A DNA stretch of 64,000 nt from Undibacterium hunanense (GTDB taxonomy: Bacteria > Pseudomonadota > Gammaproteobacteria > Burkholderiales > Burkholderiaceae_D), in assembly GCF_014284335.1 (NCBI RefSeq), contig NZ_JACOGF010000017.1, positions 62,001 through 126,000 of the forward strand. Reading direction: 5' to 3'. Shown in pieces: positions 1 to 64,000 of the stretch. Under the pieces are notes generated by a model. It was given only the letters and a program-made list of their open reading frames with translations. It ran no database searches and was not told the DNA's origin. Position 1 is the first letter of the stretch; each line of letters begins with the position of its first letter. Position numbers and translations under genes: made by a program.

Positions 1-455
1 CTGCCTGTCTTGGCTGCACGTACAGAAGCAGCATAAAACAGCAGGGTCACCACCACGAATACCTTTGCCGACTGATCAACAAGACCGGACAATAATTGCA
101 GCAGGGCCTGCATGATCCTGAAATGCTCTGCCTGCAAAAAAGTCATGCCGCTTTTTAAGGATTGCAAGAGCAGGACAATCCCGAAACCGCTGAACAATAC
201 CTGCTGGTACAAGGGCATCAGCTCACTGTTGACCAGCGCAGTGGCAGGTCGGTAGCTGGCCGCGACTTTGCCGGGGTGACCCAGTTTTTCCAGCAGCGCA
301 GCCAGTTCTTCCTGGTTGATGTCTCTGCCGAGTTGCTCGCGCTGGCTGTCGATCTGGTCGAGTATGTTGGCCTGCAATTCGCGGGCGATATCTTCACGCT
401 GCGCTTCTGGCAATTCCCGTTTCACAGCGCTGATATAGTTTTGCAGCAGATTCAT
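1..455 (-). CDS. HAAS-domain membrane protein, 3' end cut by window edge
   Basis: The gene starts at an ATG at 455 and runs off the window at base 1, so about 151 residues are visible. The first ~75 residues are charged and helical (starting MNLLQNYISAVKRELPEAQR), as in the HAAS (DUF1700-like) domain that accompanies PadR regulators. After residue ~85 come two hydrophobic stretches, likely membrane helices. It overlaps the padR-type gene by 4 bp (ATGA at 452-455), so the two are translationally coupled. In other bacteria HAAS proteins are thought to be the membrane partner of a PadR regulator; that role here is inferred. The end of the protein is not in the window. Confidence 0.7.
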   Translation of the reverse strand, partial: MNLLQNYISAVKRELPEAQREDIARELQANILDQIDSQREQLGRDINQEELAALLEKLGHPGKVAASYRPATALVNSELMPLYQQVLFSGFGIVLLLQSLKSGMTFLQAEHFRIMQALLQLLSGLVDQSAKVFVVVTLLFYAASVRAAKTG

Positions 456-787
456 GTTGATTTCTCCAAGAGCCGGTCCAGAGGGCCGTTGAGCAGATGC
501 CATTCCTGAGTGAGTTTTTCCAGCATGTCGAGTCCGGCAGCAGACAGGGTGTAATAACGCCTTTCCCTGCCTTCAGCCTGTTGCCATTCGCTGTCGAGCA
601 AGCCCTGGTCTGCCAGCCGCCTGACCAGGGGATACAAGGTGCCTTCATCAATATCGATACCGTTATCGAACAGGGCTTTACGCAATGAATACCCATATTG
701 CGGCTGGCGCAATGAAGCCAGTACCGCCAGCACCAGGGCGCCACGGCGCAATTCCAGACGCATTTTGTCCAGCCGTTCTTCTGACAT
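452..787 (-). CDS. PadR-family transcriptional regulator
   Basis: A 111-residue protein of the small PadR subfamily. Residues ~15-85 form the winged helix, with the family-typical segments GALVLAVLASL, YGYSLRKAL, EGTLYPLVRRLADQGLL and RRYYTLSAAG. The start is supported by a strong AGGAAGG ribosome site 5-11 bases upstream. It is the first gene of an operon with the HAAS protein and is divergent from the LytS-type kinase at 1033. A 39-bp near-perfect palindrome at 815-853 covers the predicted promoters in both directions, so I infer autoregulation and possibly control of the divergent operon. The ligand is unknown. Confidence 0.88.
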   Translation of the reverse strand: MSEERLDKMRLELRRGALVLAVLASLRQPQYGYSLRKALFDNGIDIDEGTLYPLVRRLADQGLLDSEWQQAEGRERRYYTLSAAGLDMLEKLTQEWHLLNGPLDRLLEKST

Positions 788-807
788 GCGGTATTCCTTC
801 CTGTTTT

Positions 808-863
808 TTCACATACTGTGTGTTGCACAGCATAATACTATGCGACGCACAGTAAAAATACAA
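808..863. promoter_or_regulatory. Divergent promoters overlapped by a 39-bp palindromic operator
   Basis: The palindrome at 815-853 (half sites ACTGTGTGTTGCACAG and the matching inverted arm) has only a few mismatches across 39 bp. On the plus strand TTCACA (808-813) and CATAAT (831-836) are 17 bp apart. On the minus strand TTGTAT (858-863 read in reverse) and TAGTAT (835-840 in reverse) are also 17 bp apart. Both -10 boxes fall inside the palindrome. PadR is the most likely ligand because its gene is adjacent; this is an inference. Confidence 0.6.
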
Positions 864-1032
864 GCGCTCTTTTTCGCTGGCACCAGTGCATGCTTTACAG
901 CAGCTGTCAGTCAGTTTTATTCCCTGTTATCTGCGATTCGTCAGAATTTTTTTGCTTTCGTCGGAAAATGCAAGACGAAAGCCGCGCAGGCAATTATTCT
1001 TGGCAACAATTACAAACAAGAAGGAAACAAGC

Positions 1033-2298
1033 ATGTTCACAACTATCTGGTTTATCTTGCGTGCCAGTTTTGGCTGGAGCCTGCTGGTTCTGTTCAGCAC
1101 CATATTTATCGTCAACGTGATTTTCAGGAATCACATGCCGGACGAAATCATTTTCCTGCCGATTACTGCGGTAGCACTGGTGATGGGCATCAGTTTTTCC
1201 CATGTGCGCCGGGTGCGCCTGATCGCCAGCAAGGTGGATGCAGGTACGCTCGCCAATCGCCAGCGCCGCCAGATAGAAATCCCGCTGGAAGCCAGCGAGG
1301 CATTTGAACTGGTAGATGCTGCCATACGTGAACTGCCCGGCGCTGAAGACACCGACAGTGCCAAAGACAGTTTGCAAATACGGGCCAAAATCAAACGCAT
1401 AGATCCTTATCAGGCAAATTTCGTTGACGACTTGAAGATGCTGGATTTTCTGACGACCAAGCGTAACCAGATCCTGGCAACGATCACTCCCGGCGACGGA
1501 GTCGGCAGCTTGACCCTGATTTGCGAACCGGAACGCCCGGCCTGGACCGATTTATTCCTGGTCGACAACGGAACCAATCTAGAAAACGCAGAAGCCGTCA
1601 CCCGCGCCATCACCCGTCGCATTGCCGAACGCAGACGCAAGGAAAAAGCCAGCGCGGCACAATCCGTCACAGAAAAAGAATTGACGGTAGCCAAACTGAA
1701 TCTCTTGCATGCACAGGTAGAACCGCATTTTCTGTATAACACCCTGGCCAGCGCACAATTATTGACGCGGGCAGATCCGGCCGCAGCCGATCAGATGTTG
1801 GGCAACCTGATCACCTACCTCCGTCATTCACTGCCGCGCACTGAAGATACTGCTTCCAGCATAGGGGAAGAACTGGAACGGTCCATCGCTTATCTGGACA
1901 TCATGAAGATACGCATGGGTGCACGTCTGAACATACAGATCCAGGTACCGGCAGAATTGAAAGCCCTGCCCTTCCCCATGATGATGTTGCAAACCCTGGT
2001 GGAAAACGCCATCAAACATGGCCTGGAACCCAAGACTGGCGGCGGCACGATATGGATCATCGCCAGACAGCATGAAGGCAATGTCGCCGTCACCGTCGCC
2101 GATGATGGCAATGGCCTGGGAGCAGAAATTGGCGGCACCGGCATAGGCTTGAAGAACGTTCGTGAACGTCTGCGCCTGGCGTATGCAAATACGGCCAGCT
2201 TTGTACTGGTTGGCAATTTCCCCAGTGGTGTGGCGGCCACCATTACGGTGCCGGTCATCAGAGAAAAAACTGCGGATAAAGGAGAGCAACATGCCTAA
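1033..2298 (+). CDS. LytS/AlgZ-type sensor histidine kinase
   Basis: A 421-residue inner-membrane kinase. Residues ~1-60 hold two hydrophobic helices (TIWFILRASFGWSLLVLFST and EIIFLPITAVALVMGIS). A His_kinase (PF06580-type) domain starts near residue 215, with the phospho-acceptor His232 in HAQVEPHFLYN. The N box (TLVENAIKHGLEP) and G box (DDGNGLG, GTGIGLKNV) are intact. The ATG at 1033 has AAGGA 8 bases upstream; an in-frame GTG at 886 has no such support. The stop overlaps the regulator start by 8 bp, so the pair is one two-component system. A hairpin (GCTTTCGTC 954-962 with GACGAAAGC 974-982) lies in the leader. The signal sensed is unknown. Confidence 0.87.
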   Translation: MFTTIWFILRASFGWSLLVLFSTIFIVNVIFRNHMPDEIIFLPITAVALVMGISFSHVRRVRLIASKVDAGTLANRQRRQIEIPLEASEAFELVDAAIRELPGAEDTDSAKDSLQIRAKIKRIDPYQANFVDDLKMLDFLTTKRNQILATITPGDGVGSLTLICEPERPAWTDLFLVDNGTNLENAEAVTRAITRRIAERRRKEKASAAQSVTEKELTVAKLNLLHAQVEPHFLYNTLASAQLLTRADPAAADQMLGNLITYLRHSLPRTEDTASSIGEELERSIAYLDIMKIRMGARLNIQIQVPAELKALPFPMMMLQTLVENAIKHGLEPKTGGGTIWIIARQHEGNVAVTVADDGNGLGAEIGGTGIGLKNVRERLRLAYANTASFVLVGNFPSGVAATITVPVIREKTADKGEQHA

Positions 2299-3061
2299 GT
2301 GTGTCATCGCCGAAGATGAAAGCCTGTTGCGCGAAGCCCTGCTGCAACAACTGAGTCTGGCCTGGCCAGACCTGGACATTGCAGCAGCCTGCGATGATGG
2401 CGGCAGCGCGCTGGAAGCGATAGCCACTCATCAGCCGGATGTGGTGTTTCTTGATATCCGCATGCCGGGTCTGAGTGGACTGGAAGTGGCCGCCGCCATG
2501 ACAGAAGTCAGTCCGCGCAGCCAGATCGTGTTTGTCACAGCCTATAACCAGTACGCAATCGATGCCTTTGAAAAAGGTGCCGTAGACTACCTGCTCAAAC
2601 CGATTACCCAGGAACGCTTGCTGGCCGCCGTAAAACGCCTGCAAATGCGTGCCCTGACCGGTGCCACTGACATGCAGGCGATTACCACGCTGGTACGCCA
2701 GTTAAGCGGCGGCCCTGCCGATGTGCCCAAACCGGCACCACTGGTATGGATTACTGCCAGTGTAGGCACAGAAACCAGACTGATCATGGTGGATGATATC
2801 GCCTATTTCCAGGCCGACAGCAAATACACCGTGGTCATGACAGCTGAAGGTGAATCCCTGCTGCGCAAACCCATACGCGATTTGCTGCAGGTATTGGACA
2901 ACAGCATGTTCAGGCAGATACACCGGTCCACCATTGTGAATATGCGTGCCATCGCCTCCATCACCCGTGACGATGGCGGCAAGGGACTGGTCAGGCTGAA
3001 GACGCGCCCTGAAACCCTGAGCGTCAGCCAGCCCTTCATGGTCTTGTTCAGGAACATGTGA
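2291..3061 (+). CDS. LytTR-family response regulator
   Basis: A 256-residue regulator. The receiver domain (about 1-120) has acidic residues E8/D9, phospho-acceptor Asp55 in VVFLDIRMPG, a TAY motif and Lys in YLLKPI. A LytTR DNA-binding domain occupies about residues 150-255 (ending FRQIHRSTIVNMRAI and later). The ATG at 2291 follows GGAG by 4 bases and overlaps the kinase gene by 8 bp. It is the partner of the kinase at 1033 and, through a TGATG junction, is coupled to the DUF4407-like gene downstream. Targets cannot be seen; LytTR sites are imperfect direct repeats. Confidence 0.9.
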   Translation: MPKCVIAEDESLLREALLQQLSLAWPDLDIAAACDDGGSALEAIATHQPDVVFLDIRMPGLSGLEVAAAMTEVSPRSQIVFVTAYNQYAIDAFEKGAVDYLLKPITQERLLAAVKRLQMRALTGATDMQAITTLVRQLSGGPADVPKPAPLVWITASVGTETRLIMVDDIAYFQADSKYTVVMTAEGESLLRKPIRDLLQVLDNSMFRQIHRSTIVNMRAIASITRDDGGKGLVRLKTRPETLSVSQPFMVLFRNM

Positions 3062-4464
3062 TGACCATGCGATTCATTAATGGTCACGCCTGCTTGCAGG
3101 CAGGCAAATCCGTATTGGCCCTGTCGGCTGCTGTCAGCCTCAAAGTGCTAGACCAGCAGGACAGCAATGGCAACTACCTGTATGCGCGTGGCCGCCACAA
3201 GTATTTTGGCATAGGTGCGCTGGTGATCTTCTTCGCGCTGTTTTCCGGCTACGGCATGGCGCATATGCTGGCCAGCATGGTGAATGTCAGCAGTAGTGGT
3301 TCCATCATTGCTGGCTGCCTGTGGGCCATGTTCCAGTGGTGTCTGGAACGCCAGATGATCATGTCCATTCATTCTGACAGCAGTTGGGTCAGCAAAACCA
3401 TCGGTATCAGCTGGCGCAGCCTGCTGGCCTTGCTGTCTGCCATCACCATGGTGTACCCGTTTTTTGTGGATAGCAACCGGGCCGAAATTGACGTCAAGGT
3501 CGGTGAAATGACACGCACGCGACTGATACAGAACCTGCAGACTGCCGAAGCAGCAACAGGTTTACCCGTACTGCAAAAGAGCAGTACAGACCTGGATGAA
3601 AAACTGCGCAAGGCAGAAGACGCCATACTGAGCGACCCGCCACAACTGGCAGAGATGCGCAAACAATTGCACAACTGCCGTGATCGTGCTCGTGAAGAAG
3701 AACGCAAAGGCATGCAGCAGATTGCAAGCTGGCAGCAGGCATTGTCAGGCATTGCATCCATCAATCCGGAAACGGCTCTGCTACAACAAAAAATCAGCGC
3801 AACGCAAAATCGCATCAAGGCTGGCAAAGCCCGGTGCCAACAGTACGAACAGGAAATCAACAATAGCCTGCTGGCATGGAAAAATGAAAAACTCGCAGAC
3901 AAGACGCTGATAGCGACAGCATTGAAACAGACCCAGTCCAGCATCAGCAAAGCGCAGGAACGCAGCAATGTACTGGAACAAAAACAGACAGCAAAAATAG
4001 AAGCGGCCGCTGCGTCCGGCTTTGCCGCTGATTTTGCCGCCACCTGGCAGATGCTGCAAGATGACCAGCACCGTCGCCTGCAATTTATCTGGTGGCTGCT
4101 TTGGTTCCTGACGATAGAAATGGTCGCCATCATCATCAAGTTCAGCTCACACACCGATGTGGATGCAAAGCTCAATAGCGACGAAGAACTGGTCAAATTC
4201 GATATCAGTCAAAGTACACAGATGCGCCGCGCCGAACTGGCACTCAGGCAATTACATCATGCAATGAATATCAAAGGCCAGCAGGCCGCATTGCAAGCCG
4301 ATGATGGCAAAAGTGCGGCAGCACTTGCCACCTTGCAGCGGCTTCATGAACTGGAAAAACAGGCAGAAACTGGTAGTGGCCTGTCTTTTGAATCGCAACA
4401 GATGCTGCAACAAACCATCAGCGCCATGCATGACAGTTTTGCAAGGCTGCTATTGGTGAAGTAA
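3061..4464 (+). CDS. DUF4407-like membrane protein with long coiled coil
   Basis: A 467-residue protein I place with DUF4407 from its architecture. Hydrophobic helices lie near residues 50-72, 80-100 and 115-140. A ~240-residue charged, Ala/Gln/Glu/Lys-rich stretch with heptad character follows, then a fourth helix (FIWWLLWFLTIEMVAIIIKF, ~345-365) and a helical tail. This predicts a periplasmic or cytoplasmic coiled coil between membrane anchors. The ATG at 3061 overlaps the regulator stop (TGATG); a GTG at 3058 is the alternative. It is the last gene of the LytS-LytTR operon and could be its output or an accessory sensor. Function unknown. Confidence 0.65.
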   Translation: MTMRFINGHACLQAGKSVLALSAAVSLKVLDQQDSNGNYLYARGRHKYFGIGALVIFFALFSGYGMAHMLASMVNVSSSGSIIAGCLWAMFQWCLERQMIMSIHSDSSWVSKTIGISWRSLLALLSAITMVYPFFVDSNRAEIDVKVGEMTRTRLIQNLQTAEAATGLPVLQKSSTDLDEKLRKAEDAILSDPPQLAEMRKQLHNCRDRAREEERKGMQQIASWQQALSGIASINPETALLQQKISATQNRIKAGKARCQQYEQEINNSLLAWKNEKLADKTLIATALKQTQSSISKAQERSNVLEQKQTAKIEAAAASGFAADFAATWQMLQDDQHRRLQFIWWLLWFLTIEMVAIIIKFSSHTDVDAKLNSDEELVKFDISQSTQMRRAELALRQLHHAMNIKGQQAALQADDGKSAAALATLQRLHELEKQAETGSGLSFESQQMLQQTISAMHDSFARLLLVK

Positions 4465-4505
4465 GATTTAATTCATTGATGCAGAATGATTCATTAAAAG
4501 CAATT

Positions 4506-4650
4506 GTGTCCGGTGTGTCCGCCAGTGTCCGGCCTACCCAGGAATAGCGGACAGTCCGGGGCTGAAAAAGTTCCGTCAACTTGCTGTTTTTATTGAATTT
4601 CTTTATTTCAGACCGATGGCACAATCCTTGCAAAAGCTGTAGACGGACAC
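4506..4650 (+). promoter_or_regulatory. Sigma-54 promoter (4617-4632) with upstream GTGTCCG repeats
   Basis: TGGCAC at 4617-4622 and TTGC at 4628-4631 have the exact -24/-12 spacing of sigma-54 promoters. Upstream, GTGTCCG occurs three times in direct orientation (4506-4512, 4515-4521, 4525-4531) and once inverted (CGGACA 4548-4553). Another CGGACAC lies at 4644-4650, downstream of the -12 box. The upstream cluster is ~65-110 bp from the promoter, a usual place for an enhancer-binding activator. The activator is not in this window. Confidence 0.6.
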
Positions 4651-4699
4651 AAGTAGTCAATTGCCATAAAATTATTATTCTATTGGGGATGCAGGCAAA

Positions 4700-5038
4700 A
4701 TGAAAACCATACTCATGCTCAAGCTGACATGTGCAACACTTTTGCTGGCTACCCTGTTGCCGGCATCTGCCCGCCAGCCCCTGCCGGTTACGCATCAGGA
4801 TGCGCAATTGATTTCCTACTTCAGGTCGTATGCACCAGCCGCCGAAGTCATGATCAAGAAAACCGATAGTGGCATGCCAACAAATGGCGATGCCAGTGTT
4901 GATAAAAATGGCATACCCAGAAAGGCATCTGTCACAGGCAATCCAGCTGATGGCGATAAACAAAGCAGCCGGATGAATGAAGCAAATCAGCGTGATGACA
5001 GACTGGTGATGCCGCAAGCACCACAATTGCCGCAATAA
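4700..5038 (+). CDS. Small secreted protein of unknown function
   Basis: A 112-residue protein with a clear Sec signal peptide (MKTILMLK, then a hydrophobic core LTCATLLLATLL and an ASA-R cleavage site near residue 24). The mature ~88 residues are hydrophilic, rich in Asp, Asn, Gln and Pro, without cysteines or a recognisable domain; the C-terminus is proline/glutamine rich. It stands alone between the LytSR-DUF4407 operon and the convergent pcp operon. A sigma-54-type promoter and a GTGTCCG array precede it, which suggests regulated expression. The ribosome site is weak. I do not recognise the family. Confidence 0.6.
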   Translation: MKTILMLKLTCATLLLATLLPASARQPLPVTHQDAQLISYFRSYAPAAEVMIKKTDSGMPTNGDASVDKNGIPRKASVTGNPADGDKQSSRMNEANQRDDRLVMPQAPQLPQ

Positions 5039-5105
5039 ATCACTCCCTCTGCACACCCTGCCCTGCAAGAGCAGGCTTCAATCTCTGGCCTTGACTGTAA
5101 CTGCT

Positions 5106-5756
5106 TCAATGCGTGGCACCGCCAGCAATGACCATGTCTTTGCGGGTCTTCAATATTGTTTCCAGCACATGAACCAGACCCGTCTTCATCATGTCCAGCG
5201 GCATGCTGGCGGCACCCGGGTGGGCAATGGCCTGTTCAGGCAGATAGGGGATATGGATAAAACCGGCCGCCTGCACATAGTCCATCTTTTCTGCCATATG
5301 CATGAGACCGTAAAACACATGATTACAGACATAGGTACCAGCCGTCTGTGATACCCCTGCCGGTATGCCATTCTGTTGCAGATCATGCACGATGGCCTTG
5401 ACAGGCAGGCGGCTGAAATAGGCTGCCGGGCCATCACTGAATACCGGCACATCAATCGGCTGGGCACCGGCATTGTCAGGAATGCGCGCATCATCCACAT
5501 TGATGGCAATACGCTCTATGCTGATCTCGGCACGACCACCAGCCTGGCCCAGGGCCAATACAACGGCTGGCCGGTGCTTTTTCAGCGCAGCTTCCAGCGT
5601 CTGCAAAGAGCGATGAAATTCGCAAGGCAACAGAACGCTGACAATTTGATGCTGATCACCGATCAGCAAACCTTCCAGTTTGCGCACCACTTCCCATGAT
5701 GGATTGTTCTGCTCGCCGGCAAAGGGATCAAATCCAGTCAATAGTATTCGCTTCAT
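5106..5756 (-). CDS. pcp: Pyrrolidone-carboxylate peptidase (pyroglutamyl peptidase I)
   Basis: A 216-residue cytoplasmic cysteine peptidase that removes N-terminal pyroglutamate from peptides. The catalytic triad is visible: Glu in GGRAEISIERIA, Cys in GTYVCNHVFY and His in GFIHIPYLPEQ. The usual N-terminus ILLTGFDPF is present and the length matches the C15 family. The ATG at 5756 is preceded by GAGGTG; a GTG two codons earlier lacks support. It follows the DUF969-DUF979 pair on the same strand by ~48 bp, so it is probably the third gene of that operon. This fits uptake or salvage of pyroglutamyl compounds (inference). Confidence 0.95.
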   Translation of the reverse strand: MKRILLTGFDPFAGEQNNPSWEVVRKLEGLLIGDQHQIVSVLLPCEFHRSLQTLEAALKKHRPAVVLALGQAGGRAEISIERIAINVDDARIPDNAGAQPIDVPVFSDGPAAYFSRLPVKAIVHDLQQNGIPAGVSQTAGTYVCNHVFYGLMHMAEKMDYVQAAGFIHIPYLPEQAIAHPGAASMPLDMMKTGLVHVLETILKTRKDMVIAGGATH

Positions 5757-5804
5757 AAACACCTCATGGAGATGAAATTTCTGGTCGGAGATTCAGCCAA
5801 AAAT

Positions 5805-6791
5805 TCAGGGAAAAACAAAGTAATGTATCAAAAGGATATTACACACCAGGACCAGCAAAGCCGTTGGTATCTGTGTCTTGATGACCAGATACTTGTCTTC
5901 CAGCTCCAGCAAAGCCGCAGGAACTATATTGAAGTTCGCCGCCATCGGTGTCATCAGGGTACCGCAATAACCAGAGAACATGCCTATCGCAACCAGTGCC
6001 GCCGGATGGGCATGATGCTGGTTAATCAGGAATGGCAAGGCAATCCCTGCCGTCATCACCGGAAAAGCTGCAAAAGCATTACCCATGATCATGGTGAACA
6101 AGGCCATGCCACCGCAATACATGACGATGAGGGTAAACCGGCTCTCCGGGTTGATGAAGAGATTGACGATGGCCTGTATCGATTGCCCTGTCTTTGCCAC
6201 CACAAAGACACCGCCCAGCATGGCCAGCATCTGCGGCAATATCAGCGCCCAGCCTATGGCATCGATCAGGCGGCGTGATTCTCTTACCGCCTGCAAAGGT
6301 GTGCTGCGGGTATACCGGCAAGCGACAGCCAGGGCCACCAGGCAGGCCAGACAGAGCGATGTCAGCGTCAGATTTTTTTGATCCAGCAAATACCAGGCAC
6401 CCAGTTGCCAGTCTTTTACCACGACGGTAAGAATAACGGTGATGACGGGTATGGTCAGTGCTGGCAAGAATATCCGGTTACCCAGTCTGCTAAGCGCAGC
6501 CAGACGCTGTTGCCGGTCTGTATCGGCATGACTGCCCTTGCCCAGCCAGTTCATGCCTGCCAGCACAGCCATTATGATGACGCCTGTACCTGTCACTTTA
6601 TAGGTCACCGATTTACCCAGTGTCGCCAGCATCAGGTCACCAAACAAAAAACTGACGCCGAACAGACCCCAGAACAGTGCAGTCGTATAGCGGCGCGGAT
6701 TGCTGTGATCGCGCAGCGCCATGTATGCCACCAGCATGACGATGATACCGATCAGGTAAAACACCAGATTGATGCTGAGAATAGCGTTCAT
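5805..6791 (-). CDS. DUF979 family membrane protein
   Basis: A 328-residue polytopic membrane protein with about nine to ten hydrophobic helices, starting directly with a membrane segment (VFYLIGIIVMLVAYMAL). The sequence fits DUF979, a family almost always paired with DUF969. Its start overlaps the stop of the DUF969 gene by 4 bp (ATGA, 6788-6791). From gene context the pair has been proposed to be a transporter for 5-oxoproline or related amino-acid derivatives; the adjacent pcp gene agrees with this, but the sequence alone does not identify the substrate. Confidence 0.82.
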   Translation of the reverse strand: MNAILSINLVFYLIGIIVMLVAYMALRDHSNPRRYTTALFWGLFGVSFLFGDLMLATLGKSVTYKVTGTGVIIMAVLAGMNWLGKGSHADTDRQQRLAALSRLGNRIFLPALTIPVITVILTVVVKDWQLGAWYLLDQKNLTLTSLCLACLVALAVACRYTRSTPLQAVRESRRLIDAIGWALILPQMLAMLGGVFVVAKTGQSIQAIVNLFINPESRFTLIVMYCGGMALFTMIMGNAFAAFPVMTAGIALPFLINQHHAHPAALVAIGMFSGYCGTLMTPMAANFNIVPAALLELEDKYLVIKTQIPTALLVLVCNILLIHYFVFP

Positions 6792-7576
6792 GACGATACT
6801 CCCGCTTTGTCAACAACATCAGTAACATCAGTGACATCAGCAACATCGACAGCCTTGTTGCCTTGTTCCCTTGCACGCCAGGCATGGATGTCACGCGCAA
6901 TCGCCGCATCCAGCCGCGACAGGCGAAACAGGTGAATGACCAGCGCGCACAGCGCTGTTGGTATACCCCACATGCCTATGCTCAGCGGTTCCACTCCCTG
7001 TATGCCGTTTTCCTTGAGGAAGGCACTCATCAGCAATACCGCACCAAAGGCAATGAAAATATCTTCGCCGAAGAACAGGGCAACATTGTCACAGGCGGCA
7101 GCATGGGCCGCTATACGCTCACGTATGGGTGCAGGTAAATCGCCATGCTGGTTGCTGGCCGCCGCTTCCGCCATGGGCGACAACAACGGCCGGACCGTTT
7201 GCGCCTGTCCACCCAGGCTCAACAAACCCATGGCCGCACTGATTTCACGCACCACAAAATACAGCATCAATATCCTGCCAGTGGTAGCACTGCGTATGCC
7301 TGCCACCCAGGCCTGCGCACGTTCCCGCAGACCGGCTCTTTCCAGCAAACCGATCACGGGCAATATCAGCAAGGCACTTGCCAATTGGCGGCTGTTCAGA
7401 AATTTCTCACCAAAGGTTTCCAGCAAACTGCCAAAGTCCATGCCTGTCGCCAGCCCCGTCACCAGACCGGCCACAGTCACCACCAGCAAGGGATTGAAAC
7501 GCAAAGCAAATCCCAGAACCACCACTGGTATGCCTATCAACGGCAACATCAGCGACGACAATGACACCAGATCCAT
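6788..7576 (-). CDS. DUF969 family membrane protein
   Basis: A 262-residue polytopic membrane protein with about six hydrophobic helices, placed in DUF969 from the N-terminal segment LPLIGIPVVVLGFALRFNPL, the conserved FVVREISAAMGLLSLGG and NVALFFGEDIFIAFGA. The ATG at 7576 is preceded by AAAGGGG at 6 bases. It is first in the DUF969-DUF979-pcp operon. The C-terminal tail (ADVTDVTDVVD) is encoded by four degenerate 9-bp tandem repeats (6815-6850), so the last ~15 residues look like a recent expansion rather than a conserved part. Confidence 0.83.
   Translation of the reverse strand: MDLVSLSSLMLPLIGIPVVVLGFALRFNPLLVVTVAGLVTGLATGMDFGSLLETFGEKFLNSRQLASALLILPVIGLLERAGLRERAQAWVAGIRSATTGRILMLYFVVREISAAMGLLSLGGQAQTVRPLLSPMAEAAASNQHGDLPAPIRERIAAHAAACDNVALFFGEDIFIAFGAVLLMSAFLKENGIQGVEPLSIGMWGIPTALCALVIHLFRLSRLDAAIARDIHAWRAREQGNKAVDVADVTDVTDVVDKAGVSS
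6815..6850 (-). repeat. Degenerate 9-bp tandem repeat (x4) at 3' end of DUF969 gene
   Basis: On the plus strand the units read AACATCAGT, AACATCAGT, GACATCAGC, AACATCGAC. They encode the TDVTD-type tail of the DUF969 protein. It is one of several short tandem duplications at gene edges in this window. Confidence 0.75.
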
Positions 7577-7613
7577 GCTTGCCCCTTTATGCAACTGATA
7601 TGGAATATTTTTT

Positions 7614-7678
7614 AGGACTTACGCAAAATTGTCTCAACAAGGAGCTGCAACGCCTTGGGGCGGTTTTACGTAAGTCCT
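7614..7678. repeat. 65-bp inverted-repeat element between pssA and DUF969
   Basis: The arms AGGACTTACGCAAAA (7614-7628) and TTTTACGTAAGTCCT (7664-7678) pair at 14 of 15 positions around a 35-nt loop. It fills most of the spacer between pssA (3' end 7683) and the DUF969 start (7576). It is likely a miniature inverted-repeat or REP-like element and may terminate pssA transcription. No direct target duplication was identified. Confidence 0.65.
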
Positions 7679-7682
7679 GATT

Positions 7683-9032
7683 TTATAGAACACGGTATGC
7701 CAGCCTGTCCAGGCGAGTGCGACTGAGGCGACTTAGCAATTTACGTACCGGATCGGGATAGTCCGCCAACTTTTCCAGCTCGCGGTAATGCCGGACCTGG
7801 CGGGTGTTTTCCATGATGCAGTGTAGTTCCTGTTGTCTTTGTGCCAGCAACTGCAATTGAGGATCATGAATCAGCAAGGCATTTTCCAGGTCCAGACGAA
7901 ACGCCCTGGGGTTCAGGTTATTACCCGTCATCAGCGCATAATGCTGGTCTATCCACAAACCCTTGAGATGGAAACTGTTGTCGGCATCTTTCCACAAATG
8001 CAGTTGCAACTGCTGGCTGGCAATTTCGGCCTGATGGGCTTTGGCAAAGCGTCGCAGATTGACTTCATACAGATATGGCAAGGCAGCGATAACCTTGAAA
8101 GGCTGCTCAGGCGGGATAAAAAAATCATTGGCCGTTTTGTCACCGACAATGATGCTGATATGCACGCCACGCTTTAGCGCACGATTGATTTCGCGTGTCA
8201 CCGCCAGCGGGAAATTGAAGTACGGGGTGCAGATGATGATCTGTTTTTTGCTGGCTGCCAGCAACTGACATATCACCTTGTTCAGGGGATTGTTTTTCCC
8301 TACCCCCACCAGCGGAGTGACGCTCAATTGATGTGGGCTGATTTCTGCATCAGGCACATGGCAGTCATAACGTGCACGCTTCAGCTTTTCACGGAATTGC
8401 TTAATTTCGCGTCGTATGCTGCGCGTAGCTGGAATCTCTGGCACATCCAATCTGTGCACGGCCGCTGACGACAGCAGGTGTTCACGGATAAACTGCACCA
8501 TGCAATTGGCCAATGCCTTGTTATGTATCAGCAGATAGCGGTCATGCCGGTATTTATCCTGTTTGTGCAGGTAGACATTATTCAGACTGGCGCCGCTATA
8601 GATGACTTCATCATCGATAACAAAGCCTTTCAGGTGCAGAACGCCGAATAACTCTCTGGTCTGTACCGGGATACCGTATAGCGCTACAGCATAATGATTG
8701 GCCTTGCTGATGGCCTGATACCAGGCCGCATTGCCGCCACTTTTGCCGGCACCGATCAAACCTCTTTGCGCCCGGTGCCAGTCAATCAGCACGGCAATAT
8801 CCAGTGCTGGCCTGGCGGCCTTGGCTGCATACAGTGCCTGCAAGATTTCCGCCCCGGCTTCGTCATCCTGCAGATACAGGCTGCACAGATAAATCCTGTG
8901 TTTGGCACTGGCAATTTTTGCCAGCAATTCGCTACGGTATTCTGCCGCTGTATGCAGGGTACGTACAGATTCTGCCTGCAAAGGAATGCCAGTCAGGTAA
9001 GTGAAATCAGAAGCGGATTTTAATAAGCGCAT
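7683..9032 (-). CDS. pssA: CDP-diacylglycerol-serine O-phosphatidyltransferase (PLD superfamily)
   Basis: A 449-residue protein that matches the E. coli PssA type along its whole length. It makes phosphatidylserine from CDP-diacylglycerol and serine, the first step to phosphatidylethanolamine, at the inner membrane surface. Two HKD motifs are visible: VLHLKGFVIDDEVIYSGASL and HLKGLWIDQHYALMTGNN, each with the H-x-K-x4-D pattern. Family segments DWHRAQRG, QLSVTPLVG and DKTANDF are present. The ATG at 9032 is chosen over a TTG three codons upstream. A clear ribosome site is not seen. It appears monocistronic. Confidence 0.95.
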   Translation of the reverse strand: MRLLKSASDFTYLTGIPLQAESVRTLHTAAEYRSELLAKIASAKHRIYLCSLYLQDDEAGAEILQALYAAKAARPALDIAVLIDWHRAQRGLIGAGKSGGNAAWYQAISKANHYAVALYGIPVQTRELFGVLHLKGFVIDDEVIYSGASLNNVYLHKQDKYRHDRYLLIHNKALANCMVQFIREHLLSSAAVHRLDVPEIPATRSIRREIKQFREKLKRARYDCHVPDAEISPHQLSVTPLVGVGKNNPLNKVICQLLAASKKQIIICTPYFNFPLAVTREINRALKRGVHISIIVGDKTANDFFIPPEQPFKVIAALPYLYEVNLRRFAKAHQAEIASQQLQLHLWKDADNSFHLKGLWIDQHYALMTGNNLNPRAFRLDLENALLIHDPQLQLLAQRQQELHCIMENTRQVRHYRELEKLADYPDPVRKLLSRLSRTRLDRLAYRVL

Positions 9033-9103
9033 GGGTATCAATTGCTGCCAGTGAAAAACCTGATGATGGTAACACCAGGGCCTGCTAACAACAATTAAGG
9101 GGT

Positions 9104-10129
9104 TTAACGAAACAGATGTGCCATCCTGAAGGTAGAGCCTCGTCCCAGTTGTTCAAAGCTTTCTGCCAGCCATGCGTCAGCACGCAAGCGACCTTCTGCT
9201 TGCAGGCTATGCAGGAAGGCCGGGCTCGCATTCATTTTACTGTGAGAGCTTAACTGGCTCATCAGTTCTGGTGCAGCAATCATGTGCATGTTCAGGTGAC
9301 GCAAACGCCGCTCCAGTTTGCCCAGCGCCAGCCAGCCGCGTTCAGCCTGGCGTTTGGCCAGCATCAGACCCTGCAGCTCGGTATGGAAGGTTGAACTGAA
9401 ACCCATTTCTGTCAGGCGTTGCCAGATCTCTGACGCCGATGTCGGTGTATGCGATTGCGCCTGCGCATGCAACAAAATGGCCACGATGTCGCGCGCCATG
9501 CATTGATGCACCAGTGGAAACAGGGGTGGATTGGAAGTCAGCCCGCCATCCCAATACGCTTCACCGTCAATTTCTACCGCCCTGTGCACCATGGGCAGGC
9601 AGGCCGATGCCAGGAGTACGTCCAGGCTTAGCTGACGGTTACGGAACAGTTTCAGGCTGCCGGTGCTGACCTGGGTCGTGGCGATAAACAGTTTGATGCC
9701 GTCCTGTCTGCGCAACGCATCAAAATCAATCTGGGCGGCCAGAATATCGCGCAGGGGATTGATATCAAAGGGATTCAGTTGTGAAGGCGAAAAGAAGCGC
9801 GTCAGCCCAAACAAATGCTTCATGCCGGCCGAGATATCGGATTGCGCGACAATATCCTGCATGAAGCCGTATTCTTCATAAGACCGGCTGAAAGGGGAAC
9901 TGCTAGCCACACTTTCCCAGAAAACTTTCAGAGCCTGCCTCGCACCTTCGCGCCCACCCTGCAAATAACCATGCGCCAGTACCACGGCATTCATGGCCCC
10001 GGCGCTGGCACCGCTGATGGCTTCTATGCTGATGCGCTCATCTTCCAGCAGGCGATCAAGCACGCCCCAGGTCAAAGCGCCATGCGAGCCGCCACCCTGC
10101 AATGCCAGTGAAACCAGTTTCTTTGTCAA
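9104..10129 (-). CDS. Patatin-like phospholipase
   Basis: A 341-residue cytoplasmic patatin-family acyl hydrolase. The glycine-rich oxyanion segment QGGGSHGAL is at residues ~10-18, the nucleophile elbow GASAG (Ser) near residue 41 and the catalytic Asp in WDGG near residue 198. Length and layout match bacterial patatin proteins near PHB or lipid genes. A TTG start at 10129 with GGGAG 5 bases upstream gives the N-terminus MTKKLVSLALQGGG that the family shows. The C-terminal ~90 residues are helical and without motif. The physiological substrate is unknown. Confidence 0.88.
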   Translation of the reverse strand: MTKKLVSLALQGGGSHGALTWGVLDRLLEDERISIEAISGASAGAMNAVVLAHGYLQGGREGARQALKVFWESVASSSPFSRSYEEYGFMQDIVAQSDISAGMKHLFGLTRFFSPSQLNPFDINPLRDILAAQIDFDALRRQDGIKLFIATTQVSTGSLKLFRNRQLSLDVLLASACLPMVHRAVEIDGEAYWDGGLTSNPPLFPLVHQCMARDIVAILLHAQAQSHTPTSASEIWQRLTEMGFSSTFHTELQGLMLAKRQAERGWLALGKLERRLRHLNMHMIAAPELMSQLSSHSKMNASPAFLHSLQAEGRLRADAWLAESFEQLGRGSTFRMAHLFR

Positions 10130-10217
10130 AGTAACTCCCGTCAAGGTCGTAACATGGAGCAAGATTAAAACAGCGAATTGACTACACTATGACGGATGAA
10201 GAAGTTGCCAGCAAGGT

Positions 10218-10829
10218 TTAAGAACGCCGACGCCAGATTTGCCAGCGTTCCCTGCCCTCAAAGACGGAAATCGAGTCGCTGACTGGGTTGTCTTCCAGCA
10301 TGTCAAAAAAAGGGGCCATCAATTGACGAAATTCATTGCTGTTGATGGTGAAAGGCGGTCCCTTGGTCGATGCATTCTGTGCATCGTCATGAAAGAAATA
10401 CCCTGCCAGCAAGGCACCGGCCGGTAACAGCCTCGCCCAACGCTTAATGATGTCAGGCCGCATTTCTGGCGGCAAGGCACAAAAGAAGGCACGTTCATAA
10501 ATCAGCCCCAGCGGCTGCGCGGGCGTGTAGCTAAAAAAATCGGCCTCAATGACATGCCTGCCCCATACACCTATGGCAACCCTGGCGCTTTGCACAGCAG
10601 CAGGAGAAAAATCTATCGCAGTCACATCCCACCCGGCCTGAGCCAGATACGCCGCTTCATAACCGTTGCCACATCCAGGGATCAATGTATGCAACGGCTG
10701 TGTGGCGGCCTGTACGAATGCCTGTAGTGCGGCAGGCACATTGCCCTTGTCCCATGGCATGAAGTTTTTTTCAAAGCGCTCATCCCAAAAATCCGGGTGA
10801 CGCGGGTCGCGGGTCAGAAATGTCGCCAT
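10218..10829 (-). CDS. TPMT-superfamily SAM-dependent methyltransferase
   Basis: A 203-residue Rossmann-fold methyltransferase of the thiopurine methyltransferase-like family. The opening FWDERFEKNFMPWDKG is the family signature. SAM motif I is LIPGCGNGYEAAYLA, then VTAIDFSPAAV; YERAFFCALPPEMR follows at the motif IV region. Bacterial members act on thiols, selenium or tellurium compounds; which one applies here cannot be told. It lies 13 bp downstream of ubiB on the same strand and may be read through from the ubi cluster. Confidence 0.87.
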   Translation of the reverse strand: MATFLTRDPRHPDFWDERFEKNFMPWDKGNVPAALQAFVQAATQPLHTLIPGCGNGYEAAYLAQAGWDVTAIDFSPAAVQSARVAIGVWGRHVIEADFFSYTPAQPLGLIYERAFFCALPPEMRPDIIKRWARLLPAGALLAGYFFHDDAQNASTKGPPFTINSNEFRQLMAPFFDMLEDNPVSDSISVFEGRERWQIWRRRS

Positions 10830-10842
10830 TCTAAAAAACTAC

Positions 10843-12408
10843 TCAGCCACTGAAATAAAAATGCAATAACAGTTGCGCGACGATGATGCCGGAAAACAGG
10901 CCTGCACCAAAATACACAATGGTACGCAACATGCGGTTGGTACGCCGCTGTTCGCTCAACAGTGCCATCAGCATATCGTCACCGCGGGAAGGTTCACCGG
11001 CACGTGTCAGGGCCTGATGGGCAAGACGTGGCAACTGCGGGAAGATATGGCTGTAACGTGGCGCTTCTGCCTTCAGCTTATCCAGCAGGCCGCGCCAGCC
11101 TATCTGTTCACTCATCCAGCGTTCCAGATACGGTTTCGCGGTTTTCCACAGATCCAGGTCCGGGTCCAGTTGACGCCCCAGGCCTTCGATATTCAACAGG
11201 GTTTTTTGCAGCAGCACCAGTTGCGGCTGCACTTCTACATTGAAACGGCGTGAAGTCTGGAACAGGCGCAGCAAGACCTGGCCGAAAGAAATATCTTTCA
11301 GGGGGCGGTCAAAGATGGGTTCACAACAGGCGCGTACTGCCGCTTCCAGTTCATCGACACGGGTTTCTTTGGGTGCCCAGCCGGATTCGATATGGGCTTC
11401 TGCCACGCGCTTGTAATCGCGCTGGAAGAAAGCCAAAAAGTTTTGCGACAGATAATCCTTGTCGAAATCATTCAGGGTACCGACGATGCCAAAGTCGAGC
11501 GCGATATACCGGCCCAGTGTGGCTGGCGCAGTCGATACCAGGATATTACCCGGATGCATATCGGCATGAAAAAACCCGTCCCGGAACACCTGGGTAAAAA
11601 AGATGGTCACACCATCACGCGACAGCTTTTGCAGATCAACACCGGCTTCGCGCAACTTGTCCAGTTGCGAAATCGGTATACCCTGCATACGCTCCATCAC
11701 AATGACCGACGACGAGCAATAATCCCAGTACATCTCGGGTACCAGCAGCAAATCAGAATCCGCAAAATTGCGGCGCAACTGGCTACCATTGGCAGCTTCG
11801 CGCATGAGGTCAAGTTCGTCATGCAGATACTTGTCAAACTCGGCCACGACTTCTTTGGCCTTCAGGCGTTTGCCATCAGCCCACAGGGCTTCCAGCCAGC
11901 CGGCGGCAATTTGCATCAGGGCGACGTCATCATCAATGGCTTCTTTCATACCGGGACGCAGTACCTTGACGGCAACTTCGCGGCCATCCTTCAATATCGC
12001 AAAATGCACCTGGGCGATGGATGCCGATGCCACCGGTACACGCTCGAAACTGGCAAACAGCTGGTCGGGATGTGAACCCAGGGATTTCTTGATTTGAGCT
12101 ATTGCCAGATCCGGATCGAAGGAAGGTACACGATCCTGCAAATGCGCCAGTTCATCAGCAATATCCGGCGGCATGAGATCACGCCGGGTAGACAGCACCT
12201 GTCCAAATTTGACGAAGATGGGTCCGAGTTCTTCCAGCGCCTTGCGCAGGCGCTCGCCACGCGGTGCCGACAGATCACGCCAAAACAGCAAGAGGTCAAT
12301 AAAACGAGCGGTACGCGGAACGGACAGGCCAGAAATCGCAATTTCATCGATGCCATATTTAATGGCAATACGAATAATCTTTGCCAGTCTGAGAAACTTC
12401 AATATCAT
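10843..12408 (-). CDS. ubiB: Ubiquinone biosynthesis regulatory kinase-like protein UbiB
   Basis: A 521-residue atypical kinase-like ATPase of the UbiB/ADCK family needed for ubiquinone synthesis. The family KxGQ motif is in [16 protein letters not shown] (~residue 70). The Ala-rich nucleotide loop ASASIAQVH, catalytic-region FHADMHPGN and metal-binding DFGIVG follow. One or two C-terminal membrane helices ([20 protein letters not shown]) anchor it. The start overlaps the ubiJ stop by 4 bp (12405-12408), as in the classic ubiE-ubiJ-ubiB order. Confidence 0.96.
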
Positions 12409-12977
12409 CCGCGCATCCTTTCCAGTTTTTCGATGCGCTTGATCAGACGCTCGACATCATCCCGCGTCTTGCTGACTTCGGTACTCATACCCTGCACGGC
12501 CACAGGCCTGACCAGCATGGGGTTTTCTTCTAAAAAATATTCTGCCAGGTTTTCCTGGATTTTCTGATGGGTTTCCAGCGCCGTCTGGTGTATGGCTTTG
12601 GCCAAGCCGACCATGCGCACGGCAGCAATATCGCCAAACAGCTTGCTCAGGTCTTCTTCTGCTTCCCAGCGCAAATTCTGGCTCACGCTGGAAATGGTAT
12701 TGGCAAACTCGGCATCGCCTTCTATGCGGACATAAGAAAATGCGCGTTCGCGGTTTTGTGCAATCAACGGTAAATCACTGAGCTTGATATGGATGGTGAC
12801 CTGAGGTACAACGTCAGCCCCGGCAGCTTCCAGCAAACCATCGGCACCAACTTTCAGGCGCACCTGCATGGTCTGCAAGTCTATGCAGGCGATATGGCCG
12901 GCATGCGGCAAAAGCTTGTCTCTGGCCCAGCTTTCCTGTGCCAGCAAATGATTGATAAAGGGGGCGATGGGGATCAT
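12405..12977 (-). CDS. ubiJ: Ubiquinone biosynthesis accessory factor UbiJ (SCP2 domain)
   Basis: A 190-residue protein with an N-terminal SCP2 lipid-binding domain (~1-110) and a C-terminal coiled coil ([14 protein letters not shown]), the usual layout of UbiJ, which holds ubiquinone intermediates in the Ubi complex. The ATG at 12977 starts [14 protein letters not shown] and matches the family N-terminus. An in-frame TTG at 13088 would add 37 residues made partly from a 12-bp tandem repeat, which I reject. Its stop overlaps ubiB by 4 bp. No strong ribosome site is seen. Confidence 0.88.
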
Positions 12978-13047
12978 GTTCAAATCAGGGCTGTCACAAA
13001 ATAATCCTGCAATGGCATGGCTTGATTGACCAATCAGCTTACCAGCT

Positions 13048-13071
13048 AAGGTGCCAATAAAGGTGCCAATA
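13048..13071. repeat. Perfect 12-bp tandem duplication upstream of ubiJ
   Basis: AAGGTGCCAATA occurs twice without a break (13048-13059, 13060-13071), 71 bp upstream of the chosen ubiJ start. It lies in the leader between ubiJ and the repeat element at 13158-13295. Confidence 0.85.
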
Positions 13072-13157
13072 AAAAAGCCGTCCAGCAAATGCGGACGGCT
13101 TCCAGTTTAACAGCTTATCGCAGCAAGCATGGCTGCGCAGCATCAAACTTGCTCAAA

Positions 13158-13295
13158 ACCTGTTTTCGATCTGTAGCGAGCGAGCGTCAGCGGGTGTGAA
13201 GAGCAGCGCAAAAAGCGGAATGTACTCTAGTACATGAGCATTTTGAGCAGCACATGAGCCCCGATCACGCTAGCGCAGTAAGATCGCAAACAGGT
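13158..13295. repeat. Dispersed intergenic repeat, copy A
   Basis: Terminal arms ACCTGTTTTCGATCT (13158-13172) and AGATCGCAAACAGGT (13281-13295) pair at 14 of 15 positions. A central palindrome ATGTACTCTAGTACAT lies at 13220-13235. A related sequence in opposite orientation lies at 18327-18500. Copy A starts 2 bp after the Tim44-like stop codon and could end that transcript. Confidence 0.75.
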
Positions 13296-13297
13296 TC

Positions 13298-14227
13298 TTA
13301 CATTTGTTGAATACCTGCAAGAACCCAACCACCCTGACCATTGACTGGTTTGGACAGATTCCACACTTCCGTAAAGGCTTCTGCCGGTGCAGTTTGGGAT
13401 TCCTTGATCATGCCGGTAAACTTGATGCTGGCCAAATGATCTGCACCAACGGTCTCTACACCCAACAAATCTGCATTCAGGGTCACGACATCAGTCACAT
13501 TGGAAGATGCACCACGCTCCTGAATCTGCAATTTCAGTTCAGCATACATTTCTGCCGTTGTGAATTCACGCAGGTCATTGATGTCGGCTTTGTCCCATGC
13601 GGCTTGCAAACGGATGAAATAGCCTTTTGCATTGCGCAGGAAGCCAGGTACATCAAAGTCGGCAGGCACAGTCCAGTTGGTATTCACGTCATTGGCATTC
13701 GTGTCAGCAGCAGGCGCAGCATTACCCTGGAAAGCCATAGGCTGCTGGCGTGAGCCGATTTCCGGTGTGCTGTTCGATGGCATACCGGCATACGCAGTCT
13801 GGTTAAAACCAGGTGCAGCACCCTGATTATTCTTGTTACGGAACAGACGGATCACAAAGAAAATAGCGAAACCTATCAAGGCAAACGTCAGCAAACTACC
13901 TAACATGCTGGCAACTGCGCCACCCAGGCCAAAGTGCGACAAAGCTGCGCCCAGCAAGGCACCGCCGATAAGGCCGCCGACTATGCCCTTCCATGGGGAA
14001 GCCGGTTTAGGCGGGATAGCCGCAGCCGGTGCTGCCGCAGGGGCAGCCGGTTTTGCCTGGTTAAAGTTGCTTGTATTCGCTGGCGGTGTGGCTGCCTGAC
14101 GCGAAACATTATTTGACTGACGCCCGATAGAACCACCGCCGCCCAGGCGTTTGGCTTCCGCGTCAGAGACGGTCATTGCCATCGTACTTGCTACGACCAG
14201 CATTGCGATCAGAAATTTTTTCATCAT
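13298..14227 (-). CDS. Tim44-like domain protein
   Basis: A 309-residue exported or membrane protein. A signal-like N-terminus (FLIAMLVVASTMAM, AEAK cleavage region near 25) is followed by a Gly-rich SIGRQSNN segment and an Ala/Pro-rich linker (to ~75). A Gly/Ala membrane hairpin or helix pair (~80-128, ending FFVIRLFRNKN) comes next, and a C-terminal Tim44-like domain (~190-305). This layout is common in Burkholderiales, usually uncharacterised. AGGAG precedes a double ATG; either may be used. It sits between ubiE and ubiJ, an uncommon insertion into a conserved operon. Confidence 0.82.
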   Translation of the reverse strand: MMKKFLIAMLVVASTMAMTVSDAEAKRLGGGGSIGRQSNNVSRQAATPPANTSNFNQAKPAAPAAAPAAAIPPKPASPWKGIVGGLIGGALLGAALSHFGLGGAVASMLGSLLTFALIGFAIFFVIRLFRNKNNQGAAPGFNQTAYAGMPSNSTPEIGSRQQPMAFQGNAAPAADTNANDVNTNWTVPADFDVPGFLRNAKGYFIRLQAAWDKADINDLREFTTAEMYAELKLQIQERGASSNVTDVVTLNADLLGVETVGADHLASIKFTGMIKESQTAPAEAFTEVWNLSKPVNGQGGWVLAGIQQM

Positions 14228-14258
14228 CCGACTCCTGTTGTTTCAAGTTTTATTTGCA

Positions 14259-14993
14259 TCAAAGTTTGATGCCGGTGTGTAATGCGGCCACACCTGCCGT
14301 CAAATTAAAATACTGCACTCTGTCCAGTCCTGCCGTTTCCATCATCGTTTTCAGGGTTTCCTGATCCGGATGCATGCGTATCGATTCAGCCAGATACTTA
14401 TAACTCTCGGCATCGCCAGCAATTTTTTGTCCCATCCATGGCAAGACCTTGAAAGAATACAGGTCATACGGCTTTTGCAAGATTTCCGGTACCTTGGAAA
14501 ATTCCAGCACCAGTAATTTGCCCCCCGGCTTCAGTACACGCTGCATTTCTGCCAGTGCCTGGTCCTTGTGGGTCATATTGCGCAAACCGAATGCCACGGT
14601 CACTCTGTCAAAGTAATTGTCCTGGAAAGGCAATTTTTCCGCGTCACATAGTAAAGTGGGGGTGATCAGGCCTTTATTCAAGAGACGGTCACGCCCTACC
14701 CTGAGCATGGATTCATTGATGTCGGTATGCCAGACCTCGCCAGTCTTGCCCGCCTGACGCACGAATTCCTTGGTCAGATCACCCGTACCACCAGCAATAT
14801 CCAGCACCCTGAAGCCAGGGCGCACACCGGCCTGCGCCACAGTGAATATTTTCCATACCCGGTGCAGACCAGCCGACATCATGTCATTCATGACATCGTA
14901 TTTAGCCGCAACCGAATGAAATACCTCGGCAACCTTATGGACTTTCTGGTCTTCTTCTACGGTTTCATAACCAAAATGAGTGGTATTTTTCAT
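14259..14993 (-). CDS. ubiE: Ubiquinone/menaquinone C-methyltransferase UbiE
   Basis: A 244-residue SAM-dependent methyltransferase of the quinone pathway. UbiE signatures are present: TTHFGYETV at the N-terminus, [20 protein letters not shown] motif [20 protein letters not shown] and the C-terminal [14 protein letters not shown]. Length matches the family. It lies 31 bp upstream of the Tim44-like gene, which separates it from ubiJ and ubiB on the same strand. Confidence 0.97.
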
Positions 14994-15057
14994 ATTTTCT
15001 GGCTTAAGTATCTGATCAGCAACACAATGCCGGACATTTTCTCATTTTTGCATTGTA

Positions 15058-18000
15058 TTAGTTATCTATCACGGCGCGTTGAATAAATTCAAGTCGCTCA
15101 CTAATTCGCTGCCCTATTACTGCCGGACTAAATTCTTCCTGCATGGTTTGTCTGGCTGCCTGGGATATCCGGCTTCTGTATTTTTCATCACTAACCAGCA
15201 AAGCCATTTTTTCCGATGCATCTGCACAATCTGCTTCTGCCCATTTCTGTCCGGCACGATAAACACCGATGTCTTCCTGTATGGTTACCAATTTGTAATT
15301 GACCAGGCAAGAATTATCGGCACGCATGAATTCTGTATTACCAGACCAGTTTGTTGCCACCACAGGCTTACCCAGGAACATGGCTTCTGCCGGTCCCAGA
15401 CCAAAGCCTTCAGAGCGGTGCAAGGATATCAATGCATCGCACACCGATTGCAGGTCATACACTTCCTGTCTGGATAAAGTCTTGTTAATCCAGATGATAT
15501 CCTCCCGCGCGGCTATGCGCTTGCGCAAGGCATCTGCATCCGCCTCATGGTGATGCGCATTCTGGGTCTTGATGACCAGAATGGCATTCATGCCATATTG
15601 CGAACAAGCAAGCTCAAACGCCTGCAAAGCAGCCTGAGGATTTTTTCTGGCTTGATAAGAAGAAAAATCATACATCATCAGGAAAATAAATTTACCTTCT
15701 GGCAAGCCAAAAGATGCGCGGCTTGCCGCCTCACTGACCTCAAAACTGACTGCATGCGGAATCCGGACCACGGGAATAGCCGAACTTTTTGCAATGGCTT
15801 GCTGGACAAAACCAGTCGGCACCCATATTTCGTCCAGTTCACCAAAACCACCAAAATGCTCTTCCTGCATGTCTGGCAATTCCCAGTGCCAGTACCCGAT
15901 ATTGTAACGAGAGAAGAAATGCGAAGGCAGGCTGGCGCGTGCTTCAGGCATTTGATCCGCATTGATATGGAAAACATTGATACGGTGCACCGGTTCATCC
16001 ACCAAGCGTTTCTCGACGCTACTGTCTTGCACACGGCTGAAATTATTTTTATTGAAATCTATGATTGCCGCATCTATGCCTGCTGCATCAGCCGCCAGCG
16101 TAAATTGACGTAAAGACTGCCCCACGCCGTGTTCAGAGCGCGCATAGCCAATCACGTTTACCCCCGGTGGCAAATTGGGTTTGGCCGGTTTGGTATGCGG
16201 ATCTTTGGCATTAAAGACATTCAGTTCTCCAATATCTATCGATGCCAATTGCAATGACAGGTGCCGGGTATCATCACTGATGCCCAGTTCTGCCGGAACG
16301 AAGCTGTGTTCGGCTACGATATGCAATGTTGCCGGCCATTGTTGCGGAATCTCATCGAGCGTCAGACTGACATCAAATTCCCCGCTCTGCACCAACAGCG
16401 GATAACTTTTCCCGTCATTCAGCGACACACTCAGTTTCAGTTGCGACTGACCGTGTGCACGCTGATGCAATTCACCCATGTGATGGCCGCGAATTCGCAG
16501 TATCGCAGACGAAAATTCAGGAACGGAAAATTTCGCCTTCGCGCCCATCCATAAATAATCTCCTCCTGATTCTATAAAAACGCCGGAATGCTGTTCTATC
16601 AGGCGATGTCGTCTGGAAGGATTTTGCGTTAAACGTGGCACATGAGCGACACGGCTACGCAAGGGATCAAAGCGCTGTGCATCATCAGATTTCTTCAATC
16701 CCATGCGCCCTGCCAGCCTTGACTGACGAAATTGCCGATATCCTATTTTCAGAAAATCGCCCGGTCCACGCACACTTTGATATTGCATCAGGCGTGCTGC
16801 ACCGAGCGCACCACCGGTTGCCCGTTTGTGCGCATAAATCAATCCCCTGGCCCAGATCGACACGTCTTTGCCAACGATATCAGTCGAATATGCGTTGAAA
16901 TCACCGGTTTCAACCAATTCTTTCAAGGCCCATTTGACGGCCTGTACATACTCATCAGGAATACCAACTTCTACCGCACCCGATTCAGTAAACCAGCGGT
17001 AATATGCTTCCCGTGAACTGGCAAGAGGATCTGGAAACGCGTGCTGCAAATGGCTATGCTGCATCCAGAGAGCACGTAAAATAACAGGCAGACCACCCAT
17101 CATGCTGGCGACAAAAATCCCGCTGTCATGAAACGGATTGGCACCTGCCCGGGTGCGTAACTCTTCTACATCACGGTACATGGCCCTGATTTCTGCGGGA
17201 ATACCAACACCGTCTTTGAACACGCCAAAAGCGTAGGGATGTTGCCGATACTCAGTGTGTCCATGCTTCAGAACCAGAGCGGCATATTCGAGCGCAAGTT
17301 CACTCGCCTCGCCTATATTGGCCATGGTATAACGGTTTTGATGCTTGGAAAATGGCTTGGGATTCAGAGGATTGAAGCCACTGAAATGGAAGAAGCGTAA
17401 AGGACGACCGGCAGCGAACCAGGCACCATTCTCGCGTGTGACCGGGCGATGGTTCAGATTCCAGTACGCCACGTTATAACCGGTGTCTCTCAGAATGGCA
17501 AAACCACCAAACATGCCAGGCGCGAGATCCACCCATTTTTGATCAGTGAACAAGCCACGGGCAGGGTCAGATACTGCGCCGTATTCCAGTTTTTCTTGCC
17601 ACCACTTGATGAAGGCATCCGATTCAGGCTTGTCACCAATAGCCAGAAATCCAAGATTATAGGCACCGGCCCGCATAATTTCGAGCTCGCCCGGCATCAG
17701 GCCATCATCCAGCGCTGCAGTAAGATGTGGCGTAACGACAGCCGCAGCCCCCTGGTCCAGCAAAGACTCGACATCTACCAGGCGATCAATCACCAGAATA
17801 TCCGGGTCTATATAAACAACGCGCTCATAGCCCTGTTGGCGCAAATGCGCAAACATCCAGGGCTTTGCTGCTGTATTCAATTCCATAATGCCGTATCTGA
17901 ACAAAAATTCATTCATTTTTGGCAAAGGCAATTGCTCAATGGTCAAACTTGAGAACAGCTCACCTCCAAAATTTTTAACATCTTCACATCGGTCAACCAA

Positions 18001-18114
18001 CAAAACATGCCTGTCCCATTCAGGGTGTACGCTGGACAGGGATTCCATCAAGGTTTTGGCAAAGGCTCCGTAATTGAGCGAAACGATAGTAAATACAGCT
18101 GTTTTTTTTGTCAT
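15058..18114 (-). CDS. Two-domain glycosyltransferase (GT-A plus GT4-type)
   Basis: A 1018-residue cytoplasmic protein with two probable transferase domains. Residues 1-~290 look like a GT8-type GT-A fold with the metal motif DPD at 103-105 (YIDPDILVID). Residues ~300-480 are helical. Residues ~500-640 are beta-rich (FIESGGDYLWMGAKAKF onward), possibly a carbohydrate-binding or linker domain. Residues ~650-1015 form a GT-B/GT4 domain with NVIGYARSEHGVGQS and the nucleotide-sugar E-x7-E type motif SEGFGLGPAEAMFLG. No polysaccharide genes are next to it. The start has only a weak ribosome site; direct repeats TTTAATGTA lie upstream at 18126-18134 and 18140-18148. Confidence 0.82.
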   Translation of the reverse strand: MTKKTAVFTIVSLNYGAFAKTLMESLSSVHPEWDRHVLLVDRCEDVKNFGGELFSSLTIEQLPLPKMNEFLFRYGIMELNTAAKPWMFAHLRQQGYERVVYIDPDILVIDRLVDVESLLDQGAAAVVTPHLTAALDDGLMPGELEIMRAGAYNLGFLAIGDKPESDAFIKWWQEKLEYGAVSDPARGLFTDQKWVDLAPGMFGGFAILRDTGYNVAYWNLNHRPVTRENGAWFAAGRPLRFFHFSGFNPLNPKPFSKHQNRYTMANIGEASELALEYAALVLKHGHTEYRQHPYAFGVFKDGVGIPAEIRAMYRDVEELRTRAGANPFHDSGIFVASMMGGLPVILRALWMQHSHLQHAFPDPLASSREAYYRWFTESGAVEVGIPDEYVQAVKWALKELVETGDFNAYSTDIVGKDVSIWARGLIYAHKRATGGALGAARLMQYQSVRGPGDFLKIGYRQFRQSRLAGRMGLKKSDDAQRFDPLRSRVAHVPRLTQNPSRRHRLIEQHSGVFIESGGDYLWMGAKAKFSVPEFSSAILRIRGHHMGELHQRAHGQSQLKLSVSLNDGKSYPLLVQSGEFDVSLTLDEIPQQWPATLHIVAEHSFVPAELGISDDTRHLSLQLASIDIGELNVFNAKDPHTKPAKPNLPPGVNVIGYARSEHGVGQSLRQFTLAADAAGIDAAIIDFNKNNFSRVQDSSVEKRLVDEPVHRINVFHINADQMPEARASLPSHFFSRYNIGYWHWELPDMQEEHFGGFGELDEIWVPTGFVQQAIAKSSAIPVVRIPHAVSFEVSEAASRASFGLPEGKFIFLMMYDFSSYQARKNPQAALQAFELACSQYGMNAILVIKTQNAHHHEADADALRKRIAAREDIIWINKTLSRQEVYDLQSVCDALISLHRSEGFGLGPAEAMFLGKPVVATNWSGNTEFMRADNSCLVNYKLVTIQEDIGVYRAGQKWAEADCADASEKMALLVSDEKYRSRISQAARQTMQEEFSPAVIGQRISERLEFIQRAVIDN

Positions 18115-18251
18115 TTCTAAACGTGTTTAATGTAAATTCTTTAATGTAGATTGATGAGCCACCCGCATTTTATCGTTTTATCAAAACAAGAGAATGCTCT
18201 TACATTGATTAGTCGCAGGTATTGCTACGGAAGTTGAGTCTCGCCTGTATA

Positions 18252-18293
18252 GAAAGCATCAACTCGAAAGCATCAGGTCGAAAGTATCAAAGG
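18252..18293. repeat. 14-bp tandem repeat (x3)
   Basis: Units GAAAGCATCAACTC, GAAAGCATCAGGTC and GAAAGTATCAAAGG follow each other without a gap. They are part of the set of degenerate tandem duplications described in the findings. Confidence 0.8.
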
Positions 18294-18326
18294 CATATTA
18301 CTTTCGCCAATGCCTCGTAGAACCGG

Positions 18327-18500
18327 GTTACGATCTTAATTACGGTCTTAATCGCGTGCGCAATCAGAGTCCACGCAGGGCCCATATGCCGCTCAAAATG
18401 CGCATGTACACAGAGTACATGTCACTTTGCGCGCTGCGCCTGGTTGCCCTGAACACTGCCCTGACCCCGCTGACGCATGCCCGCTAAAGATCGTAAACAG
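18327..18500. repeat. Dispersed intergenic repeat, copy B (inverted relative to copy A)
   Basis: Arms TTACGATCTT near 18329-18337 and AAGATCGTAA at 18487-18496 flank a block that shares with copy A (reverse strand) the GCGTCAGCGGGG region, the palindrome ATGTACnnnnGTACAT type (18404-18420), GCATTTTGAGCGGCAT and the arms. Sequence identity is partial, so the copies are old or fast changing. Confidence 0.65.
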
Positions 18501-18781
18501 CTTCTGGCGAAATCTCCGAATATATCCTGAAGCACCTTACCATTTTTGACGTACTTGCTAGTTTTCAGGCAGACAACATTTTTCCATTCAATTGAAGATT
18601 TTGAGGAAAATTATATTGGTTGTTTCATTTCATGATCGACAAGAGTTGTGATTGCAGGACATTCCGGTTTGAATAAATAATCGCCCGCTATAGTAGTTCA
18701 AATCATCTTTTCAGGCACAAAAACTTCTCGATCCATCATGTCAGAAAGTACAATTTTCATTCCTGACGGCATCTCAAATTC

Positions 18782-19714
18782 TCATTTGAATTTTGCATTT
18801 GTATTAATTTTTCCAGACAAAGTACAGGCCAGATTATTTAACCATACAGGTGCATTCCTGGCGTTCCACACGAAACAAACTTCTTCACGACATTGAAAAC
18901 CGCAATCACTGACTTCGAGCCTGACCAATTCAAGATCATTCAGAGCAAAGTCTGGCAAGTAAGCCAGTGCTTTGCCGGATTTGACCATCATCAGCAATAA
19001 CTGCAGATCATCTATCCAATACCTGATCTTGCGTGGCAGTTGATCGTCACGCCACCCATCAGAACGGCCGCCCCTGCGTTCACCGCAAAATAATGAGCGC
19101 GAGGGGCTGACAAAATCACACTCCAGCACCTGGGCTGCGCTAAGCTGTGGAATCTGTCCTTTCTCGTCACGCCTGGCTAGCGGATGCTGATAACCGGCAA
19201 GCAATTGCAAATCCAAAGCACCAAGCTGTATGGTCTGCCAGTCAGCCTGCCAGTGTTTGCTGCGTCCATTGATCACTTCCCCGGTGACCATGGCAGCACT
19301 TGCTTCGCCACGTTCAAGCGCAGCCAGTGCATCTTCTTCAAACAAAGAATCAAATTGCAATGTCACGCCCCCGTAACTGGACATCGCCTGTGTAATTTGC
19401 TGGGCATGACGCCACAACAACACAGCAGGCCCCGCAATCTTGCAGGCAAAACTGGCTCGTTCCCCGCCCATGTCCGCTTTCATCTGATCCGCCATGGACA
19501 ACATATTGCGGGCAAATTCCAGCATGCGCTGACCGCCTGCATTCAAACTCAATTGCTTGGCAGAACGATCAAACAGCAAGGTATCCAGATCAGCCTCCAG
19601 TCTGCGCAAGGCTTTGGATACGGCAGATGGTGTCAGGTGCAGTTCCTGCGCAGCAGCGCCCAGTGAAGGTTGTCTGGCGACGCAAGCAAAAATTTTCAGG
19701 TCTGTCAGGTTCAT
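18782..19714 (-). CDS. LysR-family transcriptional regulator
   Basis: A 310-residue regulator with an N-terminal helix-turn-helix (residues ~1-60, LTPSAVSKALRRLEADL) and a C-terminal substrate-binding effector domain. It is divergent from the MDR reductase at 19821 with a 106-bp spacer holding two TGGACATT direct repeats 32 bp apart, so it probably controls that gene. Family start MNLTDLKIFACVA fits the ATG at 19714. The inducer is unknown. Confidence 0.9.
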   Translation of the reverse strand: MNLTDLKIFACVARQPSLGAAAQELHLTPSAVSKALRRLEADLDTLLFDRSAKQLSLNAGGQRMLEFARNMLSMADQMKADMGGERASFACKIAGPAVLLWRHAQQITQAMSSYGGVTLQFDSLFEEDALAALERGEASAAMVTGEVINGRSKHWQADWQTIQLGALDLQLLAGYQHPLARRDEKGQIPQLSAAQVLECDFVSPSRSLFCGERRGGRSDGWRDDQLPRKIRYWIDDLQLLLMMVKSGKALAYLPDFALNDLELVRLEVSDCGFQCREEVCFVWNARNAPVWLNNLACTLSGKINTNAKFK

Positions 19715-19734
19715 TTCAACTTACATTTCCAAAT

Positions 19735-19774
19735 TGGACATTAAAAGTGAATATATATTGCTTTACTGGACATT
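19735..19774. promoter_or_regulatory. Candidate LysR binding region
   Basis: TGGACATT occurs at 19735-19742 and 19767-19774, 32 bp apart, about three helical turns, in the divergent spacer. The AT-rich stretch between them (ATATATAT) could hold a promoter for either gene. Assignment to the adjacent LysR protein is an inference. Confidence 0.4.
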
Positions 19775-19820
19775 TTATCAGGTCTAGCATGATGCTACTT
19801 TCTTCTATCCCGCCTTCATC

Positions 19821-20855
19821 ATGCCTATTTCTGAAAACCTGCTGCACCAGCAATGGATATACACCAGCCATCCAACTGGCATCGTCACTGACGCACATTA
19901 CGAATTACGCAGCCAAGCGCTTGAAACCACACTCGATCGCGACGAAGTATTGATCGCCGCCCGTTATATCAGCGTCGACCCTTATATGCGTATCAACCAG
20001 TCATCCAAACCGACCTATAACCCGGAACCACATCCTCTCAATGCCGTGCAGGCCGCCGGTGTGGTCGGCCAGGTATTGGCATCGAATGCCACCAGTCTCA
20101 AGGAAGGTGACTGGGTATTTGGCATGACAGGCTGGCAAAGCCATGCGCGCGTGCATGTCAGTGCGCTGACCAAGATAGACCCGACCATTGCACCTGTCAG
20201 CACCGCGCTGGGCGTACTGGGCATGCCGGGCCGCACCGCCTGGTTTGGCCTGACTGAAGCTGGTAAGCCGCATGCGGGTGAAGTCGTCGTGGTATCTGGC
20301 GCAGCAGGGGCAGTTGGTTCGCTGGTCGTGCAATTCGCCAAACGTCATGGCGCAAAGGTTTTAGGCATCGCCGGTGGCGCAGAAAAATGTGCATGGCTGA
20401 AAGACAAACTCGGCGCCGACTGGGCGCTTGATTACAAGACATTCAGCAATGACGAAACACTGAGCCAGGAAATCCTCAAACTCACAGGCGGTGTTGACGT
20501 ATATTTCGACAATGTAGGCGGCATGGTCACCGATGCCATCATCCCCATCATCAAACGCCGCGCCCGCATCATTATCTGCGGCCAGATCAGCCAATACAAC
20601 GGCGGCCTTGACGTGCCAGAAATGGGCCCACGCCTGCTGCAACACATGCTTTACCAGCGCGCCACCATCCAGGGCATACTGGCCCGCGATTACCTGCACC
20701 GCATGGACGAAATGCTGGCTATCGTCGCGCCCTGGGTCAAAGCAGGTGAACTGATATTTGAAGAAACCATCATCGACGGCTTTGAACAATTACCAAAGGC
20801 ATTGAATTCATTATTCACAGGCGAGCATCGCGGCAAATTGCTGGTGAAGGTATAA
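19821..20855 (+). CDS. NADP-dependent MDR-family oxidoreductase (CurA/PTGR-like)
   Basis: A 344-residue zinc-independent medium-chain dehydrogenase/reductase of the leukotriene B4 dehydrogenase/CurA group, which reduces activated double bonds of enones with NADPH. Seen: N-terminal ISVDPYMR, LGMPGRTAWFGL, the nucleotide loop VVSGAAGAVGSLVVQFAK and VDVYFDNVGG, and the C-terminal FTGEHRGKLLVKV. Divergent from LysR, and only 4 bp upstream of the unknown periplasmic protein, with which it is probably co-transcribed. Confidence 0.92.
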   Translation: MPISENLLHQQWIYTSHPTGIVTDAHYELRSQALETTLDRDEVLIAARYISVDPYMRINQSSKPTYNPEPHPLNAVQAAGVVGQVLASNATSLKEGDWVFGMTGWQSHARVHVSALTKIDPTIAPVSTALGVLGMPGRTAWFGLTEAGKPHAGEVVVVSGAAGAVGSLVVQFAKRHGAKVLGIAGGAEKCAWLKDKLGADWALDYKTFSNDETLSQEILKLTGGVDVYFDNVGGMVTDAIIPIIKRRARIIICGQISQYNGGLDVPEMGPRLLQHMLYQRATIQGILARDYLHRMDEMLAIVAPWVKAGELIFEETIIDGFEQLPKALNSLFTGEHRGKLLVKV

Positions 20856-20859
20856 AGCA

Positions 20860-21555
20860 ATGAGACGCTTATTATCTTTATTCCTGCTCAGCTTTTGTTG
20901 CATCTTCAGCGCTCATGCCGAAAACAAACACGGTCCCACCTGGGGCGTACATGGCATGCTACTGTTCGGCAACAGCGAAGGCATGTATGTCTCGCACCTG
21001 CCCATGTTCCACGCACCGCATGATTACCAGGTCGTATTGCAGATACGCTGCCTTGATCAACAACTGGATGCAGCCATCAAAGCCAGGCTGGAACAAAAAC
21101 TGGTCTTGTGGACCATGGAACCAGAACAATTCGAGATCGCCAGACTGGCCGCAGACAGCAAGCTGCCACTGAAACAGTTCAAGGCAAACATCGTGCTTGG
21201 TCATTTTGAACAGGGTGGCAAGCTCGAGTACAAGGATGTGCCAGTAGTCGTAGAAAAGACGCTGATCTTCCGTCAGTTATCGCCACAAATGCGCGAGAGC
21301 AAGCAAGCTGTTTATCATCAGATAGGCAGCGGCACGCAACGTTTCCTGTTGAAGGAAATTGATAGCAGGCCTGACTTTGATCATATGCTGGCGATCAGTG
21401 TGCCTGCGAACGCGGCAATGTCGGATGTGGTGATGAAGAAGACGGGATTGCAGGCGGTGAGTGATGCGGAGTTTTTACAGGTCTTGCAGGGCAAGGTGGA
21501 TAAACGAACTAGAGTGAAGGGAACGATTTATCTTGATCGGGCGGATTTGGAGTAA
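20860..21555 (+). CDS. Periplasmic protein of unknown function
   Basis: A 231-residue protein with a Sec signal peptide (RRLLSLFLLSFCCIFSAHA, cleavage after AHA). The mature part begins with HGMLLFGNSEGMYVSHLPMF and APHDYQVVLQ, a pattern I have seen in uncharacterised proteobacterial proteins, rich in His and Met (WGVHGMLL, SHLPMFHAPHD). Metal binding is conceivable but unproven. It starts 4 bp after the reductase. Downstream is the repeat block 21556-22605. Confidence 0.7.
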   Translation: MRRLLSLFLLSFCCIFSAHAENKHGPTWGVHGMLLFGNSEGMYVSHLPMFHAPHDYQVVLQIRCLDQQLDAAIKARLEQKLVLWTMEPEQFEIARLAADSKLPLKQFKANIVLGHFEQGGKLEYKDVPVVVEKTLIFRQLSPQMRESKQAVYHQIGSGTQRFLLKEIDSRPDFDHMLAISVPANAAMSDVVMKKTGLQAVSDAEFLQVLQGKVDKRTRVKGTIYLDRADLE

Positions 21556-21588
21556 GTGGACAAGCTGGACACGCGTCACCCACCAGCA

Positions 21589-21855
21589 CACATATTAGCG
21601 TCGGTTTTGAAGTTGCGGTTGCTTTTGACTTTTGCAGTTCCCATGTGTCGACGCCGTTTGTGCGGTACAGAAAATGGAAAGAGAAGGGCCGGTGTTTGAG
21701 CCGCAGGCGAGTTTCGGACCTTCCCATTTTTTGTACCGCACAAACGGGAACCCCGCAGGGGCGACGACGCCTGGGTCGCCTTTTTGGCATCCCTTTTTGG
21801 CGAAGCAAAAAGGGATGTAGCTGCCGGTCTACCACCGGCCTGCAATCTTAAATAA
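21589..21855. repeat. Long structured element, copy 1
   Basis: In order: a tandem TTGAAGTTGCGGTTGC-type tract; a 15-bp perfect stem (21655-21669 with 21732-21746) extended by AAAATGG/CCATTTT (21671-21677 with 21724-21730); an inner stem GAAGGGCCG (21683-21691) with CGGACCTTC (21715-21723) closing a loop with TGTTTGAGC and GCGAGTTT; then CCCC-GCA-GGGG (21751-21761), an 11-bp stem CATCCCTTTTT (21788-21798) with AAAAAGGGATG (21807-21817) around GGCGAAGC, and GCCGGT/ACCGGC. Nearly identical to copy 2. Confidence 0.85.
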
Positions 21856-21976
21856 CCTATGCACGTATTTGAAAAGCTAATTCTCAAAGTCATACGATTA
21901 TGGCGTTAATAAGCTTCACGGCATACCACGAACGTCACTGGATTCCAGCCAAAAGCACGCTGGAATGACGTTAATC
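21841..21976. repeat. Trailing module with GAATGACG hairpin (after copy 1)
   Basis: An AT-rich stretch beginning TGCAATCTTAAATAA, passing CACGGCATACCACGAACG, and ending in the hairpin ATTCCAGC (21942-21949)/GCTGGAAT (21959-21966) followed by GACGTTAAT. The same order recurs at 22388-22533 and 59256-59375. Confidence 0.7.
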
Positions 21977-21980
21977 AGTG

Positions 21981-22265
21981 CACATATTAGCGTCGGTTTT
22001 GAAGTTGCGGCTGCTTTTGAAGTTGCGGTTGCTTTTGACTTATGCAGTTCCCATGTGTCGGCGCCGTTTGTGCGGTACAGAAAATGGAAAGAGAAGGGCC
22101 GGTGTTTGAGCCGCAGGCGAGTTTCGGACCTTCCCATTTTTTGTACCGCACAAACGGGAACCCCGCAGGGGCGACGACGCCTGGGTCGCCTTTTTGGCAT
22201 CCCTTTTTGGCGAAGCAAAAAGGGATGTAGCCGCCGGTCTACCACCGGCCTGCAATCTTAAATAA
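21981..22265. repeat. Long structured element, copy 2
   Basis: Nearly base-for-base the same as copy 1 from CACATATTAGCG to CAATCTTAAATAA, about 390 bp downstream in the same orientation. It differs by one extra 18-bp tandem unit (TTTTGAAGTTGCGGCTGC) in the 5' tract and a few substitutions. The near identity of copies 1 and 2 points to a recent duplication. Confidence 0.88.
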
Positions 22266-22342
22266 ACGTGTGCAGGTAGTTAAAAATCGAACTCAGAAAT
22301 ATCGCTTCGTTTTCTTGAACATACGTTGATCGAAGGCTGAGT

Positions 22343-22533
22343 GTTGGGCTGATGAAACGTAGCCCAACCTACGAATTTTCCCTGGCGTGCAATCGTAAAT
22401 TAACGAATGCAATCATCATAAAATCGACTCACAAAATCGCACGATACTGACATTAATAAACTACACGGCATACTACGAACGCCACTGGAGCGCCAGCCCG
22501 GTGGATTCCTGCCTGCGCAGGAATGACGTTAAT
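22343..22533. repeat. GTTGGGCT hairpin and second trailing module
   Basis: GTTGGGCT (22343-22350) pairs with AGCCCAAC (22361-22368). From 22388 the trailing module repeats (TGCAATCGTAAATTAACG, then CACGGCATACTACGAACG) and ends in the hairpin ATTCCTGC (22505-22512)/GCAGGAAT (22517-22524) plus GACGTTAAT. Confidence 0.65.
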
Positions 22534-22605
22534 ATAATCACGGCTTATCAAAAGACGGCAGTGCTAGTCTACACCTGAGACGTGAAATCTGAGATAGGGG
22601 CTCAT

Positions 22606-23025
22606 TCAATGTTTAGTCCCACAACTCCCCCCACCCTTCACCTGCATAGGCGCATCCCGCCCAGTCTCCCCGGCAAACCCCGCCGCCTGCAATTTTTCCA
22701 GATATTCCTGCCATACCTGAACCTGGTTTTCACCCAGCCAATACAGATAATCCCAGGTAAAAATCCCCGAACTATGCTGATCAGAAAAAATGGGCTTGAT
22801 CGCGTAATTACCAACTGGCTCTATGCCAACCACACCAACATCCCGCTTGCCAGTCTGTAACGTTTCCTGCCCCGGCCCATGGCCACGTACTTCAGCTGAT
22901 GGTGAAGACACACGCAGCAATTCAAACGGCAAAGAAAACTCCTTGCCATCATCAAAAGCGACTTCAAGTACCCGCGATTGTGTGCGGGCGTTCAGCGAAG
23001 TTGGTTGTGGTTTGCCTATGCTCAT
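22606..23025 (-). CDS. DUF971 (GBBH-like N-terminal domain) protein
   Basis: A 139-residue protein matching DUF971, a family related to the N-terminal domain of gamma-butyrobetaine hydroxylase. Typical segments are LEVAFDDGKEFSLPFELLRVSSPSAE, VGVVGIEPVGNYAIKPIF and SGIFTWDYLYWL. Family members are small and often associated with Fe-S protein assembly or quinone genes; no function is established here. It overlaps the HIT gene by 4 bp (ATGA 23022-23025) and forms an operon with it and the large dehydrogenase. Confidence 0.9.
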   Translation of the reverse strand: MSIGKPQPTSLNARTQSRVLEVAFDDGKEFSLPFELLRVSSPSAEVRGHGPGQETLQTGKRDVGVVGIEPVGNYAIKPIFSDQHSSGIFTWDYLYWLGENQVQVWQEYLEKLQAAGFAGETGRDAPMQVKGGGSCGTKH

Positions 23026-23450
23026 GACGAAAAATTCGAAATAATGGTTTGCCTCAACTGCGGCAATAACAGGTGACGTGCGTTCAGTGCAGGCTGCTCA
23101 GCCGCATCGCTGCGCGCAGCAGCCCAGATCGGGTTAGGGAAATGCGCATCATCGGTATAGCGCGGAATCAGATGCCAGTGCAGATGCGGCACCATATTGC
23201 CCAGGCTGGCGACATTCATCTTGTGCGGTTGCATGACTTCACGCAGCGCAGCTTCTACCTTCCAGACTGCCTGCATGAAAACGGCTCTTTCCGACTCAGA
23301 CAAATCCGTCATTTCCTTCACATGCGCATTCCAGATGACGCGACAAAAGCCGGGGTAGTTTGCATCATCAACGAGGATGACGCGAAACTGATCGGTGCTG
23401 ACGAGGATATCGCCAGCACCGGCATCACATAATTCACAAGCAATGGTCAT
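23022..23450 (-). CDS. HIT-family protein
   Basis: A 142-residue histidine-triad nucleotide-binding hydrolase or transferase. The HxHxHxx motif is in VPHLHWHLIPRY; an N-terminal CELC pair could bind zinc. The substrate is probably a nucleotide-linked phosphate ester, as for the family. Its start codon overlaps the stop of the dehydrogenase gene by 1 bp (TAATG), and its stop overlaps the DUF971 start, so the three genes are translationally coupled. Confidence 0.92.
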   Translation of the reverse strand: MTIACELCDAGAGDILVSTDQFRVILVDDANYPGFCRVIWNAHVKEMTDLSESERAVFMQAVWKVEAALREVMQPHKMNVASLGNMVPHLHWHLIPRYTDDAHFPNPIWAAARSDAAEQPALNARHLLLPQLRQTIISNFSS

Positions 23451-26400
23451 TACACCAGCACCCTTTCTATACCGCCGTTATTGGCTTTGGCGACATATTC
23501 CGGCATCCAGTTTGGTCCCAGGATATGCTTGGCCATTTCGACGACGATATAGTCTGCGGTCGTGCCAGAATCTTCATCGTAACGCGTCAAGCCTTGCAGA
23601 CAGGCCGGGCAGGATGTCAGGATTTTGACGTCACCTGTAAAGCCATCAGCACGCAGTTTGTCTGCGCCCTTGTTCATTTCTTCTTCTTTGCGGAAACGAA
23701 TCTGGGTAGAGATATCGGGACGCGACACCGCCAGCGTACCGGCCTCACCACAGCAGCGATCATTCTTCTCTATCTTCACATCATCAACCGTGGTGATCAG
23801 CGCATTCACCGTTTTTAACGGGTCCTGCAATTTCATCGGCGTATGGCAAGGGTCGTGATACATATAGCGCGTGCCATTCACCGCAGCCAGCTTGACATCT
23901 TTTTCCAGCAGATATTCATGGATATCGATGATGCGGCAACCAGGGAATATCTTGTCGAATTCATAGCCCTGTATCTGGTCATAACAGGTGCCGCAAGAAA
24001 CCACCACGGTTTTGATATCCAGATAGTTCAGGGTATTCGCCATGCGATGGAACAGCACGCGGTTGTCGGTGATCATCTTCTCGGCTTTGTCGAACTGACC
24101 GGCACTGCGTTGCGGGTAACCGCAGCACAGGTAACCTGGTGGCAGCACAGTTTGCACGCCTACATTCCACAACATCGCCTGAGTTGCCAGGCCGACTTGT
24201 GAGAACAGCCTTTCTGAACCACAGCCAGGGAAATAGAACACGGCTTCAGTATCTGCCGTCGTCGTCTGCGGATTGCGGATGATGGGCACCATCTTGTCAT
24301 CTTCAATATCCAGCAAGGCACGTGCGGTCTTCTTGGGCAGATTGCCCGGCATTTTCTTGTTGATGAAGTGAATCACCTGCTCGCGTATGACAGGCTTGCC
24401 CAGGCTGGCCGGTGGTGCCTTGGTCTGCTTTTTGGCGAGCTTTTTCAATACCGTATTGCCCATGCGCTGTGCCGCCACACCCCAGCCAAAAATCACCTGA
24501 CGCGCCGCCTTGATGGTGGCCGGGTCTTTGGCATTCAAAAAGAACATGGCCGATGCCGTGCCGGGGTTGAACGACTTCTTGTCCATCTTGCGCAAGAGAT
24601 TGCGCATATTCATCGACACATCACCGAAGTCGATATCAACCGGACAGGGGGTCACGCATTTATGGCAGACCGTGCAGTGGTCAGCCACATCTTCAAACTC
24701 TTCCCAGTGCTTGATGGAGATACCACGGCGCGTCTGTTCTTCATACAAGAAGGCTTCGACCAGCAACGATGTCGCCAGGATCTTGTTACGTGGCGAATAC
24801 AGCAAATTCGCACGTGGCACATGGGTTGCACAGACAGGTTTGCACTTGCCGCAACGCAGGCAGTCCTTGACGCTATTGGCGATCGCACCGATATCGCTTT
24901 GCTGCATGATCAGCGATTCATGGCCCATCAGGCCAAATGAAGGCGTATAGGCATTACGCAGATCAGCAGCAAACTCAGGCAGGTTCAGCAACTTGCCCTT
25001 GTTGAATCGGCCTTCAGGATCGATACGTAGCTTGTACGAACGGAAATCCTTGATTTCATCTTCAGTCAAAAATTCCAGTTTGGTGATACCAATGCCATGC
25101 TCGCCAGAGATAACGCCGTTGAGCGAACGGGCCAGTACCATGATGCGGGCAACGGCATGATGCGCCACCTGCAGCATTTCATAATCATCAGAATTGACCG
25201 GCAAGTTGGTATGCACATTGCCATCACCCGCGTGCATGTGCAAGGCGACGAAAACGCGGCTGCGCAAGATTTTTTTGTGCACGGCCACGCATTCATCAAG
25301 TATCAGCTTGAAGGCACCGCCATTGAAAATCTGACGCAATTGTGCGCGTATTTCTGTCTTCCACGATACCCTGATTGTCCTGTCCTGAACGATGGAAAAC
25401 ACGGTCGCATCCGGCTGAATCTTCAGTCTTTCATCGAGGACAAATTCGAGCTTGTCCAGGCCCAGGGCCAGCAGTTCTGCTTTCGCTGCGCTCAGGGGCT
25501 TGTCCAGATTATTCAGCAAATACGTCCAGCGTACTTCTGCTTCCTGCAACAGAGCGTCAGCCTGGTTGACGCGGTCTTCCAGCAGTTCAGATGCAGGGAT
25601 ATCATCGCCAGCGGCATCTTCACTCTTGCCCAGCGGCAGATTACGCCTGGCGAAAAAGCCCTTCAAAGCATCCAGCAGGGCCAGCTTGTTTTGTATCGAT
25701 AATTCGATATTGATGCGCTCTATGCCATCGGTGTATTCACCCATGCGATTGAGCGGTATCACCACGTCTTCATTGATCTTGAAGGCATTGGTGTGTTTGG
25801 AAATCGCTGCCGTCTTGGCGCGATCCAGCCAGAATTTTTTGCGTGCTTCCGGGCTGACGGCAACAAAGCCTTCACCAACGCGAGTATTGGCAATGCGTAT
25901 GACTTCAGACGCGGCCTGGGCCACGGCGTTTTCATCATCACCAACGATGTCGCCAAACAAGGCCATCTTGGGCAAGACACCGCGTTTGGATTTGGTCGTA
26001 TAACCAACTGCGCGCAGATAACGTTCATCCAGATGTTCCAGGCCCGCAAGGATGGCGCCACCCTTGCGGGTCTCGCTGTCGAGATAATCCTTGATTTCAA
26101 CGATACTCGGTATAGCATCACGTGCCTGGCCGAAGAATTCCAGGCAGACGGTGCGGGCAAATTTCGGCATCTTGTGCAGGATCCAGCGCGCCGACGTAAT
26201 CAAACCATCGCAGCCTTCTTTTTGCACACCCGGCAAACCCGCCAGGAATTTATCGGTCACATCCTTGCCCAGACCTTCTTTGCGGAAGACGCGGCCCTTG
26301 ATGTCTAGCTGCTCGGTCTTGAATGGCTGCTTTTCGCCCGGATGTGTCCATTCCAGCTTGAACTTGGCCATTTCCACATCATGGATTTTGCCCAGGTTAT

Positions 26401-27424
26401 GCTCAAGGCGTGTGACTTCCAGCCAGTCACCATTCGGGTCCACCATGCGCCACGAAGCCAGGTTATCCAGCGCCGTGCCCCACAATACCGCCTTCTTGCC
26501 ACCTGCATTCATGGCGACATTGCCGCCTATGCACGAAGCTTCGGCAGATGTCGGGTCAACCGCAAACACAAAACCTGCTTTTTCAGCCGCATCCGACACC
26601 CGTTTGGTGACGACACCGGCACCGGAATAAATCACCGCATAATCACGGTCCACACCGGGCAGGCGTGTCATTTCCACAGCACCCAGCTGTTCCAGTTTTT
26701 CGGTATTGATGACAGCCGACAAAGGCGTCAGTGGTATCGCACCACCGGTATAACCGGTGCCGCCGCCACGCGGGATGATGGTCAGACCCAGTTCGATACA
26801 GCTTTTGACCAGACCAGCCATTTCATCTTCGGTATCCGGCGTCAATACAACAAACGGATACTCGACACGCCAGTCAGTCGCGTCAGTGACATGCGATACC
26901 CGGCTCAGGCCATCGAACTTGATATTGTCTTTTGCGGTAAAACGCGCCAACAGCCTGTTGGCTTTCTTGCGCAAATCATAGGTATCACGGAATTCTTTGG
27001 AAAATGCAGCCACGGCCTTGCGTGCGCCCTGCACCAGCATCTCTACGCTATTGCTGCGCTCGGCATCGGCATCATTGGCAGTGCTGAGGCGGCGTTTTTC
27101 AACTTCGGCCAGCCTGTGGTTCAAGGCATCAATCAGATCCTGACGACGCTTGGGATTATCCAGCATATCGTCTTGTAGATACGGGTTGCGACGTACTACC
27201 CAGATATCACCCAGCACTTCATACAGCATGCGTGCAGATCGCCCTGTCTGGCGTTTGCCGCGCAATTGATCAAGCAATTGCCACGCATCTTCACCCAGCA
27301 GGCGGATGACGATTTCGCGGTCAGAAAACGAGGTGTAGTTATAAGGAATTTCCCGCACGCGGGTAGGAGTGGCACCTTGGGGCGTGTCAGCAAGCAGGGC
27401 CTGGATTTGGGCTGGAGCGTTCAT
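23450..27424 (-). CDS. DUF3683/FAD-linked oxidase/Fe-S fusion dehydrogenase
   Basis: A 1324-residue flavo-iron-sulfur protein. N-terminal DUF3683-type region (~1-185); FAD-binding PCMH domain (~195-370, [15 protein letters not shown]); FAD-oxidase C-terminal domain (~580-840, [22 protein letters not shown]); two 4Fe-4S motifs ([23 protein letters not shown]); and a CCG-type cysteine-rich region ([39 protein letters not shown]). This is the glycolate oxidase/D-lactate or D-2-hydroxyglutarate dehydrogenase layout (YdiJ-like), with an added N-terminus. It should oxidise a D-2-hydroxy acid and pass electrons to the membrane; the substrate is not evident. First gene of the operon with HIT and DUF971. 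Confidence 0.92.
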
Positions 27425-27871
27425 CAGTGACGTGGTTGGACGGATTTTTAAACGTCCATTCTAACTTATTGCGATGCACCACGCTCCAACAGCCTTGAAG
27501 TTTATACGGTAATGAATGGTGTTTCTGGCAATTTTCCAAATGGAATTTGGCAAAAACCGCAAGAAGTAGCGCAAAAACGGCTATCTTTGCAAATTCATCA
27601 CAATTGAGACCATGCAGAAGCCAGGTGGATAAATTTGATTTACATCGTTTGTCGTATTTTACACTTACCTGCAAGCCAGACTTGATCGTTTTTTACCAGA
27701 ACTCATTTCATCAATACGTCAACAGGGATGAAATGAGTTCTGCATTCATTCTGGTATCAAATCGTGACATGACTCTGGCTTCTCCAAAGCCAGCAAGCAG
27801 AGCCAGAACCGCAAAAAGCATGGTAAGGTTCTGCGACAGCACACCACAATCAAGCCACATTCAAACCACAA
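27425..27871. other. 447-bp spacer with one hairpin repeat
   Basis: The only structure seen is the inverted repeat at 27698-27741. The left part is the upstream region of the large dehydrogenase gene. I see no gene; short open frames lack ribosome sites. Confidence 0.6.
27698..27741. repeat. AGAACTCA hairpin repeat, copy 1
   Basis: AGAACTCATTTCAT (27698-27711) pairs perfectly with ATGAAATGAGTTCT (27728-27741), 14 bp around a 16-nt loop beginning CAATA. It lies downstream of the HAD phosphatase gene. A related hairpin lies at 29337-29367. Confidence 0.75.
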
Positions 27872-29173
27872 TCAGCCCAGCATCGCTGGCGCAGTCTTAC
27901 CGTATTTCAATGTGGTTTCCACTGGCAACCAGTTACCTGTCGATTCCTGGCGACCTTGCAGCAAAAAGCGCGGATGCGCTTCTTTGGCGGCATCGGCAGC
28001 CGCCTTTGACAATTCACCGATTTTACCTTTTTTCAGACGGTTCACGACCAGGCCGATTTCTGTTTCTGTGAAATCGCGCAACATGTCGTAATCTCCATCG
28101 CTGTCACCAGCGACAAATACCGGGCCATAGCCTTTTTTGGCAACCAGCTCGCGCTTGATGACAACAGATTTTCCTGGTCCCCAGTTCAAAGGCCAGTCTT
28201 TGCGGTAGGCGTTTTTGTAGACATCGCCGTTTTGCTCAAGACGCAGGCCCAGGACGTTTTCACGTTGTACGTGGTAGCCATATTTTGGATTGGTCGCGAA
28301 TACGGCAACCACATCTTCCAGCGAAGCGGTGCTGACATACACGTCGAAACCATTTTGACGGAAAGTGTTCATCAGTGTTGCCACTTCTGTGCACAGGCGT
28401 ATGCCATGAAAGTGGGCTGTCGTGATGACGCCAGCCACACCAGGCAGCGATGACGGGCTGCTGTATTTGGTCTTGGTCAGGCTCATGCCCAAATTGGCAT
28501 CATTCGATGCTTCTGCCAGGGCGCTGACTTCGCCGACTGTCATATTGGCGAAGAAGTAGATGACCCATGGGTAACCGACATTCACGCCATGCGTGTCATT
28601 GACTGCTTCGTACAGGAAGTAAAGCTTGGCGCGGAAATCCTGGAACTGGGCTGTTTCTACAATGTCTTCCAGGCTGCGGCTACCAGCCATGCCTTTGTAG
28701 TTACCATGCAGATAAGCGTAGTCACTGTCGAGATCGGTGCAAATGCTTTCCAGGTCCAACTGCTTGCCTGCGGCATTTTTGTAGTCCGCAGTAAAGTTAC
28801 CAGCAGGTACATTCTGACGGATGATGGCAGAAAACTCTACAGGCGTCAGTTTGAATGCCAGGTGATTGATCTGGTACATCAGCAGCGCTTCTTCGCAGTC
28901 ATTCATGATACTGGTGTTATCCCAGTCAAACACGGCGTAAGGCTTGCGCTTGGCAGAATAGCTTTTGCTGGCACTGCCATGGCGCGTGATCAGGGCCGCG
29001 ACCAATTCACGGTTGCGTGGTGACCATTTTGCGGCATCCAGATATACATTGCTTGCTGGTGCGGCTGGCTTTGCCAGTGCTGGCCCGGCCAAGGTGGCAG
29101 TTGCTGCTGTGGCCACCAGACCATGCAAAAATCCACGACGTGCTGGCTGGTTTGCTGATTTGCTATCTTGCAT
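27872..29173 (-). CDS. Tat-exported HAD-superfamily phosphatase (PchP-like)
   Basis: A 433-residue protein with an N-terminal twin-arginine signal (PARRGFLHGLVATAATA, cleavage near ALAKP). The catalytic HAD motif I is FDWDNTSIMND (DxD), a motif II-like Ser/Thr lies in VYVSTASLEDV, and motif IV-like acidic residues are in VFVAGDSDGDYDM. The overall pattern resembles phosphorylcholine phosphatase-type exported HAD enzymes; the substrate is not certain. It is a single gene flanked on both sides by related AGAACTCA hairpins. Confidence 0.8.
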   Translation of the reverse strand: MQDSKSANQPARRGFLHGLVATAATATLAGPALAKPAAPASNVYLDAAKWSPRNRELVAALITRHGSASKSYSAKRKPYAVFDWDNTSIMNDCEEALLMYQINHLAFKLTPVEFSAIIRQNVPAGNFTADYKNAAGKQLDLESICTDLDSDYAYLHGNYKGMAGSRSLEDIVETAQFQDFRAKLYFLYEAVNDTHGVNVGYPWVIYFFANMTVGEVSALAEASNDANLGMSLTKTKYSSPSSLPGVAGVITTAHFHGIRLCTEVATLMNTFRQNGFDVYVSTASLEDVVAVFATNPKYGYHVQRENVLGLRLEQNGDVYKNAYRKDWPLNWGPGKSVVIKRELVAKKGYGPVFVAGDSDGDYDMLRDFTETEIGLVVNRLKKGKIGELSKAAADAAKEAHPRFLLQGRQESTGNWLPVETTLKYGKTAPAMLG

Positions 29174-29336
29174 TTGATTTCCTTGTTATCGATATGCCTG
29201 AGCAAAAAGCTACGGCGGCCAGCCTGAAGGCTTTCAGGCAGACTAAAAGCATATTTTTTATTCTGTGAGAGAATCATGGTAAGCAGGAATTGTGACAAGC
29301 CTGTAAAACGGAGGTTTTTTTTGGAAAAAATCTATT

Positions 29337-29367
29337 AGAACTCACTTCATCAATAGGGGTGAGTTCT
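29337..29367. repeat. AGAACTCA hairpin repeat, copy 2
   Basis: AGAACTCAC (29337-29345) pairs with GTGAGTTCT (29359-29367) around TTCATCAATAGGG. The loop shares TTCATCAATA with copy 1. It lies downstream of the yqaA-type gene and upstream of the phosphatase gene, so it may terminate yqaA transcription. Confidence 0.7.
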
Positions 29368-29384
29368 CAAGTGAACAAACCCAA

Positions 29385-29876
29385 TCAGACAATGTAATTG
29401 GCAATGCTGCGCCAGAAGCCGTCTGGCAGTTTCAGCAGCAGCCAGGTAATGAGGATGTAGCGCAGGCACTTGCCTATCGCCATATACATGACACTGGGCC
29501 AGAACGGCATTTTCAGCCAGCCGGCCAGAGTGCAGATGGGGTCGCCGATACCAGGCAGCCAGGACAGCAGCATGGTTTTTGGTCCAAAATGCTGTAACCA
29601 GCGGTACCAGTAGCGTTCTTGTTCCTTTTCAAAAGCCTTCTTGGCGGCATAACCCATGCCATAGTCAACCACACCGCCCAGGGTATTGCCCACCGTTGCC
29701 ACCAGAATCACCAGCCAGAAAATACCGGGATTGGCTTTGATGACGGCAAAAACCGCCGGTTCCGATCCCAGTGGCAATAAGGTTGCCGAGATAAAGCTGA
29801 TCAAAAAAACCGATGTCAGGCCGATTTCAGGCAGGGCCAGAACGCTCAATAACCAGTGTATGCCTGCTTCTATCAT
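29385..29876 (-). CDS. YqaA/DedA-family membrane protein
   Basis: A 163-residue inner-membrane protein of the YqaA branch of the DedA/SNARE-associated family, with about four hydrophobic helices. Conserved features are FISATLLPLGSEPAVF, NTLGGVVDYGMGY and LLSWLPGIGDPICTLAGWLK, with the Arg-containing GKCLRYILITW. DedA proteins act in membrane lipid (undecaprenyl phosphate or phospholipid) transport and membrane potential; the YqaA role is not established. Divergent from ilvA. Confidence 0.88.
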   Translation of the reverse strand: MIEAGIHWLLSVLALPEIGLTSVFLISFISATLLPLGSEPAVFAVIKANPGIFWLVILVATVGNTLGGVVDYGMGYAAKKAFEKEQERYWYRWLQHFGPKTMLLSWLPGIGDPICTLAGWLKMPFWPSVMYMAIGKCLRYILITWLLLKLPDGFWRSIANYIV

Positions 29877-29908
29877 CGTGGTTTGTCATGTCTGTAAAAG
29901 GCATCCAT

Positions 29909-29914
29909 TATAAT
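29909..29914. promoter_or_regulatory. Candidate -10 box between yqaA and ilvA
   Basis: TATAAT at 29909-29914 lies inside the palindromic ATTATAAT, so it could serve either strand. A good -35 at 17 bp is not seen on either side, which limits the call. Confidence 0.3.
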
Positions 29915-29989
29915 GGCGCCGGTAATTTCAATTAAGTAAGCATCAAATTAGGCATCAATCCGTCATTTTTAACCATAAATAAGACATCC

Positions 29990-31525
29990 ATGAGCACCGA
30001 TTATCTGAAGAAGATCCTGACAGCGCGCGTCTATGACGTCGCATTTGAAACCCCGCTGGAACTCGCATCCAGTCTGTCGGCACGCATGGATAACCGAATT
30101 TACTTCAAACGCGAAGACATGCAGAGCGTGTTCAGCTTCAAGTTGCGTGGTGCTTATAACAAAATTGCCCATCTCACCCCGGCGCAACTGAAACGTGGCG
30201 TCATCTGCGCTTCTGCCGGCAACCATGCGCAGGGCGTGGCCCTGAGTGCCAGCAAAAAGGGTTGCAAGGCTGTCATCGTCATGCCAACCACGACGCCGCC
30301 GGTAAAAATCGATGCCGTGCGCACCCATGGCGGTGATCTGGTTGAAATCGTGCTGTTTGGTGATTCGTACACCGATGCCTATGGCCACGCACTGGAACTG
30401 GAAAAAAAACGCAAGCTGACCTTTGTCCACCCCTTTGATGATCCGGACGTGATTGCCGGCCAGGGCACCGTGGGCATGGAGATTTTGCGTCAACATGCCG
30501 AACCCATCCATGCGATTTTTGTTGCCATCGGCGGCGGCGGCCTGATCTCTGGCGTGGCCGCTTACGTCAAGGCGGTACGCCCTGACATCAAGATCATCGG
30601 TGTGCAGACTACTGATTCTGACGCCATGGCACGCAGTCTGAAGGCTGGCAAGCGCGTTACCCTGAATGATGTTGGACTGTTTTCAGATGGCACGGCTGTC
30701 AAGCTGGTCGGTGAAGAAACCTTCCGTCTGGCCAAAATGTATGTGGATGAAGTCATTACTGTGGATACCGACGCCGTTTGCGCCGCCATCAAGGATGTAT
30801 TCCAGGATACCCGCAGTATTCTGGAACCCGCCGGTGCGCTGGCCGTGGCCGGTTGCAAGGCCTATATAGAACGTGCCAAGGCCGACAAAAAGCCGCTGAA
30901 GAACGAGGCCCTGATCACCATCGCCTGTGGTGCCAACATGAACTTCGACCGTCTGCGCTTTGTCGCCGAACGTGCTGAAGTCGGTGAAGCACGCGAAGCC
31001 GTGTTTGCAGTGACCATCCCGGAAGAGCGCGGCAGCTTCCGCCGTTTCTGTGAACTGGTGGGTGCACGCAATGTGACGGAATTCAATTACCGCATCAGCG
31101 ATGAAAAAGCCGCCCATATTTTTGTCGGCATACAAGTACACGACAAGCAGGAATCTGGCAAAATTGCCAAGAATTTCGATAAACACGGCTTTCCCACGCT
31201 GGACCTGACCCATGACGAATTGGCAAAATTGCATATTCGCCATCTGGTGGGTGGCAAAAGCAGCCTGGCAAAAGATGAATTACTGTACCGCTTTGAATTC
31301 CCGGAGCGTCCGGGCGCGCTGATGCGCTTTTTGAACAGCATGGCACCAAACTGGAACATCAGTTTGTTCCACTATCGTAACCACGGTGCCGATTACGGCA
31401 GAACTTTAGTTGGTTTACAGGTTCCAAAGAAAGAAATGAAAGCATTTCGTGAGTTCCTGGCAACATTGGGTTACCGCTACTGGGATGAAAGCAAGAATCC
31501 CGTTTATCAATTATTTTTGGGCTAA
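29990..31525 (+). CDS. ilvA: Threonine ammonia-lyase, biosynthetic
   Basis: A 511-residue PLP enzyme that deaminates threonine to 2-oxobutanoate, the first step to isoleucine. Catalytic Lys51 is in SFKLRGAYNK; the phosphate-binding GGGGLI and SAGNHAQGVA are present. Two C-terminal ACT-like regulatory domains (~330-510, EERGSFRRFC and FPERPGALMRF) indicate the feedback-inhibited anabolic form. Length is that of E. coli IlvA. Monocistronic or followed by queF 65 bp downstream. Confidence 0.97.
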   Translation: MSTDYLKKILTARVYDVAFETPLELASSLSARMDNRIYFKREDMQSVFSFKLRGAYNKIAHLTPAQLKRGVICASAGNHAQGVALSASKKGCKAVIVMPTTTPPVKIDAVRTHGGDLVEIVLFGDSYTDAYGHALELEKKRKLTFVHPFDDPDVIAGQGTVGMEILRQHAEPIHAIFVAIGGGGLISGVAAYVKAVRPDIKIIGVQTTDSDAMARSLKAGKRVTLNDVGLFSDGTAVKLVGEETFRLAKMYVDEVITVDTDAVCAAIKDVFQDTRSILEPAGALAVAGCKAYIERAKADKKPLKNEALITIACGANMNFDRLRFVAERAEVGEAREAVFAVTIPEERGSFRRFCELVGARNVTEFNYRISDEKAAHIFVGIQVHDKQESGKIAKNFDKHGFPTLDLTHDELAKLHIRHLVGGKSSLAKDELLYRFEFPERPGALMRFLNSMAPNWNISLFHYRNHGADYGRTLVGLQVPKKEMKAFREFLATLGYRYWDESKNPVYQLFLG

Positions 31526-31590
31526 TTATTTTTAGGTTAATGCGGTTTGATTTAGCCTGAACAAGCAATAGCAACAACGAGCAAGACACT

Positions 31591-32436
31591 ATGACAGATT
31601 CCATACCAGGCACGCCTGAACATTCTTTACTGGGCAAGCCCGCGACTTACAAGTCCGACTATGATGCCAGCCTGCTGTTCCCGATTTCCCGTAGCGGAAA
31701 AAGGGAAGAAATCGGGCTGACCGGCAGCCTGCCGTTTTTTGGCGTGGATATCTGGAACGCCTATGAAGTGTCATGGCTGAACCTGCGCGGCAAACCACAG
31801 GTGGCGATTGCCGCCATCACGGTACCGGCAGATTCACCCAATATCATCGAATCCAAGTCTTTCAAGCTCTACCTGAATTCGTTCAACCAGACCCGTCTGG
31901 CAGGCACCGATGCCCTGATCAGCCTGTTGCAGGCTGACCTGTCCGCCGGCTTTGGTGCAGCGGTACAAGTCAAAGTGACGACACCGGATCAGTTTGAAAA
32001 ACTGGCCATGCATGAACTGCAGGGGCATTTGCTGGACAGGCTGGATATTGAAGTCGACAGCTATACCCCAAACCCGGCACTGCTGAACGCCAATTTTGAT
32101 GATGCGCCGGTAGAAGAAACCCTGATCTCGCATCTGCTGAAATCCAACTGCCTGGTCACCGGCCAGCCGGACTGGGGCAGTGTGCAAATCCATTATGTCG
32201 GCCCGCAAATCGATCAGGAAAAACTGTTGCAATACCTGATAGGCTTTCGCGACCACAATGAATTTCACGAACAGTGTGTAGAGCGCATCTTTGTCGACAT
32301 CCTGCGTCAGTGCAAGCCACAAAAACTGTCTGTCTACGCGCGCTACACGCGACGTGGCGGTCTGGACATCAACCCCTGGCGCAGTAATTTCAGTTCCGGC
32401 CAGGGCCCGGATAATCGCCGTAATGGACGCCAATAA
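31591..32436 (+). CDS. queF: NADPH-dependent 7-cyano-7-deazaguanine reductase
   Basis: A 281-residue type II QueF that reduces preQ0 to preQ1 in queuosine synthesis. Catalytic Cys187 ([11 protein letters not shown]) and Asp194 are present, as is the substrate-binding [14 protein letters not shown] and [12 protein letters not shown]. Length matches the E. coli enzyme (282). No preQ1 riboswitch-like structure is seen in the 65-bp leader. Five degenerate 12-13-bp repeats, each with a TAA, start at its stop codon. Confidence 0.97.
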
Positions 32437-32486
32437 TGCACGCCAGTAATGCACCCCAATAAGCACACAAATAAGCACGCCAGTAA
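32426..32486 (+). repeat. 12-13-bp degenerate tandem repeat (x5) at queF stop codon
   Basis: Units GACGCCAATAAT, GCACGCCAGTAAT, GCACCCCAATAA, GCACACAAATAA, GCACGCCAGTAA. Each unit carries a TAA and the first one contains the queF stop (32434-32436). Confidence 0.8.
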
Positions 32487-32555
32487 GTCAGCTACCGGCA
32501 ATGGTTTTGCCAGGCTGGTGTGCACTTTTATTCATCACCATTTCAATATCTATTT

Positions 32556-33140
32556 ATGCTGAAGTTCAAAAAATTTTCCCTGCGCGCTGCGCTATGTTTT
32601 TCCGGCCTGTTAGCCTGCCTGTCGTCTCAGGCACAAACCAGCAATCAGGATGACATGGGCTGGTGGGACAGCTCCAAAGCCAAGGCCAACAAGATCCTTG
32701 ACGAAGGCGGGCTGCAACTGATGGTGGCTGGCTACACCCATCATGGCCGTGGCACCTATACCGCTGCCAGGATCGCTGAATTGAATGAGCGTACCTGGGG
32801 CATGGGCTTTTCCAAAGCCATACGTGACAAGGTTGATAATGAAGAATTCCTGTATGGCATGGCCATTTCAGATTCCCATTACCGTCCACAGTTGATGGCT
32901 GGCTATGCCTATCAGTGGATGAAACCCCTGGGTGACAAAGTCGAAGTAGGTGGCGGTTGGACGGGCTTGCTGATCAGCCGTACTGATTACTTCAGCAGCT
33001 TCCCCTTCCCTGTTATCCTGCCTGTCGCCTCCATCGGCACCCGTAGCAGCAAGCTGATGGCAACCTATGTGCCACGTTTTTCCAAGAACAAGGGAAATGG
33101 TGACGTCCTGTTCCTGTTTGCGCGCTTTGACCTGAATTGA
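32556..33140 (+). CDS. pagP: Lipid A palmitoyltransferase PagP
   Basis: A 194-residue outer-membrane beta-barrel enzyme that moves palmitate from phospholipid to lipid A, giving resistance to cationic peptides. Signal peptide ~1-26 (cleavage SQAQ-T). Catalytic His63 (YTHHGRG), Asp106 and Ser107 (AISDSHY) align with E. coli His33/Asp76/Ser77. Other matches are NERTWGMGF, LPVASIG and the C-terminal LFARFDLN. The ATG at 32556 is chosen because it gives a proper signal peptide; no strong ribosome site is seen. Confidence 0.93.
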   Translation: MLKFKKFSLRAALCFSGLLACLSSQAQTSNQDDMGWWDSSKAKANKILDEGGLQLMVAGYTHHGRGTYTAARIAELNERTWGMGFSKAIRDKVDNEEFLYGMAISDSHYRPQLMAGYAYQWMKPLGDKVEVGGGWTGLLISRTDYFSSFPFPVILPVASIGTRSSKLMATYVPRFSKNKGNGDVLFLFARFDLN

Positions 33141-33172
33141 GTAGACAAATGAGCGGACAAATGAGCAGGCAC
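33138..33172 (+). repeat. 12-bp tandem repeat (x3) at pagP stop codon
   Basis: TGAGTAGACAAA, TGAGCGGACAAA, TGAGCAGGCAC; the first TGA is the pagP stop. It is the same kind of array as that after queF. Confidence 0.78.
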
Positions 33173-33327
33173 GGAAAGACATCATCAGACTGATCGTTTG
33201 ATATATTTTTAATATGCTAGCTAATTGCCATCATTGTCCTTGACAGTTGCTTGATGTAAAGTACCCAGACTTATTACCCATTAAGATTGTCGTCGTGATA
33301 TCACCGATACCGTTTTCCACCAGTAGC

Positions 33328-35961
33328 ATGCGCGAGCATATCGTCAGTGATGACTGGCATATGGCATTGCTGGAAAACAATCCGGACGCGATGTATGTCC
33401 TGATAGACGACAATCTGGTGTATGCCAATCCCGCCGGTACGGAACTGATGCGGGCGGCAGATCAGCAACAATTGATAGGCTTGAAACCGGAAGCCTTCCT
33501 GCATGGTCAGCACCATGAAGGTGCCAGGACCATATTGCAAAAGCTGCGCAAAGAAGGCGCGCAAAGCAAGCATGTCTGCCAGTGCATACGGCTGGACGGC
33601 CAGTTGCTGGACATAGAAGTGCGCGGCACCCAGTTCAGCTTCAACAAGCAGACGGCCATCCTGCTGACAGCACGCGAAATCAATACCCGCCACGGCACCA
33701 CCGTCACCGCTTTGCCGGTGACCGACCAGGTACGCTATAAATCCAGCCGCGTGCACGAAGCCCTGCATCACGAGAAAGAAATTCTCGAGATGATCGCGCT
33801 CGACAAGCCGCTGGCCGATATCCTGGAAGATGTCTGCGACCGCATGGAAAGGCTGCTCGACAACGGCGCCCTGTGCGCGATTACCCTGTATGACAGCAGC
33901 AGCCAGCAATTGAGCCTCGGGGCCGGGCCTTCGCTGCCAGACGGTTTTACGGCACTGCTGAGTAATCTCCCCGTCAATACCAGTTCAGGTTCGGCATCGG
34001 CGGCGATTTTTTATGAGCGCACCACCATCGTCCAGGACATCGCCGTCAGCCCCTTGTGGAAAAACCTGCGCGAACCGGCGCTGCGCCACGGCTTGCGTTC
34101 TTGCTGGTCACTGCCGATCACCACCGCTTTCAACAGCCTGCTCGGCACCATTGATGTGTATCACCAGATGGTGCATAGCCCGAATGAAGACGAACGCGCC
34201 ATGATCATGGATGCCTGCGATCTCATCGGCCTGGCCATCGATAAAAAGAATATGGAACAAAGCCTGGAGGAAAGCGAAGAACGCTATCGCTCCGTGGTGA
34301 CCAATCTCAGCGAAGGTATCATGGTGATAGGCCCGCACGGCCAGATCCTGACCTGCAATCCCAGTGCCCAGCGCATCCTGAAGATAGAAGACATCAACAC
34401 CGTAGGCCGGCGCCATCGCTACTTCCGCAATATCCTGGGTGATGAAGGTCAGTCGATACGCATGGGTGATGACCCGGCATCGGTCGTCTTTCGCAGCAGA
34501 ACCCCTATCCTGAACCTGTCCATGGGTGTGGAGCTGCGTGATGGCTCCATCGTCTGGTTACTGGTCAATGTACTGCCTATCAACAAGAAAAGCAGTGCCT
34601 CGGTATCGGCCGTGCTGATTTCGTTCACCGACACCACCGAAGTCCGCGAAACGCAAAAGCAGTTGAATTTCATGGCCTCGTTTGACGCCTTGACAGGTTT
34701 GCCCAACCGCCACCAGTTAAACCAGCGCCTGGTCAAGGCCCTGTCGAGCGCCAAGCGCACACAGCACCGTCTGGCCCTGCTCTTCCTAGATCTGGATCGC
34801 TTCAAGAACGTCAACGACACAGCCGGCCATGCAGCCGGTGATACCCTGTTGCGCGACGTCTCATCGCGCCTCAGTTCCTGCATACGCACCAGCGACATGC
34901 TGGCCCGCCTGGGTGGTGATGAATTCGTGATTGTGGCAGAAGCCTTTGAAGATGCAACCCAGCTCAAGGACCTGGCCGAGCGCGTGCTGGCCCGCATGCG
35001 CGATCCCTTCGTCATTGAAGGCAATGAATACCATCTGGGTACCTCGATAGGCATCGCCGTGTATCCGCATGACGGTGAAGATGGCCCGACGCTGATGCGC
35101 TGCGCCGATTCGGCCATGTACCATGCGAAAGAATCCGGACGCAACAACTACCAGTTCTTCACCACCGAACTGAATGTGCGCGCCCAGCACCGTTACGCGC
35201 TGGAAACCAATCTGCGCCGTGCACTGACAGAAAATGAATTCCTGGTGTATTACCAGCCCAAGATATCCCTCAGCACGTCGCGCATAGTCGGTGCTGAAGC
35301 CCTGATGCGCTGGCAGATGCCGGATGTAGGCCTGGTGCCACCGAATGAATTTATCCCCATCTCTGAAGAAATCGGTCTGATTTTGCCATTGGGTCGCTGG
35401 ATATTGCGCCAGGCCTGCCTGCAGACCCAGTTATGGAGGCAACAGTATTCGCCTGACCTGGTCATCAGCGTGAATATCTCGCCCAAGCAATTCCAGGACC
35501 CTGGCCTGCCCAAATACATAGAGCAGGTGTTGCAGGAAGTCGGTTTGCCGCCTACCGCCCTGCAACTGGAAATTACCGAAGGCTTGCTGATGGGGGATAT
35601 CGACCTGCTGTTGCCGGTCTTTGACGCCATCAAGAAGCTGGGCATCAGTATTTCGCTTGACGATTTCGGCACAGGCTTTTCTTCTTTATCCTATTTACAA
35701 CGTTTCCCTATCGACAACCTGAAGATAGACCGCTCCTTCATTCGTGAAATTCCGGACAACCAGGATTCTGTCATCCTTACCCATGCCATTATCGCCATGG
35801 CGAACGCACTGGGCATGAGCGTCACAGCAGAAGGTGTGGAAAAAGCGGACCAGATGTTCTTCCTGGCTGACTCTGGTTGCCAGGAAATGCAGGGCTTTTA
35901 TTTCAGTCAACCCTTGCCTGTAGATAAATTCGAAAAATTGCTAAGTGACAATGTTCGGTAA
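33328..35961 (+). CDS. PAS-GAF-PAS-GGDEF-EAL cyclic-di-GMP enzyme
   Basis: An 877-residue cytoplasmic signalling protein (from the ATG at 33328). Domains: PAS (~10-125), GAF (~150-310), PAS (~315-435), GGDEF (~440-600) and EAL (~620-870). The cyclase motif RLGGDEF is intact with an RxxD inhibitory site five residues before it. The phosphodiesterase motif is EALMRW with NISPKQF, EITEGLLM, DDFGTGFSSL and AEGVE, so both activities look competent. No membrane segment is seen. A TTG at 33247 would add 27 residues; the start is uncertain. Confidence 0.92.
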   Translation: MREHIVSDDWHMALLENNPDAMYVLIDDNLVYANPAGTELMRAADQQQLIGLKPEAFLHGQHHEGARTILQKLRKEGAQSKHVCQCIRLDGQLLDIEVRGTQFSFNKQTAILLTAREINTRHGTTVTALPVTDQVRYKSSRVHEALHHEKEILEMIALDKPLADILEDVCDRMERLLDNGALCAITLYDSSSQQLSLGAGPSLPDGFTALLSNLPVNTSSGSASAAIFYERTTIVQDIAVSPLWKNLREPALRHGLRSCWSLPITTAFNSLLGTIDVYHQMVHSPNEDERAMIMDACDLIGLAIDKKNMEQSLEESEERYRSVVTNLSEGIMVIGPHGQILTCNPSAQRILKIEDINTVGRRHRYFRNILGDEGQSIRMGDDPASVVFRSRTPILNLSMGVELRDGSIVWLLVNVLPINKKSSASVSAVLISFTDTTEVRETQKQLNFMASFDALTGLPNRHQLNQRLVKALSSAKRTQHRLALLFLDLDRFKNVNDTAGHAAGDTLLRDVSSRLSSCIRTSDMLARLGGDEFVIVAEAFEDATQLKDLAERVLARMRDPFVIEGNEYHLGTSIGIAVYPHDGEDGPTLMRCADSAMYHAKESGRNNYQFFTTELNVRAQHRYALETNLRRALTENEFLVYYQPKISLSTSRIVGAEALMRWQMPDVGLVPPNEFIPISEEIGLILPLGRWILRQACLQTQLWRQQYSPDLVISVNISPKQFQDPGLPKYIEQVLQEVGLPPTALQLEITEGLLMGDIDLLLPVFDAIKKLGISISLDDFGTGFSSLSYLQRFPIDNLKIDRSFIREIPDNQDSVILTHAIIAMANALGMSVTAEGVEKADQMFFLADSGCQEMQGFYFSQPLPVDKFEKLLSDNVR

Positions 35962-36064
35962 AAGTGTTCGTCAAGTTTTACGCATAGCAGCCAAAAGAAG
36001 CCTATAATTTGTCAAAACCCAACTTTGTGCACTGCACCATTCTGCTGTAAACCGATCTTGCACC

Positions 36065-36538
36065 ATGACGAATATTGCAAAAATCCTGCCTCTCAACAAC
36101 GTACTTCTGGATTTGGAAGTCTCCAGCAAAAAAAGAGCATTTGAACAGGCCGGGCTGTTATTTGAAAACAATTGCAGCATAGCGCGCTCCGTTGTTTCCG
36201 ATAATCTGTTTGCCCGTGAACGCCTGGGCTCCACTGGATTGGGGCATGGTGTGGCAATTCCTCATGGTCGCATCAAGGGCTTGAAAGCCCCGATCGCCGC
36301 GCTGGTCAGGCTGAAAGAAGCCATCCCGTTTGAATCGCCCGACAGCCAGCCTGTCAGCCTGCTGATTTTCCTGCTGATGCCGGACAATGTCACCCAGCAG
36401 CACCTTGAAATCCTGTCAGAAGTGGCGGAAATGCTGTCCAATGAAAGTTTCCGTGATACGCTCAATACGGAAGCCAGTGCTGCCGCCATTTATGAAAGAA
36501 TCATGGCATGGCGGCCTGACTTGCCAGAAGCGCCCTGA
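36065..36538 (+). CDS. ptsN: PTS nitrogen regulatory enzyme IIA (EIIA-Ntr)
   Basis: A 157-residue EIIA domain that takes phosphate from the nitrogen PTS and signals carbon/nitrogen and potassium state. The phospho-histidine lies in GHGVAIPHGRI. Length is usual. It heads the conserved ptsN-hprK-rapZ cluster. The expected upstream neighbours rpoN and hpf are absent; a GGDEF/EAL gene lies there instead. Confidence 0.96.
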   Translation: MTNIAKILPLNNVLLDLEVSSKKRAFEQAGLLFENNCSIARSVVSDNLFARERLGSTGLGHGVAIPHGRIKGLKAPIAALVRLKEAIPFESPDSQPVSLLIFLLMPDNVTQQHLEILSEVAEMLSNESFRDTLNTEASAAAIYERIMAWRPDLPEAP

Positions 36539-36629
36539 TTTCACCTACAAGTGACCACGGCAAGTCCGTTTGGCCGGCCAGTTTGGTCATGCTTTTGCTG
36601 AAATCCTGACACAGACAGCCCATATCGCC

Positions 36630-37571
36630 ATGCCATCACTGACAGAACTAACCGTACAAAAAATCTACGACGACAATCGTGACACCATGCAGCTGGGCTG
36701 GTTTGCCGGCTTTTCTGGTGCCGACAAGCAGATTACCGGCGACGCCTCTTCATCTGCGGATCAGGTGGGGCATTTGAATCTCATCCATCCGGGCCGGATT
36801 CAAGTCCTGGGTCATCAGGAATTATCGTATTACAACCGCCTGTCAAATGCCTCACGCAACAACCTGATGCGCGAACTGGTGGCAGGTGCGCCGCCAGCAC
36901 TGATCGTCGCCCAGGGGCTGGATTCACCACCGGCCTTTCTGACGACTTGCGACGACAATAATATCCCGCTGTTTTCCACCCCTTACCCATCCGCTCAGGT
37001 CATTGATTACCTGCGTGTTTATCTGTCCAAAAAACTGGCGCAGCGCATCACCATGCATGGCGTGTTCATGGATGTGCTGGGGGTAGGTGTGCTGATCACC
37101 GGTGAATCCGGTCTGGGTAAAAGCGAACTGGGTCTGGAACTGATTTCACGCAGCCATGGGCTGGTAGCCGATGATGCCGTCGAGTTTTCGCGCATCGCCC
37201 CGAATATGATAGAAGGCCGTTGCCACGAGCTGTTGCAAAACCTGCTGGAAGTACGCGGCCTGGGCTTGCTGGATATCAAAACCATTTTTGGTGAAACCGC
37301 AGTACGCCGCAAGATGCGTCTGAAACTGATCGTGCATCTGGTCCGGCGCAGCACGCTGGAAGAAAATTACGAACGCCTGCCCATCGATTCACAAACCGAA
37401 GAAGTACTGGGTTTGCCGATCAGGAAAGTGGTCATCCCGGTTGCCGCCGGTCGCAATATTGCGGTGTTGCTGGAAGCGGCGGTACGCAATACCATCTTGC
37501 AATTACGTGGTATAAATACTCTGGAAGATTTCATGGAACGTCAGCGACGTGCCATGGAAAACGGTGACTGA
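36630..37571 (+). CDS. hprK: HPr kinase/phosphorylase
   Basis: A 313-residue bifunctional kinase/phosphorylase that acts on Ser of HPr or PTS-type proteins. The P-loop GESGLGKS is at residues 158-165; the signature [16 protein letters not shown] follows. The ATG at 36630 gives [16 protein letters not shown], the normal N-terminus; an in-frame start at 36570 has no support. It sits 91 bp after ptsN and 20 bp before rapZ. Confidence 0.95.
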
Positions 37572-37591
37572 ATATCCACTAAGTACACTCT

Positions 37592-38455
37592 ATGGAAATC
37601 CTGCTTATCTCCGGCATATCCGGCTCGGGCAAATCAGTCGCCCTGAATGTGGTAGAAGATGCCGGTTTTTATTGTGTCGACAACCTGCCGCCCAGCCTGC
37701 TGGCCGATCTGGTCACCACTCTGATGCGGGAAGGCATACCTTCCGCCGCTGTCGCCATCGATACCCGCAGTGCCCATTTGCTGACCAACCTGCCGCAAGC
37801 CATACAAACCCTGCGCGATCAGGGGCATGATGTCAAAGTCCTGTTCCTGACGGCCAGTACCGAATCACTGGTGGCCCGTTTTTCAGAAACCCGCCGCAGC
37901 CATCCTCTGTCACATCGCCTTGGACTTGACAAGGAACCTGGCGACAGGCTCAGCCTGACTGAATGCATACAGGAAGAACGCGAGATACTCTCAGGCATAC
38001 AAGTGGTCGCCCATGTCATCGACACCAGCGATCTGTCTGCCAACAAACTGCGCGCCTGGGTCAAGGATGTCATACAGATAGGCCATACACCGCTGACACT
38101 GATGTTTGAATCCTTTGCCTTCAAGATCGGCGTGCCGCTGGATGCTGATTTTGTTTTCGATGTCAGGATGCTGCCTAATCCGCATTACGACCCCCAACTG
38201 CGCCCTTTGACTGGCCGCGACGAACCGGTGATCCAGTACCTGAAAGAGCAAGCCATGGTGCACGAGATGTTTGCGGACATCAGCCAGTTCATCGCCAAAT
38301 GGCTACCCGCCTTCAAACGCGATAACCGCAGCTACCTGACCGTTGCCATAGGCTGCACCGGTGGCCAGCACCGGTCTGTGTATATGGTGGAAAAACTGGC
38401 AGAGCACTTCAAGGCACAAGAACAGGTTCTGGTCAGACACAGACGTCTGACTTAA
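37592..38455 (+). CDS. rapZ: RNase adapter / nucleotide-binding protein RapZ
   Basis: A 287-residue protein with Walker A GISGSGKS at residues 8-15 and the family's C-terminal RNA-binding domain (IGCTGGQHRSVYMVEKLA). In E. coli RapZ directs decay of the glmZ small RNA; in betaproteobacteria its target is unknown. Conserved YCVDNLPPSL is present. It is the end of the ptsN-hprK-rapZ operon and converges on the exporter permease gene with only 26 bp between. Confidence 0.96.
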   Translation: MEILLISGISGSGKSVALNVVEDAGFYCVDNLPPSLLADLVTTLMREGIPSAAVAIDTRSAHLLTNLPQAIQTLRDQGHDVKVLFLTASTESLVARFSETRRSHPLSHRLGLDKEPGDRLSLTECIQEEREILSGIQVVAHVIDTSDLSANKLRAWVKDVIQIGHTPLTLMFESFAFKIGVPLDADFVFDVRMLPNPHYDPQLRPLTGRDEPVIQYLKEQAMVHEMFADISQFIAKWLPAFKRDNRSYLTVAIGCTGGQHRSVYMVEKLAEHFKAQEQVLVRHRRLT

Positions 38456-38481
38456 ACCTGCACCATGCCGTAGCCAAAGCC

Positions 38482-39645
38482 TCAGTGCATCACCACCCTG
38501 CGCATTTTTTGTGAGATATAAGCCAGACTGAACAGACTCATCAGCGCACATACCAGAAAGGCGATGCCGACCGCCAGCGGACTTAAAGTTTCGCCCTTCA
38601 ATACCTGGTTCATCATCTGGTTTTGCGCCAGTACCGGCACCCACTGAAACCATGCCGGTTCCCGGCCCGGAAACAGGATGGGCACCAGGGAAACGAAGGG
38701 AATGAACATCGTCACCAACTGGTTGCGTACCTGGGCTTCCTTGTAACTTTTACAATCCAGCGAAACGGCAATCTGTATCGCTGCCATGCTCGCAGCCAGT
38801 GGCAGCAGCACAAACAGAAAGCCCATGGCATCTTTGAAATTGAACTGAAATTCAGCACGCAGGGTTTCATTGTGGATCAACCATTGCGAGGGAAAGAAGC
38901 TGAAGATGGTCAACACCACCACCCCCATGCCAACAATGGCGACCGCCCCCCATTTGCCTATCGTCAGTTGCCAGCCATTGACGGGGTTCATCATCAATGG
39001 TTCCAGCGAACCGCGTTCGCGCTCACCGGCAGTGGTATCAATCGCTGCATACATGCCACCCAGCACAATCGCCATCAAGACCATCATGGGCAACATGGTG
39101 GTCACCGTGGCCTTGCGTTCATCCGGCTTTTTCAAATGCCGTTCACGGACATCGATACGCTGCAATAATTCGATAGAAACCCCACGCATCAGCAGACCCA
39201 TGGTAGCAGTCTCTTGCGCATAGGCATCCAGCAGGCGGCGCAAGGGGCGCACACCAAATTCGGCTGGACGGTTCGAAGTGTCATAGGCAATTTCCACCGT
39301 GGCTTTATCGCCTGCGGCCAGCTTGTCATCAAAATCATCCGGGATCAGCAATACCGGCTGATCGAGTTCTTTGCTTTGTGATTTCGCTTCGTAGTCAGCA
39401 GGTGCCGTTTTCAGCTTGTAGCCCTGGCGGGCAATAAAGTTTTCCAGTCCCCGTGCATGTTCAATGCCGATGACCATGACAGAACGTTTTTCTTCCTGCG
39501 ATTCGACCTGCGACAAGACCACAGAAAAAATCAGCAACATCAAAGGCACACCAAGCAGGGAACTGATGAGTGCCACCAGCAAAGTGCGGCGGTCCCGCAG
39601 GGCATCACGCAGCTCCTTGCGCAAAATAGCTAAGCTCGCTCTCAT
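38482..39645 (-). CDS. ABC-2 family permease (NatB-like)
   Basis: A 387-residue inner-membrane permease: one N-terminal helix (TLLVALISSLLGVPLMLLIF), a large extracytoplasmic domain (~55-185), then about five to six helices with the conserved AGERERGSLEPLMMNPV segment typical of NatB/ABC-2 exporters. The ATG at 39645 overlaps the NatA stop by one base and has AGGAG upstream. It is last in an operon with the ATPase and an exported hydrolase. Substrate unknown. Confidence 0.88.
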   Translation of the reverse strand: MRASLAILRKELRDALRDRRTLLVALISSLLGVPLMLLIFSVVLSQVESQEEKRSVMVIGIEHARGLENFIARQGYKLKTAPADYEAKSQSKELDQPVLLIPDDFDDKLAAGDKATVEIAYDTSNRPAEFGVRPLRRLLDAYAQETATMGLLMRGVSIELLQRIDVRERHLKKPDERKATVTTMLPMMVLMAIVLGGMYAAIDTTAGERERGSLEPLMMNPVNGWQLTIGKWGAVAIVGMGVVVLTIFSFFPSQWLIHNETLRAEFQFNFKDAMGFLFVLLPLAASMAAIQIAVSLDCKSYKEAQVRNQLVTMFIPFVSLVPILFPGREPAWFQWVPVLAQNQMMNQVLKGETLSPLAVGIAFLVCALMSLFSLAYISQKMRRVVMH

Positions 39646-40475
39646 CAATTTACTCCTGACTGAGATGGTTGAGGATGCAGGAACGCCAGTTTGACGAATG
39701 CATCTTCAAAATTGTTTTCGCCAGATTGCTGCAGCAATTCTTCTACCGTGCCATGAGCCACATCCTTGCCCTGCGCAACAATCACTACCTGATCACACAG
39801 GCGTTCGACTTCCTGCATGATGTGGGTAGAAAAGATGATGCATTTGCCACCGCCTTCGGGTGAACGCAGGAAGCGTAAAAACTCTCGCAAGGCACGTGTC
39901 GCCACCACGTCCAGACCATTGGTCGGTTCATCCAGGATGATGTTTTTCGGGTCATGCACCAGTGCCCGTGCCAGCGCGGTTTTCATGCGTTCGCCCTGGC
40001 TGAAACCATCGGTGCGCCTGTCCAGCAGAGCCTGCATGTCCAGCCAGTGAGACAGTTGTTGTGTGCGCTGTTCGGCCAGGCCCGCATCCATGCCATGCAA
40101 CAGACCGTAGTAGAGGATATTTTCCCTGGCAGTCAGACGCGGATACAGGCCACGCGCGTCAGACAGCACCCCCATCTGCGATTGCGTGGATGATGTACCG
40201 GCCTTGACAGCAGTACCATCGACCATGATCTCACCCTTGTCGGCCTGCAACAGGGCGGCGATCATGCGCAGGCTGGTGGTCTTGCCGGCACCATTCGCCC
40301 CCAGCAGGCCGGTGATGCAGGCATCATTCGCAGTAAAGCTGACGCCATCAACAGCCCGTACCACTTCGCTGGATTTTTTCATCAGGCCCAGGCTGCGCGC
40401 GACATTGGTCAGGGCGCTGCCGGATGATTTGCCCATGCGTACAAATTCCTTGTGGAGATCTTTGACAATAATCAT
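39645..40475 (-). CDS. ABC transporter ATP-binding protein (NatA-like)
   Basis: A 276-residue ATPase. Walker A GANGAGKTTS (~60), signature FSQGERMK, Walker B KNIILDEPTNGLD and the switch His in FSTHIMQE are all intact. It pairs with the permease at 38482. Its start overlaps the hydrolase stop by 4 bp (40472-40475) so all three genes are coupled. Confidence 0.92.
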   Translation of the reverse strand: MIIVKDLHKEFVRMGKSSGSALTNVARSLGLMKKSSEVVRAVDGVSFTANDACITGLLGANGAGKTTSLRMIAALLQADKGEIMVDGTAVKAGTSSTQSQMGVLSDARGLYPRLTARENILYYGLLHGMDAGLAEQRTQQLSHWLDMQALLDRRTDGFSQGERMKTALARALVHDPKNIILDEPTNGLDVVATRALREFLRFLRSPEGGGKCIIFSTHIMQEVERLCDQVVIVAQGKDVAHGTVEELLQQSGENNFEDAFVKLAFLHPQPSQSGVN

Positions 40476-41983
40476 GGTTTGGGCTCCTCTTTGAGCTTCT
40501 CCTTGGGCCCGGCCTTGTCTGCGTTTTTGTCAGCGGCCTTGTCTACAGCTTTATTTGTCTTTGCCGCTACGGGTGACTGCCATGCCAGCGCCCTTGGTAT
40601 CTGGCGCACACATTTGGTGTCGACCTTGAGGGCCTCATCCTCTTCCTTGGCATTCAGGAAGCGATGTACAACATCACGCACACAGCCCTGTGCCAACAAA
40701 CCATGGCCGGCATTTTCTATCTGCACATGGCGTGCCTTTGCGCCCAATGCTTTGGCAACGGCTTCGCCATGTCTGACCGGCGTTACTGGATCAAGGCCGC
40801 CACTCAACAGCAAGACCGGCGACGCGCTCAGCGGGATGGTAAAAAACGCAGCAGGAATCTCGGCACGTGGCCATTTTTTACAAGTCTGGGTATACATCTC
40901 TGCCATCAGTTTTTCAAAGTCATCATTCGCAGGCAAGCTGCCTCCCTGTGCAAAAGCCTCACCACACCAGACAGAAAAATGCATACCGTAGGCGATACCA
41001 CCCGGCCCCGGCAGGCTGGTGGCACCGCTCATGGTAATCAGTGGAGCATAGTTGCCCTGCTCAGCCTGCGTCAGTGCATACGGCAAAGCCGACAGGGAAG
41101 TCGGGCTGTACAGGGTTTTGTGCACCAGGCCCAGCAAACCATCACGCGTCATCTCGAATTTAAGTGGTGTGCCCAGACGCGGATGCGGCATACTGACTTT
41201 TTGTGGCTGGCTGGCCAGCAATTTTTTCCAGCGCTGTGCCAGGTCGGGGTAACTGGCATTGCAGGCTGCTTCTTTCACGCAATCCCTGAACAGCGCATCC
41301 AATGCTTTTTGTGCGTCGGAACTGGCCAGACGCATATCGGGCGGTACCACACCATCGAGCACGACGCGACGCACTGATTGTGGAAACTGACGCAGATATT
41401 CCAGACCGGCACGCGTGCCATACGACGCGCCGACCAGGTTGATACGGCCATAGCCTTGTCGCTGGCGCACCGCTTCCAGATCCTGCACGGCGATGCTGGT
41501 ACTGAAATACTGCAAGTCGCCATATGGCAAAGCCTGTAACTGGCGCAGGCAATCATCGGTGAGCTTGACTTTTTGCTCGGGCGACAAGACTTCATCCGCT
41601 TTTTCCAGCGCCGGACATTCCAGCGGCGCACTGCGTCCGGTACCGCGTTGATCAACAAACACCAGGTCACGGCGACGGTTCATGCGGGCCAGTAAACCAT
41701 TCGCCCAACTGGCGACATTGATGGCACTCTGCCCCGGCCCGCCAGCGAGCAGGAACACCGCATCCTGCAATTTATTCCTGTCCTGAGAAGGGATGACAAC
41801 ATAATGAATGTCTATCTTTTTGCCACCCGGCTGTGCCGGGTCCAGTGGTCTTTGTATCTGACCACATTGCACTTCCTGCGGAAAATCCGGCAGGCGGCAA
41901 GGTTTGGTCACAGCGGCATGGGCTGCCACTGACGTACACAGGGCAAACCCGGACAAAAGTCTGAGTATCAAACGTTTCGACAA
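40472..41983 (-). CDS. Exported alpha/beta-hydrolase (tripeptidyl aminopeptidase-like)
   Basis: A 503-residue protein with signal peptide (LILRLLSGFALCTSVAAHA). Alpha/beta-hydrolase core with nucleophile GASYG (~residue 175), catalytic Asp in GGLDPVTP and His in AGHGLLAQG; a C-terminal TAP-like segment. This is the SlpD/SlpE-type tripeptidyl-peptidase family. A TTG start at 41983 with AGGAG upstream gives a compact signal peptide; an upstream start is less likely. The C-terminal ~25 residues (VDKAADKNADK) come from a 12-bp tandem repeat at 40511-40546. It is first in an operon with NatAB. Confidence 0.85.
   Translation of the reverse strand: MSKRLILRLLSGFALCTSVAAHAAVTKPCRLPDFPQEVQCGQIQRPLDPAQPGGKKIDIHYVVIPSQDRNKLQDAVFLLAGGPGQSAINVASWANGLLARMNRRRDLVFVDQRGTGRSAPLECPALEKADEVLSPEQKVKLTDDCLRQLQALPYGDLQYFSTSIAVQDLEAVRQRQGYGRINLVGASYGTRAGLEYLRQFPQSVRRVVLDGVVPPDMRLASSDAQKALDALFRDCVKEAACNASYPDLAQRWKKLLASQPQKVSMPHPRLGTPLKFEMTRDGLLGLVHKTLYSPTSLSALPYALTQAEQGNYAPLITMSGATSLPGPGGIAYGMHFSVWCGEAFAQGGSLPANDDFEKLMAEMYTQTCKKWPRAEIPAAFFTIPLSASPVLLLSGGLDPVTPVRHGEAVAKALGAKARHVQIENAGHGLLAQGCVRDVVHRFLNAKEEDEALKVDTKCVRQIPRALAWQSPVAAKTNKAVDKAADKNADKAGPKEKLKEEPKP
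40511..40546 (-). repeat. 12-bp tandem repeat (x3) in hydrolase C-terminus
   Basis: Plus-strand units GGCCTTGTCTGC, GTTTTTGTCAGC, GGCCTTGTCTAC encode the DKAADKNADK tail. The tail is not part of the catalytic domain. Confidence 0.7.
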
Positions 41984-42061
41984 AGCAGTCTCCTGACTAA
42001 TTTTGATTTCTACAGAGGTACAGATACAGGGTATACACATCCACAGATTAATGACTATACG

Positions 42062-43231
42062 TTATTCATCCATACCGATAGTATCGAAAGCCAGGCTGGC
42101 TTGCGTACCAAGGGACATCAACAGGTTTTTTATGGGGGCAGGCAAGGCCAGTTGTCCGGCATCACGCAGGTTTTGCCAGCTATGATCATCTTCTGAAATC
42201 ATCGCATGGCGTTCAGACAATTGCACCTGCACCGGTAAAATCTGTAATTTGAAATGGGTGAACGCATGGCTGACCACAGGCAAAACCCGGATGCTGGAAA
42301 TCACGCCAAAACGGCCAGCCTTTTGTTTCAGTTCAGCCATTTGCGCATCGACAGAAATCATGTCATCGCCATATTCCTGCATGCCGGCCAGTTCTGGCAA
42401 GGACAGCAGGCCACCCCAGATACCGGTCGGCGGACGGCGCTCCAGCAATACCTGCTGACCATCCTGCACCACCAGCATGATGGCCTGTTTTTCTTTCTGG
42501 GCTTTTTTGGGTTTGCGTTCAGGCAATTCTGCAGTCCTGCCCTGTGCGTACGCCTGGCAGCGATCCAGGAACGGGCATTGCGGGCATTTGGGGCTGCTGC
42601 GGACACAGAGTGTCGCTCCCATATCCATCAAACCCTGAGTGTAGGCTTGTATGTCTTGCGCCGGCAACAAGGCCTGCGCCAGTTTCCACATCTGGTCTTC
42701 AACCGGCTTGCTGCCAGGATAGCCATCAATGGCAAAGACACGGGCCAGCACGCGCTTGACGTTACCGTCCAGAATTGCCGCTACCGTGCCGTATGAGAAT
42801 GCCGTAATGGCAGCCGCTGTGGAACGACCTATACCAGGCAATTCCTGCAACAGTGCGGGATCAGCGGGGAACTGCCCTTGGTATTTTTCCACCACCTGTT
42901 TTGCACACTGATGCAGATTGCGCGCACGGGTGTAATAGCCAAGGCCGCTCCAGTGCTCCATGACCTCTTCCACCGGGGCGGCAGCAAGCGCAAACACCGT
43001 AGGGAATGAGCTCAGGAAACGCTGATAGTAAGGAATGACCGCCGTTACCTGGGTCTGCTGCAACATGATTTCAGACAGCCAGACGCGATAGGCTTCATGG
43101 CTCTGCTGCCACGGCAGGCCGTGCCTGCCATGCTGCTTTTGCCATGCAATAAGACGGGAGGAAAAATCGGGGTCAGGTGCGACAGGATGGCTTTCTGTCG
43201 CCATCCTGTTTGCTGATACAGTAGACTTCAT
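42062..43231 (-). CDS. mutY: Adenine DNA glycosylase MutY
   Basis: A 389-residue base-excision repair enzyme that removes A opposite 8-oxoG. The catalytic region WLSEIMLQQTQVTAV, helix-hairpin-helix LPGIGRSTAAAI with its Asp (DGNVKRVL), the 4Fe-4S cysteines (C-x6-C-x2-C-x5-C, CVRSSPKCPQCPFLDRC) and a C-terminal NUDIX-like domain are present. It begins 3 bp after the dynamin-like gene, so the two are an operon. A start at residue 10 is possible. Confidence 0.96.
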   Translation of the reverse strand: MKSTVSANRMATESHPVAPDPDFSSRLIAWQKQHGRHGLPWQQSHEAYRVWLSEIMLQQTQVTAVIPYYQRFLSSFPTVFALAAAPVEEVMEHWSGLGYYTRARNLHQCAKQVVEKYQGQFPADPALLQELPGIGRSTAAAITAFSYGTVAAILDGNVKRVLARVFAIDGYPGSKPVEDQMWKLAQALLPAQDIQAYTQGLMDMGATLCVRSSPKCPQCPFLDRCQAYAQGRTAELPERKPKKAQKEKQAIMLVVQDGQQVLLERRPPTGIWGGLLSLPELAGMQEYGDDMISVDAQMAELKQKAGRFGVISSIRVLPVVSHAFTHFKLQILPVQVQLSERHAMISEDDHSWQNLRDAGQLALPAPIKNLLMSLGTQASLAFDTIGMDE

Positions 43232-43234
43232 CTA

Positions 43235-45172
43235 TCAGGCAGCGACCCTGAGTGCACTCAGCTCTGCAGTCAGTGCATTTTTGAGATTCTCTTCAAGTGC
43301 AGTCAGTGAAGTTTTTTGTGCGTCAATATCCGCCTGCATGGTCTCGAAAGACTTGATCTTGTCTTCCAGGCTGTCAGTCGCCACATGTATTCTCTGTATC
43401 GACTGCATGCGGTTTTTCAACTGGCTCTTGTGTTCACGGATCTGTGCTTCCAGCGGTGCCATGACGACTTTCTGCCAGGCTTCAACATCGCGATTGGCCT
43501 GCAAAAAGCTTTGCTTGACCCTGGCAGCAACCGAATCAAAGAATTTATGCATGAGCACGACTTGCGGCGTGGTCAGCATGGTCGCGGTACTGAACTGTTT
43601 CTGGTACACAGCTTCAATCGCTTCGACTTCTTTAATGTATTTGTCGAGCGAGAATGGCATAGGTGCGGACAATGCCAGGCCATGTTCGGTTGAGAATTTG
43701 CGGTACATGATGGTCATCATTTCCGAAATTTCATCAGTCTTCTTGTTCGACGTCAGCAGGTTCAGTTTAACCTGCGAAAAGAAATGCTTGACCGAATCAC
43801 GCAGGCCGATAGAGAACTTGCTTTTTTCCATGGCTTCACGCGATTTGCGTATTTCTTCCCGCAGGATGTCCATGCCCAGGCTGGTGTACACCTCGGTAGA
43901 CAGGCGTGTGAATACCGAGCGTGTGCCCTGCATGCGCAAGAGACTGGCATCAAATTCTTTTTTCTCGGCATCGATACGCTTCATCATGTGTTCGATGACG
44001 TTCATGTTCTTGCCGCGCAGGCTTTTCAATTCCAGCATCTGTTCAACCACACTGCGGCTGCGGGCAGAAATGATGGCCTGCTGACCGCTGGTGATTTCAT
44101 TCACTTCAGAAGTCAGTTGGGCACGGATGATGTTTTGCTTGGCAGGGATCAATTCCTTGGACAGGGCATATTCCAGCGTCGGCAGGCGGCTGCGGGCCAG
44201 TAAAGGCGCATCTTTGTTGATCTTGGCGACCAGGCCTTTTTGCGCAGAAATCGGGAATACCTGCTTCTCTTCAATTGCCAGGGTATGCGCAACGGTGCTG
44301 ATCTGGCGCACGATCTGGGCTTCCACTTCTTCCGGTGTGCGCAACTCGTCCCACATGCTGTCTATCTTGTTGAGCACCACCATACGGCCAGGGCCATTGC
44401 CGATATGATTACGCCAGACATCGATATCGCTCTTGGTCACGCCAGTATCGGCTGCCAGGATAAACAATACTGCATGCGCATTCGGGATCAGGTTCAGCGT
44501 CAGTTCAGGTTCGGTACCGATGGCATTCAGACCAGGAGTATCGACAATGATCAGACCTTCCTTCAGCAGCGGATGCGGGAAATTGATAATGGCATGGCGC
44601 CATTGGGAAATTTCAACCAGCCCATCTTCATCTACTTCCAGCGCAGCATCAGGATCGTTTTCATCAAACAAACCATAATATTTTGCCAATTCTATGCTGA
44701 CTTTCTTGGTCTGGCTCACCTGTTTGAAGGCTTCCAGCATGCCGTCACCGGAATTGATATTCAGGGGCAGCACGGTCCAGACATGGCTTTGGCCCTTGTA
44801 TTCGCTGGTGGACTGGGCTTCGGCCCGGGTTTCTATAGGCAGCAGGCGTATGCAGGGCGGAATCGTATCGTCATACAATAATTCGGTCGGGCACATGGTG
44901 GTACGGCCGGCGGATGATGGCAAAATGCGCTGACCGTAGTCAGCAAAGAAAATCGCATTGATCAACTCTGACTTGCCGCGTGAAAATTCTGCAACAAAAG
45001 CGATGGACAGCTTGTCGTCAACCAGCCTTTCCATCAATCGCGCAATACGCTGGTCACTGGCGGCATCGGCCATATCCGATCCATGTATCCACGTGCGATA
45101 CTGCTCCAGCGCTTTCACCACTCCTTTGCGCCAGTCGCTGTACTCCTGGAATTTCTGAACCAGATTGCTCAT
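43235..45172 (-). CDS. Bacterial dynamin-like GTPase
   Basis: A 645-residue GTPase. P-loop AEFSRGKS at residues 61-68, G3 VDTPGLNAIG (~220), G4 NKID (~268). A long helical region follows (~340-640), with an ISARSR segment and two-part coiled coils, as in bacterial dynamin-like proteins that remodel membranes. No amphipathic paddle or transmembrane helix is obvious. It sits between mutM and mutY, in an operon with mutY. A link to DNA repair or envelope stress is speculative. Confidence 0.88.
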   Translation of the reverse strand: MSNLVQKFQEYSDWRKGVVKALEQYRTWIHGSDMADAASDQRIARLMERLVDDKLSIAFVAEFSRGKSELINAIFFADYGQRILPSSAGRTTMCPTELLYDDTIPPCIRLLPIETRAEAQSTSEYKGQSHVWTVLPLNINSGDGMLEAFKQVSQTKKVSIELAKYYGLFDENDPDAALEVDEDGLVEISQWRHAIINFPHPLLKEGLIIVDTPGLNAIGTEPELTLNLIPNAHAVLFILAADTGVTKSDIDVWRNHIGNGPGRMVVLNKIDSMWDELRTPEEVEAQIVRQISTVAHTLAIEEKQVFPISAQKGLVAKINKDAPLLARSRLPTLEYALSKELIPAKQNIIRAQLTSEVNEITSGQQAIISARSRSVVEQMLELKSLRGKNMNVIEHMMKRIDAEKKEFDASLLRMQGTRSVFTRLSTEVYTSLGMDILREEIRKSREAMEKSKFSIGLRDSVKHFFSQVKLNLLTSNKKTDEISEMMTIMYRKFSTEHGLALSAPMPFSLDKYIKEVEAIEAVYQKQFSTATMLTTPQVVLMHKFFDSVAARVKQSFLQANRDVEAWQKVVMAPLEAQIREHKSQLKNRMQSIQRIHVATDSLEDKIKSFETMQADIDAQKTSLTALEENLKNALTAELSALRVAA

Positions 45173-45274
45173 GTTCCCCTCAGTTAACTTTTTTAATTTT
45201 CCAAGTATATATGGAAGCTCTGAAAAAATACGCGTAAATTGAATTTTGACTACATTTCAGACTGTTTGACGGGC

Positions 45275-46096
45275 TTATTTCTGACATTTTGCGCAATAAA
45301 AGCTGCTGCGCTGCCCCTGACGTATCTGTCTGATAGCCTGTCCACAGATTTTGCAGGCCTCTCCAGTTCTATCATAGACGAAATAAGACTGTTGGAAATA
45401 GCCGCTTTGACCATCCACACCCAAAAAATCCTTCAGTGTGCTACCGCCCTGCTCGATAGCAGCGGCCAGGGTTTCCCGGATGGCTGCTGCCAGCAAAGTA
45501 TAGCGCGCCAGACTAATGCGTTTGGCCGAGGTTTTAGGGTTGATACCAGCCTTGAACAGGCTTTCTGATGCATAAATATTACCAACACCCACCACAATAT
45601 CGCCCGCCAGCAGTACCTGTTTGACTGGCGCGCTGCGTTGGCGTGTCTCGCGATACAGTAATTCCGGGCTGAAACCAGGCTCCAGTGGCTCCACGCCCAG
45701 TTGGCGCAAGAGCAGATGCTCGTCAATATCACCATCAGCCGCTGCATGCCATAGCACCGCACCAAAACGGCGCGGATCGGTCATGCGCAAGGCCATGTCG
45801 CCGATGACAATATCAATATGATCATGTTTGGCTGGTGGCACATCTTTTTGCAAGACCCGCAAATGTCCCGACATGCCAAGATGAATCAATACGCAGCCGT
45901 GCTGAAAATGCAATAAAAGATATTTGCCGCGCCTGCCCGTGGCCAGAATGCGCTGGCCAGTCAGCAATGCAGGCAGGTCTGGCGGGAAAGGCCAGCGCAA
46001 ACCTTCTCTGCGCAAGATGACCTGACTGACGGTTTTACCGGTCAGGTGAGGCGCGACGCCGCGTCTGGTAACTTCTACTTCAGGTAATTCTGGCAT
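45275..46096 (-). CDS. mutM: Formamidopyrimidine-DNA glycosylase MutM (Fpg)
   Basis: A 273-residue glycosylase/AP lyase that removes 8-oxoG. N-terminal PELPEVE with catalytic Pro2 and Glu3, the NIYASE segment and the C-terminal zinc finger (CKICGQ...CAKCQ) are intact. It lies upstream of the dynamin-mutY pair with a 102-bp spacer, so it may have its own promoter or be part of a repair cluster. Divergent from the TPR lipoprotein gene. Confidence 0.97.
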   Translation of the reverse strand: MPELPEVEVTRRGVAPHLTGKTVSQVILRREGLRWPFPPDLPALLTGQRILATGRRGKYLLLHFQHGCVLIHLGMSGHLRVLQKDVPPAKHDHIDIVIGDMALRMTDPRRFGAVLWHAAADGDIDEHLLLRQLGVEPLEPGFSPELLYRETRQRSAPVKQVLLAGDIVVGVGNIYASESLFKAGINPKTSAKRISLARYTLLAAAIRETLAAAIEQGGSTLKDFLGVDGQSGYFQQSYFVYDRTGEACKICGQAIRQIRQGQRSSFYCAKCQK

Positions 46097-46209
46097 GGGC
46101 GGGAACTTTTACCATTACAATTTGACACAGTGTAATAACATGGCTGAACCCACAGCTTTTCAGCTTCAGCGTAAAATCAATCATCTTTTCTGTTAAATCC
46201 GGGCTCGTT

Positions 46210-48060
46210 TTGAAAACATTTCCAGCATTACTTCCTACTTCTATTGTATCCGTTCTGCGGCCGGCATCATGGCTATTGAGTGCGGCACTGGTCACGGGAT
46301 GCGCGTCCATGGGCCAGCAGGGCACAGATTCCACCGGCGATGCCAAGCACGCCAACGATGCCGCACAGGCTGCCCTGTCAGCAGAAAAAACCCTCAACGG
46401 GGTAACGGCGGATGTCTCGCTGCCTGAAGACAAATTGCCTGAAGTAGCACTGTCTGAAGAATTATTTTACAAGATCATCACTGCTGAAATCGCCTATCAG
46501 CGCGGCAGTTGGCAGGGTGCGTATGTGACGCTGTATTCAGTTGCCCAGCAAACCCGTGATCCGCGTGTCGCCCGTCGCGCAGCAGAAATCGCCCTCAGTG
46601 CCAAGCAGGCAGGCGAAGCGCTGGCGGCCATACGTCTGTGGCGTGAATTTGCGCCCAACTCCAATGAAGCCACCCAGTATTACCTGGGCTTTATGGTGAT
46701 GAATAACAATCTGGCAGAAATCCAGAGTGTATTTACAGAAAAACTGAAAACTGCCGATCCCAAAATGCACGGCATACTGATGTTGCAGGCCCAGCGCCTG
46801 CTGTCCCGTGCACGTGACAAGAACGCGGCCTTTGACGTTCTGGAAGAAATTCTCTCGCCTTACAAAAACAGCCCGGATGCCCACCTGGCACTGGCTCAGG
46901 GCGCTTATACCAAAGGTGACAACAAGCGCGCCGTGAGTGAAGCGCAAATCGTGCTGGACACCAAGACTGATTCACAACTGGCTATCCTGACCATCGCCCA
47001 GGCTTCGTCGCAACAGGATGCAGCCAAGGCCATGACGGCCTTTTTGCAAAAAAACCCGACCGCACGTGATGTCCGCCTGGCTTATGCCAGCATCCTGATC
47101 GACCTCAAGCAACTGGATAAGGCCACCAAAGAATTCGAGCAAATCGCCCGCGACAGGCCGGATGACAACAACGCCACTTATACGTTGGGCGTGTTGTTCA
47201 TGGAAAGAAACCAGCCTGCGGAAGCAGAAAAATATTTCGTCCAGTATCTGAAAACCCTGGAAGCCAGACCAGGTGAAGAACGTGACCCGACCAATGCCCT
47301 GGTCAATCTGGCGCGTATCGCCGGTGAGCGCAAGGACTATAAGGCTGCGCAGGACTGGTTGTCCCAGGTGGAATCGTTTGATGGTCGCAACACCGCCTGG
47401 TTCAATGTACAGATGCGACGCGCCTTCCTGTATGCCAAAGAAGGCAAACTGGATGATGCAAGGCAGTTCCTGCGTACCGTAAAAGCCTCGAATGAGGCTG
47501 AACAGACCCAACTGGTACAAACCGAAGCACAATTGCTCAAGGACGCTGGTCAGCCCGATCAGGCCAAAGCCATTTTGCAAGAAGGCATACAGCAACAACC
47601 CAACAATCCTGACCTGCTGTACGATTTTGCCATGCTGGCAGAAGCCCAGAAAGACATCAGCAGCATGGAAACTTCACTGCGCAAGGTGATAGAGCTCGCA
47701 CCCAATAGCCAACATGCCTACAATGCGCTCGGCTATTCATTTGCCGACCGCAATATACGTCTGGATGAAGCATCCACGCTGATAGAAAAAGCCAACCAGC
47801 TGGCGCCGGATGATCCATTTATTCTTGACAGCCTGGGCTGGGTCAAGTTCCGCCTGGCCAAATACGATGAGGCTGAACAGGCATTGCGTCGCGCCTATGA
47901 ATTGCGGCCTGATGCCGAAATCGCCGTACATCTGGGCGAATTGCTGTGGACCATGGGACAGAAAGATGATGCAAAAAAAATCTGGCGCGACGCCCAGAAA
48001 AAAGACCCTGAAAACCAGACCCTGAAAACCACGCTGGACAGACTGAAGGTCAAACCCTGA
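46210..48060 (+). CDS. TPR-repeat lipoprotein
   Basis: A 616-residue protein with an N-terminal lipoprotein signal (LVTGCAS lipobox near residue 31) and at least ten tetratricopeptide-type helix pairs to the C-terminus (LGVLFMERNQPAEAEKYF, ALGYSFADRN, LGWVKFRLAKYDEAEQAL and others). The start is TTG (46210) with a poor ribosome site, so its N-terminus is not certain. It is the usual neighbour of lolB and ispE in betaproteobacteria, and probably acts at the outer membrane in assembly of lipoproteins or envelope parts. Confidence 0.83.
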   Translation: MKTFPALLPTSIVSVLRPASWLLSAALVTGCASMGQQGTDSTGDAKHANDAAQAALSAEKTLNGVTADVSLPEDKLPEVALSEELFYKIITAEIAYQRGSWQGAYVTLYSVAQQTRDPRVARRAAEIALSAKQAGEALAAIRLWREFAPNSNEATQYYLGFMVMNNNLAEIQSVFTEKLKTADPKMHGILMLQAQRLLSRARDKNAAFDVLEEILSPYKNSPDAHLALAQGAYTKGDNKRAVSEAQIVLDTKTDSQLAILTIAQASSQQDAAKAMTAFLQKNPTARDVRLAYASILIDLKQLDKATKEFEQIARDRPDDNNATYTLGVLFMERNQPAEAEKYFVQYLKTLEARPGEERDPTNALVNLARIAGERKDYKAAQDWLSQVESFDGRNTAWFNVQMRRAFLYAKEGKLDDARQFLRTVKASNEAEQTQLVQTEAQLLKDAGQPDQAKAILQEGIQQQPNNPDLLYDFAMLAEAQKDISSMETSLRKVIELAPNSQHAYNALGYSFADRNIRLDEASTLIEKANQLAPDDPFILDSLGWVKFRLAKYDEAEQALRRAYELRPDAEIAVHLGELLWTMGQKDDAKKIWRDAQKKDPENQTLKTTLDRLKVKP

Positions 48061-48065
48061 GCCTT

Positions 48066-48141
48066 GCATGTCGCACCTGGTTGGGCTTGGTTGATCTGAA
48101 CTGGATTGATTCAGATTGATTTTGCCCAACACGCGACATGC
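48066..48141. other. Nested hairpin between TPR gene and lolB
   Basis: Three nested stems: GCATGTCGC (48066-48074)/GCGACATGC (48133-48141), GTTGGGC (48080-48086)/GCCCAAC (48124-48130), and TCTGAA (48095-48100)/TTCAGA (48110-48115). It starts 5 bp after the TPR stop codon and is not followed by a T-run, so it is not a standard terminator. It could be an mRNA-processing or mRNA-stabilising structure. Confidence 0.6.
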
Positions 48142-48224
48142 CGATAAAAAACTGCGCCGGGCACGCTAACCATGACAGCGCCCTGGCGTAGCGACCCTAC
48201 ACGGACTATGGACTACGGACAACG

Positions 48225-48881
48225 ATGCATAACAAGACACGCTTGCCCCAGCATATTGCAGCCTGTGCCTGCCTGCTATTCAGCAGCGCCTGCACCAGCC
48301 TGCCCCAGCAACCGATAGCGACAAACAGCCCACCCGTCACACCGACGGCTCCAGCAGCACAAACCACCCAGCAAACAACTGCCAGCACTGCCCGCATCTA
48401 TCAGCAACAAATCCAGATCAGTGGCCGCATCACCGTGCTGTACCAACAGGCTGACAAGCCACAAAGCATGCCTGGCAGTTTTGAGTGGGAACAGGACAGG
48501 GACAGTATACGCATCACCCTGATATCCCCTTTGGGGCAAACCATGGCCAGAATCACTCAGACAGCGCAAGGTGCCCGGCTGGAACAGGATGGCAAGGAAA
48601 CCCGTCAGGCTGCCGATCTCGATCTGTTATTGCAAGATACCCTGGGCTGGTCCCTGCCAGTAGCCGGTCTGCGTGACTGGTTGCAAGGCTTCGTGGCAAA
48701 AGATGGCAAAACCGCCATGTCATTGCAAGCTCAGGACCAGACTATTGACGCCCAGGGCTGGAAATTGCGGTATGCGGCCTGGCATGAACAACCCAGCTTT
48801 CCAAAACGTATCGATTTGCAAAGATATACCAGCCAGGCTGGCGATATCTCCATCCGTATCGTCGTCGACCAATGGAAATGA
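48225..48881 (+). CDS. lolB: Outer membrane lipoprotein receptor LolB
   Basis: A 218-residue lipoprotein (lipobox FSSAC at residue ~22) that takes lipoproteins from LolA and puts them in the outer membrane. A Pro/Ala/Thr-rich linker (~25-55) precedes the LolB core; family segments [22 protein letters not shown] and [15 protein letters not shown] are present. It overlaps ispE by 4 bp, as is usual in betaproteobacteria. Confidence 0.93.
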
Positions 48882-49768
48882 TACGCACACTGAAGCAGTG
48901 TCCGGCACCGGCCAAACTCAATCTCTTCCTGCACGTGACGGGCCGTCGGCCAGATGGCTACCATCTGCTGCAGACTGCCTTTCAACTGATAGACCGCTGC
49001 GATTATCTGGATGTCGAAGTGCGTGACGATGGGCTCATACATCGCTGCAATGACATACCCGGCGTGCCTGCCGACAGCGATTTGATTGTCAGGGCAGCCA
49101 GATTATTGCAGGCGCATGGCGGCAGTAGCCTGGGAGCCAATCTGACCCTGCACAAGCAACTGCCCATGGGCGGCGGCCTGGGCGGCGGTTCTTCAGACGC
49201 TGCAACCACCTTGCTGGCGCTGAATCATTTATGGAATACCGGCCTGACACGCGCAGAACTCATGCAACTGGGTCTGCAACTGGGTGCCGATGTACCCTTC
49301 TTTTTGTTTGGCGAAAACGCCTTTGCTGAGGGAGTGGGTGAAGAATTGCAGCCATTGAACACCGCTGAAGACTGGTTTGTGGTGCTGGAGCCCGGCGTAC
49401 AAGTCCCCACACCGGCAATTTTTTCGGCAAAGGAGTTGACAAGAGGCACAAAGCCCGTCAGAATAGCGGACTTTTCCAGTGATGCAAAAATTCATTGGAA
49501 AAACGATCTGCAAACAGTTGCCTGCGCATTGTTCCCGCAAGTTGATGCAGCCATACAATGGCTCTCACAATACGGACAAGCGAAGATGACGGGATCAGGA
49601 GCTTGTGTTTTTTGTGCCTTTGCCGACGAAACGGCAGCAGACACAGTATTAAAGCAAGTGCCGGATCGCTGGACATCATGGAAAGCAAAAGCACTGAGTC
49701 GCCACCCGATGGCGCAGAAATTGGGATCGAAAAACATTTGGCTTGAAGCTGGTTTGACGCTAAAATAG
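48878..49768 (+). CDS. ispE: 4-diphosphocytidyl-2-C-methyl-D-erythritol kinase
   Basis: A 296-residue GHMP kinase of the non-mevalonate isoprenoid pathway. N-terminal [26 protein letters not shown], the glycine-rich ATP loop [15 protein letters not shown] and C-terminal [10 protein letters not shown] are the IspE signatures. The ATG at 48878 gives an ATGA junction with lolB; the ATG at 48872 is the alternative. tRNA-Gln lies 32 bp downstream. Confidence 0.97.
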
Positions 49769-49800
49769 CGGCGAACTTGGAAACAGGCAAACGGTTGTGT

Positions 49801-49877
49801 AGGGGAGTCGCCAAGCTGGTTAAGGCACCGGATTTTGATTCCGGCATGCGAAGGTTCGAATCCTTCTTCCCCTGCCA
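49801..49877 (+). tRNA. tRNA-Gln (anticodon UUG)
   Basis: A full cloverleaf: acceptor AGGGGAG with TTCCCCT, D arm GCCAAGCTGGTTAAGGC, anticodon arm CCGGA-TTTTGAT-TCCGG with anticodon TTG at 49835-49837, T arm GAAGG-TTCGAAT-CCTTC, discriminator G and encoded CCA (49875-49877). Length 77. It sits between ispE and prs, as in related species. Confidence 0.98.
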
Positions 49878-49884
49878 TTAAATT

Positions 49885-49917
49885 AAAGCCGCCGCATAGA
49901 TTGTGCGGCGGCTTTTT
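49885..49917 (+). terminator. Rho-independent terminator after tRNA-Gln
   Basis: AAAGCCGCCGCA (49885-49896), 7-nt loop, TGCGGCGGCTTT followed by Ts. A strong, perfect GC-rich stem 8 bp after the tRNA CCA. Confidence 0.92.
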
Positions 49918-49997
49918 CAGTTTTATCAGCGGCTAGTTTTGTATAAAACCCATGCAAAATAAGCCAGACCCACAATCTCAGCCGATAGGTCCCAGCC

Positions 49998-50960
49998 ATG
50001 GCAAATGCGCGCGCAAATGACAACATGATGGTTTTCACTGGCAACGCCAATCCTGCACTGGCTGCCGGTGTTGCCAAGCAACTCGGCATCCCCCTCGGCA
50101 AGGCAGACGTTTCCAAATTCTCTGACGGCGAAGTAATGGTCGAGATCAATGAAAACGTGCGCGGTAAAGATGTTTTCGTTTTGCAATCGACTTGCGCACC
50201 AACCAACGATAACCTGATGGAAATCATGTTGATGGTTGATGCTCTGAAACGTGCTTCCGCTGGCCGTATCACTGCAGCTATCCCCTATTTTGGTTATGCC
50301 CGTCAGGATCGTCGCCCACGCTCTGCGCGTGTTGCGATTTCTGCCAAAGTGGTTGCCAATATGCTGGAAGAAGCCGGTGTAGACCGCGTGCTGATCATGG
50401 ACTTGCATGCCGATCAGATCCAGGGTTTCTTTGATATCCCTGTCGATAATATTTACGCTTCGCCAATTCTGCTGGGTGACCTGGTCGCCAAGAATTACGA
50501 AGACCTGCTGGTCGTTTCCCCTGACGTGGGTGGCGTGGTACGCGCCCGCGCTTTGGCAAAACGCCTGGGTTGCGACCTGGCCATCATTGACAAACGCCGT
50601 CCAAAAGCGAATGTCTCTGAAGTCATGAACATCATTGGTGAAGTCGAAGGCCGCAATTGCGTGATCATGGATGACATGGTTGACACTGCCGGCACGCTGA
50701 CCAAAGCAGCTGAAGTATTGAAAGAACGTGGCGCCAAGAAAGTATTGGCTTACTGTACCCACCCTGTCCTGTCTGGCCCTGCGATACAACGTATTTCGCA
50801 ATCGCCGCTGGATGAACTGGTAGTGACAGACACCATTCCACTGACGGAAGCAGCCCGTGCCTGTCCGAAGATTCGTCAATTGTCTTGTGACAGCCTGCTG
50901 GCCGAAACTTTCCGCCGCATTACCAAGGGCGAATCGGTCATCTCCCTGTTCACGGACTAA
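49998..50960 (+). CDS. prs: Ribose-phosphate pyrophosphokinase
   Basis: A 320-residue enzyme that makes PRPP from ribose 5-phosphate and ATP. Family signatures: [33 protein letters not shown], the ATP-binding [23 protein letters not shown], and the PRPP loop [12 protein letters not shown]. Length matches. It lies between the tRNA terminator and rplY. Confidence 0.98.
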
Positions 50961-50969
50961 AATTTTCCG

Positions 50970-51002
50970 GCACTGCCATCTTCTTGATGACAGTGCTTTT
51001 TT
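50970..51002 (+). terminator. Terminator or attenuator between prs and rplY
   Basis: GCACTGCCATC (50970-50980), loop TTCTT, GATGACAGTGC (50986-50996) and then Ts. One mismatch in 11 pairs. It could limit read-through into rplY, giving separate control. Confidence 0.75.
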
Positions 51003-51072
51003 CTGGGCCCCTGGTCGCGGGGGTTCAATACCGCAAAACAAATAAATGTTTTGCATTTTTTGGAGTAACACC

Positions 51073-51660
51073 ATGAAAGTAATCGCATTTGCACGCAAAG
51101 AACAGGGGACCGGAGCGAGCCGCCGCCTGCGCAATGCTGGCCAAACACCTGGCATCATCTACGGCGGTACAGAAGCACCGGTCGCCATCACTCTGGATCA
51201 CAATGCGCTGTACCATGCATTGAAAAAAGAAGCATTCCACTCTTCCATTCTGGACCTGGAAGTGGATGGCAAATCAGAAAAAGTATTGTTGCGCGACTTC
51301 CAGGTCCACGCATACAAACAACTGGTTTTGCACGCTGATTTCCAACGCGTAGATCCTAACCAGAAAATCCACGTTAAAGTGCCTCTGCACTTCATCAACG
51401 CTGACGTTTCCCCAGCAGTGAAACTGTCCGCAGCGGTCATCAGCCACGTTGCTGTTGAACTGGACATCTCCTGCCTGCCAGCAGAACTGCCAGAGTTCGT
51501 TGAAGTTGACCTGTCCAAACTGGAAGCTGGTCAATCCATCCACGTATCTCAACTGACATTGCCAAAAGGCGTGACAGCTGTTGTACACGGTGGTGACGCA
51601 ACTGTTGCTATCGCTGTTATCCCAGCCGGCGCAACCTCTGCAGAAGCTGAAGCAAAATAA
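51073..51660 (+). CDS. rplY: 50S ribosomal protein L25/general stress protein Ctc
   Basis: A 195-residue long (CTC/TL5-type) L25 that binds 5S rRNA. N-terminal L25 domain (~1-95, [23 protein letters not shown]) and C-terminal beta domain (~96-185, VPLHFIN). The ATG at 51073 follows GGAG by 7 bases. The Ala/Glu-rich tail is normal for this form. Confidence 0.97.
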
Positions 51661-51681
51661 TTTGCATTTTGCAAGTTGATG

Positions 51682-51707
51682 AAAGCCGCCTCCGGGCGGC
51701 TTTTTTT
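51682..51707 (+). terminator. Rho-independent terminator after rplY
   Basis: AAAGCCGCC-TCC-GGGCGGCTTTTTTT, 22 bp downstream of the rplY stop. A classical short GC stem with T-run. Confidence 0.93.
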
Positions 51708-51790
51708 ATTTTCTGCGAGCGGGATACTTTGCCCCATCTTCATGTCAGAATCAGTCATATCGTTTTAACCCGATTTACGGAGTTCTACGC

Positions 51791-53536
51791 ATGCCCTCAT
51801 TCTCCCGCCGCAAGCTATACCTGAGTCTGTTCATCCCCCTGTGTTTCAGCCTGGTCAGCCCTGTCAGTCAGGCACAGTTGGCAGCGGGCATCAAATACGA
51901 CACCAGCTACCCCATCATCAGCCCGGTATATGCTAAACAGGGCATGGTGGCGACTGAGCAGGCACTGGCCAGCCAGGTAGGCCTGGACATACTCAAGCGC
52001 GGCGGGAATGCCGTGGATGCTGCCGTAGCAGTTGGCTTTGCCCTGGCAGTCGTCTTGCCGAACGCAGGCAATATCGGTGGTGGTGGCTTCATGGTCATCC
52101 ATGACAGCAAATCGGGCAAGGATATCGCTCTCGATTTTCGTGAACTGGCACCAGAAAAAGCCACGCGCGACATGTACCTGGATGCGAATGGCAAAGTCAT
52201 TTCCGGCAAATCCCTGTTCAGCCATCTGGCGGTCGGCGTACCTGGCACGGTAGCAGGCATGGATCTGGCCCTGCGCAAATATGGCAGCATGAAATGGAAG
52301 GATGTCATCGCCCCCGCCATACGTCTGGCCGAACAGGGTTTTGAGATAAGCCCGCATCTGGCAGAGGTGATCGATTCAAGCAAAAACCAGTTGGGTAAAT
52401 GGCCTGCCAGCCGTGCGATTTTTTTTAAAGCTGATAAGCCGATACAGGCTGGTGAGCGCCTGCTGCAAAAAGACCTCGCACAATCGCTGCGTCTGATTGC
52501 CGAGCAAGGCGCAGTGGCTTTTTATGAAGGTGCGATCGCCAAAAAGATCGTCGCCGAAATGCAGCAACATCAGGGCATGATCTCTGCCAGTGACCTGAAG
52601 AATTACAAGGCAGTAGAACGCATCCCCGTGCGCGGCAATTATCGCGGCTATGAAGTCGTCTCCATGCCACCACCGAGTTCGGGGGGTGTACACATCATCC
52701 AGATGCTGAACATGCTGGAACATTTCCCCCTGAAAGAACAGGGTGCCAACAGTGCCCAGACTTTGCATCAGCTCAGTGAAGTGATGAAACTGGCCTATGC
52801 CGACCGTTCCGAATTTTTGGGTGACCCGGATTATTACAAAGTACCTACCAAAGGCCTGACTTCGCGCGCCTATGCCGATGAATTGGTGAAGAAAATACAG
52901 CCAGACCGTGCCACACCCTCTGCCGATATCAAGCCCGGCAAACCCCTGCCCTATGAAAGCGACCAGACCACGCATTATAGTGTCGCGGACCAATTCGGCA
53001 ATGTGGTCGCCACCACCTATACCTTGAACCTGAACTTTGGCAGCGGCATTGTCGCCAGTGGCACCGGCATCGTGCTGAACAATGAAATGGACGATTTCTC
53101 GGTCAAGGCCGGCGTACCGAATGCCTTTGGCCTGCTGGGTGGTGACGCGAACGCAGTACAGAGCTGGAAACGGCCTTTGAGCTCGATGTCACCCACTATC
53201 GTACTGAAGGATGGTAAACCCTTCCTGGTGACTGGCAGCCCCGGTGGCAGCCGCATCATCACCACGACACTGCAAACGATATTGAATGTCATCGATCATG
53301 ACATGAATGTCGCCGAAGCCACAATTTCACCGCGCATCCATCAGCAATGGATGCCAGACCAATTACGCTATGAAAAAGGGATCAGCATCGATACCCTGCG
53401 TCTGCTGGAGAAAAAAGGCCAGATCCTGCGTCCGGCAGCTACTTTGGGCAAAACCCAGACCATACAGGTCTATGCGCAGGGATTCGCTGGTTATTCAGAC
53501 CCGCGCAGCCCAGATGGCAGTGCGGTCGGATTTTAA
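51791..53536 (+). CDS. ggt: Gamma-glutamyltransferase
   Basis: A 581-residue periplasmic precursor that hydrolyses or transfers the gamma-glutamyl group of glutathione. Signal peptide ~1-29 (cleavage VSQAQ-L). Self-cleavage gives large and small subunits at Thr393 (DQTTHYSVAD), the new N-terminal nucleophile. SMPPPSSGG, GNIGGGGFMVIHD and the small-subunit SPGGSRIITT are present. ACGGAG is upstream. Here ggt stands where pth often follows rplY. Confidence 0.96.
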   Translation: MPSFSRRKLYLSLFIPLCFSLVSPVSQAQLAAGIKYDTSYPIISPVYAKQGMVATEQALASQVGLDILKRGGNAVDAAVAVGFALAVVLPNAGNIGGGGFMVIHDSKSGKDIALDFRELAPEKATRDMYLDANGKVISGKSLFSHLAVGVPGTVAGMDLALRKYGSMKWKDVIAPAIRLAEQGFEISPHLAEVIDSSKNQLGKWPASRAIFFKADKPIQAGERLLQKDLAQSLRLIAEQGAVAFYEGAIAKKIVAEMQQHQGMISASDLKNYKAVERIPVRGNYRGYEVVSMPPPSSGGVHIIQMLNMLEHFPLKEQGANSAQTLHQLSEVMKLAYADRSEFLGDPDYYKVPTKGLTSRAYADELVKKIQPDRATPSADIKPGKPLPYESDQTTHYSVADQFGNVVATTYTLNLNFGSGIVASGTGIVLNNEMDDFSVKAGVPNAFGLLGGDANAVQSWKRPLSSMSPTIVLKDGKPFLVTGSPGGSRIITTTLQTILNVIDHDMNVAEATISPRIHQQWMPDQLRYEKGISIDTLRLLEKKGQILRPAATLGKTQTIQVYAQGFAGYSDPRSPDGSAVGF

Positions 53537-53553
53537 GCTTCAGATTTCCAGGC

Positions 53554-54135
53554 TCAGGCTTCCGTAAGAATGATATCCATAGGGATATCATGGATGTCAG
53601 CAGTAAAATCGGCCTGCATGCATTGATAGGCTATGCCTATGGTGAGCGGTCGCGGTGTTTTTTCCAGGGTGCGGTCATAATAGCCGCCACCATACCCAAG
53701 GCGGTACCTGCCCGCATTAAAGCCTACGCACGGTATCAATAGCGCAGCTGGTTGCATCCACTGCGTACGCTGGGCCGGCACTGGTATGCCATATTCATCA
53801 GCCAGCATGGTATCGCCTGGTTGCCAGCTTAAAAACTGCAAGGGCTGCTGCCGGACAAGCACCAGTGGCAGCGCCAGTTGCACGCCGGCATCTGACAATG
53901 CGGCATAGGTTGCCTGCAAATCAGGCTCGCCCCGTATCGGCCAGTACACCGCCAGGCTGGTGATCTGTTGCTGCCTGCAATATTGCAGCAACTTTTCACC
54001 CAGTTCCCTGTCCCATTGTTGCCTGACATTCATTGTGATATCGCGGCGTTTTTGCAGTAAACTTTTCCGCAAGTCCTGACGACTGAATGCTGCTTCTGTG
54101 TGCATCGGATGTGCGCTGGCCTTGGGCTGTGTCAT
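53554..54135 (-). CDS. 5-formyltetrahydrofolate cyclo-ligase
   Basis: A 193-residue enzyme that turns 5-formyl-THF into methenyl-THF with ATP. Family marks are LRKSLLQKRRDI, AVYWPIRGEPD, LLIPCVGFN and the C-terminal YRLGYGGGYYDRTL loop. The ATG at 54135 gives a normal length; earlier starts would overlap the transglycosylase gene. It is divergent from that gene with only 34 bp between starts, so their promoters overlap or lie inside the genes. Confidence 0.92.
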   Translation of the reverse strand: MTQPKASAHPMHTEAAFSRQDLRKSLLQKRRDITMNVRQQWDRELGEKLLQYCRQQQITSLAVYWPIRGEPDLQATYAALSDAGVQLALPLVLVRQQPLQFLSWQPGDTMLADEYGIPVPAQRTQWMQPAALLIPCVGFNAGRYRLGYGGGYYDRTLEKTPRPLTIGIAYQCMQADFTADIHDIPMDIILTEA

Positions 54136-54169
54136 ACTGTCAGAAATGTAATCAAAAAACTGTCTAAAG

Positions 54170-56134
54170 ATGTCTGTGAAAAAAAGTTTAGCTGGACTTG
54201 GCCTGATGATCTTAGCAGGTTTCGGCGCATCCACTGTCGCCAGCGCCGCTGCGGCAAAAAAAGGCCTGATCAATGATGATGACCGCTTCATGGCCTTGCG
54301 CGACGCCGCCTTCCATGATGACTCCGGCAATGCAGAGCAGCATGCGGCGGCACTCAAGAATTACGAAATCCCCTCTTATATTGATTATTATCGCCTGCGT
54401 GCCCGCCTGGTGAAAACCACGAATGCCGAATTTCGTGATTTTCTGAGCAAGTATGAAGGCAGCGCCATCGCTGACCGTCTGCGTAATGACTGGCTGTTGT
54501 TGCTGGGCAAACGTGGCGAATGGGAAACATTCGATCAGCAATATCCCATGTTTGTGGTAGCCGATGACAATCAGTTACGCTGCTATGCCGTGCTGTCAAA
54601 GGCACTTAAGCAGCAAAAAGTCGCCAGCGACGCACGCAATTTGCTGAATGCGCCACGCGATTATGGCGAAGGTTGCTATGCCCTGGTCACTTACCTCGCA
54701 GGCAATGGACAATTCAGCAATAACGATTTGTGGGCACAAGTCCGCATGGCTGGTGAAAACGGTGCGCTGCCACTGGCGCAGCGCCTGGGCAAATTACTCA
54801 ACGTGCCAGAAAAACAGATGGCCGATGCCATCGACAAGCCTGCTGCCGTCACCAAAAAAGCCCCCGAAGCTGGTCGCACCGCACATGAACTCTATCTGAT
54901 CGCACTGGGCCGTCTGGCCAAGACCGACCATGAACAGGCTGCCAGCCTGCTGAGTCGCTATACCAGCCAGTTCAGCGATATCGAAAAATCCACAGGCTGG
55001 GCACAAATTGCCCTGCAGGCAGCGCAGAAGCTGGAACCGGATGCACTGGGCTACTGGCAGCGTGCCGACACTGCCCCGCTGTCGCAGGAAGCCTATCAAT
55101 GGCGGGTACGTACTGCCTTGCGCGAAGGTGACTGGAAGCTGGTAAAAAACGGCATCACCAACATGCCACCGGCCTTGAAGGCAGACCCTGCCTGGGTGTA
55201 CTGGTATGGCCGCGCCCTGAAGGCCGAAGGCAAGAATGAAGAAGCACGCGCGCAATTTGCCAGCATCGCCGAACAACTGCATTTCTATGGGCAACTGGCA
55301 CTGGAAGAACTGGGACAAAAAATTGGCGTCCCCATTACCGTCAAACCAGTAACGCCGGAAGAACTGGCGCCAATGGAAAAAAATCCCAACCTGCAAAGAG
55401 CCTTGAAGTTCTACGCCATGAACCTGCGCTTTGAAGGTACGCGTGAATGGAACTGGGAATTGCGCAAGATGAGCGAACGCCAGCATCTGGCGGCTGCTGA
55501 ACTGGCACGCCAGAACAATTTGCTGGACCGCATGGTGAACACCTCGGACCGTACCAAGGGTGAACTCGACTTCAGCCAGCGCTACCCTACCCCTTTCAAT
55601 GAAAGCATGTACAAAACCACGCAGGCACTGGGGCTGGACATGGCCTGGGTATATGGCCTGATACGCCAGGAATCACGCTTCATCATGAACGCCAAATCGC
55701 ATGTGGGTGCATCTGGCCTGATGCAACTGATGCCGGCTACCGCACGCTATGTCGCCAAGAAAATTGGCCTGGGCAAATTTGTGCCAGAACAAGTCAATGA
55801 TGTGGATACCAATATTGCCCTGGGTACCAATTATCTCAATATGGTACTGACCGACCTTGGTGGTTCGCAAGCGCTGGCATCCGCTGCCTATAATGCTGGC
55901 CCTGGACGCCCCAGAGCCTGGCGTGCAAAATTGAGCCGCCCGGTAGAAGGGGCGATTTTTGCAGAGACTATTCCCTTCAACGAAACCCGTGGTTACGTGA
56001 AGAATGTGTTGTCGAATGCCACCTACTATGCGGCCCTGTTCGAGAAAAAACCCCAGTCCCTGAAAAGCCGTCTGGGCATGGTTGTACCGAAGGGAATGAC
56101 GGCAACCGATGCGGATATTCCCGCCAATTTTTAA
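54170..56134 (+). CDS. Soluble lytic murein transglycosylase
   Basis: A 654-residue periplasmic enzyme of the Slt70 type. Signal peptide ~1-26. A long alpha-superhelical domain (~30-470) is followed by the catalytic SLT domain (~480-620) with Glu501 in GLIRQESRFI, GASGLMQLMPATA and AAYNAGPGRPRAW. It cleaves the glycan strand to 1,6-anhydro-muropeptides. GST and cca follow on the same strand within 13 bp and 10 bp. Confidence 0.94.
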   Translation: MSVKKSLAGLGLMILAGFGASTVASAAAAKKGLINDDDRFMALRDAAFHDDSGNAEQHAAALKNYEIPSYIDYYRLRARLVKTTNAEFRDFLSKYEGSAIADRLRNDWLLLLGKRGEWETFDQQYPMFVVADDNQLRCYAVLSKALKQQKVASDARNLLNAPRDYGEGCYALVTYLAGNGQFSNNDLWAQVRMAGENGALPLAQRLGKLLNVPEKQMADAIDKPAAVTKKAPEAGRTAHELYLIALGRLAKTDHEQAASLLSRYTSQFSDIEKSTGWAQIALQAAQKLEPDALGYWQRADTAPLSQEAYQWRVRTALREGDWKLVKNGITNMPPALKADPAWVYWYGRALKAEGKNEEARAQFASIAEQLHFYGQLALEELGQKIGVPITVKPVTPEELAPMEKNPNLQRALKFYAMNLRFEGTREWNWELRKMSERQHLAAAELARQNNLLDRMVNTSDRTKGELDFSQRYPTPFNESMYKTTQALGLDMAWVYGLIRQESRFIMNAKSHVGASGLMQLMPATARYVAKKIGLGKFVPEQVNDVDTNIALGTNYLNMVLTDLGGSQALASAAYNAGPGRPRAWRAKLSRPVEGAIFAETIPFNETRGYVKNVLSNATYYAALFEKKPQSLKSRLGMVVPKGMTATDADIPANF

Positions 56135-56146
56135 GTGTAAAAACTC

Positions 56147-56860
56147 ATGCAAGATACTGAAATGCAACCAGCACTGGCAGCCATGCTGGACCAAGAACGC
56201 GCCGGCTTGCGACTGATCATCGGCAATAAAAATATTTCATCCTGGTCCATGCGCCCATGGGTAGCGATGAAGGCATTTGGCATTCCTTTTGAAGAAGTAC
56301 GCATCGTGCTGGACCGGCAAGACACCACCAGCCGCATTGCCGAATATTCGGCCGCTGGCCGTGTGCCGGTCTTGCTGGCGGGTGACATCACCGTCTGGGA
56401 TTCACTGGCAATTTGCGAATACCTGGCCGAGCAGTTTTCCATACTCAACCTGTGGCCGGAAGACGTGGCGGCACGCGCAACGGCACGCAGCATCTGTGCC
56501 GAAATGCATTCCGGCTTTTCATCCCTGCGCTCGGACATGCCTATGGATATCCGTGCTTCGCTGCCCGGCAAGGGCCGCACCATAGGCTCGCAAGCTGACA
56601 TAGGCCGCATCAGCGAAATCTGGGAAGACTGCCTGTCCCTGTATGGCGCGCACGAATTCCTGTTTGGTGCCTTTTCCATTGCCGATGCTTTCTACGCACC
56701 GGTAGTCATGCGTTTTCGTACCTATGGCGTATCGCTGGCCCCTGCCCTGCAGGCGTATGCTGATCGCGTACTGGCTCATCCCGCTGTTGCCCAGTGGGTC
56801 CGGGAAGCACTGATGGAAACGGAAGGCCTGCCCAGGCATGATGACAGCGCAGAAGACTGA
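56147..56860 (+). CDS. Glutathione S-transferase family protein
   Basis: A 237-residue protein with N-terminal thioredoxin-like GST domain (~22-100; LIIGNKNISSWSMRPWVA as the active-site start, GRVPVL and VWDSLAICEYLAE) and an all-helical C-terminal domain (~110-225). The first ~20 residues may be an extension if a later start is used. Second gene of the slt-GST-cca run. The substrate is not known. Confidence 0.93.
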   Translation: MQDTEMQPALAAMLDQERAGLRLIIGNKNISSWSMRPWVAMKAFGIPFEEVRIVLDRQDTTSRIAEYSAAGRVPVLLAGDITVWDSLAICEYLAEQFSILNLWPEDVAARATARSICAEMHSGFSSLRSDMPMDIRASLPGKGRTIGSQADIGRISEIWEDCLSLYGAHEFLFGAFSIADAFYAPVVMRFRTYGVSLAPALQAYADRVLAHPAVAQWVREALMETEGLPRHDDSAED

Positions 56861-56869
56861 CGCAGCAGC

Positions 56870-58081
56870 ATGAAGACCTATATCGTCGGCGGTGCCGTGC
56901 GTGATGCCCTGCTGGGTTTGCCCGTGCAGGACCGCGATTTCGTGGTGGTCGGTGCGTCACCCGAAGAAATGCTGGCCAAAGGCTATCTGCCGGTGGGTAA
57001 AGACTTCCCGGTATTTTTGCATCCGAAAACCCACGACGAATATGCGCTGGCACGTACTGAGCGAAAAACTGCTGCCGGATACAAGGGCTTTGTCTTTCAT
57101 ACCGATGCTGATGTCACACTGGAAGAAGACCTGATACGCCGCGACCTGACCATCAATGCCATGGCACAGGATGATGCAGGCAATATCATTGACCCGTATG
57201 GCGGTCTGCGTGATTTGCATGACAGGGTATTTCGCCATGTATCCATGGCATTTTGCGAAGACCCAGTGCGCATCTTGCGCCTGGCCCGTTTTGCCGCCCG
57301 CTTTGCCATACCGCCACAGAATTTCCATGTAGCAGAAGAAACCACTAGCCTCATGCAAGGCATGGTAGCCGACGGTGAAGTAGATGCCCTGGTGGCTGAA
57401 CGTGTTTGGCAAGAGCTGTCACGCGGCCTGATGGAAGCACGGCCTTCGCGCATGTTTGCCGTACTGCGCAGTTGCGGTGCCCTGCAAAGATTATTGCCTG
57501 AATTGAATGCCCTTTTTGAACCAGGTACCGCCAGTGAACGCGGCCAGCAACTGATGCAGATACTGGATGCCACAGCCAGCCACGCCAGCCACAGGCAAGC
57601 ACTAAGTACCCGTTTTGCCATACTCCTGCATGACCTGGCATTAGTGCCTGCGGGCAGCGACACACTGTCCGTTGAAAAACTGCGGGTAAAACTGGCAGAT
57701 GGCATTTGCCAGCGTCTCAAAGTACCGGCAGAATGCCGCGACATGGCCGTCATGCTGGCGCGTGAACATTTGCACATCAAAGACGCCGCATCACTGTCCG
57801 CCGCAGATACGGTTGATTTGCTGACACGTTGCGATGCCCTCCGCAAACCAGAACGTTTTCTTGAGATGCTGAATGCCTGCGCCTGCCTGTTTCTTGAAGA
57901 GTTGGCAACAGATACCGTCTTCGCCCCGCAGTTACAGTTAAGCCAGGCCCTCGATATCGTGTTGAAAGTGAATGGCGGTGAGATTGCCAGCCTGTATGCC
58001 GCCCAACCACAGCAAATTCCGATTGCCATACGCGCAGGCAGAATAAACGCGCTGGAAGCCGCATCAAACGCGCAACAATAG
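56870..58081 (+). CDS. cca: CCA tRNA nucleotidyltransferase
   Basis: A 403-residue class II enzyme that adds CCA to tRNA 3' ends. GGAVRD (residue ~6), the DRDFVVVG metal site, and RRDLTINAMAQ are present. An HD-type segment (LLHDLALV) follows near residue 260, as in the gammaproteobacterial multifunctional form. Length is close to E. coli Cca (412). It begins 10 bp after the GST gene. Confidence 0.95.
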   Translation: MKTYIVGGAVRDALLGLPVQDRDFVVVGASPEEMLAKGYLPVGKDFPVFLHPKTHDEYALARTERKTAAGYKGFVFHTDADVTLEEDLIRRDLTINAMAQDDAGNIIDPYGGLRDLHDRVFRHVSMAFCEDPVRILRLARFAARFAIPPQNFHVAEETTSLMQGMVADGEVDALVAERVWQELSRGLMEARPSRMFAVLRSCGALQRLLPELNALFEPGTASERGQQLMQILDATASHASHRQALSTRFAILLHDLALVPAGSDTLSVEKLRVKLADGICQRLKVPAECRDMAVMLAREHLHIKDAASLSAADTVDLLTRCDALRKPERFLEMLNACACLFLEELATDTVFAPQLQLSQALDIVLKVNGGEIASLYAAQPQQIPIAIRAGRINALEAASNAQQ

Positions 58082-58133
58082 AAGTTTTACTCTCAAAACC
58101 GGCGCTTATCTGGAATAATCAGGCGAGATCATC

Positions 58134-58157
58134 TACAATGCATTGTGCAGTGCACAA
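58134..58157 (+). promoter_or_regulatory. Candidate promoter and palindrome before the GNAT gene
   Basis: TACAAT (58134-58139) is a good -10 box. It is followed directly by the perfect palindrome TTGTGCA-G-TGCACAA (58143-58157), placed at the likely start of transcription, where a bound repressor would block it. No -35 close to consensus is seen. Confidence 0.4.
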
Positions 58158-58179
58158 AAGCTACCCATAAGGAGCTGCC

Positions 58180-58866
58180 ATGAATGCGTCAGATATGTTT
58201 CCTGAAGATCCAAAACACTTGCTAAACGCTGCTAACAAACCATCGAAATCGACTGTTTTCGTCAAGGAATTGTCGGAAAAAGACAGACATCGCATCCTGC
58301 GTCATTTTCTTGGCCTCGAAGAAAGCGACCGCCTGCTGCGCTTCGGCACCTATCTACCCGATGTCATGATAGAAAAATATGTAGAAGGCATCGATTTTTC
58401 ACGCGACAAGGTGTTTGGCGTCATCAGCCACCATTTCCGCATCGTCGGCGTCGGTCATCTGGCATATGCACCGCGCTCTGACAAGGATGAAGTCACAGAC
58501 AAGGACAAGGTCGCCGAATTTGGCGTATCCGTGTCCAAAATCGCACGTGGTAAAGGCATAGGTTCAAAACTGTTTGAACGCGGCGCCATCCACTGCCGCA
58601 ATGACGATGTCGATACCCTGTACATGCACTGCCTGTCATCCAATCAGACGATGATACACATCGCCAAAAAAGCCGGCATGGAAATCCATCGCGAATACGG
58701 CGAAGCCGACGCCTACCTGAAAATCCTGCCCGCCGACGCCGTCAGCGTCCTCAAGGAAGCCATGCAGGAACAGGTCGCAACCATTGACTACACCATCAAA
58801 GCCAATACCCGCGCCGCCGCCAAATGGCTCAGCAATCTGCCGGGGATGAAGGATAGTTCAAAGTAG
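58180..58866 (+). CDS. GNAT-family acetyltransferase
   Basis: A 228-residue protein with a GNAT domain (~25-190). The acetyl-CoA loop ARGKGIGSKLF (Q/RxxGxG/A) is intact, preceded by the beta strands FGVISHHFRIVGVGHLAY and AEFGVSVSKI. The C-terminus is helical. AAGGAG lies ahead of the ATG. Substrate not known. Downstream is the repeat block with structured element copy 3. Confidence 0.87.
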   Translation: MNASDMFPEDPKHLLNAANKPSKSTVFVKELSEKDRHRILRHFLGLEESDRLLRFGTYLPDVMIEKYVEGIDFSRDKVFGVISHHFRIVGVGHLAYAPRSDKDEVTDKDKVAEFGVSVSKIARGKGIGSKLFERGAIHCRNDDVDTLYMHCLSSNQTMIHIAKKAGMEIHREYGEADAYLKILPADAVSVLKEAMQEQVATIDYTIKANTRAAAKWLSNLPGMKDSSK

Positions 58867-58984
58867 ATTTGCCAGATTTGGCTAAAGGACAAGACTGCTC
58901 AGCACAGAGAAAAACAGGAGGAACGAAACCTGGTTTTCTATATATTTCAACCATTGATCAATCCAGTAACAAGAAGCTTGGCTG

Positions 58985-59300
58985 AAGGTAGCATTGACGT
59001 TGCTTTTGACTTTGCTTTTGACTTTGGGGTTGCCTTTGAATTTTGCAGTTCCCATGTGTCGATGCCTTTGCTGCAAGGCAGAAAATGGAAAAAGAAGGAT
59101 CGATGTTTGAGCGTAGCGAGTTTTCGATCCTTCCCATTTTTTGACTTGCAGCAAAGGGAACCCCCTTTAGGGGGCAGCGACGCCTCGGTCGCCTTTTTGG
59201 CCCACCTTTTTGGCGAAGCAAAAAGGTGGGTAGCCGCCGGTCTACCACCGGCCAGCAATCGCAAATGACGTATGCAGGCACTTAGAAAATCTACCTAATC
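58985..59300. repeat. Long structured element, copy 3
   Basis: Same order of parts as copies 1 and 2 but with different stem sequences: CCTTTGCTGCAAG (59065-59077) pairs with CTTGCAGCAAAGG (59145-59157); AAAATGG/CCATTTT (59082-59088, 59134-59140); GAAGGATCGA (59094-59103)/TCGATCCTTC (59124-59133) round TGTTTGAGC...GCGAGTTT; CCCACCTTTTT/AAAAAGGTGGG around GGCGAAGC; and the shared GCCGGTCTACCACCGGC. The base changes keep pairing. Confidence 0.85.
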
Positions 59301-59336
59301 ACAATACACGGATTTAAATCACTGCATAGAATGTTG

Positions 59337-59375
59337 CGAACGCCGCTAGACTCCTGCCTGCGCAGGAGTGACGAT
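59337..59375. repeat. GAATGACG-type hairpin after copy 3
   Basis: CTCCTGC (59351-59357) pairs with GCAGGAG (59362-59368), followed by TGACG, preceded by GCGAACGCCGCTAGA. It is the third copy of the hairpin that ends the trailing module. Confidence 0.65.
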
Positions 59376-59428
59376 TTTGAGGTTCATTGTTTTAACTACG
59401 CGCTAGTTTGCATGCGCTACAAATCGCT

Positions 59429-59456
59429 AAGCAATAAGCGATAAGCGATAAGCGAT
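59429..59456. repeat. Heptanucleotide tandem repeat
   Basis: AAGCAAT then AAGCGAT three times in a row, followed by AAGG. A short slippage-prone array in the spacer. Confidence 0.85.
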
Positions 59457-59525
59457 AAGGCTACGGATATCACAACCACATTGCTAAATAACAAGCACAA
59501 TGCCGTCCATCCCCCAAACCCTCAA

Positions 59526-60029
59526 TCATCCACCCACCACTACCGGCAAAGCCGTCGTATCCTTAATCTGCTGCAAGGCAAAACTAGACTTTACATCCAG
59601 CACCGCAGAATGACGCAATAGTGTCTCCATCATGAAACGCGAAAAATGGTTCATGTCTTCCACATGCACCCGCAACAAATAATCCATTTCCCCCGTCATC
59701 GCATAACAGGCCACCACCTCAGGCCATTGCCCTACCGAGGCCGAAAAGTCATCGCGTGGCGAGCGTGAAGCGCCCTTGCCGGGTGCATCACTGTGCTTTT
59801 CCAGGCGCACGTTGACATAAGCCAGCAAACCCAGGCCTATCTTGGCCGGTTCCAGCAAGGCCACATACTTGCGTATGACACCGCTGTCTTCCAGCCGCTT
59901 TATGCGACGCAGACAGGGGGAAGGAGACAGATTGACGCGCTCGGCTACCTCCTGGTTGGTCAGCCTGCCATCCGCCTGCAAAATTGCCAGGATTTTGCGG
60001 TCTATCTTGTCCAGTTCAACCTCAAGCAT
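59526..60029 (-). CDS. Lrp/AsnC-family transcriptional regulator
   Basis: A 167-residue regulator: HTH (~1-60, LDKIDRKILAILQADGRLTNQEVAERV) and a C-terminal RAM/ligand domain (~70-155, EVVACYAMTGEMDYLLRV). The segment GKGASRSPRDDFSA looks like a small insert compared with typical Lrp proteins. AAGG is 7 bases upstream of the ATG at 60029. It is divergent from hpd and a 15-bp palindrome lies in the spacer, so it probably controls hpd and phhA. Confidence 0.9.
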   Translation of the reverse strand: MLEVELDKIDRKILAILQADGRLTNQEVAERVNLSPSPCLRRIKRLEDSGVIRKYVALLEPAKIGLGLLAYVNVRLEKHSDAPGKGASRSPRDDFSASVGQWPEVVACYAMTGEMDYLLRVHVEDMNHFSRFMMETLLRHSAVLDVKSSFALQQIKDTTALPVVVGG

Positions 60030-60054
60030 AATTTGCCTTACATCCAATAAATTA

Positions 60055-60069
60055 AGCAATATTATTGCT
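60055..60069. promoter_or_regulatory. Lrp-type palindromic operator
   Basis: AGCAATA-T-TATTGCT is a perfect 15-bp palindrome, AT-rich in the centre as Lrp-type sites are. It lies 25 bp upstream of the regulator's start and 140 bp upstream of hpd. Confidence 0.55.
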
Positions 60070-60208
60070 CAAATTGCGAAGTCTTTGGGGTATTTGGCAA
60101 TTATATGGCGCGTTTTGCGGACTATACTGAGAGCTTGAGCTACATCAAAGCCTGCCTCAAAAGCGGTCAGATGCAGCGGACACTGATGATCACACTAAGG
60201 AGACAGGC

Positions 60209-61321
60209 ATGACTTTCCAAACTTGGGAAAACCCTATGGGTACCGATGGCTTTGAGTTTATCGAGTACGCAGCACCAGATCCTAAAGGGCTCGGCGACTT
60301 GTTCGTTACCATGGGTTTCACTGCGATTGCCAAACACCGCACCAAGGATGTGACACTGTACCGTCAAGGTGACGTGAATTTCATCATCAATGCAGAACCT
60401 GATTCTTTCGCGCAAAAATTTGCCCGCAAGCATGGCCCTTCCGTCTGTGCTTTCGCTTTCCGCGTCAAGGATGCCAACGCCGCCTACAAACGTGCGCTGG
60501 ATCTGGGTGCCTGGGGTTTCGACAATAAAACCGGCCCTATGGAATTGAATATTCCCGCCATCAAGGGCATAGGCGATGCGCTGGTGTATTTCGTTGATCG
60601 CTGGCATGGCAAGGATGGTGCAGAACCTGGTGCCATCGGCAATATCAGCATCTATGATGCTGACTTCGTGGCTATCCCTGGCGTGGAATCCAACCCGGTC
60701 GGCAAAGGTCTGACTTATATCGACCACCTGACCCATAATGTGCATCGCGGTCGCATGAAAGAATGGGCAGATTTTTATGAAACCCTGTTCAACTTCCGCG
60801 AAATCCGTTACTTCGATATCGCTGGCAAACACACCGGCCTGAAATCCAAGGCCATGACTTCACCTTGCGGCAAAATCCGCATCCCTATCAACGAATCGTC
60901 GGATGACAAATCCCAGATCGCTGAATACCTGGACCTGTACCACGGCGAAGGCGTGCAGCATATCGCCATGGGCACAGACAATATTTATGACACCGTTGGC
61001 GGCATGAAAGCCAATGGCGTCGTGTTCCAGGACACCATAGAAACTTACTACGACCTGGTTGACCGTCGCCTGCCCGGCCATGGTGAAAACCTGGAAGAAT
61101 TGCGCAAGCTGCGCATTCTCGTCGATGGCAAGAGCACAGAAACATCACGTGAATTGCTGTTGCAGATTTTCACAACCACAGTTATCGGCCCTATCTTCTT
61201 TGAAATCATCCAGCGCAAGGGCGATCAGGGTTTTGGCGAAGGTAACTTCCGCGCCTTGTTTGAATCGATAGAACTGGATCAGATCCGTCGTGGCGTCATC
61301 AAAGACGAAACAACTGCCTGA
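60209..61321 (+). CDS. hpd: 4-hydroxyphenylpyruvate dioxygenase
   Basis: A 370-residue Fe(II) enzyme that makes homogentisate from 4-hydroxyphenylpyruvate in tyrosine catabolism. The iron ligands are His in YIDHLTHNV, His in GEGVQHIAMGTDN and Glu in PIFFEIIQRKG. GGAG precedes the ATG. Together with phhA it gives the route from phenylalanine to homogentisate; hmgA and the downstream genes are not in the window. Confidence 0.97.
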   Translation: MTFQTWENPMGTDGFEFIEYAAPDPKGLGDLFVTMGFTAIAKHRTKDVTLYRQGDVNFIINAEPDSFAQKFARKHGPSVCAFAFRVKDANAAYKRALDLGAWGFDNKTGPMELNIPAIKGIGDALVYFVDRWHGKDGAEPGAIGNISIYDADFVAIPGVESNPVGKGLTYIDHLTHNVHRGRMKEWADFYETLFNFREIRYFDIAGKHTGLKSKAMTSPCGKIRIPINESSDDKSQIAEYLDLYHGEGVQHIAMGTDNIYDTVGGMKANGVVFQDTIETYYDLVDRRLPGHGENLEELRKLRILVDGKSTETSRELLLQIFTTTVIGPIFFEIIQRKGDQGFGEGNFRALFESIELDQIRRGVIKDETTA

Positions 61322-61362
61322 TTTTTCACACACAGTGAATGGAAACATGAGGAGATAGAAAG

Positions 61363-61395
61363 AGGCTGGACATCATCATGATGCCGGCCTTTTTC
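61363..61395 (+). terminator. Hairpin with T-run between hpd and phhA
   Basis: AGGCTGGACATCAT (61363-61376) pairs with ATGATGCCGGCCT (61378-61390), one nucleotide loop, then TTTT. It ends ~10 bp before the phhA start, so it may work as an attenuator or weak terminator of read-through from hpd. Confidence 0.6.
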
Positions 61396-61405
61396 TCTGG
61401 AAAAT

Positions 61406-62293
61406 ATGGACACTATCGATACTACTGTCAGCAATGACGATTTTCTGGCTACCGTTGCTGAAAAATCCAACGGTGCAGCCCTGCGCGGTGATTATGAAAA
61501 GGCCGACGAACACTATGTCGTCGAGCAGGACTGGGCTGCTTATACAGAAGAGCAACATGCCCTGTGGCGCAAACTGTATCAGCGCCAGATGGAACTGTTG
61601 CCTGGCCGTGCCTGTGATGAATTCATCGCAGCCCTGCACAAGATGGATGCGGCTGATGGCATACCCAGGTTTGAACGCACGTCAGAAGAATTGTTTGCCG
61701 CCACCGGCTGGCGCATCGTCGCCGTACCTGGCCTGATCCCGGAGCTGACTTTCTTTGAACACCTGGCCAACCGCCGCTTCCCCATCACCGTGTGGTTGCG
61801 CAAGCCGGAAGAATTCAACTACATCGTTGAGCCTGATGTATTTCACGATTATTTCGGCCATGTACCCATGCTGTTCAATCCGATTTTTGCCGATTATATG
61901 CAGCTGTACGGCAAAGGCGGCTTGAAGGCGATGAAACTCGGTGGCCTGGATTATCTGGCGCGGCTGTACTGGTACACGGTGGAATTTGGCCTGATCAGGA
62001 CCGACCAGGGTTTGCGCATCTATGGCGCCGGTATCCTGTCGTCTGGTGGCGAAGTTGAATATTGCCTGAAGCCCGGAACCACTTCACGCCATATCCATCT
62101 CGACATAGAACGCTGCCTGCAAACCCTGTACAAGATAGACAGCTATCAGGAAACCTATTTTGTCATCGACGATTTCCAGCAATTATTTGATGGTACGGCA
62201 CCAGACTTCACGCCGTATTATGAGAGGCTGAAACAGCTCGATGCCTTGCCTGCCAATACCTTGCTACCGGGCGAAGTCGAATTACTGCCGTAA
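61406..62293 (+). CDS. phhA: Phenylalanine-4-hydroxylase
   Basis: A 295-residue pterin-dependent monooxygenase that converts phenylalanine to tyrosine. Fe ligands His147 and His152 (VFHDYFGHVPM) and Glu in TVEFGL are intact. Monomeric bacterial length, without the N-terminal regulatory domain of the animal enzyme. It is downstream of hpd, so both enzymes should be made together on aromatic amino acids. Confidence 0.96.
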   Translation: MDTIDTTVSNDDFLATVAEKSNGAALRGDYEKADEHYVVEQDWAAYTEEQHALWRKLYQRQMELLPGRACDEFIAALHKMDAADGIPRFERTSEELFAATGWRIVAVPGLIPELTFFEHLANRRFPITVWLRKPEEFNYIVEPDVFHDYFGHVPMLFNPIFADYMQLYGKGGLKAMKLGGLDYLARLYWYTVEFGLIRTDQGLRIYGAGILSSGGEVEYCLKPGTTSRHIHLDIERCLQTLYKIDSYQETYFVIDDFQQLFDGTAPDFTPYYERLKQLDALPANTLLPGEVELLP

Positions 62294-62318
62294 GTCTGCA
62301 TTGAGATTGAAAACTGAA

Positions 62319-62351
62319 ATGGGAGCATCAAAGTGATGCTCCCATTATTAT
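62319..62351. terminator. Bidirectional terminator between phhA and DUF2147 gene
   Basis: ATGGGAGCATCA (62319-62330), loop AAG, TGATGCTCCCAT (62334-62345), followed by a T-rich tract; 12 perfect pairs. It sits between convergent genes and ends near the DUF2147 stop. Confidence 0.9.
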
Positions 62352-62896
62352 TTTTGCGCAGTGACGGTATTTGATACGCGCGTCCATACCTGGCTACGGC
62401 CATTTTCTGGCTTGTCCTTGTATGCTGTGACTTCCAGCTCAGTCGGGCTCAGCATGCGCATCTGGCACGCATAGGTCTGGCCATCGGCGCGATTGAAAAT
62501 CGTGCCTGACCAGGTGGCGACTCCGATCGGCGTAAAACCCTCCATAATGGTCTTACCCAATACCGGTATCGCGGATTCAGGCGTTGCGGTACTGCCCATC
62601 GCAGTCATGTTGCTCACATTCGCAGCATCGTTGACCTTGCTGACTTTGCCGCACACAGACTGACCACAATTGCCGATTTGTACTTCCAGGCTACCGCTCT
62701 GGGTCAGCCAGGTACCAGCGACTGCGTCTGGTTTATTTGCTTGGCTATTTGCCAGATTGGCGAGCTTGCCGGCCTGGATTTCGGCTTCCACAGGTGCCAG
62801 GTAGTAATCAGACAAACCAGCCTGCTGCGCCTGGGCAGACCAGGCACTCATCAATACGGTGGCAAAAGTGGTGATAACGATCATTTGCTTTTTCAT
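62348..62896 (-). CDS. DUF2147 secreted protein
   Basis: A 182-residue protein with a Sec signal (KKQMIVITTFATVLMSAWSAQAQ, cleavage after AQAQ). The mature part after ~60 matches DUF2147: AGTWLTQSGSLEVQIGNCG, the C-G-x-V-C pair, and YACQMRMLSPTELEVTAY. DUF2147 proteins are lipocalin-like small secreted proteins, function unknown. The ~35 residues before the domain are an extension. Convergent with phhA. Confidence 0.88.
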   Translation of the reverse strand: MKKQMIVITTFATVLMSAWSAQAQQAGLSDYYLAPVEAEIQAGKLANLANSQANKPDAVAGTWLTQSGSLEVQIGNCGQSVCGKVSKVNDAANVSNMTAMGSTATPESAIPVLGKTIMEGFTPIGVATWSGTIFNRADGQTYACQMRMLSPTELEVTAYKDKPENGRSQVWTRVSNTVTAQK

Positions 62897-63091
62897 GTCA
62901 GTTCTCCTTGAGTTGTCGAGGTGATGAATTCATCACGGCAACGTCATTAGACAGTCGCAAAGTATCTGGCAGATGTCAGGGAATGCCTTATTTGCATCAG
63001 ACTATGTGTCAACAGCACTCAGATACACTGGGATACAAAAGATTTTGTCTCTGCCACTATTTAAGCTATAAAGCACTATGGAATGAATCAT

Positions 63092-63143
63092 AAAAATTTG
63101 CATCAAAAATGCGCATCAAGAATGTGAATCAAAAATGCGCAAC
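63092..63143. repeat. 13-bp degenerate tandem repeat (x4) before the OmpR-type gene
   Basis: Units AAAAATTTGCATC, AAAAATGCGCATC, AAGAATGTGAATC, AAAAATGCGCAAC end 22 bp before the ATG at 63166. They lie in the leader and could affect translation start or promoter strength. Confidence 0.82.
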
Positions 63144-63165
63144 CAGTCCACAACCAGCCCAGCAC

Positions 63166-63912
63166 ATGGAAAATACAGAATCCCCGGATCACATCCTCAT
63201 CGTTGATGATGATACAGAAATACGCGAACTGACTGCCCTGTACCTGCGCAAGAATGGCAACAAGGTCAGCACGGCTGCGGGCGGCAAGCAAATGCGCGCC
63301 TTGCTCGAAGGCAGTTCCATCGACCTCATCGTGCTTGATATCATGATGCCGGGTGAGGATGGTTTGAGCCTGTGCCGCGAATTGCGCTCTGGCCCGCACA
63401 AAGTTATCCCCTTGTTTTTTTTGACGGCACGTGCAGAAGAAACTGACCGCATAGTCGGCCTGGAAATGGGTGCAGACGATTATCTGACCAAGCCTTTCGC
63501 TGCACGGGAATTGCTGGCCCGCATCAAGGCAGTCTTGCGCCGTACGCGTATGTTGCCGCCCAGGCTGCGTGAACAAAAACCACCCGCCATGCTCAATTTT
63601 GGTGACTGGCAACTCGATACCCTGGCACGCCATCTGCTCGATAAAGACGGTGTCATGGTCACACTCAGCGGTGCTGAATATCGCCTGTTGCAAGTCTTTG
63701 TCGAACACCCGCAGCGTGTGCTGAACCGTGACCAGTTGCTGAACCTGACCCAGGGTCGTGACGCTGATCTATTCGAACGTTCTATCGACTTGCTGGTCAG
63801 CCGCCTGCGCCAGCATTTGCGTGATGATGCGCGCGAACCGCGCTATATCAAAACCGTGCGCAGCGAAGGCTATGTATTTTGTGCACAGGTCACGGCACCC
63901 GGGGATATCTGA
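63166..63912 (+). CDS. OmpR-family response regulator
   Basis: A 248-residue regulator. Receiver domain (~1-125) with acidic DDD (14-16), phospho-acceptor Asp58 (LIVLDIMMPG), Thr in FLTAR and Lys in YLTKPF; winged-helix output domain (~140-240; GAEYRLLQVFVEHPQRVL, SIDLLVSRLR, RSEGYVF). The ATG at 63166 is chosen because upstream starts fall in a tandem repeat. Its stop overlaps the kinase start (TGATG at 63910-63914). Confidence 0.93.
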   Translation: MENTESPDHILIVDDDTEIRELTALYLRKNGNKVSTAAGGKQMRALLEGSSIDLIVLDIMMPGEDGLSLCRELRSGPHKVIPLFFLTARAEETDRIVGLEMGADDYLTKPFAARELLARIKAVLRRTRMLPPRLREQKPPAMLNFGDWQLDTLARHLLDKDGVMVTLSGAEYRLLQVFVEHPQRVLNRDQLLNLTQGRDADLFERSIDLLVSRLRQHLRDDAREPRYIKTVRSEGYVFCAQVTAPGDI

Positions 63913-64000
63913 TGCATATCATGGAAAGCCCGCACTGGCCACACACCCTGTTTGGCCGCCTGTGCCTGATTTTGCTCAGTGCTCTGCTAATGGCGTATGC
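63912..64000 (+). CDS. Sensor histidine kinase, 5' end only
   Basis: The first 29 codons are visible: a short polar start then a hydrophobic helix (TLFGRLCLILLSALLMAY), typical of the first membrane segment of an EnvZ-type kinase. The overlap with the response regulator (TGATG) makes it the partner kinase. The rest is outside the window. Confidence 0.75.
   Translation, partial: MHIMESPHWPHTLFGRLCLILLSALLMAY

What the first reader, a model, noticed from the sequence alone, without database searches (positions are those of the whole stretch)
21589..59300. Long structured element in three copies with covarying stems, always between convergent genes
Copies at 21589-21855, 21981-22265 and 58985-59300 share the same series of stems. 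Copies 1 and 2 are almost identical, but copy 3 has a different outer stem (CCTTTGCTGCAAG with CTTGCAGCAAAGG instead of CGTTTGTGCGGTACA with its complement), a different inner stem and a different GGCGAAGC stem (CCCACC vs CATCCC). All remain paired, while loop motifs (TGTTTGAGC...GCGAGTTT, GGCGAAGC, GCCGGTCTACCACCGGC) are unchanged. Compensatory change with constant loops suggests selection on folded RNA or DNA, or on a binding protein. I recall similar blocks in other Burkholderiales but know no described function.
Basis: partly seen in the sequence, partly recalled or inferred. Interest (0 to 1): 0.78.

Follow-up and report, generated by a model that had tools for sequence, protein, structure and literature searches.

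The report
Widespread folding DNA repeat between genes
The window holds three copies of a non-coding repeat, present dozens of times in this genome, whose single strand can fold into a capped hairpin plus a knotted second hairpin, and relatives with the same cap on quite different stems turn up in several bacterial phyla, which points to an undescribed, selected structure rather than an accident.

Summary
Confirmed in part and enlarged. The three copies are real (head-hairpin DNA fold z -7.4 and -9.6) and belong to 33 places in this genome; R1 finds relatives in 59 of 145 family genomes. The cap TGTNTGAGCG-N-AGCGAGTT recurs on unrelated stems in Pseudomonadota, Bacteroidota, Clostridia, Desulfo-, Nitrospirales and Patescibacteria records (243 of 291 distinct instances have a stem, control 62 of 1447). 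Isolated stem mismatches are G.T 200 against A.C 29, so one strand is the folded one. The 'constant' GGCGAAGC loop can form an H-type pseudoknot (TCGCC/GGCGA) that is replaced jointly elsewhere (CTTGAT/ATCAAG, GGGAC/GTCCC, GTGCCC/GGGCAC). 'Always convergent' is wrong: 11-13 convergent, 6-8 tandem, 0 divergent of 19 sites. Within the genus much covariation is copy replacement: in 13 of 13 element pairs at shared sites a paralog is closer than the ortholog. Copy 3 is absent in four relatives. I found no Rfam family, no enriched neighbouring gene and no paper. Best reading: a REP-like element recognised as a folded single strand and spread or overwritten in trans; RNA not excluded.

The parts
21589..21847 (+). 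Copy 1, whole element (T-rich tail to ..TGCAATC)
21592..21635 (+). Copy 1, 5' tail of TTTTGAAGTTGCGG / GGTTGCTTTTGAC repeats (length differs between copies and species)
21654..21668 (+). Copy 1 outer stem, 5' arm (type A); 3' arm 21733-21747
21683..21692 (+). Copy 1 inner stem, 5' arm; 3' arm 21714-21723; holds a G.A mismatch and a G.T wobble
21693..21713 (+). Copy 1 head loop TGTTTGAGC-CGCAG-GCGAGTT (lengthened GNA mini-hairpin, extra C-G pair)
21776..21780 (+). Copy 1 pseudoknot strand a (TCGCC), can pair with GGCGA at 21799-21803
21788..21817 (+). Copy 1 3' hairpin b (CATCCCTTTTT-GGCGAAGC-AAAAAGGGATG)
21823..21839 (+). Copy 1 GC hairpin GCCGGTCTACCACCGGC
21981..22257 (+). Copy 2, tandem duplicate of copy 1 (core parts at copy 1 coordinates + 410; head loop 22103-22123, pseudoknot strand a 22186-22190, hairpin b 22198-22227)
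58990..59260 (+). Copy 3, whole element, in the convergent spacer between a GNAT-like and an AsnC/Lrp-like gene (names by resemblance, not tested); absent there in four relatives
59065..59077 (+). Copy 3 outer stem, 5' arm (type D); 3' arm 59145-59157
59094..59103 (+). Copy 3 inner stem, 5' arm; 3' arm 59124-59133
59104..59122 (+). Copy 3 head loop TGTTTGAGCGTAGCGAGTT (GNA mini-hairpin)
59189..59193 (+). Copy 3 pseudoknot strand a (TCGCC), can pair with GGCGA at 59212-59216
59201..59230 (+). Copy 3 3' hairpin b (CCCACCTTTTT-GGCGAAGC-AAAAAGGTGGG)
59236..59252 (+). Copy 3 GC hairpin

Best explanation
A dispersed, non-coding, REP-like repeat whose unit of function is the folded motif strand: a long variable stem capped by TGTNTGA-GC-GNA-GC-GAGTT, followed by an H-type pseudoknot and a GC hairpin. 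Shown from sequence: copies, stem pairing, strand bias, pseudoknot covariation, presence/absence between relatives, and concerted evolution within a genome. Inferred: an unidentified trans-acting factor reads the cap (and perhaps the pseudoknot) on single-stranded DNA exposed at replication or repair, uses the stems only as scaffold, and thereby spreads copies or overwrites existing ones. This would explain why stems change freely but stay paired, why each genome has its own subfamilies, and why shared sites carry different subtypes. Ends of genes would be where insertions are tolerated.
For: 33 places in the genome, 36 in the sister; 59 of 145 genomes of the family, 24 of 44 genera. Stem in 243 of 291 distinct instances against 62 of 1447 with mismatched arms; G.T 200 against A.C 29, 33 against 10 with one per named record. 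GNA middle base A 102, C 88, T 49, G 4, and the longer cap adds a C-G pair in 17 of 17: this fits the very stable d(GCGNAGC) DNA mini-hairpin (recalled). Pseudoknot: 26 of 51 named records have at least 5 complementary bases against 13-14% in controls, 13 of 51 at least 6 against 2-3%, with many different sequences. Copy 3 absent in G1032, G1031, G1034 and G1026. Shared sites: own paralog closer than ortholog in 13 of 13 element pairs. In named species 28 convergent, 35 tandem, 6 divergent of 69 sites; in 34 tandem single sites the element has the gene direction 13 times and the opposite 21 times, which argues against a plain 3'-UTR RNA.
Against: No mobiliser found: 140 flanking genes show no enriched Pfam or PADLOC family. 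No target-site duplication or clean boundary was defined. Replication-strand bias, expected for a lagging-strand ssDNA mechanism, is not consistent: G117 8 of 8 but G033 4 of 12 in the same sense. G.T wobbles fit RNA as well as ssDNA. No match of three tested elements, one in the phage and two in the plasmid collection. Concerted evolution could be ordinary RecA gene conversion, and for the window site the closest paralog outside the tandem copy (0.92) is hardly closer than the ortholog (0.91).
Confidence: 0.45

Rival explanations
1. A structured RNA: the motif strand is transcribed (read-through or own promoter) and acts as an RNA, for example a 3'-end stabiliser, sRNA or protein-binding RNA with a pseudoknot.
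For: Single-strand bias and pseudoknot covariation are what an RNA gives; sites lie at gene 3' ends, divergent in 0 of 19 own sites and 6 of 69 elsewhere (2 of 47 to 5 of 66 with other ORF cut-offs).
Against: Orientation relative to the flanking genes is not fixed (13 same, 21 opposite); inverted pairs recur; 1 and 0 sigma-70-like sites in the two scans, against 0.5 and 0.4 in shuffles; no Rfam family.
Confidence: 0.3
2. A bidirectional transcription terminator between convergent genes.
For: Convergent and tandem sites dominate; in the own genome the inner hairpin is flanked by an A-tract and a T-tract; the scan finds 4 terminator-like sites in copy 3 against 0.6 in shuffles.
Against: Copies 1/2: 1 against 1.3. 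A terminator needs no constant cap, pseudoknot or long outer stem, and many relatives elsewhere show no such T-tract after the head hairpin (by eye).
Confidence: 0.1
3. No function: palindromes kept perfect by template switching or gene conversion.
For: Hairpins are swapped between copies and subtypes are homogenised per genome.
Against: A mutational corrector should act on both strands alike and give perfect palindromes; here G.T is kept over A.C 7 to 1, one G.T pair is present in 30 of 30 heads, G.A mismatches persist, the cap is constant across phyla, and a pseudoknot (not a palindrome) covaries.
Confidence: 0.1

Closest known systems
REP / BIME / REPIN repeats with REP-associated tyrosine transposase (RAYT)
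   Same: Dispersed, extragenic, hairpin-forming, high copy, often inverted pairs, genome-specific families, IS insertion sites (REP side from passages of PMC3116915, and recall).
   Different: About 250 bp instead of 20-40 bp; conserved cap rather than a conserved GTAG/CGTC tag (tag and size from the abstract of PMC3733652 in the listing and recall); pseudoknot; variable stems; no transposase family among the 25 commonest families of 140 flanking genes.
Stem-loop sequence (SLS) families of Cozzuto et al. 2008 (PMC2267715; abstract, outline and two passages seen)
   Same: Intergenic repeated families with a common predicted fold.
   Different: As I understand it, those families are defined by sequence similarity within 40 genomes; 'GAGCG' and 'pseudoknot' occur 0 times in its main text. 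Whether one of its families is a member was not tested.
Palindromic candidate RNAs of human microbiomes (PMC8040213; passages seen)
   Same: Palindromic, several mostly in Bacteroidetes, one near phage genes; could include Bacteroidota members of this family.
   Different: Sequences not seen here, so overlap untested; 230 of 250 are described there as possible terminators.
d(GCGNAGC) DNA mini-hairpin
   Same: The cap contains GC-GNA-GC.
   Different: A chemical motif known in vitro and in aptamers (recalled; only listings and abstract starts seen), not a genetic element.

Membership tests
REP / REPIN with RAYT | Extragenic palindromic repeats in high copy, often inverted pairs | tested here: met
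   33 places, inverted pairs
REP / REPIN with RAYT | Conserved GTAG or CGTC tag at the foot of a 20-40 bp palindrome | tested here: not met
   Element is about 250 bp; in the own-genome copies the conserved part is the cap and the stems vary, and I saw no such foot tag (by eye)
REP / REPIN with RAYT | RAYT (Y1 transposase) flanked by the repeats | tested here: inconclusive
   No transposase family is among the 25 most frequent of 174 Pfam families in 140 flanking genes; whole genomes were not searched for RAYT
Intrinsic terminator | GC-rich hairpin followed by a T-run, above chance | tested here: inconclusive
   Copy 3: 4 against 0.6; copies 1/2: 1 against 1.3
Known Rfam RNA family | Match at or above the gathering score | tested here: not met
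   Only tRNAs away from the element in the window and in 15 loci; four weak matches far below gathering score at E up to 1 on copy 3
H-type pseudoknot (structure class) | Loop of a hairpin complementary to an adjacent strand, with covariation | tested here: met
   By sequence only: 26 of 51 named records at 5 or more bases against 13-14%; many pair sequences
Insertion element | Empty site in relatives | tested here: met
   Copy 3 site without the element in G1032, G1031, G1034, G1026; loss in those lineages not formally excluded
Insertion element | Defined ends with or without target duplication; transposase | tested here: inconclusive
   No clean boundary in the one close comparison; no enriched linked transposase

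The most novel reading that the evidence does not exclude
A class of selfish or host-used nucleic acid that spans bacterial phyla and is defined only by form (GNA-capped hairpin plus H-type pseudoknot): a single-strand homing element that overwrites its own copies in place, with an unknown, widely distributed recognition factor.
Probability: 0.3. Interest if true: 0.9.

Novelty: new variant of a known kind. Interest (0 to 1): 0.72.

Why it matters
If true, a structure found in genomes of several phyla, and easily dismissed as repeats or spurious ORFs, is under selection in single-stranded form and obeys rules (constant cap, free stems, covarying pseudoknot) that tell what recognition factor to look for. 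It also gives a case of concerted evolution in sister species: same addresses, different tenants. Both are directly testable in harmless laboratory strains.

Tried and rejected
Replication-strand bias: perfect in G117 (8 of 8) but not in G033 (4 of 12 in the same sense); dropped. Three more genomes with 4, 3 and 1 matches were not analysed, and three had none.

Cargo cassettes: in G119 two inverted pairs flank a 194-aa ORF and a 536-aa ankyrin protein. The ankyrin gene is found in 1 of 141 genomes. But in G1032 a pair flanks a gene that lies at the same place in the own genome, and the ankyrin-repeat protein between two own copies is not similar to the G119 one (BLAST E 0.5), so cassette mobility is only a lead.

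Linked defence or transposase genes: none enriched in 140 of 185 flanking proteins; 44 longer than 470 aa and one more were left out. Plasmid or phage carriage: no match for three elements, one searched in phages and two in plasmids. Phage- and plasmid-like loci with the 19-base motif but without a good stem count as elements only where the stem score passed. One locus (L276) is probably coding by chance.

Corrected on rechecking: the L177 copy was paired with the wrong sister copy; one search repeats the comparison with the right one (ortholog 0.85, own paralog 0.90), and with both possible partners for one L183 copy; the outcome is unchanged. The hand tally of gene contexts was replaced by the scripted one.

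Print searches. Six strings of the cap and 3' hairpin gave no paper; the 12-base core gave 45 papers, of which the 30 listed look unrelated by title and abstract start. So the claim that it is undescribed rests on these, on Rfam, and on an open-access library only.
Full report
WHAT IS THERE. The window copies share, on the + strand, a T-rich tail of TTGCTTTTGAC-like repeats, GCAGTTCCCATGTGTCG, an outer stem, CAGAAAATGG pairing with CCATTTTTTG, an inner stem, a head loop TGTTTGAGC..GCGAGTT, a small hairpin, GTCGCC, a T/A-rich hairpin with loop GGCGAAGC, and a GC hairpin. Folding exceeds shuffles (RNA z -6.4 for copies 2 and 3; minus strand of copy 2 z -4.95; DNA z -7.4 and -9.6 for the heads of copies 1 and 3, with the + strand 4.3-4.5 kcal/mol more stable than the - strand).

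COPIES. BLAST with copy 3 gave 40 matches in the own genome; 30 distinct heads were aligned and made into model R1. R1 gives 64 rows in the genome, which are 33 places, 31 of them also matched on the reverse strand. Outer stems fall into types A 6, B 6, C 19, D 2. Inner stems recur on different outer stems: the parts are swapped as hairpins. Covariation on the 30 rows: 95.1% of cells paired against 86.8% shuffled, 83 both-sided cells against 24.9, score 0.283 against 0.128; slid versions at most 0.071. Two measures are weaker: pairs with a both-sided change 11 against 8.1 (13 of 500 shuffles as high) and further pair types 23 against 22.7. Related rows inflate such counts.

RELATIVES. R1 hits 59 of 145 genomes of the family, 24 of 44 genera (strict filters), and 6 of 250 in the order, two of them the own genome and a family member. 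A strict pattern hits 3 of 369 genomes in the class and 3 of 299 in the phylum, the own genome included in each. So the close form is common in the family and sparse outside. These include Variovorax, Ralstonia, Herminiimonas, Marinobacter, Luteimonas, Stenotrophomonas, Haemophilus, Rodentibacter, Flavobacterium, Cellulophaga, Parabacteroides, Sphingobacterium, Lachnospiraceae, Desulfobacula, Nitrospirales and Patescibacteria records. In the 118 stretches 136 instances were read and 99 have at least 10 of 14 flanking bases paired, G-T counted (no control for that measure). With a control: 243 of 291 distinct instances, own and same-genus copies included, have a stem score of 6 or more, against 62 of 1447 when arms of different instances are combined. 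Without the own-genome loci it is 211 of 259.

WHICH STRAND. Isolated mismatches inside these stems are G.T 200, A.C 29, A.G 103, C.T 13. The 291 are not independent, so I repeated it with one instance per named record: G.T 33, A.C 10, A.G 38, C.T 6 in 96 of 113 records with a stem; 20 records have more G.T than A.C and 4 fewer. The motif strand is the one that is kept folded. The cap can be drawn as tandem G.A pairs, two or three G-C pairs and a GNA triloop; the middle base is A 102, C 88, T 49, G 4, and where the cap is one pair longer that pair is C-G in 17 of 17. The G.A pairs are a drawing, not a test.

PSEUDOKNOT. In the own genome 27 of 32 copies have TCGCC with a downstream GGCGA (simple string test). 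In other taxa the two change together: CTTGAT/ATCAAG, CTTGAA/TTCAAG, CTTGAC/GTCAAG, TGTG/CACA, CGTG/CACG, GGGAC/GTCCC, GTGCCC/GGGCAC, TAGCC/GGCTA, CACC/GGTG. Of 124 distinct hairpins, 81 have 5 or more complementary bases against 19-20% in two controls. With one per named record, 26 of 51 against 13-14%, and 13 of 51 with 6 or more against 2-3%; so about half of the records show no clear pairing at that length. My first, narrower loop definition gave 38 of 147 at 5 or more against 8-10%. In many the loop ends in AAG or GAG. This is inferred from sequence; no structure was probed.

SETTING. Own genome: of 23 sites 4 are at contig ends; of 19 judged, 12 convergent and 7 tandem (ORFs of at least 120 aa), 13 and 6 (150 aa), or 11 and 8 (200 aa); 0 divergent each time. 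Two of the convergent ones face an rve-type IS transposase. Collection loci: 28 convergent, 35 tandem, 6 divergent of 69 (convergent against divergent p about 1e-4); 27/34/5, 25/32/4 and 20/25/2 with other cut-offs. Gene calls were longest-ORF heuristics. In 34 tandem single sites orientation is mixed, 13 with and 21 against the genes. Of 140 flanking proteins the commonest Pfam family has 4 members, and no PADLOC family has more than 2.

EVOLUTION. Copy 3 lies in the spacer between a GNAT-like and an AsnC/Lrp-like gene (names by resemblance); in G1032 the spacer has other sequence, and in G1031, G1034 and G1026 it is short and without the element. Copies 1/2 are one copy in G1032, with an in-place G-C to A-T change in the inner stem while a G.A mismatch is kept, and with the whole 3' hairpin replaced although the aligned 904 columns are 88% identical. 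G1032 has 36 copies (loci for 30). By the rule of a 150-bp flank match, 12 of 21 own loci share flanks with a sister copy; one of them (L182) rests on 177 bp that also match elsewhere, so 11 are safe. At these 11 loci 13 element pairs can be compared, 5 of the loci with only one flank matched. Ortholog identity is 0.68-0.91; the best paralog in the own genome is closer in 13 of 13 (for the window site it is its own tandem copy; without that, 0.92 against 0.91), and the best sister paralog is closer in 12 of 13, a tie in the last (one pairing corrected, one ambiguous pairing tried both ways). Sister types among 32 are A 20, D 7, other 4, C 1. So addresses are partly shared but contents are homogenised per genome. 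This explains much of the in-genome covariation without selection; the strand bias, the cap and the pseudoknot do not follow from it.

READING. I commit to a single-strand-recognised, REP-like element spread or overwritten in trans (0.45), with RNA function next (0.30). The factor, the ends and the movement itself are inferred. Failing the REP tests (tag, size) lowers 'it is a REP', not 'it works like a REP'.

Noticed in passing
Own-genome copies C13:1322-, C23:64178+, C29:205-, C18:127459+, C64:174- (L183, L195, L193, L196, L194): Five of 32 copies are cut exactly after CTTTGGCGAAGC by one of two other sequences (GGTGTGTGTCAAGG.. in three, GTAACTATTCAGC.. in two); an rve-type transposase lies next to two of the first kind. 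The 3' loop looks like an IS target.
   Followed up: partly
L017 around 487-590 (own genome C64): A different small repeat (GTGTAGCAGGGG...CCTGCGTAAC) sits inside the head loop of a copy; similar letters lie in the tail of the C19 copy and in the G1032 spacer at the copy 3 site.
   Followed up: no
L101 2227-3203 and L102 2233-4281 (G119): Inverted pairs flank a 194-aa ORF without Pfam match and a 536-aa ankyrin protein, with similar inner borders, as in a cassette.
   Followed up: partly
L256 12241-12259: The 19-base cap motif lies about 0.6 kb after a Zot-family gene of a filamentous-phage-like contig that also has a Rep_trans gene, next to a weak hairpin; contigs L213, L240 and L268 share its upstream letters. 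It may be related to ssDNA packaging or replication there.
   Followed up: partly
window 21937-21970, 22484-22520, 59345-59375 and near many own copies: A second hairpin repeat (CTGGATTCCAGC..GCTGGAATGACG / GGCTCCAGCCT.CGCTGGAGCGACG) follows many copies; it resembles dRS3-like repeats (recalled).
   Followed up: no
L090-L096 (G055): Several (+,-) pairs with GTTGCC-type tails, 86-94% alike, in one genome suggest amplification there.
   Followed up: partly
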